From positions 1 through 55,241 of the forward strand of contig NZ_KB891227.1 of assembly GCF_000373365.1 (NCBI RefSeq): 55,241 nucleotides of DNA, given 5' to 3'. Made by a program: the position numbers and the translations under genes. The stretch is from Parafrankia discariae (GTDB lineage: Bacteria; Actinomycetota; Actinomycetes; Frankiales; Frankiaceae). The notes under the pieces are model-generated. The model searched no databases. It was given only the letters and a program-made list of their open reading frames with translations, and was not told the DNA's origin. Shown one piece after another: positions 1 to 55,241 of the stretch (the stretch's first letter is position 1; each line of letters opens with the position of its first letter).

Positions 1-6
1 CGGGTT

Positions 7-1356
7 CTACACGCCGCGGAAGCGGTTGATAGCCGTGAGGTGACGGGCCCGGGTCCGTTCGTCCCGGATCCCCAGCCCCTCCTCCGGCGCCAGACACAGC
101 ACCCCGACCTTGCCCTGATGGGCATTCCGGTGCACATCCAGCGCCGCCTGCCCCGTCCGCTCCAACGGATACACCTTCGACAACGTCGGATGCACCAACC
201 CCCGCGCCACCAGCCGGTTCGCCTCCCACGCCTCCCGGTAGTTCGCGAAATGCGACCCGATGATCCGCTTCAGGTTCATCCACAGATACCGGTTGTCGTA
301 CTCATGCATGAACCCACTCGTCGACGCGCACGTCACCACCACCCCACCCTTACGCGCCACATACACCGACGCCCCGAACGTCTCCCGCCCCGGATGCTCG
401 AACACGATGTCCGGATCCTCCCCACCCGTCAGCTCCCGGATCCGCGCCCCGAACCGCTTCCACTCCCGCGGGTCCTGCGTCCGCTCATCCGACCAGAACC
501 GATACCCCTCCGCCGCCCGGTCGATCACCAGCTCCGCACCCATCGCCCGACAGATCGCCGCCTTCTCCGCCGACGACACCACACACACCGGGATCGCCCC
601 ACCCCGCAACGCCATCTGCGTCGCGTACGACCCCAACCCCCCCGACGCCCCCCAGATCAACACCACATCACCCTGCTTCATCCCCGCACCGTTCCCCGAC
701 ACCAACTGCCGGTACGCCGTCGAGTTCACCAACCCCGGCGCCGCCGCCTCCTCCCAACTCAAATGCCCCGGCTTCGGCATCAACTGGTTCGCCTTCACCA
801 ACGCCAGCTCCGCAAGACCACCGAAATTCGTCTCGAACCCCCAGATCCGCTGCTCCGGATCCAGCATCGTGTCGTTGTGCCCCTCCGGACGCTCCAACTC
901 CACCGACAGACAGTGCGCCACCACCTCATCCCCCGGATGCCACGCATGCACCCCCGGCCCCGTCCGCAACACCACCCCCGCCAGATCCGACCCCACCACG
1001 TGATACGGCCGATCATGCTTGGCCGCCAACGGCGACGACCGCCCATACCGCTCCAGGAACCCGAACGTCGACAACGGCTCGAAGATCGACGTCCACACCG
1101 TGTTGTAGTTCACCGACGACGCCATCACCGCCACCAGAGCCTCACCCGGCCCCAACTCCGGCGTCCCCACCTCATCCACATGCAACGACTCCCGCGGATC
1201 CTTCTCCCGCGACACCCGCCCCTCGAACATCCCCACCTCCGCCTTACGCACCACCACACCCCGGTACGACTCCGGCACCGCCAACGCCCCGAACTCCGCC
1301 CGCCGCTCCGGCGAAGGCCCCCCACCGGCCATGATCGCTTCCAGGATCCGCTTCAT
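7..1356 (-). CDS. ccr: Crotonyl-CoA carboxylase/reductase
   Basis: A 449-residue medium-chain dehydrogenase-fold enzyme that reduces crotonyl-CoA with NADPH and CO2 to ethylmalonyl-CoA, the key step of the ethylmalonyl-CoA pathway and a source of extender units for polyketides. The nucleotide-binding glycine stretch WGASGGLGSYA is near residue 235. Asn85, Phe174/Glu175 and His369 fall where the family has its CO2-binding Asn, Phe/Glu and His. The start is the ATG at 1354-1356, preceded by GGAGGT nine bases upstream; the frame stays open to 1542 but that extension has no family-like sequence. Length is normal for the family. Codon use is odd: third positions favour G (GTG, ACG, GCG, GGG) where neighbouring genes favour C. 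It is divergent from the sigma-factor gene. Thiolase and meaB nearby fit the same pathway. Confidence 0.95.
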   Translation of the reverse strand: MKRILEAIMAGGGPSPERRAEFGALAVPESYRGVVVRKAEVGMFEGRVSREKDPRESLHVDEVGTPELGPGEALVAVMASSVNYNTVWTSIFEPLSTFGFLERYGRSSPLAAKHDRPYHVVGSDLAGVVLRTGPGVHAWHPGDEVVAHCLSVELERPEGHNDTMLDPEQRIWGFETNFGGLAELALVKANQLMPKPGHLSWEEAAAPGLVNSTAYRQLVSGNGAGMKQGDVVLIWGASGGLGSYATQMALRGGAIPVCVVSSAEKAAICRAMGAELVIDRAAEGYRFWSDERTQDPREWKRFGARIRELTGGEDPDIVFEHPGRETFGASVYVARKGGVVVTCASTSGFMHEYDNRYLWMNLKRIIGSHFANYREAWEANRLVARGLVHPTLSKVYPLERTGQAALDVHRNAHQGKVGVLCLAPEEGLGIRDERTRARHLTAINRFRGV

Positions 1357-1567
1357 TCTCGATCTACCTCCGGCGTCGGTCGGGTGCCCGGCCGCGGATC
1401 GCCGCCGCCGGGCGTGGTGGACGACCCGCAGGTTGGCGGGCCAGCAGAACTGAGGGGTGTCGGCGTGCCGCGCGACGCGATAGAACTTCTGGGACAACCT
1501 TGGAGGGTCGGCGCGCGTCAGACTTTGCGTGACCGCGCCCATGACAGTCGTGGAAGGGTGGCGGCCC

Positions 1568-2098
1568 GTGCCTGCGCGGAGCGACGCCGCCCGTAGCGCC
1601 GTCGCGCGGGACGCCGACGCCGCTCTGACGGCGTTGTACTCCGAGCACTACCGATCCCTCGTCCGTCTCGCGGCACTGCTGCTGGATGACATCGGGCTGT
1701 GCGAGGAGGTCGTGCAGGACGCCTACATCCGGGTGCACGGCGCCTGGGGTCGGCTCCAGGACCGGGACAAGGCGCTGGCGTACCTCCGTCAGACGGTGGT
1801 CAATCTCGCACGGTCCACCCTCCGGCGTCGACTGGTCGCTCTCAAGCACGCTCCCAAGCCGATGCCCGACGCCGCGAGCGCCGAAGAGGGGGCCTACTCT
1901 CTGGTCGAGCGGGCCGCCGTCGTCCAGGCACTGCGGGAGCTGCCCAGACGGCAACGAGAGGCGGTCGTGCTCCGCTACTACGCGGACATGTCGGAGGCTG
2001 ACGCCGCCGCGGTGATGGGCTGCAGCGTCGGGTCGGTGAAGGCCTACACGTCACGGGGGCTGGCGGCACTGAGCGGCAAGCTGGAGGGGCTGCGGTGA
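1568..2098 (+). CDS. SigE-family RNA polymerase sigma-70 factor (ECF-like)
   Basis: A 176-residue sigma factor with only regions 2 and 4, directing RNA polymerase to a small regulon. Region 2 is visible around SLVRLAALLLDDIGLCEEVV and VVQDAYIRVHGAW, and region 4 around LPRRQREAVVLRYY and the helix-turn-helix AAVMGCSVGSVKAYTSRGL. The start chosen is the GTG at 1568, with GGAAGG ten bases upstream. In-frame GTG at 1529 and ATG at 1541 would add up to 13 residues but lack a ribosome site. The stop overlaps the GTG of the next gene by 4 nt, so the membrane protein that follows is translationally coupled and is the likely partner or anti-sigma factor. Which signal or promoter it serves cannot be read from the sequence. 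Confidence 0.9.
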   Translation: MPARSDAARSAVARDADAALTALYSEHYRSLVRLAALLLDDIGLCEEVVQDAYIRVHGAWGRLQDRDKALAYLRQTVVNLARSTLRRRLVALKHAPKPMPDAASAEEGAYSLVERAAVVQALRELPRRQREAVVLRYYADMSEADAAAVMGCSVGSVKAYTSRGLAALSGKLEGLR

Positions 2099-3096
2099 GC
2101 AGCGGGCTCGAGCCTGAGGAGCTCACCCGCCTGTTGCGGGCGGCGGTGGAGCCCGTGCGGGCGTCGCCCGACGCGCTGCACCGCATCCGGGCCGGGGTGG
2201 AGCGCCGCCGCTGGTGGCGCCTGCCGCTGATGGCCACCGGCGGCGTGGCGATGGCCGCGCTGATCATCCTGGCCATCGTCGCGGTCCGGCCGAAGTCGTC
2301 GAACCAGCAGGTCGTCGAGCCCGCCGCGCCGCCGCTGGTGTCCTCGGTGATCCCCGAGACCAGCCGGCCGGCCACCGCGTCCACCGGCGGGTCCGGTGGC
2401 TCGAACGGCGGCAACGGCGCCTCCGGCGGTACCCGGCCGCCCCGGGCCACGTCGTCGCCCTCGTCGGCGGCGACGACACCCCCGTCCACGGTCAGTCCGT
2501 CGAGCCCGCCCGCGAGCGCGACACCGGGGCCCGGTGGTTCCAACAGCCTGGATCTGCCCATCCCGGTCAACCGCCCGGCGGCCGCGAACGACGTGGACGG
2601 TGACGGCACCGCCGACCAGGTCCGGGTCAACGCGAACGGGACGAAGGTCGAGGTGACCTTCTCCCGCAGCGGCAGGAACACCAGCGTCGACCTGCCCGCC
2701 GGCGTACAGCTCCCGACGGTGCACGCCGTCGTGGACGCGAACGCCGACGGTTTCGCCGACATCCTGGTCCGTACCGCGAGCAGCGCCGGTGTCGAGGACT
2801 ACGCGATGTTCCGCTACGCCGCGGGGGACGCGCTCGCCCCGGTCACCCTCGGGCCCGGGGTGCGCCTAGCCGCCGGCCAGCGCGACAACACCGGCTTCGG
2901 CTTCGACTGTGACAACACCGGGCTGCGCATCATCGCCGGCACGTCGTCGAGCGTCGGAACGGACTTCCAGGTCGTTACCACCCCGCTCCAGCTCACGCTG
3001 GAGGGGCTGGTCACGGCCGGCCAGGGCACGACCAGCCAGCTGACGGCGGCGAGTGCCGCCGACCTGTTCCAGGCGGCCTGCGGCACCTTCTCCTGA
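2095..3096 (+). CDS. Membrane-anchored putative anti-sigma / VCBS-like protein
   Basis: A 333-residue protein coupled by GTGA overlap to the sigma gene. A short cytoplasmic N-terminus (about 45 residues with a helical EELTRLLRAAVEP segment) is followed by one membrane helix (about 46-64), a Ser/Thr/Pro/Gly-rich linker (65-155) and an exported C-terminal domain. That domain holds an acidic calcium-loop-like motif, DVDGDGTADQVRV, and a second copy, DANADGFADILVR, as in VCBS/FG-GAP beta-propeller repeats. The layout, with a small cytoplasmic head beside a sigma gene and a large external sensor, fits a membrane anti-sigma factor, but no ZAS zinc motif (HxxxCxxC) is present, so this role is inferred from position only. 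Confidence 0.7.
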   Translation: MSSGLEPEELTRLLRAAVEPVRASPDALHRIRAGVERRRWWRLPLMATGGVAMAALIILAIVAVRPKSSNQQVVEPAAPPLVSSVIPETSRPATASTGGSGGSNGGNGASGGTRPPRATSSPSSAATTPPSTVSPSSPPASATPGPGGSNSLDLPIPVNRPAAANDVDGDGTADQVRVNANGTKVEVTFSRSGRNTSVDLPAGVQLPTVHAVVDANADGFADILVRTASSAGVEDYAMFRYAAGDALAPVTLGPGVRLAAGQRDNTGFGFDCDNTGLRIIAGTSSSVGTDFQVVTTPLQLTLEGLVTAGQGTTSQLTAASAADLFQAACGTFS

Positions 3097-3224
3097 CCCG
3101 TCCGCCGCTTCCGGAGCGGTCTTCCGCCCGGCGCGGCGGGCGATGTTCGTCACACGGGGCCGTCCCGGGCCTGGTCCGGCGGTCGGCACCCCCGGCGCGT
3201 CCATCAAGATCACGTTATTGTTGC

Positions 3225-3246
3225 GGGGAGAGCTTTGTTTCTCCCC
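3225..3246. terminator. Short stem-loop after the sigma/anti-sigma pair
   Basis: A 7-bp inverted repeat (GGGGAGA/TCTCCCC) with an 8-nt T-rich loop, 128 nt past the stop of the membrane protein gene. It could end that transcript. It is weak on its own. Confidence 0.35.
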
Positions 3247-3280
3247 ACCCGTCCGGCCGTCGAGGCCGTCGGAACGCGGT

Positions 3281-3348
3281 CGCGGCACATCGCGGGGGGC
3301 AGCCTCGCGGCACATCGCGGGGGTAGCCTCACGCCGCATCGCGGGGAT
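3281..3348. repeat. Three tandem 24-25 bp repeats upstream of the thiolase gene
   Basis: Two near-identical copies (3281-3305, 3306-3329) of a CGCGGCACATCGCGGGG-type unit are followed by a diverged third copy (3330-3348). They lie 55 nt before the thiolase start, in the 306-bp gap 3097-3402, which otherwise holds only the 3225-3246 hairpin. They are placed like an operator or promoter-spacing element. The function is unknown. Confidence 0.7.
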
Positions 3349-3402
3349 AACTGTGCAGGGCCGGTGGCGCGGGAGCCGGTACCCGTGACCTAGGAGGCGT
3401 CC

Positions 3403-4587
3403 ATGCCTGGTTCTGTCATCGTGGCCGGTGCGCGCACCCCGATCGGCAAGCTCTCCGGCGCCCTCAAGGACTTCACCGCGGTCGACCTGGGTGGCATCGC
3501 CATCCGTGCCGCGCTGGAGCGGGCCGGCCTGACCGGCGACGCCGTCGACTACGTGATCCTGGGCCAGGTCATCCAGGCCGGCGCCGGCCAGGCCGCCGCC
3601 CGCCAGGCCGCGGTCAAGGGCGGCATCCCGATGACGGTGCCGTCCACCAGCATCAACAAGGTCTGCCTGTCCGGCCTGAACGCCATCTCGCTGGCCGATC
3701 TCTACATCTCCAGCGGCCAGTACGACGTCATCGTGGCCGGTGGCATGGAGTCGATGACCCGCTCGCCGCACCTGCTGCCCGCGCTGCGCGGCGGCGTGAA
3801 GTACGGCGACACCACCCTGACGGACTCGATCGCGGTGGACGCCCTCACCTGCGGGTTTGACCAGGTGTCGATGGGCCTCGCGACCGATCGGTACAACTCC
3901 CGCTACGGCATCACCCGCGAGGAGCAGGACGAGTTCAGCGCCCGCTCGCACCAGCGGGCCGCGGCCGCGGCGAAGAACGGCCTGTTCGAGAACGAGATCG
4001 TCCCGGTCGAGGTGCCCCAGCGCCGCGGTGACCCGATCGTCGTCAGCGCGGACGAGGGCGTGCGGGGCGAGACGACCCCGGAGAGCCTGGCCAAGCTGCG
4101 CCCGGCGTTCGACAAGGCCGGTTCGATCACCGCCGGCTCGGCCTCGCAGATCTCGGACGGCGCGGCCGCCGTCGTCGTGACGAGCCGGGCGAAGGCCGAG
4201 GAGCTGGGCCTGCCGATCATCGCCGAGATCGGTCACCACGGCTACGTGTCCGGTCCGGACCCGTCCCTGCACTCCCAGCCGTCGAACGCGATCCTCGCCG
4301 CCCTGGCGAAGGAGAAGCTGACCCCGGCCGACCTCGACCTGGTCGAGATCAACGAGGCGTTCGCGGCCGTCGGCATCCAGTCGATGCGCGAGCTGGGGAT
4401 CGGCCCGGACATCACCAACGTCAACGGTGGCGCGATCGCGGTCGGCCACCCGGTCGGGATGTCCGGCACCCGGGTCGCGCTCACCCTCATGCTGGAGCTG
4501 CAGCGGCGCGGTGGCGGCCTCGGCGCGGCGGCGCTGTGCGGCGGCGGCGGCCAGGGCGACGCCCTGGTGCTGCGCGTCCCGGCGTGA
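3403..4587 (+). CDS. Acetyl-CoA C-acetyltransferase (biosynthetic thiolase)
   Basis: A 394-residue thiolase that condenses two acetyl-CoA to acetoacetyl-CoA (reversible). Active-site Cys88 lies in [10 protein letters not shown], His349 in [10 protein letters not shown], and the second Cys379 in [17 protein letters not shown] is present. Length is standard. The ATG at 3403 has AGGAGG five bases upstream. The stop overlaps the proposed GTG of meaB. Streptomyces carries a similar thiolase-meaB neighbourhood serving methylmalonyl/ethylmalonyl-CoA metabolism, and ccr lies 2 kb away. This enzyme therefore most likely feeds acetoacetyl-CoA into the ethylmalonyl-CoA route; a degradative role is less likely from the context. 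Confidence 0.93.
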
Positions 4588-5723
4588 TCTCGGGCTCCGG
4601 CGTGAGCGCGGGCTCCGCCGGGGTCGCTCCATCTCGGCCAGCGGGATCCGGGCGCGCGGCGCGCGGCGCACGCCCGGGCCCGGCGGAGCTCACCGCCGCC
4701 GCCCTGGCCGGCGAGCGGCGCGCGGTGGCCCGCCTGATCTCGCTCGTCGAGGACGAATCTGACGCCCTGCGCGAGGTGAGCGCCCTGCTCGCCCCGCACA
4801 CCGGCCGCGCCCGGGTGATCGGGCTGACCGGCGCCCCCGGGGTGGGCAAGTCGACGTCCACCTCGGCGCTGGTCGGCGCCTTCCGGGCCCGCGGGCTGCG
4901 GGTGGGCGTGCTCGCGATCGACCCCAGCTCCCCGTTCACCGGCGGGGCCCTGCTGGGCGACCGGGTCCGGATGGTCGAGCACGCCACCGACCCGGATGTC
5001 TTCGTCCGCTCCCTGGCCACCAGGGGCAACCTGGGCGGGCTGTCCTGGGCCACCCCGCAGGCGCTGCGGGTCCTCGACGCGGCCGGCTTCGACGTCGTGC
5101 TGATCGAGACCGTCGGCGTCGGCCAGGCCGAGGTGGACGTCGCCTCGCTGGCCGACACCACGCTGGTCCTGCTCGCCCCGGGCATGGGGGACGGGATCCA
5201 GGCGGCCAAGGCCGGCATCATGGAGATCGCCGACATCCTCGTCGTCAACAAGGCCGACCGGCCCGGCGCCGACCACACCTACCGCGACCTCGTCGCCGCC
5301 GTCCGGATGGCCGGTGGCCCGCCGGCTGGCCGCGCGGCGGGTGACGGCGCGGCGGGTGACAGCGGAGTGGGTGGCGGTGGGGCGGCCGGCGGCGGGGCCG
5401 GGGAGGCCGGCTGGCGGCCCGAGGTCGTCCGGCTGGAGGCCGTGACCGGGAAGGGCGTGCCGGAGCTCCTGGCGGCGATCGGGCGCCACCACGACTGGCT
5501 GCGGGCGTCCGGCGAACTCGAGCGCCGCCGGCTGCACCGCGCGGCCGAGGAGATCTCCCAGATCGCCCTGGCCGGCCTGCGGGCCCGGCTGGGCCGGCTC
5601 GACGGCGCGGCTCGGCTGACCGAGCTGGCCCGCCAGGTCCGCGCCGGCCACCTCGACCCCTACACCGCCGCCGCCACCCTGTTGGCCGCCGTCCCGGACC
5701 CGCATCCGCCGCGCTCCGGGTGA
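4584..5723 (+). CDS. meaB: MeaB/ArgK-family G-protein chaperone of methylmalonyl-CoA mutase
   Basis: A 379-residue GTPase of the SIMIBI class that guards and reloads adenosylcobalamin-dependent acyl-CoA mutases. The Walker A motif GAPGVGKS carries Lys89, the switch segment reads ETVGVGQAE, and the specificity motif NKAD starts at Asn222. The start is taken as the GTG at 4584, overlapping the thiolase stop (GTGA); GTG 4602 is an alternative, and neither has a good ribosome site, which suits coupled translation. A Gly/Ala-rich stretch of roughly 35 residues (about 246-280) interrupts the domain just after NKAD and looks like a surface loop expansion. The mutase itself is not in the window. Confidence 0.9.
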
Positions 5724-5797
5724 GGCACGGCGGTCAGCCCGCCAGGGCGGTTCAGTCCACCGGGGCGGTCAGCTGGGAGCCGGCCGCCCCTCGGGGG

Positions 5798-7267
5798 TCA
5801 GGCGGTGGTGAGCTGCGAGGTGGCGGCGATCAGCGAGGTGACGTCCAGCGGCATGCCGAGGACCTGGACGGCGCCCGCCTGGCGCAGGCGGGTCCACTCG
5901 TCCGGGTCCACCTCGGTGGTCAGCACCAGGGCGGGAACGGTGGCCGCCACCGGGTCCGCGGCCAGCCGGGGGAGAAGGTCGACCGCGGACACGTCCGGCA
6001 GGTCGCGGTCGAGCAGGACCAGCGACGGGCGGGCCCGGCGGATGGCCTCGACCGCGAGCGCCCCGCGCGGCACGCTGATGGTGTCCGCCCCGAGCGCGCT
6101 CGCCAGCGTGTCGCTGACCAGCGCGCGCAGCCCCGGGTCACCGCTCACGTGGACCACACGAAGGCCACCCGGCTCGAGCTGCCCGTCGCCGACGAAGTCG
6201 TCCGGGTCCTCCTCGGTGTGGTCGTAACGGACGTCCACGGCGTCCAGGACGACCGCGAACACGCTGCCCACCCCGGGCCGGCTGGCAACCGTCAGCACAC
6301 CGCCCATCGCTGTCACGAGGGCGTGCGAGAGGGCCAGGCCGAGGCCGCTGCCCTCGACCCCGGTGTCCTCCGCCCCGAGCCGCTCGAACGGCCGGAACAG
6401 CCGGGACAGTGAGGACGGGGACAGCCCGATCCCGTCGTCCTCCACCTCGATCCGGATCCGCGAACCGGTGACCGGGACCACCCCGACCCGGACGTTGCCG
6501 CCCTCCCGGCCGTACTTCAGCGCGTTGCCGACCAGGTTCAGCAGCACCTGCCACAGCCGGCGACGGTCCGCGTCGGCGATCAGCGGCCGGGCCGGGTGGA
6601 TGATCCGCCGGATGCCCCGGCGCTCGGCCAGCGGCTCGACCAGCTCGACCACGCCCTGGACGATGTCCAGCACGTTCACCGGCCCCTTGTTGATGTCACC
6701 GCGCCCGGCGCGCAGCCGCGCCAGGTCGAGGACGTCGTCGATCAGGGCCTGCATGTGCCGGCCGCCGGTGATGATGCGCTCGACGTCCTCGTGCAGGTCG
6801 GGCGTGAGCGGTTCGAGCTCGAGGAGCTGGGCGAACCCGAGCATGGCGTTCAGCGGCGTGCGCAGCTCGTGGCCGAGCCGCGCGACGAACTCGTCCTTGG
6901 ACCGCGACTCCGTCTCGGCGGCCCGGCGGGCCCGGGCGTCGACGGTGTCCCGGGCGACGATCACCATCCCGCCGGCCGGGTCCAGCCGCGCCGTGACCGA
7001 GTACGGCGCGGTGGCGCCGGCCAGGTCGATCAGCGCGACGGTGCCCCGCCACGAGCCCGTCCGGGCCAGCGCCTGCGACACCGGGCCGGCGAGCTCGACC
7101 CGGCACGAGGGATCGACCACGTCGGACAGGTCGTGCAGGTGCGGCGCCGTGCCGATCCGATCTCCCACGAACGCGCGCGCGGCCGCGCCGAGTTCGAGGA
7201 CACGCCCGTCACCGCCGACGACCACCACCAGGTCCGTCAGCGTGTCGAGCAGGGTAGTCAGCCCCAC
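5798..7267 (-). CDS. PAS-like hybrid sensor histidine kinase with C-terminal receiver
   Basis: A 489-residue soluble kinase. An N-terminal PAS-like segment (about 1-110) is followed by a HisKA H-box with phospho-acceptor His133 in LGHELRTPLNA, then an HATPase domain with N-box LLNLVGNALKYG, G1 DDGIGLS and G2 GSGLGLALSHA. A receiver domain follows from about residue 370, with Asp420 in LVLLDRDLPD as likely phospho-acceptor. The invariant receiver Lys is replaced: the strand-5 motif reads GMPLD instead of KP. The start is GTG 7265-7267 with GAGG five bases upstream. No transmembrane helix is seen, so it senses a cytoplasmic signal. It converges on meaB with 74 bp between. No dedicated response-regulator gene is adjacent. 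Confidence 0.88.
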   Translation of the reverse strand: MGLTTLLDTLTDLVVVVGGDGRVLELGAAARAFVGDRIGTAPHLHDLSDVVDPSCRVELAGPVSQALARTGSWRGTVALIDLAGATAPYSVTARLDPAGGMVIVARDTVDARARRAAETESRSKDEFVARLGHELRTPLNAMLGFAQLLELEPLTPDLHEDVERIITGGRHMQALIDDVLDLARLRAGRGDINKGPVNVLDIVQGVVELVEPLAERRGIRRIIHPARPLIADADRRRLWQVLLNLVGNALKYGREGGNVRVGVVPVTGSRIRIEVEDDGIGLSPSSLSRLFRPFERLGAEDTGVEGSGLGLALSHALVTAMGGVLTVASRPGVGSVFAVVLDAVDVRYDHTEEDPDDFVGDGQLEPGGLRVVHVSGDPGLRALVSDTLASALGADTISVPRGALAVEAIRRARPSLVLLDRDLPDVSAVDLLPRLAADPVAATVPALVLTTEVDPDEWTRLRQAGAVQVLGMPLDVTSLIAATSQLTTA

Positions 7268-7513
7268 CTAAGCCTCGTCTGCCTCGTCATAAGTCTGCAT
7301 CCACCCCACGGCGGGTCATGGTAGGGCGTACCGTCAGCGCGCGTTGTCCCGGGTTTGGTGGACTCTGGTCAATTCTCACCCAGTATCAACATCCCGTGAC
7401 GGGTCGGTCGCGAAAAACGGCTCTCCGGTCGGGTGGGCACCCATGGTCCGACTCCGCGCGCAACCAGCCCGGACCGCCGTGTCCGCGGCGCGAGGCATGG
7501 TAGGTCTGTCCCC

Positions 7514-7810
7514 ATGCTTGTTGCCTTCAGCGTCACTCCCATCGGTCTGGGCGAGGACGTCTCGGCTCCGGTCGCCGAGGCGGTCCGGGTCGTGCGGGAC
7601 TCCGGCCTCCCGAACGAGACCAACGCGATGTTCACGATCATCGAGGGTGAGTGGGTCGAGGTGATGGACGTCGTGCGGCGGGCCACCGAGGCGGTCGCGG
7701 CCCGGTGCGGACGGGTGAGCCTGGTGCTCAAGGCCGATCTGCGCGCGGGCGTGAGCGACGCGCTGCACGCCAAGGTCGCCAGCGTCGAGCGGCACCTGGC
7801 CGCCGGCTGA
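7514..7810 (+). CDS. MTH1187/YkoF-type thiamine-binding protein (DUF77)
   Basis: A 98-residue protein with the typical opening [11 protein letters not shown] and the middle [18 protein letters not shown] of the MTH1187 family. Members form small ferredoxin-like dimers or tetramers and bind thiamine or a related pyrimidine; their cellular role is poorly fixed. The start is the ATG at 7514, with a weak AGGT site; the frame opens earlier (7433) but the extra 27 residues are Arg/Pro-rich and unlike the family. It stands alone, with 246 bp upstream (7268-7513) that hold a few less GC-rich stretches but no feature I can name. Confidence 0.85.
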
Positions 7811-7816
7811 CCGGGT

Positions 7817-7832
7817 GCCGGCCGCGGCCGGC
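7817..7832. terminator. 16-bp perfect GC palindrome after the thiamine-binding gene
   Basis: A perfect palindrome (GCCGGCCG/CGGCCGGC) seven bases past the stop. It is flanked by two identical 14-bp copies of a GCCGGCTGACCGGG unit (7802-7815 and 7827-7840), the first of which contains the stop codon. It may act as a factor-independent terminator, although no T tract follows. Confidence 0.4.
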
Positions 7833-7935
7833 TGACCGGGCGGCGGGTGTCCGCCTGTTGCCACCGGGGTGACCACGCGCGGAAAAGTGGCCCGGGGGCG
7901 TCCTGACCGCGACCGCCGGGTGTAACGATGGAGAC

Positions 7936-8943
7936 ATGCAGCGGAGGTCACCTGTCCCACCCGGCTCGCCGCGCAGGGGCGGGCCGGGCAGAATGCCCGA
8001 CACCCTCGGCGGCCTACGGCTCGCCGGCGCGGTCCCCCTAGACCCGAAGCCGGCCCAGCCGCCGGCGCCCCCCGCCGGCCAGGCCGGCCCCGGCAGTACT
8101 CCCGGTGGCGGGCCCGGTGGCGCGGTGCCCGCCGGCGCCGCCGGCCCGGTCGTGATCGACGTGACCGAGGCGACGTTCGCCGAGGACGTCGTGAACCGCT
8201 CCATGCAGGTTCCCGTGGTCGTCGACTTCTGGGCCGAGTGGTGCGGGCCGTGTAAGCAGCTCAGCCCGGTCCTGGAGCGTCTCGCCGCCGCCGACGGCGG
8301 TCGCTGGGTGCTCGCCAAGGTGGACGTCGACGCCAACCCCGGCCTCGCGCAGGCCGCGGGCGTGCAGGGCATCCCGGCGGTCAAGGCGGTGGTCGGCGGC
8401 CGGATCATCGGTGAGTTCACCGGCGCCGTTCCCGAGCGGGAGGTGCGCGGCTGGCTGGACCAGCTCCTGAGCGTCGTCGAGGAGGCGATGGGCGGGCTGC
8501 CGGGGGCGGGAGCCGAGGGCGGCCCCGCGCTGCCGCCGAACCTCGCCGCCGCCGAGGACGCGATGGCCGCCGGCGACCTGGACGCGGCCGCCGCGGCCTA
8601 CCAGGCCCAGCTCGCCGAGGCCCCCGCGGACGCCGACGCCACGCTCGGCCTGGCCCGGGTGGAACTGCTGCGCCGGGTGCGCGGCTACGACCCGGTCTGG
8701 CTGCGCCAGCGGCTCTCGGAGAGCCCCGACGACGTCGAGGCGGCGCTCGCGGTGGCCGACCTGACCATCGCCCAGGGCGACCCGGCCACCGGCCTGGGCC
8801 GCCTGGTCGACCTGGTCCGGCGCACCTCGGGCGACGACCGGGAGAAGCTGCGGGCCCATCTGGTCGGGCTGTTCCAGGCGCTGGGCGACGACGAGCCGGC
8901 GGTCGCCCCGGCCCGGCGGGCCCTCGCCGCCGCGCTGTTCTGA
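7936..8943 (+). CDS. Thioredoxin-TPR co-chaperone-like protein (CnoX/YbbN type)
   Basis: A 335-residue protein: a Pro/Gly-rich N-terminal tail (1-65), a thioredoxin domain (about 70-190) with FWAEWCGPCKQLSP (Cys103 and Cys106), then a C-terminal helical TPR region (about 205-335) starting PPNLAAAEDAMAAGDLD. This order is that of YbbN/CnoX, a holdase that hands clients to chaperones and can form mixed disulfides. The intact CGPC suggests redox activity, unlike the E. coli protein, whose motif lacks one Cys. The ATG at 7936 follows GGAG closely; ATG 7993 is a later option. It converges on glgB across a strong hairpin. Confidence 0.9.
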   Translation: MQRRSPVPPGSPRRGGPGRMPDTLGGLRLAGAVPLDPKPAQPPAPPAGQAGPGSTPGGGPGGAVPAGAAGPVVIDVTEATFAEDVVNRSMQVPVVVDFWAEWCGPCKQLSPVLERLAAADGGRWVLAKVDVDANPGLAQAAGVQGIPAVKAVVGGRIIGEFTGAVPEREVRGWLDQLLSVVEEAMGGLPGAGAEGGPALPPNLAAAEDAMAAGDLDAAAAAYQAQLAEAPADADATLGLARVELLRRVRGYDPVWLRQRLSESPDDVEAALAVADLTIAQGDPATGLGRLVDLVRRTSGDDREKLRAHLVGLFQALGDDEPAVAPARRALAAALF

Positions 8944-8966
8944 GAACGCCCGTCTGACACCAGCGT

Positions 8967-8996
8967 CACCGCCGGACCCGACCGGGTCCGGCGGTG
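8967..8996. terminator. Bidirectional terminator between the thioredoxin gene and glgB
   Basis: A perfect 13-bp stem (CACCGCCGGACCC / GGGTCCGGCGGTG) with a 4-nt loop (GACC), centred in the 61-bp gap between convergent genes. It can serve both strands. Confidence 0.8.
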
Positions 8997-9004
8997 CTCG
9001 ACCG

Positions 9005-11545
<2,541 letters not shown>

Positions 11546-11597
11546 CGTCGAGATCGCGTCCCACCCGGGCAGCGGCCGGTGGGCTCCGTCGGGTCGC

Positions 11598-12986
11598 TCA
11601 GGGCGCGGGAAGCTGCGTGGGCTGCCCGCCGGTCAGCCGTTCGACCGAGCGCAGCGGGATGCTGATCCAGCCCGGCCGGTGCCGCGCCTCGTAGAGCACT
11701 TCGTACACGGCCTTGTCGAGCTCGAGACCACGCAGGACGGCGCCGCCGTCCCGGGGGTCGACACCGGACACCGCGCCGTAGCCGCGACAGAAGGCGTCCC
11801 GGTTGCGGTCGGCCCACTCCAGCGCCCGGTAGGCGAGCGAGGGCTCGTCGGCGCGCTCGAGCAGCATCGACTGGGCCGCGTAGTCGAACGACCGGAGCAT
11901 GCCGGCGATGTCGCGCAGCGGGGATTCGAGCAGGGTCCGCTCGGGCACCGGCCGCGCCGGCTCGCCCTCGAAGTCGAACAGCACCCAGCCCGACTCCACC
12001 CGCAGCACCTGGCCGAGGTGCAGATCGCCGTGGATGCGCTGGAACGGCGCCGCGTGGTCGGCGACCCGGACCTCGTCGTAGGCGGTCCGCAACGCGGCCT
12101 CGAACGGCGCCAGCTCCGCCACGGCCGCCAGCGCCGCGTCGAGCCGGCGGTGCAGGTAGTCGGCGACCTCACCCAGCGCGGCCGCGTCGGCGGGCCGGGT
12201 CGGCAGCGCGGCGGCCAGGTCGCGGTGCACCTGGGCGGTCGCCGCGCCGAGGCGCTCGGCCTCGGCGGCGAAGTCGCCGCCCACCTCGTCGGCGTGCAGG
12301 TCGCCCTCGGCGTAGAGGTCACGGACGCTGGCCAGGGCCAGCAGCCAGCCCTCGGCCCCGGTACGCAGGAAGTCCTGCATGAACGCGAAGGTCGTCGGGA
12401 CGCCGGAGAGCTGCCCGCTCAACCAGGCCACCGGCCGGGCCACGTGGCCGCTGCCGGCGCGCGCCAGCACCCGGGTGATCTCCAGGTCGGGATTCGTCCC
12501 GGGCCACAGGCGGCGGAAGACCTTCAGGATGTAGGCGTCGCCGTAGACGATCGAGGTGTTCGACTGCTCGGCGCCGACCGCGTGCGCGGGCAGGTCGTCC
12601 AGCGACTCGACCGCCGTCGCGGTCAGCCCCTCCCGGCTCTCGCTCCGGCGCAGGTAGTCCAGCAGGGCGGCGCTGCCGTCGGAGTCGTGCAGGCCGTCGT
12701 AGACCAGGCCCACCGACGACTCGCCGACGAGGAACCCCTCGTGGCCGAAGGGGGCGTCCGGCCGGATCACCACCGGGACCTGGTAGTGGTCGGGGGGTCC
12801 ACCGTCGTCGTAGCGGACCTCCACCACCAGCAGGTGCATCGCCGCCTTCACCGCCGCGCCGAGGCTGAGGCGGACATCCTGCCCGATGCGCAGCCTCCCG
12901 CCCGGCCGGCCCTTGCCCGCGAACCAACGCTGCCTGGGCAGCCAGTCCGAGAGCAGGGCCGTGAGCTCGGAGTGGTGGTCCGTCAT
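11598..12986 (-). CDS. mak: Maltokinase
   Basis: A 462-residue kinase that phosphorylates maltose to maltose-1-phosphate, the donor for GlgE. An aminoglycoside-phosphotransferase-like fold is shown by the catalytic segment IHGDLHLGQ (Asp321) and the metal-binding segment FDFEGEP (Asp338). The N-terminal RQRWFAGKG is typical of actinobacterial Mak/Pep2. The ATG at 12984-12986 has AGGGAGGT six bases upstream. It ends 52 bp before glgB and starts 260 bp after treS, a gap with two palindromes that may give it its own control. In some actinobacteria Mak is fused to TreS; here it is separate. Confidence 0.95.
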
Positions 12987-13020
12987 GCCCGACCTCCCTG
13001 CGCGTCACTTTTCACTTCGT

Positions 13021-13047
13021 CATCGGCGCCGATGACTCGGCGCCGAG
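13021..13047. promoter_or_regulatory. Twin palindromes upstream of maltokinase
   Basis: Two perfect palindromes, CATCGGCGCCGATG (13021-13034) and CTCGGCGCCGAG (13036-13047), share the core CGGCGCCG and are centred about 14 bp apart, 35-61 nt upstream of the mak start. Shared core and spacing suggest paired operator sites for a dimeric regulator, or a leader hairpin. No regulator is known to me for this sequence. Confidence 0.5.
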
Positions 13048-13246
13048 CCGCCCCCGCCGCGTCCCGCGGCGGTTCTCCTCCGGCCTGGGCCCGCCCGGCA
13101 TGGGGAGAACCGCGCGGTACCGGAGGAGTGAAATCCTGGCGTCGTCCCGCCCGGAGATCAAGACCGAATCGACCGGTTTCGGCCTGGTCCGGCCCCGCCC
13201 GGACACCGCGCGGGCGACGCCGGCCGTGCGGCGGCTGCCCTGGTGT

Positions 13247-14965
13247 CTACTGAGTGAATTCCCCCGGATTAGACAGAGCGAACCAGTAGTGTCCGTGACC
13301 GGGCAGCGTCAGCAGGTACGGAAGCTCGCCGACGGGCGGGAAATGAACCCGGCCGAGCAGCTCCACCGGCACCAGGCCGGCGAAGCGCCGCAGATCGAGC
13401 TCGACGGGCTGGGCGAACCGGGAGAGGTTCGCGACGCAGAGCACCCGGTCGTCGCCGAACTCCCGGACATACGCGAACACCGACGGATTCGACGCGCCGA
13501 GTTCCTCGTAGGTGCCGAGCCCGAAGACGGGATGCCGCTTGCGGACCTCGATCATCCGCCTGGTCCAGGACAGGAACGACGTCGGCATCCGCTGCTCGGC
13601 CTCGACGTTCAGCGCCTGGTAGCCGTACACCGGATCCATGATCACCGGTAGGTACAGTCGGGCCGGGTCGGTGGTCGAGAACCCGGCGTTGCGGTCCGGG
13701 GACCACTGCATCGGGGTGCGCACACCGTCGCGGTCACCGAGATAGATGTTGTCGCCCATACCGATCTCGTCGCCGTAGTAGAGCACGGGACTGCCGGGCA
13801 GGGAGAGCAGCAGGGCGGTGAACAGCTCCATCTGGTCGCGGCTGTTGTCCAGCAGCGGGGCGAGGCGGCGGCGGATACCGATGTTCGCCTTCATACGCGG
13901 ATCCTTCGCGTACTCGGCGTACATGTAGTCCCGCTCCTCGTCGGTGACCATCTCCAGGGTCAGCTCGTCGTGGTTGCGCAGGAAGATGCCCCACTGGCAG
14001 TTCGGCGGGATCTCCGGGGTCTGCGCCAGGATCTCCGAGATGGGGTAGCGCGACTCCCGCCGCACCGCCATGAAGATGCGCGGCATCAGCGGGAAGTGGA
14101 ACGCCATGTGGCACTCGTCGTCATTGCCGAAGTACTCGACGACGTCCGAGGGCCACTGGTTCGCCTCGGCGAGCATGACCCGGTCGGCGTACTTGGCGTC
14201 GATCTCCTTGCGGACCCGGCGCAGGTACTCGTGCGTCTCCGGCAGGTTCTCCCCGTTCGTCCCCTCCCGCACGTAGAGGTAGGGGACGGCGTCCAGCCGG
14301 AAGCCGTCGAGGCCGAGGTCGAGCCAGAAGCGCAGGACCTCCAGCATCGCCTCCTGGACGTCCGGGTTGTCGTAGTTGAGGTCGGGCTGGTGGGAGAAGA
14401 AGCGGTGCCAGTAGTACTGGCCGCGCACCGGGTCCCAGGTCCAGTTCGACTTCTCCGTGTCGACGAAGATGATCCGGGCGTCCGGGTACTTCTCGTCGGT
14501 GTCGGACCAGACGTAGAAGTCGCCGTACGGGCCGTCCGGGTCGGAGCGCGACGCCTGGAACCACGGGTGCTCGTCGGAGGTGTGGTTCATCACCAGGTCG
14601 GCGATGATCCGGATCCCGCGCCGGTGTGCCTCGTCGACCAGGTTGATGAAGTCGCCCAGGTCCCCGAACTCGGGCAGGATCTGGAAGTAGTCGCTGATGT
14701 CGTACCCGCCGTCGCGCAGCGGCGAGGAGTAGATGGGCAGCAGCCACAGGCAGTCCACGCCGAGCCACTCGAGATAGTCCAGCTTCGAGACCAGCCCGGC
14801 CAGGTCACCGGTGCCGTCGCCGTTGGAGTCGGCGAAGCCGCGGACGAGCACCTCGTAGAACACGGCCCGCTTGAACCACTGCGGGTCCTGGGACGTCGCG
14901 GTGTCACCGCCCTCGGCCGCGGTCTCGCGCAGCGGCTGCTCCGCGAACGGCTCCGCCTCGTTCAC
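13247..14965 (-). CDS. treS: Trehalose synthase (maltose alpha-D-glucosyltransferase)
   Basis: A 572-residue GH13 enzyme that interconverts trehalose and maltose. The opening after the start is typical ([20 protein letters not shown]). The nucleophile Asp225 sits in [11 protein letters not shown], the acid/base Glu in [13 protein letters not shown], and [11 protein letters not shown] carries the third carboxylate. The start is GTG 14963-14965, whose last bases overlap the glgE stop (GTGA), indicating coupled translation. The frame runs on to 15037, but that stretch lies inside glgE. Product maltose passes to Mak and then GlgE. Confidence 0.95.
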
Positions 14966-16980
14966 GGCAGGCGTCGCGCGGTCAGGATGTGGGCGGGCTC
15001 GGTCGGCTCCAGGCGGACGTAGTTCTCGCGGCCCCACTGGTAGGTGGCGCCGGTCAGCTCGTCGTGCACTTCGAAGCGGTCGCCCCAGTCGAGCCCGAGC
15101 GCGGGCATGTCCAGTCGCACGGTGGTCTCCCGGGCCGAATGCGGGTCAAGGTTGACGACGACGATGACGAGGTCGTCGTCGGGGCGGAGACGGCCGAGGG
15201 CGGGTCCGCCCGCCCGGGCCGCGGTGTGCCGTTTGGAGAAGACGGTGATCTCGGGCGTCGCCGACTCGTGGATGTGCAGGTTGCGCATCCAGCGCAGGGC
15301 CGGGTGTTCGCGCCGGATCCGGTTGAGCTGGGTCAGGTAGGGCGCCAGGGAGGCTCCGGCGCGTTCCGCGCCGGCCCAGTCCCGCGGCTTGTACTGGTAT
15401 TTCTCCGAGTCGAGGTACTCCTCGCTCCCGGCCCGCACGGGGGCGTTCTCGTACAGCTCGTACCCCGCGTACACCCCCCAGGTGGGGGAGAGCATCGCGG
15501 CGAGCACCGCCCGGATGCGGAACGCCGCCGGCCCGCCCGTCTGCAGGAACCCGGGCAGGATGTCCGGGGTGTTGACGAAGAAGTTGGGCCGCATGTAGTG
15601 CGCCGCGTCGACCAGCTCCTGCGCGTACTCCTCCAGCTCCTGGCGTTCGTTGCGCCAGGTGAAGTACGTGTAGGACTGGGTGAAGCCAATCTTGGCGAGG
15701 GTGTGCATCATGGCCGGGCGGGTGAACGCCTCGGCCAGGAACAGCACGTCCGGCTCGGTCGCCTTGACCTGACCGATGAGCCACTCCCAGAACTCGACCG
15801 GCTTCGTGTGCGGATTGTCGACCCGGAAGATCCGGACGCCGCGCGCCGTCCAGAACCGGACCACCCGCAGAATCTCGTGGTAGAGACCGATCGGGTCCGT
15901 GTCGAAGTTCAGCGGATAGATGTCCTGGTATTTCTTCGGCGGATTCTCCGCGTACGCGATCGAACCGTCGCTGCGCACGACGAACCACTCCGGATGGTGC
16001 TTCGCCCAGGGGTGGTCCGGCGCGCACTGCAACGCCAGGTCGAGCGCGACCTCCATGCCGAGCGAGCGGGCCCGCGCGACGAAGAGGTCGAAGTCGTCCA
16101 GCGTCCCCAGATCCGGGTGGACGGCGTCGTGGCCGCCCTCGACGCTGCCGATCGCCCACGGTGAGCCGGGGTCCTCGGGGCCGGGGGTGAGGGTGTTGTT
16201 CGGGCCCTTGCGGTTGATCTCGCCGATCGGGTGGATCGGCGGCAGATAGACCACGTCGAAGCCCATCGCGGCGACGGCCGGCAACCGTTCCGCCGCGGTG
16301 AGGAAGGTACCCGACCGCGGCGGGTCGAGGCTCGCCCCCTCCGAGCGGGGGAACAGCTCGTACCAGCTGCCGTAGAGCGCGCGCTCGCGATCCACCCACA
16401 CCCGGTACAGCGGGGTGCGGGTCACCAGCTCACGCAGCGGATGCTCGTCGAGCAGGCTGACCAGCCCCGGGGAGCAGGCGGCGGCGATGCGCTCGTGCGG
16501 ATCCGTCAGGTCGTCGTCGCGCAGGACCGCGATGGCCCGCGCGATGTCGACCCGGCGGGGCTCGGGCACTCCGGGCAGCGCGCGCAGCAGCAACCGCGCA
16601 CCGTCCTCGAAGTCGACCGCGAGCTCGTCCGAGGTCTGGCCGGCGCCGACCTTGAGCTCGATGCCGTGCCGCCAGGTGGCCAGCGGATCAGCCCAGGCCT
16701 CCACGCGGTAGCCCCACAGGCCCTCACGGCCCATGACGACATCGGCCTCGTAACGGTCCGTGCCCGCGGCGGCGAGTTTCATCCGCGTAAACGGAACTCC
16801 CTGGCCGTCGGGGCCGGAAAGAACGACATTGGCTCCGATGAGGTCATGGCCCTCACGGAAGACCGTCGCGCTGACGGTGAGGGTTTCCCCCTCCACCGCC
16901 CGCGACGGCCACTGGCCACAGGAGACGACCGGGCGCGCGTCGGTGATGACAACCCGGCCTACTGAACGTCCGATCATCAT
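14962..16980 (-). CDS. glgE: Alpha-1,4-glucan:maltose-1-phosphate maltosyltransferase (GH13_3)
   Basis: A 672-residue enzyme that extends alpha-1,4-glucan with maltosyl units from maltose-1-phosphate. Nucleophile Asp388 lies in [14 protein letters not shown] and acid/base Glu417 in [11 protein letters not shown]; the spacing of 29 equals that of the characterised Streptomyces enzyme. [10 protein letters not shown] supplies the third carboxylate. The N-terminus [15 protein letters not shown] matches family members. The start is the ATG at 16978-16980 with AAGG five bases upstream; GTG 17004 would add eight residues without a ribosome site. It is first in the glgE-treS-mak-glgB series and has no neighbour upstream for 900 bp, so its promoter should lie in 16981-17200. 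Confidence 0.95.
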
Positions 16981-17004
16981 GGGGACCTTATCCAGACGAA
17001 CCAC

Positions 17005-17910
17005 GACTCAATGGTCGACCCTGTACATGGCGTTCGGTGACACCGCCACGTGAACTGCATGCAACCACCGGATGGGTCCGCGTTGTTCCTGTGGTGGGTC
17101 TGCCCGTGCCGTCTCGATGGTTGCGGCCCTGACCGATGTTCCCGGCTTGCTCAAGTAGTTAACCTTCCGCGTGGAATATTGCTGTCGTAGACCTGGTGGT
17201 GTGTCCGATGGGTGACGCCGGTCGGGTCGCCCCGCCGGTCCGGGCGCCTCGATGACGCCCGTTTCTGACGGTGTGCCCACCACATCGCCCGTCGCACGTC
17301 GGGTTCGGGTGATGTGTCGTTCGAGTGACACCGCCCCCCGCGGGCGGTGAGCCTTTGGTGGTGGCACTCTCGGTGATCTGGGAACCTCGTCGCGCGCTCG
17401 TTCGTCCCGCTGGACACAGAACTGCAGAACACGGAGTTCCGATCGACCCGGGCGCCGGGCGGGCGGGGCGCGGTCCGGTCCCGGCGGCCGGAGGGTACGG
17501 CCGCCGGGGGCGGCCACCCCCGTGCGAGGTGGCGGCGTGGTCGGCTGCCGGCGGCTGGCCGGGGGTCCGCACCGCCGCCGAGCGGGTCCCGTCGGTTCCG
17601 GGATGGCCGGGCATGTGACGCAGGTGGCCAGACCGGGTCCGCGAAGGCCCGAGGTGAACACACCGGACCCGCGAGGGCCCGGGGCGTGATGTGTGACGCA
17701 GTAGGCTGCCGGCGCCCGGACCCCTGGGTGGCCGGGGGTGGCGTGCCGGCCCCGGCGCGACCAACCGTGCGCCGCCGTACGCCCCGGCGGCCGTGCGCGG
17801 GCGACAGCGAACCGTGCGCGGGCGACAGCGAACCGTGTACGGACGAGAGCTCCGGGTCGGCGGGGAACCCCGGCCCGGCGAGCATCCGACAAAACGAACC
17901 TGGAGGAGCA
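17005..17910. other. 906-bp intergenic region between glgE and terD
   Basis: No convincing gene on either strand; open frames here are GC-driven. It should hold two divergent promoters. The least GC-rich piece is 17140-17190 (around AGTTAACCTTCCGCG and GGAATATTGC). TGCATGCA at 17056-17063 is an 8-bp palindrome. An imperfect 26-bp duplication lies at about 17631-17656 and 17659-17684, and a tandem repeat lies at 17791-17832. I cannot assign -35/-10 boxes with confidence. Confidence 0.5.
17791..17832. repeat. Two tandem 21-bp direct repeats upstream of terD
   Basis: Two identical 21-bp copies (CCGTGCGCGGGCGACAGCGA plus one A), followed by a third start that diverges after CCGTG. They end 78 nt before the terD start, so they could be an operator or part of the leader. 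Confidence 0.75.
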
Positions 17911-18486
17911 GTGGGAGTCAGCCTCAGCAAGGGCGGCAACGTGTCGCTGACCAAGGAGGCGCCCGGTCTCACGAACATCGTCGTCGGTCTCGGCTGGGAC
18001 GTGCGGACGACCACCGGCGCCGACTTCGACCTGGACGCCAGCGCGATCGCGTGCCGGGCGGACGGCAAGGTGGTCTCGGACGGGCACTTCATCTTCTTCA
18101 ACAACCTGAAGAGCCCGGAAGGCGCGATCGAGCACCAGGGCGACAACCTCACCGGCGAGGGCGAGGGCGACGACGAGAAGATCAACGTCGACCTGGCTGG
18201 CCTGCCGACCGAGATCGACAAGATCGTCTTTCCGGTCTCGATCTACGACGCGGACTCGCGCTCGCAGAGCTTCGGGCAGGTGCGCAACGCCTTCATCCGG
18301 GTGGTGAACGCCGCCGGCCAGACCGAGATCGCGCGCTACGACCTCACCGAGGACGCCTCGACCGAGACCGCCATGGTCTTCGGCGAGGTCTACCGGCACG
18401 GGGCGGAGTGGAAGTTCCGCGCGGTCGGCCAGGGCTACGCCTCCGGCCTCGCGGGAATCGCCCGTGACTACGGGGTCAACGTCTGA
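17911..18486 (+). CDS. terD: TerD-family tellurium-resistance/stress protein
   Basis: A 191-residue single TerD domain beginning [19 protein letters not shown], with the calcium-loop signature [31 protein letters not shown], the acidic [13 protein letters not shown] and the C-terminal [22 protein letters not shown]. Family members bind calcium and act in envelope or stress responses, with tellurite resistance only one outcome. The start is GTG 17911 with GGAGG five bases upstream; the open frame continues to 17686 but without family similarity. A strong terminator follows, so it is probably its own unit. It is the first member of the Ter group, ahead of the TerC-like gene and a second TerD. 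Confidence 0.95.
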
Positions 18487-18801
18487 CGGTTCGCGTCCAC
18501 GTGCACGACATCACCCCGGGACGGCTCAGTCCCGGGGTGATCCCCGGCGCGTTCGCGCCGATGGCGTCAGCCGGGTACGGACGGTGCGGAAGGTGGGCGC
18601 CTGTCGGGTTTCGGTCGTGCCGAGTGACCCGTACCTGGCTACGATTCGCTCGACCGCGGGACCTGCACCATCCGGTGAGCTGGACGCAGCGGTCGGCGAC
18701 AGTGTGTGACGTTGTGTGTGGTGGGTTCCGTACGGACCGCGGAGCCCGTTCGCAAACGCCTGTCGGGGCACTGTGAGCCGGTCCGGGAGGTGTTCCAAGG
18801 A
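18487..18801. other. 315-bp gap between terD and the TerC-like gene
   Basis: It holds the terD terminator (18510-18541). The remainder presumably carries the promoter of the TerC-like gene. An open frame runs through 18706-18801 but does not resemble coding sequence of that family. Confidence 0.5.
18510..18541 (+). terminator. terD terminator hairpin
   Basis: A perfect 12-bp stem (ATCACCCCGGGA / TCCCGGGGTGAT) with an 8-nt loop, 24 nt past the terD stop. There is no T tract, as is usual at this GC content. Confidence 0.85.
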
Positions 18802-20031
18802 GTGCACGCACTTCGGATTTTCGGCTGGTCCCTCGCCATAACGGTGATCGGGGTCGCGGCGGCCGGTGTGATCGGCGGCGGCGACGCCGCGGCGATCGTC
18901 GCCATCCTCGCCGTCCTCGAGATCAGCCTCTCGTTCGACAACGCGGTCATCAACGCGACGATCCTGCGCCGGATGAGCGAGTTCTGGCAGCGCATCTTCC
19001 TCAGCGTCGGCGTCATCATCGCCGTGTTCGGGATGCGGCTGCTGTTCCCGATCGTGATCGTGGCGCTGACGGCGCACCTCAGCCCGGTGGACGTCTTCGA
19101 CCTGGCGCTGAACAACGAAGAGGAGTACGGGGCGCGGCTGCACGACGCCCACCCCTCGATCGCCGCCTTCGGCGGGATCTTCCTCTTTATGATCTTCCTT
19201 GACTTCATGTTCGACCCGGAACGCGAGATCCAGTGGATCAAGCGTATCGAGGAGCCGTTCCGCCGGGCCGGCCAGCTCGACGTCGTGTCCGTCGTCCTGG
19301 GGCTCGTCGCGCTGCTGGTCGTGGGGGAGGCCTTCTCCGGAGACCACACCCAGCAGGTGCTGACGGCCGGGGTCGCGGGTCTCGCCACCTACCTGGGTGT
19401 GCGCGGGCTGGGTGAGTTCTTCGAAGCCCGCGGCATCGGCGCGGACGCGGACGAGGACGAGGACGACGCGGCTGACGCGGACAGGGCCGCGAGCGGGCCG
19501 GCCGGGGCCAACGGCTCGGCACCGGGGAAGGCCGCGGCACCCGGGCGCACCACGGGTACCTCCGACGTGGTCCTCGCGACCGGTCGGGCCGCCTTCTTCC
19601 TCTTCCTCTACCTTGAGGTGATCGACGCGTCGTTCTCGTTCGACGGCGTCGTCGGGGCGTTCGCCATCTCGCAGAACATCTTCATCATCGCGACCGGCCT
19701 GGGTATCGGCGCCATGTACATCAGGTCGACCACGGTGTACCTCGTCCGGCGCGGGACACTGGGCGAGTACATCTACCTGGAACACGGAGCGCACTACGCG
19801 ATCGGCGCGCTCGCCGTCATCCTGGCGGTCTCGATCGAGACCGAGGTTTCCGAGATCATCACCGGGCTGATCGGTGTGGCGTTCATCGGACTGGCCCTGG
19901 TGTCCTCGATCCGGCACCGCTCGAAGGAGCGGAAGACGAACCTCGCCGGCGGGGACGGCGCGGCCGCGGGCGACGACCCCGGTGGCGCCGGCGATCCCGA
20001 GGACGCGCCGGTCGTCGGGACCCGAAGCTGA
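18802..20031 (+). CDS. TerC-like integral membrane protein (DUF475)
   Basis: A 409-residue polytopic protein with about eight to nine hydrophobic helices. Two matching acidic motifs sit in helices, LEISLSFDNAVINAT near the N-terminus and LEVIDASFSFDGVVGAF in the second half, the hallmark of the TerC/DUF475 superfamily thought to move or sense divalent metals. A cytoplasmic loop (about 213-255) is rich in Asp/Ala/Gly, and the C-terminal tail is Gly/Asp-rich. The start is GTG 18802, with GGAGGT ten bases upstream; GTG 18706 is an upstream alternative. It lies between two TerD genes; TerC and TerD proteins are thought to act together at the membrane. An associated metal cannot be read from sequence. 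Confidence 0.88.
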   Translation: MHALRIFGWSLAITVIGVAAAGVIGGGDAAAIVAILAVLEISLSFDNAVINATILRRMSEFWQRIFLSVGVIIAVFGMRLLFPIVIVALTAHLSPVDVFDLALNNEEEYGARLHDAHPSIAAFGGIFLFMIFLDFMFDPEREIQWIKRIEEPFRRAGQLDVVSVVLGLVALLVVGEAFSGDHTQQVLTAGVAGLATYLGVRGLGEFFEARGIGADADEDEDDAADADRAASGPAGANGSAPGKAAAPGRTTGTSDVVLATGRAAFFLFLYLEVIDASFSFDGVVGAFAISQNIFIIATGLGIGAMYIRSTTVYLVRRGTLGEYIYLEHGAHYAIGALAVILAVSIETEVSEIITGLIGVAFIGLALVSSIRHRSKERKTNLAGGDGAAAGDDPGGAGDPEDAPVVGTRS

Positions 20032-20163
20032 TGTCGACCGCCGTCCACCTCGTCGCCCGCCGCGCCCCGGCCGCCTGACCAACCACTAACCACCCTCCAC
20101 CTCGCTGTCAACCCCACCGCTGTCACCCACCGCCATCACCCACCGACCGCAAGGGAGCGGAAC

Positions 20164-20847
20164 ATGGGCATCGACTACAGCAAGCGACCCGCCGCACCGG
20201 AGACGGGGTCGCCGGTGTCGCTGAGCAAGGTCACGCTGACCAAGTCCACGCCGACCGTGTCGCTGAGCAAGCAGGGTGGCGGCGGGCGGCTGCACGTCAA
20301 CCTGAACTGGAACCAGGGCGGGACCGGCGGCGCCGCCGGCGCCGGCAAGGGCGGCTTCCTCAAGCGGGTGCTCGGCGCCGGCGGCGGTGGCGTCGACCTC
20401 GACCTGGCCTGCCTGTTCCAGCTGGCGGACGGCCGTTCCGGCGTGGTCCAGGCGCTCGGCAACGCTTTCGGATCGTTCGACAACCCGCCGTACGTGAACC
20501 TCGACGCCGACGACCGGACCGGGGCCGCGACCGGCGGTGAGAACCTGTACGTCAACCTGGCCCGGATCAACGAGATCCGTCGCCTGCTGGTCTTCGCCTT
20601 CATCTACGAGGGCGTGGCGTCCTTCGACCAGGCCGACGCCGTGGTGACGCTCACCCCGGCGCAGGGCGCGCCGATCGAGGTCCGCCTCGACGAGCGGGCC
20701 GGAGGCGCCCGGATGTGCGCGATCGCGCTGCTGACGAACACCGGCGGTGACTTCTCCGTCAGCCGCGAGGTCCGGTACGTCAGCGGGCACCGGGACCTGG
20801 ACAAGGCCTACTCGTGGGGCCTGGACTGGACCGCTGGCCGCAAGTGA
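20164..20847 (+). CDS. Second TerD-family protein
   Basis: A 227-residue divergent TerD-domain protein. The opening MGIDYSKRP and the paired SLSKVTLTK / VSLSKQGGG motifs precede a Gly-rich loop with a basic GKGGFLKRVLG, then the core VDLDLACLFQLADG, DNPPYVNLDADDRTG and the C-terminal YSWGLDWTAGRK. The acidic positions of the calcium site are largely kept. ATG 20164 has AGGGAG seven bases upstream. The 132-bp gap before it is pyrimidine-rich (repeated CACC/ACC runs). Together with the TerC-like gene it probably forms one transcript. The two TerD copies differ enough to suggest separate partners. Confidence 0.9.
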   Translation: MGIDYSKRPAAPETGSPVSLSKVTLTKSTPTVSLSKQGGGGRLHVNLNWNQGGTGGAAGAGKGGFLKRVLGAGGGGVDLDLACLFQLADGRSGVVQALGNAFGSFDNPPYVNLDADDRTGAATGGENLYVNLARINEIRRLLVFAFIYEGVASFDQADAVVTLTPAQGAPIEVRLDERAGGARMCAIALLTNTGGDFSVSREVRYVSGHRDLDKAYSWGLDWTAGRK

Positions 20848-20867
20848 CCGGCGCCCGCGGGCCGGCC

Positions 20868-20910
20868 CGCTCCGCGGCCCGCGGCCCGGCCCGGCCCGGC
20901 CCGCGGAGCG
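20868..20910 (+). terminator. Hairpin after the second terD gene
   Basis: A 10-bp stem (CGCTCCGCGG / CCGCGGAGCG) closes a 23-nt loop made of GGCCC repeats, 21 nt past the stop codon. Confidence 0.6.
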
Positions 20911-21047
20911 TGGGGCGGACCCGGAGTTGAGTGGGACGCCGGAACCGGGCAGGCTGTCCGCAGTAGCCGGGAATCAGTCGTGACCAGTGCCCACGCACCG
21001 GGATGACCCGTCCGTTGCCGCCGCCTGACGGGGAGGGGCGTTACTCC

Positions 21048-23897
21048 ATGTTCCAGCCACGACGTTCCTCTCGGTCGGGCCGTTCCGGTGGCCCCGGTGC
21101 GGCGGGCGAGGGCCGGGACGAGGCCGGCGGTTATCGCTGGTTCGCCCCCGAGGACCTGCCCGGCGAGGAGCTGCCCGACACCCGGGAACCGAGCGGGGAC
21201 AACCGGGACGAGCCCCGGGACGAGCCCCGGGACGGCCGGGGGCCCCGGGACCGCCGGCAGGGCCCGGGCGAGTCCCGGTCAGCCGGGCCGGAGCGGGCGG
21301 CCGCCTGGTACGACACCGAGGACGGCACCGACCCGGGCGACGGGGAGTACTTCCGTCCCAGGGGCTACGTCTCCCCGGCGCCCGGCGCCCGGGAGGGACA
21401 CGAGCGTTCCGACTCCGGTGGCGCGGGCGCACCGGCCGGCGACGGCCGCGGATTCCCCCCGGACACCTACGAGCGTGCCGGGTACGGCCCACCGGACCGC
21501 GGCGAGGGTGATCCGGAGGCGGGCTACCGCCCCGTCTACCCGGACCCGGCCTACGACGAAGCCGGGTACGCCGGCGGCAGGTACGAGGAGAACACGTACG
21601 AGTCCGGGCCGGACGGCGAGGAGCGGTACCCGGACGACGGTTACCGACGGCCCGAGACCGCCGACGGTGAGTACGACCGTGGCCCCGGCTATCAGACCGG
21701 GCCGCGGTACGCGGGCGGTGACGGATTCGCCGACGCCCCCGACTTCCCCGGTGCGGCGGCCTTCGCCGGTGAGGTGGACTACGCCCCCGGCGGGGAGCCC
21801 CCGCTCCCGCGCCGGACCAGCCCCGCCGCCGCCCGCCGCTACCCCGACGACGGCGGCTACCGCGGCGAGCCCCGGTACGCCGGCGACGGCGGTGCCGCAC
21901 CGTACCCCGGCCCGCCGGGGTACGGCCGCGATCCGGAGTACGTCCCGGACGTCCCCGGCGCCCCGGAGTACGCCGCCGAGCCCGGCTACCCGGGCGGCGC
22001 GAGGTACGCCGGTGACGCCGACTACTCAGACGACTCCCGGTTCCCGGGCGACCCGCCGTTCGCCGGCGACTCCCGGTTCCCGGCGGACGCGCAGTACCCG
22101 AGAGGCGCGGCGTTCGCCGGTGACGAGGAGGAGTACCCGGGCGACGGCCCGCGAGCCGGTGGCGATGGCTACCCGGACGCCGTGCCGTACGCCCGAGCGT
22201 CCGACCGGTCCGACCGGTATGAGCGCGGGGCCGACTTCCCGGACGGCCCGGCGTACCGGCGCGACGCGGCCTACGCCGGTGACGCGGCCTACGCCGGTGA
22301 CGCCGAGTACACCAGCGGCACCGACTACACCGGTGAGGCCGACTATCCGACCGGTACCGGCTACGCCGGCGCCGGAGATCGCGCCGGCGGGCCCGGGTAC
22401 GGGACCGAGGAGGGGTGGGTGGGCCCACCCACCTCGTATCCCGCCGGCACCGATCTCGACGCCGCGCCGGACGACCCCGGCGACGTCTCCTACGGCGGCG
22501 CCGAGCTCCCGCCGATGCCCCCGCAGAAGATCGATTTCTTCCGGCGCTACGTGCGCCAGTCGACCGGGCCCACCGGCCGGCCGGACACCCCGGCCGGGAG
22601 CGGCGGGGACGCCCCGGCGGACCGTCCCGCCCGCCGGGACGAGTTCGACCTGCTCGACTACGAGATCCTCGGCGGGAGCGGGTCGGATCGGCAGGTCGGG
22701 GACGCCCCGGCCGGCCGCGTCGCCGACCAGCTCGACGACGCGGGGGACCGGATCGGGAACTACCCGGGTGCGGAACACGCCTTCGCCGCGCGGAACCGGG
22801 CGGACGTCCTCGTGCCGGGCGACCTCCCGGCACCTGGCGGCCCCCCGCTCGGCGACGTCGTGGCGGCCGACGGCGCCGTGTCCGGCGATGTGGTGCCGGG
22901 CGACATCGAGCCGGGCGATGTGGTGCCGGGCGATGTCGGGCTGGGGGGCGCCGCGGCGGGCCGGATCATGGCCGGCGAGGTCGTGGCGTCCGGCGAGCTG
23001 CTGGAGCCGGACGAGGTTGTCACCTCCGGTGATCTGTCCGCCTCCGACGACGTCGTGGCGTCCGACGACTTCCCGACAGGAGATGATCTCCTGGCCGGAG
23101 ACGCGGCACGCCCGGGCGGGTCGGTGCACGGGCCCGGTGCGCGGGCCCTGGGCGCACCACCGCCGGGCACCGGCCTCGGTTTCGAGCCGGGGCCGGTCGA
23201 CGGCCCCGGCGGGCCGCCCGACCCGGCCGACGATGACGTGATCGACGGTTCGGGCACGTCCGCCGCGCCGGCACGGACAGTTCCGGCGGGCGCCGTCTCG
23301 GTGGGTGCGGTCTCGGTGGGGGCCGGGATCACGCCGTCCGCGGCGGACCCGGTGGACCCGGTGGGCTCGGTGGTGGGAGACCTCGGCGGCCCGGCCGCGG
23401 CCGGCGCGGTCCCACCAAGCGAGAACCCGCCGGCCGCCGCGGTGCCGGCCGACCGGCAGGTGCTGGAACGCCTGGCCGACCGGGTGGACGAGCTCGTCCG
23501 CCTGCGTCGCCACGACGCCGAGCTGGTCGACCGCCTGCACGCGGAGAACGGCCGGCTGCGCGGCGGTGAGCTGACCGAGGCGATGACCCCGCTGCTGCGT
23601 GGACTGGTCCGCCTGTACGACCAGATGAGCAGCCTCGGCGCCGAGGACGCCCAGAGCGTCGCCGGGATCCTGCGCAAGCAGCTCCTGCAGATCCTGGACC
23701 TGGCCGCGGACGTCCGTCCCTACGCGCCGGCGGCCGGCGACCCGTTCGATCCGGGGCGGTCGCTGGGGGTCCGCCGGGTGGGCACCGACGATCCGGAGCT
23801 GGCGGGAACGGTCGCCCGGACGGTCCGTCCCGGCTTCGTCCGCGGGGAGTCCACGGTCGTCCGACCGGCCGAGACCGAGGTCTACCGGGCCTTCTGA
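21048..23897 (+). CDS. GrpE-like nucleotide exchange factor with ~800-residue disordered N-terminus
   Basis: A 949-residue protein. Residues 1-800 are low-complexity, acidic and Tyr/Gly/Pro/Asp-rich, with YAGDA/YPGD-type units and a GDVVP pentapeptide run. From about residue 802 it changes to a structured domain: a coiled coil (RLADRVDELVRLRRHDAELV, then DRLHAENGRLR), a helical stretch LRGLVRLYDQMSSLG, and a terminal beta-like part with FDPGRSLGVRRVGTDDPEL and VRPAETEVYRAF. That order and the final RPAxxxVY motif resemble GrpE, the exchange factor of Hsp70, and the next gene encodes an Hsp70. GrpE is normally about 200 residues. The start is ATG 21048 with GGGGAGGGG nine bases upstream; ATG 21003 has none. 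Confidence 0.75.
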   Translation: MFQPRRSSRSGRSGGPGAAGEGRDEAGGYRWFAPEDLPGEELPDTREPSGDNRDEPRDEPRDGRGPRDRRQGPGESRSAGPERAAAWYDTEDGTDPGDGEYFRPRGYVSPAPGAREGHERSDSGGAGAPAGDGRGFPPDTYERAGYGPPDRGEGDPEAGYRPVYPDPAYDEAGYAGGRYEENTYESGPDGEERYPDDGYRRPETADGEYDRGPGYQTGPRYAGGDGFADAPDFPGAAAFAGEVDYAPGGEPPLPRRTSPAAARRYPDDGGYRGEPRYAGDGGAAPYPGPPGYGRDPEYVPDVPGAPEYAAEPGYPGGARYAGDADYSDDSRFPGDPPFAGDSRFPADAQYPRGAAFAGDEEEYPGDGPRAGGDGYPDAVPYARASDRSDRYERGADFPDGPAYRRDAAYAGDAAYAGDAEYTSGTDYTGEADYPTGTGYAGAGDRAGGPGYGTEEGWVGPPTSYPAGTDLDAAPDDPGDVSYGGAELPPMPPQKIDFFRRYVRQSTGPTGRPDTPAGSGGDAPADRPARRDEFDLLDYEILGGSGSDRQVGDAPAGRVADQLDDAGDRIGNYPGAEHAFAARNRADVLVPGDLPAPGGPPLGDVVAADGAVSGDVVPGDIEPGDVVPGDVGLGGAAAGRIMAGEVVASGELLEPDEVVTSGDLSASDDVVASDDFPTGDDLLAGDAARPGGSVHGPGARALGAPPPGTGLGFEPGPVDGPGGPPDPADDDVIDGSGTSAAPARTVPAGAVSVGAVSVGAGITPSAADPVDPVGSVVGDLGGPAAAGAVPPSENPPAAAVPADRQVLERLADRVDELVRLRRHDAELVDRLHAENGRLRGGELTEAMTPLLRGLVRLYDQMSSLGAEDAQSVAGILRKQLLQILDLAADVRPYAPAAGDPFDPGRSLGVRRVGTDDPELAGTVARTVRPGFVRGESTVVRPAETEVYRAF
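22263..22298. repeat. Two perfect 18-bp tandem repeats in the GrpE-like gene
   Basis: The unit GACGCGGCCTACGCCGGT occurs twice in a row and encodes DAAYAG. It is the most exact of many degenerate YAGD-coding units across about 21.7-22.4 kb. Confidence 0.9.
22884..22943. repeat. Two 30-bp direct repeats encoding GDVVP units
   Basis: Two nearly identical 30-bp blocks encode a pentapeptide series (GDVVP, GDIEP, GDVVP, GDVGL) in the disordered part of the GrpE-like protein. Confidence 0.85.
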
Positions 23898-24155
23898 GCC
23901 GGTGTCCGGGCCAGCCCGACCGGGCGTTCTGACCGGTTTGACCCGATGTTCCGGTCGGCCGTCCCGGCGGCGTCGGGCGGCCTGGAGGACGGCCGGCTCC
24001 GACGGCCCGGCACGCGCGCGTCATCATCATGAGGCAGATGCCGGCGCGCACGCCGCCGGCGGCGGAGCCGGTGGCACGTGCGCCGGCCGGGTGGGGGCGT
24101 CGCCGGCTGTGATCCGCCGGCCGCAGCAGTCGTCAGGTGAAGGGAAGATCAGACG

Positions 24156-25883
24156 GTGGCAGGCACCAAGGTGTTCGGAATCGACCTGGGCACCACCTAC
24201 TCGTGTATCGCCCAGGTCGACGAGTACGGCCGCCCGGACGTGATCCGCAACATCGAGTCACAGCCGACGACCCCCTCGGTGGTCCTCTTCGACGGCGCGG
24301 CCGCCGGTGGCCCGGGCGGCGCGGAAACCGGCGCGGCGGGGCCGGCCGGCGCGGCCGGTGGTGGATCGACGTCGTTCGTGGTCGGCACCCAGGCCAAGCG
24401 CCAGGCGCGCATCCGCCCGGACGACGTCGCGCGGCTCGTCAAGCGGCACATGGGCGCCTCGGACTGGCGGTTCGTGGCGTACGACGTCGAGTACAGCGCC
24501 GCGTCGGTGTCCAGCCTGGTGCTCAAGGCGCTGGCCGCGGACGCGCAGCGGGCGACCGGGACACCGGTGACCGACGTGGTCATCACCGTCCCGGCCTACT
24601 TCGGCGACGAGGAGCGCAAGGCGACCAAGCTCGCCGGTGAGCTCGCCGGCCTCAACGTCGTGGACATCATCAACGAGCCGACCGCCGCCGCGTTCGCCTA
24701 CGGGTTCGCCCAGGACGGCAAGTCCACCTCGACGGTGCTCGTGTACGACCTCGGCGGCGGCACCTTCGACACGACGGTGATCCAGCTCAGCGAGAACGAC
24801 ATCACCGTGGTGGCCACCGACGGCGACCACGAGCTCGGCGGTGCCGACTGGGACAACGAGATCGTCCGCTACCTGGCGCAGAAGTTCGTCCAGGAGCAGC
24901 CGGACGCCGGTGACCCGCTCGACGACGTCCACGACGAGCAGGAGCTGCTCACCGCGGCCGAGGACGCCAAGCTGGCGCTGTCCGGGCGGGAGAGCGTCGA
25001 CGTCCTGGTGATGCACGGCGGTCGGCGGTCCAGCGTGCCGGTGACCCGCGCGACGCTGGAGGAGATCACCGGGCCGCTGTTGCAGCGCACGATCGACCTG
25101 ACCGGCTCGGTCCTGCAGCGGGCGAAGGAGAAGGGCGTCGACAAGATCGACCTCTGCCTTCTCGTCGGCGGGATGAGCAAGCTGCCCGCGGTCGCCCGCC
25201 GGCTGGGGGAGACCTTCGGGCTCACCTGCCGCCTGGTCGACCCGGATCTCGCCGTCGCAAAGGGCGCGGCGGTCTACGGGCAGAAGAAGGCCCTGGAGCG
25301 GGAGGTCCGCGCGGAGCTGGTGGCCAGCGGCCGGCTGCGCCCGGACCAGCAGCTCGACGCGGCCGCGACCGGGGACCTCGAACTCGCCGCCGCGGCGAGC
25401 GCGTCCGCCGCCGGGCTGACGACCTCGTCGGTGGTCGACCTCGTCCGCACCAGGGTGACGGATGTCACCTCCCGTGGTTTCGGGATCTTCGCCGAGGACC
25501 GCGGCAGCGCCGTGGCCGCGTTCCTCGCCCACCAGAACGACGCCCTGCCGATCCAGGTGAAGCGCACCTTCTACACGATCTCCGACGACCAGTCCGAGGT
25601 CGACATCCGGGTCTTCGAGCAGGGCACCGGCGTCGAGTCGACGCGCATCGAGGACAACAAGGTGATCGTCGCCGGTGCGATCAGCGGCATCCCGGCCGGC
25701 CATCCCCGCGGTACGCCGGTCGAGGTCACCTTCGAGATGGGCCGGGACCAGACCATCCAGGTCACCGCGACGCACGTGGGCGCCTCCGAGCCGCTCGTCC
25801 TGCGGGTCAAGGCCGGGGTGGGCAGCGAGAGCATGAGGACCGAGGAGTCGGCCAAGGTCAATCTCCTCAAGCAGCGGAACTGA
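24156..25883 (+). CDS. Hsp70-family chaperone lacking the C-terminal lid
   Basis: A 575-residue DnaK-like ATPase. The nucleotide-binding domain shows [10 protein letters not shown] (8-17), [11 protein letters not shown] (Asp198), [12 protein letters not shown] and [17 protein letters not shown] Gly/Ala-rich insertion of about 25 residues (47-72) interrupts lobe I. An Ala-rich stretch precedes the beta substrate-binding domain, which begins around [15 protein letters not shown] and contains [20 protein letters not shown]. The protein stops soon after the beta domain (KVNLLKQRN), so the alpha-helical lid and disordered tail of DnaK are missing. GTG 24156 has AAGGGAA about ten bases upstream. 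It follows the GrpE-like gene and precedes the J-like/zinc-ribbon gene. The housekeeping dnaK is presumably elsewhere. Confidence 0.93.
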
Positions 25884-26039
25884 TCTCCGTCAGGACATCG
25901 GTCAGGACGTCGGTCGGGGCGGCGGTGGTGCCCACGGGGAGGGGCACCACCGTGACCCCGGCCCGGGCCGGGATCCGTACCCTCGACCTGGAGCGGGTGT
26001 ACCCGGGCGTGCGGGCGGTGGCGGAACGAGGGTGAAACG

Positions 26040-29000
26040 GTGAGCGCGGCGTTCGACGGCAGCGGCTACCGGCGACGGGTCCTGGCGCCGCTGCGGGCCC
26101 GGACCCCGGTGGACACGACCGACCCCTACCTGGTCGCGGACCTCGATCCGCTGGTGGAGCACACCGACTCCGAGGTCGCCGCGCAGCTCGCCCGGGTGAT
26201 GGCGTTCCTGCAGCGCGAGCGCAACTCGGCGAAGTACGCCGCGCTGGCCACCGAACTGGTGCGCCGCCGCGGCGAGTGGGAGACGCCGCTGCTCGACGGT
26301 GACGCCCGGGCCCGGCTGCGGCACGCCGTCCTGGACGCCCGGCGCAACGGCGACGCCGAGCGGCTCGCCAAGGTCGACGGCTACCTCGTCACACTGCGTG
26401 ATCGTTTCGGGGGCATCCCGGCCTCCCGGGTCGCCGGCCTGCGCCGTCTCGCGGCCGCGGCCGGGGTGACCGGGGCCGAGTTCGACGCCCGGCTGGGCCG
26501 CGAGGTCATCATCGCGGACGGCGGCGGCGCCGACGTCGAGGCGCTCGCCCCCGAGGTGCGCAGCCAGATCCGGCAGCGGCTGGAGGACCTGCGCGTCCTG
26601 CGCGGCGGCGACCGGGCCGGCACCGCCTCGCTGTGGGACTTCCTCGGCCTGCAGCCCGACGCCGGGCCGGACCGCATCCGCTCCGCCTGGGAGGCGGTCG
26701 CCGCCGGCAACGCCCGCCGCCCGCACGACCGCGAGAAGACGCTGACGGCCGACCTGCTGGCCATGGTGCGCTCCCGGCTGATCGAGGGCGACCCGGCCGC
26801 CTACACCGCGGGTCTGCTCGCCGACGTCGCCGACGAGCTCCGCCCCATCGTCGAGGAACACGTCGTGCTCGACGGCGAGCTCACGGCGGTCGCCTACGAG
26901 GGACTCGTCCGGGCCGCCCTGGCCGCCGGTCGCGGGCTGGGCACCGAGCAGGCGAAGACGGCCATCCTCGGCATCGCCCGCAACCTGGGCGCCGCGGTCA
27001 GCACCGGCGGCGCCGTCGACTACGTGCTGTGCCCCGGCTGTGGACGTCCCGAGCCGGTCGGCGGCTCGCGGACCTGCCGGTACTGCGACGCGGGGCTCTA
27101 CACCACCTGCCCCGGGTGCACCTCGCTCACCGAGGCCGCCGCTGTGACCTGCCGGCGCTGCGGGTACAGCCTGCGCCAGGTCCGGGCCGCCGGTGACGCG
27201 CTCGCCGCCGTGCGCCAGGCACTCGAGGCCGGTCGCCCCCGCGAGGCCAGCGACGGCCTCGCCCGGGTGCGCGCGACCGTCGCGGCCGCCGGCTCCGGAG
27301 CCGGCAACGGGACGGCGGGGGCCGCCGACGAGCTGGAGTCGCTGGTGCGGGCCGCGCTCGGCGCCGCCGAGGCGGGCTGGCGGGCACTGGCGGAGGAACG
27401 CTCCACCCTGCGCTCCGACGCCGCGGTCGAACGCGCCCGCTGGCTCGTCGCCCGCGCGGCCGACGTCCCCGGCCCGGACGGCCGCCCGCCGGCCGAGGTG
27501 CTCGGCGAGCTGACCGCGCAGCAGGCCGTCATCCGGCGCCGGATCGAGGCCGCCCGCGGCCTGTCGCCCGAGCAGCAGGAGTCCGCGCTGGTCGCCGTGC
27601 TCGCCACCGCGGTCGACAGCGCGGACGCGCTGCGTGCCCTCGCCACGCTGCCGCTGCAGCCACCGACCGACCTGACCTCCGTGCTGGCCGACGACGCGGT
27701 CCTGCTCCGCTGGCGGCCGTCCGCCTCGGCCGGTCCGGTCACCTACCGGGTGGAACGGGTCGCCGTCGATCCCGGCTCCGGGCAGCTCACCCGGCGTGGA
27801 CTGGGCATCACCAGCTCCACCGAGCTCGCCGACGCGGGCGCCCCACCCTGGACACCGGTCCGGCACGAGGTGACCGCGCTCTCCGGCGAGCGGCGCTCCC
27901 GGCCGGTCAGCACCGCGCCGATGATCGCAGTGCGGGACGTCGCAGACCTGCGGGCCGAGGCCACCCCGACCGGGGTCCGCCTGACATGGCGGCCGAGCGG
28001 GCCGTCCGACACCGTGACGATCGAGCGCACGGTCGACCCCGACTCGGCGGTCTCCGCCCCGCCCCGCCGGGCCCGGGTCACCGGCGGAAGCTTCCTCGAC
28101 TCCGACGTGCTGCCCGGGGTGGGCTACCGCTACCGCGCGTTCGTCGAGTACACCGACGTCGACGGCAGCGCCGCCCGCACCTCGGGGTCGCGGGCCGAGT
28201 TCGGCCTGCTCACCCGGCCGCGACCGGTCACGGACCTGGTCGTCGGCGCCGAGGACGGGCAGGTCGCCCTGCGTTGGACGCCGCGCTCCGGCGTGGAGGT
28301 GCGGGTCTACGCGACGGCCGTCCCGCCGCCCGGGGGCACCGTCGGCACCGCTCCCCACCCGGGCGGGCGGCCCGGTAGGTCCGACATCGGGGCCGGGGCC
28401 ACCGGGGCCGGGGCCGGCGGTGGCGGGGCTTCCGGCGTCGGGGTGCTCGGCGCCGGCGCGGTCTCGGTCGGGGCGGGGGAGCCCGGGCGGCCGCCCGGGC
28501 CGAGCTCCGGCCCGCTGGCACTGCTGGGCGGGGAGGGGACCGAGATCCCACTCGCCGCGCTGACACCACCGCTGCGACTGGTCGGCGCGAGCCGACAGGG
28601 CCACCTGCGGGACGCGGCGGTCCCGCTCGCCCCCGGCACCGGCGAGTTGATCTACACGCCGGTCACCGTCGTCGGTGGTCTCGGTGTCCTCGGCCGCTCG
28701 GCGCCGCACCGCTTCCCGGTGGTGACACACGACGTCTCCGAGTTCACCGCCGGCATCGCCGACCTTCCGACCGGCCGCGCCGACCTTCCGACCCGCACCA
28801 CCGACCTTCCGACCGGCATCGCGGATTTTCCGACCGGCCGCGCCGACTTCCCGACCGGCACCGCCGACTTCCCGATCGGTGGCACCGGCCTACCGACCGG
28901 CACTGCCGACTTCCCCACCGGTAACGCCGGTAACGGCCGCAGCAACGGGAACCACGGCCCCGCCAGTGCCGGTGCCGGTGCCGGTGCCGGTGCCGGTGCC

Positions 29001-30419
29001 GCTGATCCTGGTAACGGCAACGCCGGTCCAGGTCCCGGTTCCGGTCCCGCGCAGTTCGCCGCGTCCGGTCATGAGGGCTCCGCGCCCGGCTACGGCGGTG
29101 GGGCTGCCGGCTACGGCGGTGGTGCCCTCGGCCTCGCGGGCGGCACACCGGCTGGCGCCTCACCGCTACCCGCGGTGTCCGCGGACGCCCGCCCGGTCAT
29201 GATCGACGTCATGCCGACCCCGACGGCCGACCCGGCGCCCGGGAGCGCACCGCCGGTGGCTCCCGTACCGGTGGCTCCGCCATCCCCGGGCGGCCCGCCG
29301 TCATCGGATGGCCTGCCGTCTCCGGCCGGTCCTTCGTCTCCAGGCGGCCTGTCGTCTCCGGGTGGCGGCCCGCCTACCGCCGGGTCGCCGGCGGTACCGG
29401 GTGTCCCGTTCTCTCCGGGCAGCGCGCCGGTGCCCGGCGCCCAGCCTTTTCCCTACGCCCAGCCCTTTCCCCAGGCCCAGCCATTCACGGGTGCCGAGCC
29501 GCTCTCAGCCGCGCAGGCCGTTCCCGGCGCGCCGCTGGTGATGGCTGCGCCACCGGCAACCGGTGCTTTCCCGGTTCCCGGTGGTCCGGTGGGGCCCGGC
29601 GGTCCGGCTCCGGTGCTGGCCGGTGGTCTGACGGGGCCCGGCGGCCCGGTGATGCCTGGTGGTCTGATGGGGCCCGGTGGACCGGGTGCCGGAGGCGGCG
29701 GGCCGGCTCCCGGCGGCGGGGTCCCCCTTGGCCCGCCGACGGTCGGAATGCCCCTGCCCGTGCCGCCGGGCCCGGAGGCCGGTGTGGATCGGCGCCCAGG
29801 GCACGAGGAGTCGTTACCGCCTGCTCCCGACGCATCCGGCCCGGGTTCGTCCACTGGCCCGGGTCCGTTCGCCGGTTCGGGTTCGCTTGCCGGTTCGGGT
29901 TCGCTTGCCGGTTCGGGTTCGCTTGCCGGTTCGGATCCGTTCGGAGGCCCAGGGCCGCTCGCTGCGCCGCCTCCCGCTCCCGCCCGGACCCAGGGCCACG
30001 CCCTGGTGCCCGGGCCGCCCACGCCGGTCGGTCCTCCTGCCGAGCTCCAGTCCCCGGTACCGGTGCCACCCCCCGCACCGGTGTCTGTGCCACCGCCGGC
30101 GGAACTGACGTCCGTCACCTATTCGGTGTCGAAGGCGGGCTGGCGTCGGCGCACTCTGCGTGTCCAGGTACGGGCGACCGGGCCCGCCCCCCGGCTGGTG
30201 CTGTTGGCGCGGCCCGGCGAGGAGCCACCCGGGTCGCCGGCCGAGGGGCAGGTCCTCGCTGAGCTTCAGCCCGCCCCGAGCTCAGGGTCGTGGACCATGG
30301 AGGTCACCCTCGAAGGGGCGCAGCTCCCGTGGGGGGTGCGCCTCCTGCCAATGGTCACGCCGGGCGCTCCGGCGGTGTGGATCGACCATCCCGAGGACCC
30401 GATGCTCGTCGTCCGCTGA
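26040..30419 (+). CDS. Giant modular protein: J-like segment, two zinc ribbons, FN3-like modules, repeats
   Basis: A 1,459-residue protein of unknown function. Order: a helical N-terminus (1-190); a J-domain-like stretch (about 197-258) opening SLWDFLGLQPDAGPDRIRSA, where the loop that should carry HPD reads PHD (228-230); four CxxC pairs (Cys331/334, 346/349, 357/360, 371/374) forming two zinc ribbons; a helical region (380-540); three fibronectin-III-like modules starting near 544, 633 and 728; about 550 residues of Gly/Pro repeats; and a compact C-terminal domain (about 1354-1459, LTSVTYSVSKAGWRRRTLRV). GTG 26040 has GAGGG about eight bases upstream. It lies directly after the Hsp70, so I infer it targets that chaperone to clients. 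No signal peptide or membrane helix is seen. Confidence 0.72.
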   Translation: MSAAFDGSGYRRRVLAPLRARTPVDTTDPYLVADLDPLVEHTDSEVAAQLARVMAFLQRERNSAKYAALATELVRRRGEWETPLLDGDARARLRHAVLDARRNGDAERLAKVDGYLVTLRDRFGGIPASRVAGLRRLAAAAGVTGAEFDARLGREVIIADGGGADVEALAPEVRSQIRQRLEDLRVLRGGDRAGTASLWDFLGLQPDAGPDRIRSAWEAVAAGNARRPHDREKTLTADLLAMVRSRLIEGDPAAYTAGLLADVADELRPIVEEHVVLDGELTAVAYEGLVRAALAAGRGLGTEQAKTAILGIARNLGAAVSTGGAVDYVLCPGCGRPEPVGGSRTCRYCDAGLYTTCPGCTSLTEAAAVTCRRCGYSLRQVRAAGDALAAVRQALEAGRPREASDGLARVRATVAAAGSGAGNGTAGAADELESLVRAALGAAEAGWRALAEERSTLRSDAAVERARWLVARAADVPGPDGRPPAEVLGELTAQQAVIRRRIEAARGLSPEQQESALVAVLATAVDSADALRALATLPLQPPTDLTSVLADDAVLLRWRPSASAGPVTYRVERVAVDPGSGQLTRRGLGITSSTELADAGAPPWTPVRHEVTALSGERRSRPVSTAPMIAVRDVADLRAEATPTGVRLTWRPSGPSDTVTIERTVDPDSAVSAPPRRARVTGGSFLDSDVLPGVGYRYRAFVEYTDVDGSAARTSGSRAEFGLLTRPRPVTDLVVGAEDGQVALRWTPRSGVEVRVYATAVPPPGGTVGTAPHPGGRPGRSDIGAGATGAGAGGGGASGVGVLGAGAVSVGAGEPGRPPGPSSGPLALLGGEGTEIPLAALTPPLRLVGASRQGHLRDAAVPLAPGTGELIYTPVTVVGGLGVLGRSAPHRFPVVTHDVSEFTAGIADLPTGRADLPTRTTDLPTGIADFPTGRADFPTGTADFPIGGTGLPTGTADFPTGNAGNGRSNGNHGPASAGAGAGAGAGAADPGNGNAGPGPGSGPAQFAASGHEGSAPGYGGGAAGYGGGALGLAGGTPAGASPLPAVSADARPVMIDVMPTPTADPAPGSAPPVAPVPVAPPSPGGPPSSDGLPSPAGPSSPGGLSSPGGGPPTAGSPAVPGVPFSPGSAPVPGAQPFPYAQPFPQAQPFTGAEPLSAAQAVPGAPLVMAAPPATGAFPVPGGPVGPGGPAPVLAGGLTGPGGPVMPGGLMGPGGPGAGGGGPAPGGGVPLGPPTVGMPLPVPPGPEAGVDRRPGHEESLPPAPDASGPGSSTGPGPFAGSGSLAGSGSLAGSGSLAGSDPFGGPGPLAAPPPAPARTQGHALVPGPPTPVGPPAELQSPVPVPPPAPVSVPPPAELTSVTYSVSKAGWRRRTLRVQVRATGPAPRLVLLARPGEEPPGSPAEGQVLAELQPAPSSGSWTMEVTLEGAQLPWGVRLLPMVTPGAPAVWIDHPEDPMLVVR
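28759..28922. repeat. Eight degenerate 21-bp repeats in the giant gene
   Basis: Units of the form GCCGACCTTCCGACCGGC with variation encode the heptads ADLPTGR, TDLPTGI, ADFPTGT and similar. They lie between the last FN3-like module and the Pro-rich tail. Confidence 0.9.
28971..29000. repeat. GGTGCC hexamer x5
   Basis: Five perfect 6-bp units encode a Gly-Ala run in the giant protein; prone to length change without frameshift. Confidence 0.9.
29874..29927. repeat. Three perfect 18-bp tandem repeats
   Basis: The unit GGTTCGGGTTCGCTTGCC occurs three times, encoding GSGSLA in the disordered tail of the giant protein. Perfect identity points to recent expansion. Confidence 0.95.
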
Positions 30420-30521
30420 GCGTTCCCGCGGACGAGGGCCGGTCCCGGCGCGCCCACCCGCCGACCAGGAAGCTCGGGGACATGGCCCGGCGCGATGGGT
30501 CCGGCGCGACGCGACTCGGAC

Positions 30522-30614
30522 GTGATGCCGCTCGGGATGTGATGCGGTCCGGGGCGGTGCGGCTCGGGGTGCGGTGCGGCTCGGGGTGCGATGTGGCTCG
30601 CGGGGCGGCTCGGG
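30522..30614. repeat. Degenerate GC-rich repeats downstream of the giant gene
   Basis: A GTGCGGCTCGGGGTGCG-type unit recurs about five times with variation. It lies outside any gene and has no evident role. Confidence 0.6.
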
Positions 30615-30794
30615 AGGACGGACGCGGGGACCACGTTGAGCGTGTCCAACCCCCGTCGGGCCCGTGTAGCCGGCCCCGGGCTCGCCGTTTCGTGTCGTGC
30701 TTGCCTTTTCGGGGTCCGTCACGGGGGTGCTTCGCTCCTGAAACGGCGAGCACGATGTGAAATGGCGAGCCGGCCGGTGGCCGCGCTGGTCTGT

Positions 30795-30822
30795 GGGTCC
30801 GCCGAGTTCGATCGGCGGACCC
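30795..30822 (+). terminator. Terminator hairpin after the chaperone gene cluster
   Basis: A perfect 11-bp stem (GGGTCCGCCGA / TCGGCGGACCC) with a 6-nt loop. It is the strongest hairpin in the gap and the likely end of the 21-30.4 kb transcript. Confidence 0.65.
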
Positions 30823-31355
30823 GCCTTGCCGGGATGATCCTCGACCGGGTCGGGCCCGGGGACGGTGAGCCCCGCGGTCTCGGGCTGACGGCCGCGAGCT
30901 GACCGTGTCCCGGCTCCGCTGTGCCCCGGTACTGCCCCCGGCGCTGCCGTGCTCCGTCACCGCTATGCCCCGGTACCGAGCCCCGGTACCGGCCGGCTCC
31001 GGCGGGGCCCCGGCCGCTACCCCGCCCCTCGCCGTCCCCGCCGCTGCCTCGGAACCGCTGCCGCTGCTCCCCGCCCCCGCCCCGTCCCGATGTCGCTGTC
31101 GCTGTCGTCCTCCCGTCACCGCAGCCGTCCCCCGCTGCCGCCGTCCTCGTGCGTTCCGGACGAACCGTGAACTATTTCGCGGTTCGCTCGCCGTTGTGAG
31201 CAGGATCGCCAAAGGTGATCGGTTTGTTGTGCATCCGTTACTTTGGCTGTCGTGTTACGAGTGGTATTCGCGGTACCGGCACTTTTCTCCTATAGCGCCG
31301 TGTGTTTGCGGGGTAGTACCACCCCCGTTCTGGTTAGTCCCTTACGATGGTTTCA

Positions 31356-31437
31356 ATCGGCCCTGGGGCACTTTCGATCAGTCCTGGGGTGGTAAGGCCG
31401 GATTCTGCCGGATCCGGTCACTGAAGCCGGAGAATCC
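31356..31437 (+). promoter_or_regulatory. Direct repeats and hairpin in the leader of the GH26-like gene
   Basis: Two 13-bp copies, ATCGGCCCTGGGG (31356-31368) and ATCAGTCCTGGGG (31377-31389), lie 21 bp apart, two helical turns. Eleven bases on is an inverted repeat, GGATTCT-G-CCGG pairing with CCGG-AGAATCC (31400-31437). The set lies 173-254 nt before the ATG. It could be an operator pair plus attenuator, or part of a structured RNA leader. No known riboswitch class could be recognised by eye. Confidence 0.4.
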
Positions 31438-31609
31438 GTCGGACGCCGTCGGCTCTGGCGCCGAGGCGGCACGCTGGGCCCCACCACGGTGGTGGTGGCT
31501 CGGAGGGGACGAGCCGCAGGGAGACCGCACAGCCGGTTTCCCGCGTGTGCCGAGTTGTTTGTCCGTCGATGCTCCATCCGACGCCACGACCGAAAGGCGG
31601 CGCGCGAGC

Positions 31610-33439
31610 ATGGCCTCGACACCCGGCGGCCGACCGACCCCTCAGGTCGACCGCATCTCCCGGTTCGGCTTCGGCCGGAATCCCGCGGGCGCCCCGGCGT
31701 CCCGGCCGCCGCGGCCGCGCCGCCGGCACCGCTTCGGCCGTGGGCCGCGGCTGGGTCTGGCCGCCGGCTTCGTGCTGGCGCTGTCCCTGCCGCTGGTGGC
31801 GCCGGCCGGTGCCGCGCCACCGGCCGCCACGCCGACATCCTCCCCCACCGTGGGCACGGCCCCGGAGGCTGACGGAACCTCGTCGCCCGCGCCTTCCTCG
31901 TCGGCCGGGGATGTCGCCGACCAGCAGGTTCCGGTCGCCGGCCTGACCACCGGCCCGGCGACCGCCGGGCAGTCGAAGCTGACTCTCGTCCTGTTCGACA
32001 GTGACATCGTGCTGGTCGGCGGGCGCGGGTTCGGTGCCGGCAAGGATGTGGCGGTCACCGCCGCGACCTCCGACCTCGGTGGCTCCGCGACCGCCCGGGC
32101 CGGCGCGGACGGCCGGTTCATCCTCGGCTTCCAGGTGCCGCTCGGCTTCACCGGCCGGGTCACCGTGACGGCGAAGCAGGAGTCGGTGGAGGCCAGCGGC
32201 ACGCTCGACGTCGTCGACGCGGGCACGCCGGGCCTGGCGAGCAGGGCGGCCGGCGATGCCGAGGTCCCCGCACCCACGCCGACGGCGACGCCCGTCCCGG
32301 CCCCCGCGGCCACTCCGGCGCCGACGACCTCAGCGCCGACGACTTCGGAGCCCACGGTCTCCGGGCCCACCAGCTCGGAGCCGACGGGCACCGCGCCGGC
32401 CACCACCCCGAGTACCGCCCCGAGTACCGCCCCGGGCACCGGCCGGCGGACCTCGCCGGCGCCGACCGCCGTACCCGCGCCCACGGCCGCGCCGTCGGCA
32501 GGCAGCGGGACGGGCGCGGGGACCGGCACCGGCACCACCACCGGTGGCAACGGCCGGCTCTCCGGCCTGCCCTGGATGTCCGGCGTCTACCCGTCACACG
32601 TCCTGTCGCAGGTCCTGGCCTTCGGGACGTGGCGCGGGCGCCCGAACGACGTGGCGCACGTGTTCACCATCCGGACCCAGGGCTGGAACGCGATGGTCGA
32701 GCCGCGTTGGCCGCTGGACCTGTACAAGGCCTTCCCGGGCAAGCTGATCATCAGCCAGCCGACCTACCCGAAGGGCCAGGGCAACAATGCCGCCTGTGCC
32801 CAGGGCGCGTATGACAGCTACTGGAAGACGTTCGGCACGTTCCTCAAGAACAACGGCCGCGCCGATTCAATCGTCCGCATCGGGTGGGAATTCAACGGGA
32901 CCTTCATGTACTGGCACGCGGACGCGGCCGGCACCCAGTTCCGTGACTGCTTCCGCAAGATCTCGACCGCCATCCGTTCGACGGACCCCGAAGTGAAGAT
33001 CGACTGGACGTTCAACGCGCACGCCTCGCCGGTTCCCAACGGGGGAACCCCGTGGGCGGCCTACCCCGGTGACGAGTACGTCGACTACGTCGGCATCGAC
33101 TCCTACGACTGGTACCCGCCGTCGCGGGACGAGGCCACCTGGAAGAAGCAGTGCGACGACCCGAACGGCCTGTGCTACCTGCTCGAGTTCGCCCGCCAGC
33201 ACGGCAAGAAGGTGGGAGTGGGCGAATGGGGCGTGTCCTCGTGCAGCCGCAACGGCGGCGGTGACAACCCCTTCTACATCCAGAAGATGTTCGACACGTT
33301 CACGCAGTACGCGGACGTGATGGCGTACGAGTCGTACTTCCACGACGCCGCGCCCGGGAACGTCTGCTCGACCATCATGAACGGCGGCCAGAACCCGAAG
33401 GCCTCCGCCCTGTACAAGAAGCTGTTCGGCTCGGTCTGA
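31610..33439 (+). CDS. Secreted GH26-like glycoside hydrolase
   Basis: A 609-residue exported protein. A long basic N-region (Arg-rich, 1-47) leads to a hydrophobic core (48-65) and a likely cleavage after AGA near 67-69. Then come a beta-rich module (about 100-205, KLTLVLFDSDIVLVGGRGFG), a Thr/Pro/Ser linker (about 215-315) and a clan-A barrel. Catalytic candidates are Glu427 in RIGWEFNGTFMYW (acid/base) and Glu539 in VGVGEWGVSS (nucleophile); VDYVGIDSYDWYP is also typical. GH26 enzymes cut beta-mannans or beta-1,3:1,4 glucans; the substrate here is unknown. The start is ATG 31610 with GAAAGG 12 bases upstream; the frame runs back to 30905 but that part is non-coding in character. Confidence 0.85.
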   Translation: MASTPGGRPTPQVDRISRFGFGRNPAGAPASRPPRPRRRHRFGRGPRLGLAAGFVLALSLPLVAPAGAAPPAATPTSSPTVGTAPEADGTSSPAPSSSAGDVADQQVPVAGLTTGPATAGQSKLTLVLFDSDIVLVGGRGFGAGKDVAVTAATSDLGGSATARAGADGRFILGFQVPLGFTGRVTVTAKQESVEASGTLDVVDAGTPGLASRAAGDAEVPAPTPTATPVPAPAATPAPTTSAPTTSEPTVSGPTSSEPTGTAPATTPSTAPSTAPGTGRRTSPAPTAVPAPTAAPSAGSGTGAGTGTGTTTGGNGRLSGLPWMSGVYPSHVLSQVLAFGTWRGRPNDVAHVFTIRTQGWNAMVEPRWPLDLYKAFPGKLIISQPTYPKGQGNNAACAQGAYDSYWKTFGTFLKNNGRADSIVRIGWEFNGTFMYWHADAAGTQFRDCFRKISTAIRSTDPEVKIDWTFNAHASPVPNGGTPWAAYPGDEYVDYVGIDSYDWYPPSRDEATWKKQCDDPNGLCYLLEFARQHGKKVGVGEWGVSSCSRNGGGDNPFYIQKMFDTFTQYADVMAYESYFHDAAPGNVCSTIMNGGQNPKASALYKKLFGSV

Positions 33440-33791
33440 GTGACCCGGTCCGAACGGCGGTCCTGACGACGGTCCCGACAGCGGCCCCAACGGCAGGCCG
33501 TCCGGCACACATGTGATCGTTCGTTTCGGTGAACGGGCCGTCACCCCCGCGTCGCGAGGGTGGCGGCCCGTTCGCCTGCCGACCAACACCTGTGCACGGA
33601 GGTGTCGTGTGCCGTTTCGTGTCGAACTCCCGAAGTGGCGGGGTAGCGTCAGCCCGGGCACCATGTCCAAGCCCGCCCTGTGACCTGCGCGGTTGCGATC
33701 CCTGCTTTCGAGGGCTCGCGGGATGGCTCTCGCAGGCCCGCCGGATCGTCCGTCCCCGGATCGTCGGATCGTCTCGACAGGAGCGCGCCGC
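33440..33791. other. 352-bp gap between the GH26-like gene and the metabolite operon
   Basis: It contains the terminator at 33531-33573 and, just before the next gene, three copies of GGATCGTC (within 33740-33775) that may be regulatory for the operon. No gene is seen. Confidence 0.5.
33531..33573 (+). terminator. Terminator of the GH26-like gene
   Basis: A 16-bp stem with one G-U pair: GAACGGGCCG plus TCACCC pair with GGGTGG plus CGGCCCGTTC around an 11-nt loop, 92 nt past the stop. Confidence 0.8.
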
Positions 33792-34985
33792 TTGCGTCAC
33801 TTCAGCTTCCTGGACGGCCAGGCCGCCAGGACCCTGTTCCACCGAGCTCCGGAAGAGATCACGGCCGGCGGTGACCGACGGCTCGTCGCGACCGCGCTCG
33901 GCGCCACCCTGTACGCCCCCGGCACCCGGCCGCGGTTGGCCTCGGACGTCCGCCGTCAGGTGACCGCCGGGGTGACCTCGATGGTCCTCTGCCTGGAGGA
34001 CGCCATCGCCGATCACGAGGTGCTCGGGGCCGAGTCGAACGTGGCCGCGGCGCTCGCCGACCTGGGGGAGGACCCGCCGGTCTGCGGCGAGGGTCTGCCC
34101 CTGCTGTTCGTCCGGGTGCGCGCCGTCGCGCAGATCCCGGCACTGCTGGCCCGGCTGGGCGGCCCCGCGCGCTCGCTGCTCGCCGGGTTCGTCCTGCCGA
34201 AGTTCGGCGAGGAGAGCGGCGAGGCGGCGCTCGAGGCGGTCCTGCGCGGTTCCGACACGCTCGGCCGGCTGCTGTGGGCGATGCCCGTCCTGGAGAGCCC
34301 GCAGGTGATCTACCGCGAGACCAGGATCGAGGCGTTGACGGCCGTGCGCCGCCTCGTCGACAAGCACGCCGACCATGTGCTGGCCGTCCGGCTGGGCGCC
34401 ACCGACCTGTCGGGCGTGTTCGGCCTGCGTCGCGACCGGGACCTGACCATCTACGACATCGCGGTGGTGCGTGACTGCATCGCCGACATCGTGAACATCT
34501 GCGCCCGCGGTGGTGATCATGTCGTCACCGGCCCGGTGTGGGAGTACTTCGCCCAGCCCGAGCGCCTGTTCGTGAGTTCCCTGCGGGTGACGCCGTTCGA
34601 GGAGGCCGACCTCGTCGACGGCAGCGAGCGCGGCGCGCGGATCCGTTCCGAGCTTGTCTCGGCCGACCTCGACCGGCTCATCCGGGAGGTCGTCCTCGAC
34701 AAGGCCAACGGGCTGATCGGCAAGACGGTGATCCACCCGAGCCACGTGCCGGCCGTCCACGCCCTGTATGTCGTGACCCAGGAGGAGTACGAGGACGCGG
34801 AGGCGGTCCTCGCGGGGGACGCGGGCGGCGTCCGGCCCAGCAGCTACGCGAACAAGATGAACGAGCTGCGTCCGCACCGGCCGTGGGCGCAGGCCGTGCG
34901 ACGGCGGGCGCGGGCCTTCGGCGTGCTGCGCGAGGGCCTCACCTTCGTCGACGTGCTGGCCGCGACGCAGGACGCGTTGCGGTGA
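33792..34985 (+). CDS. HpcH/HpaI (CitE-like) TIM-barrel C-C bond lyase of Ter clusters
   Basis: A 397-residue protein of the CitE/HpcH aldolase superfamily, closest in character to the 'C-C bond lyase of the TIM-barrel fold' family found with Ter genes. Visible segments are GATLYAPGTRPRLA, SMVLCLEDAIADHEV (acidic metal ligands), LLWAMPVLESPQVIYRE, and GLIGKTVIHPSHVPAVHAL near the C-terminus. It is predicted to make or break a carbon-carbon bond on a keto-acid or acyl substrate. The start is TTG 33792 with AGGAG eight bases upstream; upstream in-frame starts have no ribosome site. It is first of four genes joined by 4-nt GTGA overlaps. Confidence 0.85.
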   Translation: MRHFSFLDGQAARTLFHRAPEEITAGGDRRLVATALGATLYAPGTRPRLASDVRRQVTAGVTSMVLCLEDAIADHEVLGAESNVAAALADLGEDPPVCGEGLPLLFVRVRAVAQIPALLARLGGPARSLLAGFVLPKFGEESGEAALEAVLRGSDTLGRLLWAMPVLESPQVIYRETRIEALTAVRRLVDKHADHVLAVRLGATDLSGVFGLRRDRDLTIYDIAVVRDCIADIVNICARGGDHVVTGPVWEYFAQPERLFVSSLRVTPFEEADLVDGSERGARIRSELVSADLDRLIREVVLDKANGLIGKTVIHPSHVPAVHALYVVTQEEYEDAEAVLAGDAGGVRPSSYANKMNELRPHRPWAQAVRRRARAFGVLREGLTFVDVLAATQDALR

Positions 34986-36493
34986 CCGACCAGGATCGGA
35001 TCCTCGACCAGGACCGGCTCCGGGACCCCGACTGGCTGTGGGAGGAGCTCGGGCTGGGAATCGAGGTGCACGGCGGAGAACCGCCCGTGACCGCGGAAGC
35101 GCCTGCGCCCGGAGAACCGCCTGCGCCCGCGAAAGTGATCGCGCCCGCGGAAGCGGTCGAGCTGCGTCGGCTGGTCGGGCTGGCGCTGCGCCGCAACCCG
35201 CTGCGCGCGCACCTGCTGGTCAGCCGGGTCCTCGGCAAGCATCTGCCGGTGCCACCGGCGACCGCGCTGGACGCGGCCGCCCGCCTGTCCGAACGGGTGC
35301 GGGCCCTGCCGACCCCCGCCCGGTGGACCGGCCCCGGGCCGGGAGCGGCCGAGGTCCCGCTCGTCATCGGGTACTGCGAGACCGCCACGGCGCTCGGGCA
35401 CGCCGTCGCCGACGGCCTGCCGAACAGCCACTACCTGCACACGACGCGGCGCCGGGTACCGGGCAGCGTCCCGGTCCTGGAGTTCGTGGAGTCGCACTCG
35501 CACGCCACCCACCACTGGCTCATGCCCGCCGATCCCGCGGTGCTGGAGACCCCCGGCCGGCTGCTGCTCGTCGACGACGAGCTGTCGACCGGACGGACGG
35601 CGCTGGGCACCATCCGCATCCTGCACGCCTTCGCCCCCCGAACGGACTATGCCGTGGCGGCGCTCGTCGACGCCCGGCCACCGGCCGCCCGGGCCGCCTT
35701 CGACGCGCTCGCCGCCGAACTCGGCATCCGCCTGGACGTCGTCTCCCTCGTCGCGGCGACCGTCACGGTGCCCGCGGACGTGACCGCCCGGGCCAGCCGG
35801 ATCCGTGCCGCCTTCGGTACCCCGGTCCCTGCTGATGCCCCGGTCTCCGCCGGTGCCCCGGCTTCCACCGAGGCCCCAATCACGGGCGACGGCGCCGGCG
35901 GCAGCGTCGGCAGCGGCGGCAGCGGCGCCGGCGGCGGCGCGGCGCACCGGGTCACCCGGGTGGCGGTGGACTGGCCGGCGGGCCTGCCGGACGGGGCGCG
36001 CCACGGCTGGTCCCCGGCCGCCCGGGAACGCCTCACCGACGCGGTCCCCGCCGTGGCGAAGGACGTCCTGGCCGGCCTGCCCGACCCCGCGCGTGACGGG
36101 GACATCCTGGTCCTGGGTACTGAGGAGTTGATGTACGTGCCGATGCGGCTGGCGGACGGCCTGGCGGAACTGACCGGGCGCCGGGTGGTCTACCAGTCGA
36201 CGACCCGGTCCCCGGTCCATCCGCTCGACGTCGACGGGTACGCCATCCGGGCGGCGCTGACCTTCCCGGCGCCCGACGGCCCCGAACGGGTCAGCCACGT
36301 GTACAACGTGACACCGGGCCGCTACGGCGACATCGTGCTCGTCGTGGACTCCGGGATGGACGGCCGCGGGCCGGTCCCCGACGGCCCCGACCTGGACGGC
36401 CTGCTCACCGAGCTGCGTCGCTGCGCGGACGTCACCGTCGTCACCATCCCCTGCCACGTGCCGGCGGCGCGCGGCGCCGAGGAGGCCCGGTGA
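34982..36493 (+). CDS. Phosphoribosyltransferase-TRSP domain protein
   Basis: A 503-residue protein. A Pro/Ala-rich N-terminal spacer is followed by a phosphoribosyltransferase domain (about 60-275) with the PRPP motif LLLVDDELSTGRTALGT (Asp198/Asp199) and IGYCETATALGHAVAD. A Gly/Ser linker (about 280-320) leads to a C-terminal TRSP-type domain (about 320-500) with ILVLGTEELMYVPMRLADGL and the TRSP-like YQSTTRSPVHPL that names the family. It is predicted to attach a ribose-phosphate to a base-like compound. GTG 34982 overlaps the upstream stop by 4 nt, as does its own stop with the next GTG, so all four genes should be made in fixed proportion. Confidence 0.87.
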   Translation: MTDQDRILDQDRLRDPDWLWEELGLGIEVHGGEPPVTAEAPAPGEPPAPAKVIAPAEAVELRRLVGLALRRNPLRAHLLVSRVLGKHLPVPPATALDAAARLSERVRALPTPARWTGPGPGAAEVPLVIGYCETATALGHAVADGLPNSHYLHTTRRRVPGSVPVLEFVESHSHATHHWLMPADPAVLETPGRLLLVDDELSTGRTALGTIRILHAFAPRTDYAVAALVDARPPAARAAFDALAAELGIRLDVVSLVAATVTVPADVTARASRIRAAFGTPVPADAPVSAGAPASTEAPITGDGAGGSVGSGGSGAGGGAAHRVTRVAVDWPAGLPDGARHGWSPAARERLTDAVPAVAKDVLAGLPDPARDGDILVLGTEELMYVPMRLADGLAELTGRRVVYQSTTRSPVHPLDVDGYAIRAALTFPAPDGPERVSHVYNVTPGRYGDIVLVVDSGMDGRGPVPDGPDLDGLLTELRRCADVTVVTIPCHVPAARGAEEAR

Positions 36494-37659
36494 GCGCGGT
36501 GCGGTCCGCCGAGACCGGCGGGCGGGCGCTGATCGGCTCCGGCTCCTACCTGCCCGAGGACGTCACCTTCCTGCTCACCGACCTCAGCGCGGCGGACCTC
36601 GAACGGCCGACGGAGGACCGCGAGGAGGGCTTCCAGTCCGGCCGGCACTACTCCGAGGACCTGCCGATCGAGTACCAGCCCGACGCCGCCTACCTGCGGA
36701 TCTACCACCAGGCGCTGGAGCGGTCCGCACGGCGGGTGGCATTGGCGACCGGGATCGTCGCCGAGCTCGTCCGGCACACCAAGCCCGCGCCGGTGATCGC
36801 CTCGATCGCCCGCGCGGGCACGCCGATCGGCATCCTGATGCGCCGCTGGTACGCCTTCCGGCACGGCCTGGACGTCCCGCACTACGCGATCTCGGTCATC
36901 AAGGACCGCGGCGTCGACATGAACGCCCTGCGCCACATCACCGACCGCCACGACCGCGCGGCCGTCCAGTTCGTCGACGGCTGGACCGGCAAGGGCGTGA
37001 TGACCCGGGTGCTGGCCGAGGCGGTCCGCGGCCTCGGCGTCGACGACACCCTGGCGGTGCTCGCCGACCCGGCCCGCTGCGTGCCGCTGTTCGGCACCCG
37101 CGACGACTTCCTCATCCCCAGCGCCTGCCTGAACTCCACGGTCAGCGGGCTGGTCAGCCGGACGGTGCTCAACGCCGAGCACATCGGCCCGGACGACTTC
37201 CACGGCGCGAAGTTCTACCGGGAGCTCCTCCCGCACGACCTCTCCCAGCACTTCATCGACACGATCGTCGACCGGTTCGACGAGGTCGCCGACGAGGTCG
37301 AGGCGGCCTGGCCCCGGCTGTGGGCGGCCGACCGGACGCCGACCTGGGAGGGCTGGGCCGCCGTCGAGCGCATCGCCGAGCGGTTCGACATCCCGGATGT
37401 GATCATGGTGAAGCCCGGGGTGGGCGAGGCCACCCGGGTGCTGCTGCGCCGGGTGCCGTGGCGCATCCTCGTCGCCCCCGACCGGCTGGACGAGCTCGCG
37501 CACGTGCTGGCCCTGGCCGAGGCGCGCGGGGTGCCGGTGGAGGAGATGGCCGGCCTGCCCTTCTCCTGCGTCGGTCTGGTGCGGCCCGTCCGCACCGGGG
37601 ACGGCGGGAAGCCGGTGTTCCACACCCCGGCGGCGCGCTGGCGCCCGGAGACACCGTGA
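36490..37659 (+). CDS. StiP-domain (PRTase_1) protein with C-terminal PELOTA domain
   Basis: A 389-residue protein. The N-terminal part has the family opening SGSYLPEDVTFLLTDL, the segment PVIASIARAGTPIGILMRRW and FVDGWTGKGVMTRVL, which resemble a phosphoribosyltransferase; databases also label this domain 'cysteine protease StiP', and the true chemistry is unsettled. The C-terminal 75 or so residues (VGEATRVLLRRVPWRILVAP onward) look like a PELOTA RNA-binding-type domain. In Ter-linked clusters this protein accompanies the PRTase-TRSP protein. The GTG start overlaps the previous stop and its stop overlaps the next GTG. Confidence 0.87.
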   Translation: MSAVRSAETGGRALIGSGSYLPEDVTFLLTDLSAADLERPTEDREEGFQSGRHYSEDLPIEYQPDAAYLRIYHQALERSARRVALATGIVAELVRHTKPAPVIASIARAGTPIGILMRRWYAFRHGLDVPHYAISVIKDRGVDMNALRHITDRHDRAAVQFVDGWTGKGVMTRVLAEAVRGLGVDDTLAVLADPARCVPLFGTRDDFLIPSACLNSTVSGLVSRTVLNAEHIGPDDFHGAKFYRELLPHDLSQHFIDTIVDRFDEVADEVEAAWPRLWAADRTPTWEGWAAVERIAERFDIPDVIMVKPGVGEATRVLLRRVPWRILVAPDRLDELAHVLALAEARGVPVEEMAGLPFSCVGLVRPVRTGDGGKPVFHTPAARWRPETP

Positions 37660-38585
37660 CCTCCCCGCCCCCGGGCACGCCCCCGGAAACGCCGCCGCGG
37701 CCCGCGCCGGCCGTGCCGAGCAGGTCCGCGCCGGCCGCGCCGGCCGTGTCGGGACGGCCCGCGCCGGCCGGCCCGGACCTGCTGGCCTGCGACCTCGACC
37801 AGACGCTGATCTTCGCCCGGAAGTCCTTCCGGCTGGCCCCCGGCACGTCCGAGCCGGCGGTGACCCTGGTCGAACGGATCGACGGCGTCCCGTCCGCCTA
37901 CTCCACCACCCGCACGCTCGACCTCCTCGCCCGCCTGCACCGGACGGCGGTCTTCGTCCCGGTCACCACGCGGACCCTCGCCCAGTACCGGCGGATCGAC
38001 CTCGGCGTGCGTCCCGCGTTCGCCATCGCGGCCAACGGCGGGCACCTGCTCGTCGACGGCGAGCCCGACCCCGCCTGGGCGGAGCAGGTGGCGGCCCGCC
38101 TCGCGGGCACCTGCGCGCCGCTGGCGGAGATGGAGGCCCTGGCCGCCCGGCTCGACGCCGCCGGCTGGGCCCGCGTCATCCGGGTGGCGGACGGCCTGTT
38201 CGTCTACCTGGTCGCGCACAGCCGGGAGGCGATCCCCGACCTGTCGGACGTCGCCGCCGAGGTGGCGGCGGCGGGGTGGTCGCTGTCCACCCAGGGCCGC
38301 AAGGTCTACCTGGTCCCGGCCGCCCTCACCAAGCAGGCCGCCGTCGCGGAGGTCGCCCGCCGGGCCGGCGCGTCCCGGGTGCTGGCCGCCGGCGACTCCG
38401 TCCTCGACGCGCCGATGCTCGCCGCCGCCGACCTGGCCGTCCGGCCGGCACACGGGGAGTTGCACGAGCAGGGCTGGCAGGCCCCGAACCTCACGGTGAC
38501 CACCGCCGCCGGAGTCCTCGCCGCCGAGGAACTGCTGACCCTCTTCCGCGCGTGGTCACCCCCCCCGCCCGAAGCGGCCCGGTGA
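37656..38585 (+). CDS. HAD-family hydrolase
   Basis: A 309-residue Cof-type HAD phosphatase. After a 40-residue Pro/Ala-rich tail come motif I LLACDLDQTLIF (nucleophile Asp46, Asp48), motif II in VFVPVTTRTLAQY, and motif IV AAGDSVLDAPMLAAADLAV with a Lys (TKQAAV) before it. It should remove a phosphate from the nucleotide-like product of the operon. The GTG start overlaps the StiP stop. It is the last gene and faces the convergent deaminase with 57 bp between. An ATP-grasp enzyme, usual in such modules, is not found in the window. Confidence 0.87.
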   Translation: MTSPPPGTPPETPPRPAPAVPSRSAPAAPAVSGRPAPAGPDLLACDLDQTLIFARKSFRLAPGTSEPAVTLVERIDGVPSAYSTTRTLDLLARLHRTAVFVPVTTRTLAQYRRIDLGVRPAFAIAANGGHLLVDGEPDPAWAEQVAARLAGTCAPLAEMEALAARLDAAGWARVIRVADGLFVYLVAHSREAIPDLSDVAAEVAAAGWSLSTQGRKVYLVPAALTKQAAVAEVARRAGASRVLAAGDSVLDAPMLAAADLAVRPAHGELHEQGWQAPNLTVTTAAGVLAAEELLTLFRAWSPPPPEAAR

Positions 38586-38642
38586 CCACGCGGCCGGAGG
38601 CGGGCCGGCAGCCGCCGCGGGTGGCCAGGTGGGTCGGGCGGG

Positions 38643-39209
38643 TCAGTAGGGGTGGCGGTCGGGGCGGGCGTTCCAGGCCGCGTACGCCGTGGCGCCGACC
38701 TCCGGGCAGACCTGCTCGATGTGGATGCCGCGCTGGTCCACGGGACGGCTGAAATCCTCGTACTGGTAGGCGTCGTCGAAGCCGATTCCCCGGGTCGCCG
38801 CGAGGTCGTTGGCGTAGTAGACGTCGCTGATCCGGGACCAGTAGATGGCGCTCATACACATCGGGCAGGGGATACCGGCCGTGTAGATCGAATATCCCAT
38901 CAGCATTTTCGCCCGCTTCGGCACCAGGTCGGGTGATCCCTCGGGCCGCGGGACGAGTTCCAGGGTGGCGAGGTCCTGCTCCTCCGGGGCGATCGTCGGC
39001 CCCTCGGGATTGAGCACCTGGATGGCCTTGCGGATCGATTCGACCTCGGCGTGGGCGGTCGGATCACCGGTGAGCAGCACGCGGTTCTGCCCGCGTGCGA
39101 CGATCTCGCCGTCCTTGACGATCACCGCGCCGAACGGGCCGCCCCAGCCCTTCTCGACCGACTGCGTGGCGAGCCTGGTGGCCTCGCCCATGAGCTCCGC
39201 GTGATTCAT
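38643..39209 (-). CDS. Nucleoside/guanine deaminase-family protein
   Basis: A 188-residue zinc hydrolase of the cytidine/guanine deaminase superfamily. Zinc and proton-transfer residues are His53 and Glu55 in TAHAEVESI and Cys115/Cys118 in GIPCPMCMSAIYW. It is predicted to deaminate a purine or pyrimidine base or nucleoside. The ATG at 39207-39209 has GAAGGGGG six bases upstream. It converges on the HAD gene of the metabolite operon, so a link to that pathway is possible but would be through function rather than a shared transcript. Substrate is uncertain; guanine deaminases of this type are somewhat shorter, and the insertion after residue 60 (PEGPTIAPEEQDLATLELVP) is worth noting. Confidence 0.88.
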   Translation of the reverse strand: MNHAELMGEATRLATQSVEKGWGGPFGAVIVKDGEIVARGQNRVLLTGDPTAHAEVESIRKAIQVLNPEGPTIAPEEQDLATLELVPRPEGSPDLVPKRAKMLMGYSIYTAGIPCPMCMSAIYWSRISDVYYANDLAATRGIGFDDAYQYEDFSRPVDQRGIHIEQVCPEVGATAYAAWNARPDRHPY

Positions 39210-39382
39210 CGTGCCCCCTTCGGATGAGTCACCTCTCTCGATGCCCCGTTCGCCCGATCGGCACGCCCCGCGGGAAGTGCGGTGTTCGCCTTCCGCGTCT
39301 GGCGGCGCGGGTCGTGGCCGCTATTCGGGCAAAGTGCGCAGACGTCCGGACGGCGCTCGGTCGGGAGCCGTCCGGACCTATC

Positions 39383-40360
39383 GTGACCAGGGTGGGAAGC
39401 GCGGGCAGCAGTGATTCGGACGGCGCCGCCGCGACCGTCGTGATGACGCTCGACGTCCGGGACGGAGCGGAACAGGAATACCGCCGGTGGCAGGCGCGGA
39501 CCAATGACGCCGCCCGGGAGCGGCCGGGATTCGAGGCGGTCGAGCTGTATCCGCCCGCGTCCATGGAGAGCCATTCCTGGATCGTGGTGTTCCGGTTCTC
39601 CACGCTGGCGCTGCTGCGTGGCTGGCTGGAGTCGCCGGCCCGCCGGCGCCTCGTCGAAGAGGGCGACAGGCTGCTTGACCGCCCGGCCACCCAGGAGATC
39701 CTCACCGGCCGGCCACCCGAGCGGGACGTCGTCACCGCCGTGGTGTCGCATGTCGTGCGTCGGGGGCACGAGCGGGAGTTCGAGACCTGGCAGGAGAAGG
39801 TGCGCCGGGTGCAGGAGAGATCGCCGGGATTCCTGGGCTACGAACTGTTCCGGCCGGTGCCCGGGGTGCAGGAGCACTGGGTGGCTCTTTTCCGGTACGA
39901 CTCGATGCGGCACCTGGAGGAATGGCTGGACTCGGCGGCCCGGGAAAGGCTCCTCGCGGACGGCCGGCGGCATTTCGCCGGTTTCGACGTCCGTACCGTG
40001 GGGTCGTCGTTCAGTGGTTGGTTCCGGTTCGGGGACGGCGCCGACGGCGCGCCGCCGCCCAACTGGAAGCAGGCGATGATGGTCCTGCTCGCCCTCTACC
40101 CGACCGTCATGGTGCTGAACGTGACGGTGGGGCGGCTGCTGACGGATCTGGGCCTGGCGCGCTACGCGGTGCTGTTCGTCGGGAATGTGCTGAGCGTGAG
40201 CGCGCTCACCTGGCTGTTGATGCCGCTGGTCAACCGCCTTTTCGCCGGGTGGCTGCGGTCGGGCCCGCGGCGCTCGCCACGCCGCGACGCGCTCGGCGCC
40301 CTGGTAGCCCTCGGCTGCTACGGCGCGTTCCTCGTCCTGTTCGCCCGCACCGTCGGCTGA
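39383..40360 (+). CDS. Two-ABM-domain membrane protein
   Basis: A 325-residue protein with two antibiotic-biosynthesis-monooxygenase (ABM) type ferredoxin-like domains in tandem (about 15-105 and 110-205). The first shows VVMTLDVRDGAEQEYRRWQ, the second VVSHVVRRGHEREFETWQEK and VALFRYDSMRHLEEWLDS. Then come two to three membrane helices (about 235-325, AMMVLLALYPTVMVLNVTVG). Such proteins are widespread and mostly uncharacterised. The start is uncertain: GTG 39383 is used, while ATG 39224 would add 53 residues of unusual composition, and neither has a clear ribosome site. It is divergent from the deaminase. Confidence 0.8.
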   Translation: MTRVGSAGSSDSDGAAATVVMTLDVRDGAEQEYRRWQARTNDAARERPGFEAVELYPPASMESHSWIVVFRFSTLALLRGWLESPARRRLVEEGDRLLDRPATQEILTGRPPERDVVTAVVSHVVRRGHEREFETWQEKVRRVQERSPGFLGYELFRPVPGVQEHWVALFRYDSMRHLEEWLDSAARERLLADGRRHFAGFDVRTVGSSFSGWFRFGDGADGAPPPNWKQAMMVLLALYPTVMVLNVTVGRLLTDLGLARYAVLFVGNVLSVSALTWLLMPLVNRLFAGWLRSGPRRSPRRDALGALVALGCYGAFLVLFARTVG

Positions 40361-40610
40361 CTGTCCATCGGGTCCCCAAGTGCCCCCGCGCGTCCCCGTG
40401 TGCCCTGCGCGTCCCACGGGCCTCCGCATGTCTCCGCGCGTCCGCGCAGGTCACCGCGCCGTGCCGTTCCCAGGTCGCGTGGAACCGGCTGTCCGCGCGG
40501 CCCGGTGGCCCTGGGAGGCCGTCGGGCTTCGTGATACACCGGTGAAACCGTAGGTGACCGCGTTGTTCGGGCCGCCGTCGTTCGGGCCTCAGCCGACGCA
40601 GGAGGAACGC

Positions 40611-42626
40611 GTGACCGTGACAGGCAGCAGGGCCACAGGAGGCGGGACGGACACCGCCGCCGGATCGCTCGAGGCGGAGCTGGAGCGGCTGCAGGCTGTG
40701 GAGCGTTTCGACCCGCCGCCGGGTTTCGCCCGCCGCCAGCCGTACGCCGCCGACGCGGCCGCGGCCGCCGCCGACCCGCCGGCCTTCTGGGCGGAGAAGG
40801 CCCGTGAGCTGCTGACCTGGCAGAAGCCCTTCACCCGGGTCCTCGACGACACGAACCCGCCGTTCTACAAGTGGTTCGACGACGGCGAGCTCAACGTCTC
40901 CGCCAACTGCCTGGACCGGCACGTGGCGGCCGGCCTGGGCGGTCGGGTCGCCTACCACTGGCACGGCGAGGAGGGCGAGCGGCGGGCCGTCACCTATTCC
41001 GAGCTGCTCGCCGACACCCAGCGGCTCGCGAACGGCCTGCGTTCCCTCGGTGTGGTCCCGGGCGACGTCGTCGGCATCTACCTGCCGATGATCCCCGAGG
41101 TGGCGGTGGCGATGCTCGCCTGCGCCCGGATCGGCGCGGTGCACAACGTGGTCTTCGGCGGGTTCGCGCCGTCCGCGGTGCGGGAGCGGATGGAGGTCTC
41201 CGACGCCAAGGTGCTGATCACCGTGGACGGGGCCCGCCGCAAGGGCCGCACCGCGGCGGTCAAGGCCGGGGTGGACGCCGAGCTGGGCGACCTGCCGAAG
41301 CTGGAGCACATCGTGGTCGTCCGCTCCACCGGCCCGGTGGGCGGGGCCGAGACGGCGATGACGGCCGGGCGCGACGTCTGGTACCACGAGCTGCTCGCCG
41401 CCGCCGACCCGCTGTGCCCGCCGGTGCCGCTGTCCGCCGAGCACCCGCTGTTCATCCTGTACAGCTCCGGGTCGACGGCGAAGCCGAAGGGCATCCTGCA
41501 CACCACCGGCGGCTACCTGCTCGGCGCGGCGTACACCCACCGCACGGTCTTCGACCTCGACCCGGAGACCGACGTCTACTGGTGCTCCGCCGACGTCGGC
41601 TGGATCACCGGCCATTCCTACATCGTGTACGGACCGCTGGCGAACGCCGTGACGAGCGTGATGTACGAGGGCGCGCCGGACTACCCGGACTACGACATCT
41701 GGTGGCGGGTGATCGCCGAGTACAGGGTCACCGTCTTCTACACCGCGCCGACGGCCATCCGGGCGTGCATCAAGTGGGGGGCGGAGTACCCGGAGCGGCA
41801 CGACCTGTCGTCGCTGCGGCTGCTCGGCTCGGTCGGCGAGCCGATCAACCCGAAGGCCTGGCTGTGGTACCACCAGGTGATCGGCGGCGGTCGCTGCCCG
41901 ATCGTGGACACCTGGTGGCAGACCGAGACCGGCTCCATCCTGATCTCACCGATCCCCGGGGTGACGTCGACCAAGCCGGGGTCGGCGACGACACCGCTGC
42001 CCGGGATCAGCCCGGCGCTGCTGTCCGAGGACGGCGATCCGGTCACCGAGGGCACCGGGGTGCTGGTGGTCACCAGCCCGTGGCCGTCGATGCTGCGCAC
42101 GCTCTACCGCGACGACGAGCGGTTCGTGCGGACCTACTTCTCCCGGTTCGGCCCCCGTACCTACGTCGTGGGCGACGCCGCCCGCCTCGACGCGGACGGC
42201 TACTTCTGGATCATCGGCCGGATCGACGACGTGATCAACGTGTCGGGGCACCGGCTGTCCACCGCCGAGGTGGAGTCCGCGATCGTCGCGCACGAGGCGG
42301 TCGCCGAGGCGGCCGTGGTGGCCCAGGCGGACGAGGACACCGGCCAGGCGATCGTCGCGTTCGTGACGCTGCGCGGCGAGCTGGTCGGCGACGACGCCAT
42401 GGTCTCCCAGCTGCGGGACCACGTGGCCCACCGGATCGGCAAGCTGGCCCGCCCGCGCCGGATCATCTGGGCCGACGACCTGCCGAAGACCCGGTCCGGC
42501 AAGATCATGCGCCGGCTGCTGCGGGACGTCGCCGAGGGCCGCGAGCTCGGCGACGTCACGACCCTGCGCGACCCGGCGGTCATGTCCGCGATCGCCGCGA
42601 AGGTCGCCACCGCCCCGGATGAGTAG
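40611..42626 (+). CDS. acs: Acetyl-CoA synthetase (acetate-CoA ligase, AMP-forming)
   Basis: A 671-residue adenylate-forming enzyme. ATP-binding motif YSSGSTAKPKGILHTTGGYL, acetyl-CoA synthetase signatures DVGWITGHSYIVYGPL and WWQTETGSILISPIPG, the hinge VINVSGHRLSTAEVESA and the catalytic Lys631 in KTRSGKIMRRLLRD are all present. The Trp of WWQTETG fits a small acyl pocket (acetate). GTG 40611 has AGGAGGAA close by; an earlier GTG at 40554 lacks one. Lys631 is the site that protein acetylation would silence. With ccr, thiolase and etfBA it suits growth on acetate. It stands alone, with a palindrome downstream. Confidence 0.95.
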   Translation: MTVTGSRATGGGTDTAAGSLEAELERLQAVERFDPPPGFARRQPYAADAAAAAADPPAFWAEKARELLTWQKPFTRVLDDTNPPFYKWFDDGELNVSANCLDRHVAAGLGGRVAYHWHGEEGERRAVTYSELLADTQRLANGLRSLGVVPGDVVGIYLPMIPEVAVAMLACARIGAVHNVVFGGFAPSAVRERMEVSDAKVLITVDGARRKGRTAAVKAGVDAELGDLPKLEHIVVVRSTGPVGGAETAMTAGRDVWYHELLAAADPLCPPVPLSAEHPLFILYSSGSTAKPKGILHTTGGYLLGAAYTHRTVFDLDPETDVYWCSADVGWITGHSYIVYGPLANAVTSVMYEGAPDYPDYDIWWRVIAEYRVTVFYTAPTAIRACIKWGAEYPERHDLSSLRLLGSVGEPINPKAWLWYHQVIGGGRCPIVDTWWQTETGSILISPIPGVTSTKPGSATTPLPGISPALLSEDGDPVTEGTGVLVVTSPWPSMLRTLYRDDERFVRTYFSRFGPRTYVVGDAARLDADGYFWIIGRIDDVINVSGHRLSTAEVESAIVAHEAVAEAAVVAQADEDTGQAIVAFVTLRGELVGDDAMVSQLRDHVAHRIGKLARPRRIIWADDLPKTRSGKIMRRLLRDVAEGRELGDVTTLRDPAVMSAIAAKVATAPDE

Positions 42627-42660
42627 GCGCCGCCCCGGCCGGCGGGCGTCCCGCCCGAAC

Positions 42661-42694
42661 CGCCGCCCGTCCACCGCGCGGTGGACGGGCGGCG
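42661..42694. terminator. 34-bp perfect palindrome after acs
   Basis: Both halves (CGCCGCCCGTCCACCGC and its complement) match without a mismatch, starting 35 nt past the acs stop. It forms a long hairpin with almost no loop, most likely a terminator; as double-stranded DNA it could also be a protein site. Confidence 0.75.
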
Positions 42695-42809
42695 CGGAGT
42701 GCGGAATATCCGTCCTGGGGGGATCGCGGCGAAGTTGTTGCGGCTCGTCAACCGGCCGGCCGAACCCGGGTGTGGCGAGTTCAGGCACCCTGTTTAGGCT
42801 TCCCGTCTC

Positions 42810-45374
42810 GTGAGAGCGCTGCGCCGATTCACTGTCCGTGCCCAGCTCCCGGAGCAGCTCGCTGCGCTGGGCGAGCTGGTTCTGAACCTCCGCTGGTCCT
42901 GGCATCCGGAGACCCTCGACCTGTTCGAGTCGGTCGATCCGGAGTTGTGGCGGGCCTGCAACGGCGATCCCGTCCGGCTGCTCGGCGAGGTCGACCACGA
43001 CCGGCTCGTGGCGCTCTCCGTCGACCGGAAGTTCCTGCGCCGGCTCTCCGACGCCGCGGACGACCTGCAGGAGTACCTGACCTCCGACCTCTGGTACCAG
43101 AAGCAGGCGATCCCGGGCGCGCCCGCGGCCATCGCCTACTTCTCGCCGGAGTTCGGGATCACCGAGGTCCTCCCGCAGTACTCGGGCGGCCTGGGCATCC
43201 TCGCCGGGGACCACCTGAAGACCGCCAGCGACCTCGGGGTGCCGATCATCGGGGTCGGCCTGCTCTACCGGGCCGGCTACTTCGTCCAGTCGCTGTCACG
43301 GGACGGCTGGCAGCAGGAGCGCTATCCCGGCATCGACCCGCACGGCCTGCCGCTGACCCAGCTCACCGACGCCGACGGCGCCCCGGTGAAGGTCGCCGTC
43401 GGCCTGCCCGAGGGCCGCACCCTGCACGCCCAGATCTGGAAGGCGCAGGTCGGCCGGGTCCCGCTGCTGCTGCTCGACTCCGACGTCGAGGACAACCAGT
43501 CCGCCGAGCGGGGGGTCACCGACCGTCTCTACGGCGGCGGGACGGACCACCGCCTGCTCCAGGAGATGCTGCTGGGGATCGGCGGGGTCCGCGCGCTGCG
43601 CGCCTTCGCCGCCGTCACCGGCTCGCCGGCGCCGGAGGTCTACCACACCAACGAGGGCCACGCCGGCTTCCTCGGGCTGGAGCGCATCCGCGAGCTCGCC
43701 GAGACCGGGCTGAGCTTCGACGAGGCGCTGGAGGCCGCCCGCGCCGGCACGCTGTTCACCACGCACACCCCCGTGCCCGCCGGCATCGACCGGTTCCCCA
43801 AGGACCTGGTCGCCCGCCACTTCGGCGGCGACAACAGCTGGCCCGGGGTCCCGGTCGACCGGGTGCTCGAGCTCGGCGCCGAGCCCGATCCCAACGTGTT
43901 CAACATGGCCCACATGGGCCTGCGCCTCGCCCAGCGCTCCAACGGGGTCAGCAGCCTGCACGGCATCGTCAGCCGGGAGATGTTCGCCGGCCTGTGGCCC
44001 GGCTTCGACCACTCCGAGGTGCCGATCGGCTCGGTCACCAACGGCGTGCACGCGCCGACCTGGGTCTCCCGCTCGATCGTCGAGCTGGCCGACCGCCAGC
44101 CCGGCCCCGGCCTGCTCAGCGGCGGCGCCGAGGCCTTCGCCCGGTTCGACAAGGTCTCCGACGAGGCCATCTGGGCCACCCGGCGGGAGCTGCGCGAGCA
44201 GCTCGTCGCCGAGATCCGCCGCCGGGTGCGGGTCTCCTGGCTGCAGCGCGGCGCGGCCCCCGGCGAGCTCGACTGGGTCGAGTCCGTCTTCGACCCGGAC
44301 GTGCTCACCATCGGCTTCGCCCGCCGGGTGCCGTCCTACAAGCGGCTCACCTTGATGCTGCGTGACTCCGAGCGGCTCAAGCGGCTGCTCCTGCACGCCG
44401 ACCGGCCCGTCCAGATGGTCATCGCCGGCAAGGCCCACCCGGCCGACGACGGCGGCAAGCTGCTCGTCCAGCAGATCGTCCAGTTCGCCGACAACCCGGG
44501 CGTGCGGCACCGGATCGTCTTCCTGCCCGACTACGACATCGGCATGGCCCGGTACCTCTACGGCGGCTGCGACGTCTGGCTGAACAACCCGCTGCGCCCG
44601 CTCGAGGCGTGCGGCACGTCCGGGATGAAGGCGGCGCTCAACGGCTGCCTGAACCTCTCGATCCGGGACGGCTGGTGGGACGAGATGTTCGACGGCCAGA
44701 ACGGCTGGGCCATCCCGACCGCGGACGGCGTCGAGGACCCGGACCGCCGCGACGACATCGAGTCGGCGGCCCTGTACGACCTGCTCGAGAACACGGTGAC
44801 GGCGCGCTTCTACGACCGGGCGACGCCGACGTCCAACCCGCCGCGGTGGACGGCGATGGTCAAGCACACCCTCGCCACCCTCGGCCCGCGGGTGCTGGCG
44901 ACCCGAATGGTGCAGGAGTACGTCGAGCGCTACTACGTGCCCGCCGGGGTGTCGGCCCGCCAGGCCACCGAGGGCGACCTCGCCGGGGCGCGGGACCTCG
45001 CGGCCTGGAAGCACCGGGTGCGCAGCGCCTGGTCGGGCGTGCACGTGCTCAACGTCGACTCGGCCGGGCTCGGGGACACCCCCCAGGTGGGCCAGTCGCT
45101 GGTCGTGCGGGCGACGGTCGAGCTCGGCGGCCTGGACCCGGCCGACGTCGAGGTGATCGCCTCCTACGGCCGGGTGGACGAGACCGATCGCATCGTGGCG
45201 CCGGGCACCCTCTCGCTGACCGAGGTGGGCGAGGGCGAGGGCGGCCACGGCCACCGGTACGAGGGCACGATCCCGCTCGGCCGGACCGGTCCGTTCGGTT
45301 ACACGGTGCGGGTGCTGCCGCGCCACCGCCTCACCGCGAGCCCGGCCGAGCTCGGCCTGGTCACCAACCCCTGA
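42810..45374 (+). CDS. glgP: Alpha-glucan phosphorylase
   Basis: An 854-residue phosphorylase that releases glucose-1-phosphate from alpha-1,4-glucan ends. The N-terminal DUF3417 segment (about 1-110, ELVLNLRWSWHPETLDLFES) is followed by the GT35 core: AYFSPEFGITEVLPQYSGG, YHTNEGHAGFLGLERI, and the cofactor site ACGTSGMKAALNG with pyridoxal-phosphate Lys607. The length and DUF3417 place it in the actinobacterial/thermophile type rather than the E. coli type. GTG 42810 is the start, without a strong ribosome site. It converges on glgX, with which it shares a terminator; the pair would degrade the glucan made by the glgE-glgB genes. Confidence 0.95.
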   Translation: MRALRRFTVRAQLPEQLAALGELVLNLRWSWHPETLDLFESVDPELWRACNGDPVRLLGEVDHDRLVALSVDRKFLRRLSDAADDLQEYLTSDLWYQKQAIPGAPAAIAYFSPEFGITEVLPQYSGGLGILAGDHLKTASDLGVPIIGVGLLYRAGYFVQSLSRDGWQQERYPGIDPHGLPLTQLTDADGAPVKVAVGLPEGRTLHAQIWKAQVGRVPLLLLDSDVEDNQSAERGVTDRLYGGGTDHRLLQEMLLGIGGVRALRAFAAVTGSPAPEVYHTNEGHAGFLGLERIRELAETGLSFDEALEAARAGTLFTTHTPVPAGIDRFPKDLVARHFGGDNSWPGVPVDRVLELGAEPDPNVFNMAHMGLRLAQRSNGVSSLHGIVSREMFAGLWPGFDHSEVPIGSVTNGVHAPTWVSRSIVELADRQPGPGLLSGGAEAFARFDKVSDEAIWATRRELREQLVAEIRRRVRVSWLQRGAAPGELDWVESVFDPDVLTIGFARRVPSYKRLTLMLRDSERLKRLLLHADRPVQMVIAGKAHPADDGGKLLVQQIVQFADNPGVRHRIVFLPDYDIGMARYLYGGCDVWLNNPLRPLEACGTSGMKAALNGCLNLSIRDGWWDEMFDGQNGWAIPTADGVEDPDRRDDIESAALYDLLENTVTARFYDRATPTSNPPRWTAMVKHTLATLGPRVLATRMVQEYVERYYVPAGVSARQATEGDLAGARDLAAWKHRVRSAWSGVHVLNVDSAGLGDTPQVGQSLVVRATVELGGLDPADVEVIASYGRVDETDRIVAPGTLSLTEVGEGEGGHGHRYEGTIPLGRTGPFGYTVRVLPRHRLTASPAELGLVTNP

Positions 45375-45381
45375 CCCACCC

Positions 45382-45418
45382 CCGGGTGGCCCCGGGCCCC
45401 ACGCCCGGGGGCCCGGGG

Positions 45419-45426
<8 letters not shown>
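45382..45426. terminator. Shared bidirectional terminator of glgP and glgX
   Basis: A stem of about 19 bp with one G-U pair, built on GCCCCGGGCCCC / GGGGCCCGGGGC and extended by CCGGGT / ACCCGG, with a 7-nt loop. The right arm includes the glgX stop codon (45419-45421). Confidence 0.85.
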
Positions 45427-47728
<2,302 letters not shown>

Positions 47729-47940
47729 ATCATTCGGTGGTCCCCCGAACTCCTACCTCCACCCGTCCCAAGTGACCGGCGTCACTCCGTTGCCTCGCGG
47801 CGGGGGGAGGCCGGCCGGGCGTGGTCCCGGGGTGGTCGTCGGTGGCCTGAACGTGGTGCCGTACTCGTCTAGTGTTGGCTGCGGCCCGGCGGGGGACGGC
47901 CCGGCGGGCGGGTGGCTCACTGATGCGCGGAGGTTTGGCG

Positions 47941-48717
47941 ATGGCGGTCGTGCGGCTCGAGGTCTCCGACGGTGTCGGGACGATCCGGCTGGACCGGCCG
48001 CCGATGAACGCGCTCAACGCCGAGCTCGCCGCCGAGCTGCGCGCCACCGCCCTCGAGGCCACCGCGCGGGCGGACATCCGCGCGGTCGTCCTCTACGGCG
48101 GCGAGAAGGTGTTCGCCGCCGGGGCGGACATCAAGGAGATGGCGAAGCTGGACATCGCCGGCATCACCGGCTGGGTCCGCGATCTGGGCGCGGCCCTCGA
48201 CCTGGTGGCGCGGATCCCGAAGCCGGTCGTCGCGGCCGTCACCGGCTACGCCCTCGGTGGCGGCCTGGAGCTGGCGCTGTGCGCCGACTTCCGGGTCTTC
48301 GCCGAGAACGCGAAGGTCGGAGTGCCCGAGATCACCCTGGGTGTCATCCCGGGCGCCGGCGGCACGCAGCGTCTGCCGCGGCTCATCGGCCCGGCCCGGG
48401 CCAAGAACCTGGTCTTCAGCGGACGGCAGGTGCGGGCCGCCGAGGCGGAGGCGATCGGGCTGGCCGACAAGGTCGTCCCGGCCGACGAGGTGTACGCCGA
48501 GGCGCTGCGGATGGCCGGCCGCTTCGTCACCGGGCCCGCCCTGGCGCTGGCCGCGGCGAAGCAGGCGATCGACGACGGCGGCGACCTCGCGCTCTCCGAG
48601 GCGCTGCGGCTGGAGTCGGCGCTGTTCGTCGGCCTGTTCGGCACCGAGGACCGCCGCCACGGCATGGACTCGTTCATCGAGCGCGGCCCGGGCAAGGCCG
48701 ACTTCGTCGGCCGCTAG
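47941..48717 (+). CDS. Enoyl-CoA hydratase/isomerase-family protein
   Basis: A 258-residue crotonase-fold protein. The oxyanion-hole segments AAGADIKEMAKLD and TGYALGGGLELALCADF and the catalytic-glutamate stretch VGVPEITLGVIPGAGGTQ are intact, matching true enoyl-CoA hydratases that add water to trans-2-enoyl-CoA in beta-oxidation. ATG 47941 has GGAGGT six bases upstream; the open frame back to 47872 lacks family similarity. It lies divergent from glgX with a 212-bp gap. It could also act on crotonyl-CoA, upstream of Ccr. Confidence 0.93.
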   Translation: MAVVRLEVSDGVGTIRLDRPPMNALNAELAAELRATALEATARADIRAVVLYGGEKVFAAGADIKEMAKLDIAGITGWVRDLGAALDLVARIPKPVVAAVTGYALGGGLELALCADFRVFAENAKVGVPEITLGVIPGAGGTQRLPRLIGPARAKNLVFSGRQVRAAEAEAIGLADKVVPADEVYAEALRMAGRFVTGPALALAAAKQAIDDGGDLALSEALRLESALFVGLFGTEDRRHGMDSFIERGPGKADFVGR

Positions 48718-48779
48718 CCTCGCCGGCCGCCGGCCAGCCTTCGCCGGCCTCGTCAGCGGCGGGTCGGGGTGGGCGGCGG

Positions 48780-49961
48780 CTAGCGCAGGGCCAGGTCGAC
48801 GGTCACCGGCTTGTGGTCGCTGCCGAACTCGGAGCCGACCTGGTAGCTGGTGATCGCGAAGGCCGGTGAGGCGAGGACGTGGTCGATCCGCAGCACCGGT
48901 GGGAGCGCGACCGTCTTCGCGTTCCAGGTCGGCGTCCAGCCGGCGCCGAGGACGTCGTGGGCGTCGCGCACACCGGCGGAGAGCAGCCGGCGCAGCGGGC
49001 GGTGGTCCCGGGTGGCGTTGAAGTCGCCGGCGAGCACGACCGGCAGGGTCGAGCTCTCGACGTCCTCGCGGAGATGGTCGAGCTGGGTCCGCCACCGTTT
49101 CGCGTAGTCCCCGCTCGTCGGCGAGATCGTGTGCACCGCGTACATGACGAAGGAACGTCGCTCGTCGACCCGCACCGTCGTGCGCAGTGACATGCTGCCG
49201 GCCACCTCAGGCGCCGCCGTGTCCGACAACGGGAAGCGGGAGAACACCGCCGCGCCGAACGCGCCGTCCCGCGGACGGACCTCGGAGTACCGGTACTCCT
49301 TCAGCGCGCCCGAGGCCTGGACGTCGGCCAACGTCCGCGGCGAGAGCTCGACCAGCACCAGGACGTCGGGGTCGGCGGCCTCGATCTGCCGGCCCAGCCG
49401 GCCGGCCTCGGTGTTGGAGTAGAGCAGGTTCGCGCTCATCACCCGCAGCCGGGCCGAGCCCTGCGGGACGTCGTCGGCGTCGCCGGGAAGGACCTCGGGC
49501 AGCGCCCAGACCAGGTGGGCGACCACGAGCAGCGCACAGAAGATCATGAGCAGGTTGCGCCGCAGCGCGAAGCCGATCGCGAGCGCCGCGTAGACCGGCA
49601 GGTACAGCAGCGGCGTCAGCGCGTTGAGCGCGGCGAACGGCCAGGCGAACGCGTCGTCGAGGTGGACGAGGCGGATCGCGGCGAGGACGGCGAGCGCCGC
49701 CGTGACGACCCAGGCGACGAACACCAGCGCGATCCGGGCCGGTGGGTGCGTCCCACCCGTCCAGCCGGGCGGGTCGGACGGGATCGCCGGGATGTCGCCG
49801 GCGCCCGTGCCCGCCCCGGCGCCGATGTCTCCGCCGCTCCCGCCGCTCCCGCCGGTGACTCCGCCGGCGCCGGCGCTGTTGCCGTTGGGATCGCCGGCGA
49901 GGTTGCTGGAGGTGGGGGCGCGTCGGCCGATGCGTCGGCCGATGCCCTTCGCGGGGCTCAC
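48780..49961 (-). CDS. Membrane-anchored endonuclease/exonuclease/phosphatase (EEP) family protein
   Basis: A 393-residue protein. A Gly/Pro-rich cytoplasmic start is followed by three membrane helices (about 75-170, IALVFVAWVVTAALAVLAAI and NLLMIFCALLVVAHLVWALP), then an EEP catalytic domain (about 180-393) with LRVMSANLLYSNTEAG, VLVLVELSPRTLAD, VLAGDFNATRDHRPLRRLL, RIDHVLAS and the final SDHKPVTVDL. Metal-binding Asn, Glu, Asp and His are present. These proteins cut phosphodiester or phosphate bonds outside the cell; substrate unknown. The start is GTG 49959-49961, without a clear ribosome site; it lies 28 bp after the TPR-regulator stop on the same strand. Confidence 0.85.
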   Translation of the reverse strand: MSPAKGIGRRIGRRAPTSSNLAGDPNGNSAGAGGVTGGSGGSGGDIGAGAGTGAGDIPAIPSDPPGWTGGTHPPARIALVFVAWVVTAALAVLAAIRLVHLDDAFAWPFAALNALTPLLYLPVYAALAIGFALRRNLLMIFCALLVVAHLVWALPEVLPGDADDVPQGSARLRVMSANLLYSNTEAGRLGRQIEAADPDVLVLVELSPRTLADVQASGALKEYRYSEVRPRDGAFGAAVFSRFPLSDTAAPEVAGSMSLRTTVRVDERRSFVMYAVHTISPTSGDYAKRWRTQLDHLREDVESSTLPVVLAGDFNATRDHRPLRRLLSAGVRDAHDVLGAGWTPTWNAKTVALPPVLRIDHVLASPAFAITSYQVGSEFGSDHKPVTVDLALR

Positions 49962-49989
49962 CGGACATAGGGTGCCCGGTCCGGGCCGG

Positions 49990-51633
49990 TCAGCCGACGG
50001 CGGGTTCCGAGCGCTGCTGGGCCGGCCGCACGAGACTCGCGGCGCGTGAGCGCCACTCACGGGCCGCGACGGCTTTCGCGAAGCCGGGGCCGGCGATCGT
50101 GCGGTCCAGCTCGGCGAGTTTCGTGACGAGCCGGGTCGAGGACACCGGCCCGGCCACCTCCACCGCCCGGTACCCGGCCTCGAGAGCCGCCTCGAGGTCG
50201 GGGCGCGGCCGTTTCAGGTAGGACAGCGCCAGGTCGGCCTCCGCGTATGCCCGGGTCCGGGCCCGGGCCGGCCCCTGCAGGTCGCGGGCCTCCAGCAGCC
50301 GTTTCTCGGCCATCTCCGCCCGGCCCAGCAGCAGGAAGCAGTGACCCTGGCACTCGGCCACGTCGCCGACGTTGTAGTGCCCGGCCCAGGACGGGGCGTC
50401 GCCCGGCTCGCGGGAGATCGTGCGCTCCAGCGCGTCCAGGGCACGCATGCAGCCGGCCTCGTCACCGTTGCGGGCGAGCGCCCACGCCAGCTTGTCCTGC
50501 AGCATCGCCTGCACGGCCGGCGCGGACTGCCGGGCGGACCGGTCGATCGCCGCGCGCGCCAGGGACAGGCTGTGCCGGTTGTGCCCCTGGGCCGCGGACT
50601 GGTCGCTCATGGCGGACAGCACCCGGCCGGCCATCATGACGTCGTCGGCGTGCTCGGCCAGGGTCAGCGCCTGGATGTAGTAGCGCTGGGCCAGCCCCTG
50701 GCGGTTGCAGTCCTGGGCGAGCCAGCCGCTGAACTGGGCCAGCTCGGCGAGGGCGCCGAAGGTGTCGGTGTCGGCCGGTCCCTCCACGGCCGCGCGTGTG
50801 CGGTCGTGCAGGAACGTCACGACCTGGGGACGGATCTCGCTGCTCCCGAACCGGGCGTCCAGTCGGCGGAACGTCTCGGTCATGTCCCGGATCATCGCTC
50901 CGCCGGACGGGGAGGACGGGACGTCCGCGCTGATCCGGCGGATCACGCCGGTGAGACTGGACAGCACGGGGTCGGCGAAGGCGGTGGCGACGAAGGCCGC
51001 CCCGTCGTGCAGGACGTCACGTCGCCGCATGTCTCGTCCCGAAAGTCCGGCGAGTGTTCGCAGGTTGTCGTCGGGGAGGTCCGCGATGACGAGGCCGAGG
51101 TCGTCGCGTTCGCTGGCTTCGCCCCGCCAGCCGAGGTCCGCCGGGGTCACCGGGTAGCCGACGAGGGTGGAGAGCTCTGCCGCGGCCAGCTCGGCGACCA
51201 TCGGGTCCCGGGGCCGCATGCCACGGCGCCAGTGCCCGACGGTCGTCCGGGCCAGGCCGAGCTCGATGCGCCGCTGGGACCGGGCACGGTTGTTGACCTG
51301 GCGGGCGAAGCGGGTGTCGGAGACGTCGGCCTCGGCGAGCAGGCGGGAGAACAGGGTGGGGGCGCCGGATTCGCCGGTGTCGCCGCCGCGGGTCCGCCGG
51401 GTACCGCCGCCGGCGGCCGTCCCGCTGGTGGCTTTGCCCGTGTCGGTCTTGCCCGCCGGTCTGGTGCGTCCGGCGGACGGCGTCCTCGAGAGGTGGTCCG
51501 GGGGAACGGGGCCCGGGGGGACGGGGCCCGGGGCGTTGCGGGGCGGGGACACGCGGACCGACGGGCGGCCCGGTCGGATCGGGCCCGAGAGGGCCAGTGG
51601 ATGCTCAGCGATCAAGAGTTCTTCCGCGGACAT
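49990..51633 (-). CDS. Large helix-turn-helix/TPR regulator (NsdA-like)
   Basis: A 547-residue protein. The N-terminal 90 residues are Pro/Gly/Arg-rich and probably disordered. A helix-turn-helix-like segment (about 90-150, ARQVNNRARSQRRIELGLAR then TTVGHWRRGMRPRDP) is followed by a long all-helical TPR-type region (about 200-520, for example LAQRYYIQALTLAEHADDVM and CFLLLGRAEMAEKRLLEARD). The arrangement is that of the actinobacterial regulators related to NsdA, which affect development and secondary metabolism. The ATG at 51631-51633 has GGGGG four bases upstream. It is divergent from etfBA and possibly co-transcribed with the EEP gene. Confidence 0.8.
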   Translation of the reverse strand: MSAEELLIAEHPLALSGPIRPGRPSVRVSPPRNAPGPVPPGPVPPDHLSRTPSAGRTRPAGKTDTGKATSGTAAGGGTRRTRGGDTGESGAPTLFSRLLAEADVSDTRFARQVNNRARSQRRIELGLARTTVGHWRRGMRPRDPMVAELAAAELSTLVGYPVTPADLGWRGEASERDDLGLVIADLPDDNLRTLAGLSGRDMRRRDVLHDGAAFVATAFADPVLSSLTGVIRRISADVPSSPSGGAMIRDMTETFRRLDARFGSSEIRPQVVTFLHDRTRAAVEGPADTDTFGALAELAQFSGWLAQDCNRQGLAQRYYIQALTLAEHADDVMMAGRVLSAMSDQSAAQGHNRHSLSLARAAIDRSARQSAPAVQAMLQDKLAWALARNGDEAGCMRALDALERTISREPGDAPSWAGHYNVGDVAECQGHCFLLLGRAEMAEKRLLEARDLQGPARARTRAYAEADLALSYLKRPRPDLEAALEAGYRAVEVAGPVSSTRLVTKLAELDRTIAGPGFAKAVAAREWRSRAASLVRPAQQRSEPAVG

Positions 51634-52203
51634 CGGACCCCCGTCTGCTCGATGCGGCCGGATGGGCCTTTACCAGGCCCTCGGCTACCCCACGAGGCAG
51701 AAAGTAGCCGATTGGTCACGCATTCGGGAAGAGGGTGTGCAGTAGTAGGCCAGAATGCACGGTCATGGTGGGACCGGGGCCTCTTGCGGCAGGAGTGGTC
51801 GAAGTGGGAAGCACCATGGCAAATCGTCCGCTGTCGTGGCGGCGTCGCCGTGGCGTCGAGCCGGTGCGATGGCCTGTCCGTCAGATCGCACCCGCCGGGC
51901 GGACTCGCCCGGCGGGTGTCCCCCCGCCGGCGCGGCGCCGGCACCTCGCCGCCGCCGCGCGCGCCCGGCGGGCGTCCCGAGGGTGGGGGGCTGTGTCGCC
52001 ATACGGCGGTCGTGGTCGGGCCGGCCGGCGCCGATGTGCCCGGATGGTGTCTCCCGGAGGTCCGCGGCCGCCGGACTGACGTGTCCGGAGCGGGCGGATT
52101 GCGGCCTGCATCACGGCGCCGATCATCGGGCACGTCAGGGCGTCAGATGCGACGATGCGTGGAGGACCGACATCGATATTGCTGGCTACGGAGGCCCCAA
52201 GGC
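51634..52203. other. 570-bp intergenic region upstream of etfB
   Basis: No gene is convincing. It must hold the divergent promoters of the TPR regulator and of etfBA, and contains the strong hairpin at 51889-51918, followed by CCGGCGCGGCGCCGG-type self-complementary sequence (about 51925-51945). Confidence 0.5.
51889..51918. promoter_or_regulatory. Strong hairpin in the etfB leader
   Basis: A perfect 13-bp stem (CACCCGCCGGGCG / CGCCCGGCGGGTG) with a GACT loop, 286 nt before the etfB start. No gene lies upstream on this strand within the gap, so it may be an attenuator, an upstream terminator of an unseen transcript, or a terminator for antisense transcription. Confidence 0.5.
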
Positions 52204-52989
52204 GTGAACATCGTGGTTACCGTCAAGCAGGTTCCCGATACCTGGGCGGAGAAGAAGCTCGACGCCTCGGACAAGACGGTCGACCGTAAGAGCGTCGACA
52301 ACGTCATGAACGAGATGGACGAGTACGGGGTCGAAGAGGCCCTGAAGATCAAGGAAGCCCACGGCGGCGAGGTGACGGTCGTCACGATGGGGCCGGAGAA
52401 GGCCGTCGAGACGATCCGCAAGGCTCTCTCGATGGGTGCCGACAAGGCGGTGCACCTGACCGACGAGTCGCTGCACGGCTCCGACGCCCTCGCCACCTCC
52501 GCCGCGCTGGCGAAGGTGATCTCCACGCTCTCGCCGGACCTGATCATCACCTCGTCGGAGGCCTCCGACGCCCGAGGTGGCGTCATGGGCGCCCTCCTGG
52601 CGGAGCGTCTCGGTCTGCCGCAGCTCACCCAGGCCCGCAAGGTCACGGTCGACCCGGGCGCGAACAAGGTCTCCGTCGAGCGCCTCGCCGACAACGGCTA
52701 CGCGCTCGTCGAGGCGACCCTGCCGGCGGTCGTGGGTGTGGTCGAGAAGATCAACCAGCCGCGGTACCCCTCGTTCAAGGGCATCATGGCGGCCAAGAAG
52801 AAGCCGCTGACCAAGCTCTCGGCCGCCGACGCCGGTCTCGACGCGGGCTCGGTGGGCCTCGCCGGGGCGACGTCCACGGTTGTCGAGTCGCAGCCGGCCC
52901 CGCCGCGCCAGAGCGGCACCATCGTCAAGGACGAGGGTGACGGCGGCACGAAGGTCGCTGCGTTCCTCGCGGCCCAGAAGCTCATCTGA
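52204..52989 (+). CDS. etfB: Electron transfer flavoprotein, beta subunit
   Basis: A 261-residue EtfB. The AMP-binding fold opens NIVVTVKQVPDTWAEKKLD, with MNEMDEYGVEEALKIKE, VVTMGPEKAVETIRKALSMG and the beta-subunit recognition-loop area PQLTQARKV. With EtfA it carries electrons from acyl-CoA dehydrogenases to the quinone pool through ETF-quinone oxidoreductase. GTG 52204 is the start, with GGAGG about nine bases upstream; the frame is open far upstream (to 50341) but that part is antisense to the regulator. etfA follows after 14 bp. Confidence 0.96.
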   Translation: MNIVVTVKQVPDTWAEKKLDASDKTVDRKSVDNVMNEMDEYGVEEALKIKEAHGGEVTVVTMGPEKAVETIRKALSMGADKAVHLTDESLHGSDALATSAALAKVISTLSPDLIITSSEASDARGGVMGALLAERLGLPQLTQARKVTVDPGANKVSVERLADNGYALVEATLPAVVGVVEKINQPRYPSFKGIMAAKKKPLTKLSAADAGLDAGSVGLAGATSTVVESQPAPPRQSGTIVKDEGDGGTKVAAFLAAQKLI

Positions 52990-53003
52990 GGGGTTGTTGT
53001 TCG

Positions 53004-53966
53004 ATGGCTGAAGTTCTTGTACTCGTCGAGCACACCGACGGCGAGCCGAAGAAGGTCACGGCCGAGCTGCTGACGCTGGCACGCACGATCGGCGAGCCCT
53101 CGGCGGTGTTCCTCGGCGGCCCGGGCAGCTACGCCAAGGTGAAGGAGTACCTGGCCCAGTACGGCGCGGCCAAGGTCTACCTGGTCGAGTCCGACGACGT
53201 CGCCGACTACATCGGGGCGCCGGCGGCCGAGGTCCTGTCGAAGCTGGTCGCGGACGTCTCGCCGGTGGCCGTCCTGGCCGCGGCCACGCCGGACTCCCGT
53301 GAGGTCGCGGCCCGCACGGCCGCCCGCACGGACTCCGGCCTGATCTGGGACGCCACCGCGCTCACCCCGGACCTGACGGCCACCCAGGGCATCTTCGGCG
53401 GTTCGACGATCGTCAACTCGAAGGTCACCAAGGGCACCCCGATCGTCGTCGTCCGGCCGAACTCGACCGCTCCCGAGGCCGCGCCGACGACCCCGGTGGA
53501 GACCCCGGTCGACATCGCGATCTCCGACGCGGCCAAGGGCGCGAAGATCGTGGACCGGGTCGTCGAGGCGAAGTCCGGCCGTCCGGACCTCACCGAGGCC
53601 CAGGTCGTCGTCTCCGGCGGCCGTGGCCTGGGTGCCGCCGAGCACTTCGCGCTGGTCGAGAAGCTGGCCGACACACTCGGCGCGGCCGTCGGCGCCTCGC
53701 GCGCCGCGACCGACGCCGGCTGGTACCCGCACCAGAACCAGGTCGGCCAGACCGGCAAGACGGTGTCGCCCCAGCTGTACATCGCGGTCGGGATCTCCGG
53801 CGCCATCCAGCACCGGGCCGGCATGCAGACCTCGAAGACGATCGTGGCGGTCAACAAGGACCCCGAGGCCCCGATCTTCGAGTTCGCGGACTACGGACTG
53901 GTCGGTGACCTGTTCAACGTCGTCCCGCAGCTCACCGAGGAGATCCAGAAGCACAAGGCCGGCTGA
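53004..53966 (+). CDS. etfA: Electron transfer flavoprotein, alpha subunit
   Basis: A 320-residue EtfA. The C-terminal FAD domain is clear: [74 protein letters not shown] and the final [22 protein letters not shown] 53004 has GAGGGG about ten bases upstream. With etfB it forms a two-gene operon closed by a hairpin. Confidence 0.96.
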
Positions 53967-53985
53967 CCCGCCGAGCCGCACCATC

Positions 53986-54012
53986 CGGGACGGCCCGCGA
54001 CAGGCCGTCCCG
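53986..54012 (+). terminator. etfBA terminator
   Basis: A perfect 10-bp stem (CGGGACGGCC / GGCCGTCCCG) with a 7-nt loop, 20 nt past the etfA stop. Confidence 0.85.
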
Positions 54013-54200
54013 ACCGGGCGCAGGACGGCCGGGTGCGTTCCCTCCCAGCCCGAGGGGCCGCACCCGGCCGTCGCCGTTTCCGCAGTGTCTTCCGTGTCTC
54101 CCGTGCCTTCCGTTCCCGCCGTGCGTCCGGCTCCTGAACCGGGGCGGCTCGCGCCACCTCGGTTACGCTCGGTGTTGAGATAAGAGCGGGAGGTGTCTGA

Positions 54201-54749
54201 GTGTCGCTACGCCACGGGTTGCTGGGGCTGCTCGCGGAGGGTCCGGCCAGTGGCTACGACCTCACGAGACGATTCGAGCAGGTGCTGGGCGCCGTCTGGC
54301 CGGCCGGGCACCCGCAGATCTACGGGGAGCTGAGCCGGCTCGCCGGCGACGGCCTGATCGAGATCGACAGCGAGGGGCCCCGCGGACGCAAGGCCTACCG
54401 GATCACCAACGCCGGCCTGAACGAGATCAGGCGCTGGCTGCGCGAGCCGGCGGAGGTCGATCACACCATGCGACTCCAGCCCCTGCTGCGGTCGTTCTTC
54501 TTCTGGCTCATGGAACCGGCGGACCTCAATCACCACCTGGTCCGCGAAGCCGAGTTCTTCGCCTCGGCGGCCGGCCGGTACCGCGCCTACGCCCAGGCCA
54601 CCGACCGCGGCGACTTCCCCGACACCCCGCAGAACCGGTCGATGCGCGTGGCCATCGAGGGCGGAGCGCGGCTGTACGAGGCCCTGGCCGGCTGGGCCCG
54701 GTGGGCCGCCGAACGCTCCGAGGCGGCGGATGGTCGTCCGCGGCCCTGA
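54201..54749 (+). CDS. PadR-family transcriptional regulator
   Basis: A 182-residue protein with the PadR winged helix (about 3-75: LRHGLLGLLAEGPASGYDLT, then HPQIYGELSRLAGDGLIEID and GRKAYRITNAGLNEIRRWL) and the C-terminal helical Vir-type dimerisation domain (about 90-175, FFFWLMEPADLNHHLVREAE). Typically represses a nearby gene and is released by a small molecule. GTG 54201 has GGGAGGT six bases upstream. Its target may lie beyond the window; no gene is seen in the next 490 bp. Confidence 0.92.
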   Translation: MSLRHGLLGLLAEGPASGYDLTRRFEQVLGAVWPAGHPQIYGELSRLAGDGLIEIDSEGPRGRKAYRITNAGLNEIRRWLREPAEVDHTMRLQPLLRSFFFWLMEPADLNHHLVREAEFFASAAGRYRAYAQATDRGDFPDTPQNRSMRVAIEGGARLYEALAGWARWAAERSEAADGRPRP

Positions 54750-55241
54750 CGCGGAAGACGGCGGTTTCCGCGTCCGGACGGCTGTTCACTGGCTCCGGCA
54801 CCGAACCGCCGGGGAACCCACCGGTTCGGCCACGCCGACCCCGATGCCCGACCCGGGACGTCGAAGTACGTGTTGCCCGGCCACGGACGTTCCGCGGGAC
54901 GGGTGTCGGGGTACTCGATATGGGGTAGCAGTCCGGAAGAGGCGACGCCGAGCGGCAATCGGCGGGACTCGCCGGGAGCGACCCCCGTGGGCGGGTCGAT
55001 GGAGCTCGAGCCAGCCGGGCGGCGGCGGGTAACAGGCGGTTGGGGCGCCTTCGTCCGGTTCGGTGGCGCAGGGGCGGGTCCGGCTCAGGCCTGGATTGCA
55101 TGTGTCGGGGCGGTCCGCACACCCCCATGGATCGCTCGTGTATAGTTCCATCTCGCCGCCCACCCAGGACGAACAGTCCAGGGCGTTGGCGGGCCAGGAT
55201 CCTCCGAGGGGGCATCGACCCCCCGAGGAAGAGGCCCGAAA
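54750..55241. other. Final 492 bp without a recognisable gene
   Basis: No coding region is convincing. A TATAGT box occurs at 55141-55146 in less GC-rich surroundings, and an imperfect hairpin with two bulges lies at 55200-55229. This arrangement suits the promoter and leader of a gene just past the window end. Confidence 0.45.
55141..55146 (+). promoter_or_regulatory. Candidate -10 box TATAGT
   Basis: TATAGT resembles the actinobacterial TANNNT -10 consensus, but no good -35 box lies 16-19 bp upstream. It is kept only as a hint of a downstream transcript. Confidence 0.3.

Follow-up and report, generated by a model that had tools for sequence, protein, structure and literature searches.

Why should a Ter locus carry genes for a GrpE, an Hsp70 and a J-domain protein (hereafter the trio) between its sensor genes and its enzyme genes, and do the two sets belong together? 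Ter systems combine signal enzymes with TerD-type sensors and a TerC membrane part, as outlined in passages of two published accounts (PMC7824862, PMC8115787), and the literature, in the portions covered here, only proposes a nucleoside-like product for them. The locus was studied in a window of 55,241 nt, the whole stretch of DNA analysed, from the 7.9 Mb genome of Parafrankia discariae. The module of Ter lyase, PRTase-TRSP, StiP-PELOTA and HAD genes is reportedly due to Anantharaman et al. 2012; literature text searches, whose scope did not take in that 2012 Ter paper, found no description of an Hsp70-Ter link; one paper, PMC3710099, contains both TerD and Hsp70. A sequence-only reading of the window had proposed that a chaperone machine dedicated to the Ter system had here been added to it or placed next to it.

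Layout of the locus and its Ter components

A plus-strand block of 21 kb at 17911-38585 contains every gene named in the sequence-only reading. Its gene list was confirmed on that strand, with corrections for the TerC-like, second TerD, GrpE, J-like and GH26 genes, which are given below with the products concerned.

Table 1 Genes of the plus-strand block, with the matches on which their assignment rests
Product	Position	Strand	Evidence
TerD	17911..18486	+	PF02342 about 5e-86
DUF475/TerC-family membrane protein	18706..20031	+	PF04332 1.2e-115, PF03741 8.7e-19
TerD2, divergent TerD-like	20164..20847	+	homologues match TerD below cut-off
GrpE with N-terminal extension	21003..23897	+	GrpE domain about 23463-23894
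Divergent Hsp70	24156..25883	+	PF00012 2.3e-92
J-domain protein	26040..30419	+	model alignment, CxxC, fn3-like
Secreted GH26-like	31610..33439	+	PF02156 1.8e-5
C-C bond lyase	33693..34985	+	PF15617 1.7e-120; alternative ATG 33723
PRTase_2-TRSP	34982..36493	+	PF15609 1.3e-63, PF12500 1.8e-37
StiP-PELOTA	36490..37659	+	PF11202 2.5e-99, PF15608 2.6e-32
HAD-IIB phosphatase-like	37656..38585	+	TIGR01484 1.2e-5, under its cut-off; HAD motifs by eye

A single operon over all 21 kb is not demonstrated by the shared strand; tight coupling is confined to the last four genes. The lyase, PRTase, StiP and HAD genes overlap one another by 1-4 bases, the GTG of the PRTase gene (34982) lying inside the end of the lyase gene, and these four probably form one operon. 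From TerD through J the genes are separated by gaps of 132-258 bases, and about 1.2 kb lies between J and GH26. On the left, on the minus strand, are genes that we take, from family features, to be glgB, a maltokinase-like gene, a treS-like gene and a glgE-like gene. On the right the block is followed by acetyl-CoA-synthetase-like (acs) and glycogen-phosphorylase-like (glgP) genes.

The window thus resembles a known Ter system in having TerD, a membrane protein of the TerC type and all four module genes; among the module matches, PF15617, PF15609, PF12500, PF11202 and PF15608 all score above cut-off and those for HAD below it. The second gene was earlier called TerC-like; its product does match TerC over the cut-off (PF03741, 68 bits, cut-off 27.8), but the stronger match is to DUF475 (PF04332, 387 bits). 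The label of a second TerD is likewise borne out in part: TerD2 of the window has no Pfam match, whereas three of three homologues match TerD weakly and under cut-off (E 0.0012-0.0062). The reading frame of the GH26-like gene is open from 30905, and the ATG at 31610 precedes a signal-peptide-like stretch. This secreted glycosidase did not hold up as a constant member of the block, being found in eight of the 11 Frankiaceae relatives whose locus would show it and not found in three (G010, G012 and G021); it is accessory.

The GrpE-Hsp70-J trio

The GrpE part makes up the last ~145 of the 964 residues of its gene product. It follows an N-terminal extension of ~820 residues rich in G/A/P/D, and such long extensions are typical of the Frankia branch. 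The window copy has no Pfam match. However, 25 of the 26 members of the GrpE alignment match PF01025 (best 6.1e-15), a profile search retrieves the Thermus GrpE (1.4e-9), and the predicted structure (pLDDT 82.7) aligns with known GrpE chains at Z 8.4-10.2. The assignment as GrpE-like therefore stands on homologue, profile and fold evidence, for the C-terminal ~145 residues.

A search of the own genome returned three DnaKs with high scores (797-819 bits), each accompanied by a nearby GrpE on the same contig, and the Hsp70 of the block is a divergent copy distinct from these three ordinary DnaK/GrpE pairs. Aligned with them, the trio Hsp70 retains the ATPase motifs and the beta substrate-binding domain. 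The helical lid is missing in all ten intact trio Hsp70s of the lid alignment, which began with 11 sequences and from which the frame-broken L191 was dropped. A wider set comprised 93 trio Hsp70s, 16 from Frankiaceae and 77 from named loci, after removal of one chance match to another protein. In all 93 a D or a G occupies the position that corresponds to R167 of E. coli, and the LLLD linker is missing; the three DnaKs of the own genome have both the R and the linker. In the DnaK-DnaJ pair, R167 of DnaK docks the aspartate of the HPD motif of the J domain.

The third product consists of a helical N-terminus, a J domain at residues 195-262, four CxxC motifs (331-374), an fn3-like part and a G/P-rich tail. 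In its structure model (pLDDT 84.4, pTM 0.49) residues 195-262 align with J domains at a VIA Z of up to 7.8 over 68 residues, and J domains account for most of the first 29 rows of the structure alignment. A profile search reached DNAJC3 at E 0.0038. In a Foldseek search with the same model all E values were above 0.1, with J chains at 1.1 or worse; the BamD chains that head this list (E 0.18-0.8) were taken as helical-repeat noise. As a Z below 8 can reflect a common arrangement, the modelled evidence for a J-domain fold is good but not final.

HPD is missing at the J loop in all 90 rows that reach the loop, out of the 92 rows of the alignment, and a J domain of this kind may be inactive. Two rows of the J alignment have an HPD elsewhere, outside the loop. 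The description of this protein as J-like with zinc-binding parts accordingly survives as a modelled fold, but it lacks HPD at the loop, and in the window copy, which has the four CxxC motifs, the zinc ribbon and fn3 matches are under the Pfam cut-offs. Pfam zinc-ribbon matches occur in the window and G011 copies and are missing in the Pseudonocardia, Gordonia, Nocardia and second-Frankia J copies examined. By eye, the J loop ELPPGR pairs with G..S Hsp70s, and RPDR and RRPHDR pair with D at Hsp70 position 167; this covariation was not used as evidence, since the G..S rows form one clade.

The trio is like canonical DnaK/DnaJ/GrpE in its ATP-binding motifs and its GrpE fold, and probably also in its modelled J fold, and unlike canonical DnaK/DnaJ in being without the loop HPD, the R167 equivalent, the LLLD linker and the lid.

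Linkage of the trio to Ter genes

The class sample included 29 Frankiaceae, the own genome among them. A strong J match was found in all 29 and a strong lyase match in 28, G254 being without one. In 19 of the 29 a single contig carries both the J and the lyase gene, at a distance of 3.5-7.8 kb, so the blocks are not together in this strain only. Nine genomes have the two genes on separate contigs; in eight of these the start of the lyase gene, by its coordinates, is no more than 4.3 kb from a contig end, whereas the ninth, G011, is a true exception. Stretches were taken from 13 Frankiaceae relatives, nine of which span the whole block, and gene order is identical in all nine (in G023 the HAD gene lies beyond the end of the stretch). 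GlgE adjoins the block in eight of these nine, namely the eight whose stretch covers it, and the whole region, from glgE at its left end to acs/glgP at its right end, is kept across Frankiaceae. Much of the order conservation within the family is thus background.

In G011 the genes TerD1-DUF475-TerD2-lyase are contiguous on a short contig (L089), and GrpE-Hsp70-J are on a separate contig (L052) next to unrelated genes. In the J tree the G011 copy groups most closely with the Ter-linked copies (SH-aLRT 100). Because TerD2 and lyase are adjacent in G011 and its trio is on another contig, a ready-made trio was probably inserted between TerD2 and lyase after G011 branched off. A second Hsp70-J pair of Frankia is located between dapB-like and hisS-like genes near pnp, with no Ter genes there.

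Outside Frankiaceae, strong J matches were found in two genomes of the class sample; its J matches numbered 33, after which two weak ones that covered the zinc ribbon only were dropped. A scan of named genomes gave 121 relatives, of which the best 80 (L137-L216) were analysed with GrpE138, Hsp70, J138, Ter, lyase and StiP queries. Of these best 80 loci, 24 have Ter genes at a distance of up to about 10 kb from the trio and 44 lack them, while in 12 the contig ends early; proximity to within 10 kb would arise at random with a probability of about 0.4-0.8% per genome. The linked loci are found in Gordonia (7/8), Pseudonocardia (11/13, the other two ending with the contig), Geodermatophilaceae (5/7) and one MAG. 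Thirteen of the 24 include the lyase or StiP module, one has DUF475 with TerD, and ten have TerD-type genes only. Trios without Ter genes occur in Nocardia (24 of 29, the remaining five at contig ends), Tsukamurella, Nocardioides, Virgisporangium and the second Frankia copies.

Gene order differs among the linked genera. Pseudonocardia has GrpE facing Hsp70-J-DUF475-TerD, with a convergent module; Gordonia has Hsp70-J-TerD2; in Geodermatophilus TerD2 and Hsp70 point away from each other, and AIM24 genes, DUF475 and the module lie farther out. TerD2 is the neighbour gene of the trio in both Frankiaceae and Gordonia. On a quick J tree, which does not distinguish gain from loss, the state of Ter linkage changes at least seven times. 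The 44 of 80 named loci without nearby Ter genes, together with the second Frankia copies, indicate that the trio also exists independently of the Ter system. Conservation of the order across Frankiales and other actinobacteria had been suggested as a check: the order recurs within the family, and in other genera it is the adjacency of trio and Ter genes that recurs. Since both are seen, the linkage is more than chance, and we hold with high confidence that it is a real and recurrent association.

Trio and lyase also go together at the level of whole genomes. Fifty trio genomes outside Frankiaceae, drawn from the best 80 named loci, were tested for the lyase, and all 50 have it with an E value no worse than 1e-60, although in one of them the match is partial. 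In the family of Gordonia the trio is present in 13 of 201 genomes and the lyase in 101 of 201, and all 13 trio genomes have the lyase; the hypergeometric probability is 9e-5, but the trio genomes represent 4 genera and at genus level p is 0.10. The class sample has the lyase in 30 of 31 trio genomes versus 41 of 264 trio-less ones. All these co-occurrence counts are inflated by shared ancestry, of which they are not independent. The Ter operon also exists in full without the trio, as in five Streptomyces-like loci in which only a reversed TerD lies between TerD2 and lyase; the Frankiaceae locus differs from these in having the trio, often with GH26, at that place.

Possible roles of the trio and upstream sequences

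The conserved order in Frankiaceae, the uninserted state in G011, the linkage in other genera and the co-occurrence with the lyase support the proposal of a dedicated chaperone machine that was acquired by the Ter system or adjoins it. We lean, if only slightly, towards the fuller statement that the Ter locus has acquired an Hsp70 machine of its own that serves Ter assemblies. In such a scheme J and Hsp70 would work as a private pair kept apart from the general DnaK/DnaJ system, an insulation that we infer from the lost contact residues only. In Frankiaceae, where it has zinc ribbons and fn3 repeats, the J protein would deliver the client, the lidless Hsp70 would bind it loosely in an ATP-gated manner, and GrpE would reset the Hsp70. 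The client would most likely be an assembly of TerD, TerD2 and DUF475 at the membrane, built or dismantled when the lyase, PRTase and HAD enzymes make the proposed nucleoside-like signal. More tentatively, and with rather low probability, the trio may include an orthogonal Hsp70 in which a private J contact replaces the HPD-arginine contact, the lidless chaperone remodelling TerD/TerC membrane assemblies on a Ter signal and the zinc ribbons of the Frankia branch sensing metal.

Synteny could also have persisted without function, if the trio entered next to the glgE cluster once, in an ancestor of Frankiaceae, and has since been passed on by vertical descent. The conservation of the region from glgE to acs/glgP and the uninserted state of G011 would both fit such a history. 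We nevertheless consider it unlikely, given the Ter linkage in Pseudonocardia, Gordonia and Geodermatophilaceae with other gene orders, the repeated changes of linkage on the J tree, the lyase in every one of the 50 trio genomes and the low expectation for random proximity. The trio might instead serve other clients, such as secreted or envelope enzymes, GH26 or the adjoining glycogen enzymes: GH26 directly follows J, and GlgE and GlgP flank the block. This seems quite improbable, because GH26 is not constant among the informative relatives and no glg genes adjoin the trio in the other genera examined.

A different origin is suggested by GAP1-N2 conflict systems. In the portion of PMC7159879 consulted, Hsp70, GrpE and FNIII-DnaJ fusions are described in about 14% of GAP1-N2 neighbourhoods, mostly in actinobacteria and firmicutes, and TerD is listed as a possible binder of nucleotide derivatives. 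The trio resembles this second theme of the GAP1-N2 systems in its Hsp70, its GrpE and its DnaJ-FNIII protein, the fn3 match here being under the Pfam cut-off. It could then be an offshoot of such systems, acting in immunity or stress-triggered assembly with the Ter locus as signal partner or neighbour. However, no GAP1-N2 match was found in the own genome, and of 37 trio genomes searched eight have one. None of the eight was placed at the trio: one is on another contig, one is 1.7 Mb off, three were excluded at the trio locus, and the remaining three are at least 78 kb away, provided that they share its contig. GAP1-N2 was thus rejected as the partner of the trio, and we regard descent from these systems as a doubtful account of it.

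Should the trio be a machine for Ter assemblies, identifying its clients would show what these proteins assemble, in a system that is widespread and that this machine has recurrently rejoined. A J-Hsp70 pair without HPD and the docking arginine would in addition offer a natural case for testing the limits to which the Hsp70 cycle tolerates rewiring.

Regulatory elements were searched for in the window. The HAIR heat-shock operator gave one match, with 3 mismatches, at 44361, which is at chance level, and no CIRCE operator was found. Searches for sigma-70 promoters and terminators gave none, or 4 versus 3.4 in shuffled sequences. The stress-sigma pattern GGAAC/T-spacer-GTT was absent from nine TerD1 upstream stretches and from the regions before six other window genes. 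By eye, a TAGGCT box in the frame CAGTA[GC]GCTGC is seen upstream of TerD in nine of nine relatives.

Sequence flanking the Ter block

Inspection by eye identified the sequence CAGTA[GC]GCTGC 5' of TerD (start at 17911) in all nine of nine relatives. The TAGGCT/TACGCT box that it contains is possibly a -10 element. TerD is adjoined by the GlgE side of the glycogen genes in those relatives where the fetched stretch covers that part.

Comparison of the relatives' stretches yielded a match to the deaminase-like gene only in G003, a related Frankiaceae genome, and there only to a fragment. Since none of the other relatives' stretches had a match, this gene probably lies outside the lyase/PRTase/StiP/HAD module.

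Features in and around the Ter block
Feature	Coordinates	Strand	Remark
GlgE/TreS/maltokinase/GlgB and glycogen phosphorylase/GlgX-like genes	7-17004 and 42810-47728		both sides of the block
Very long G/A/P/D-rich extension N-terminal to GrpE	21003-23460		composition
G/P-rich tail of J protein	28300-30150		composition
Nucleoside/guanine-deaminase-like protein	38643-39209	-	convergent with HAD gene

GrpE extension, J protein tail and other chaperone loci

The extension preceding GrpE spans 333-988 residues in relatives versus 45 in G011, whose trio is on a different contig from the TerD2-lyase genes. This extension and the J protein tail may each serve as a scaffold or drive condensate formation.

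Away from the Ter block, locus L237 (contig C124) of the same genome encodes a cluster of three Hsp70-domain genes with WD40-like tails, which also includes a dynamin-like GTPase/GrpE-like pair. At Geodermatophilus and Gordonia loci (L200, L205 and L083), Ter genes and the trio are adjoined by genes that we take to be of the AIM24 family.
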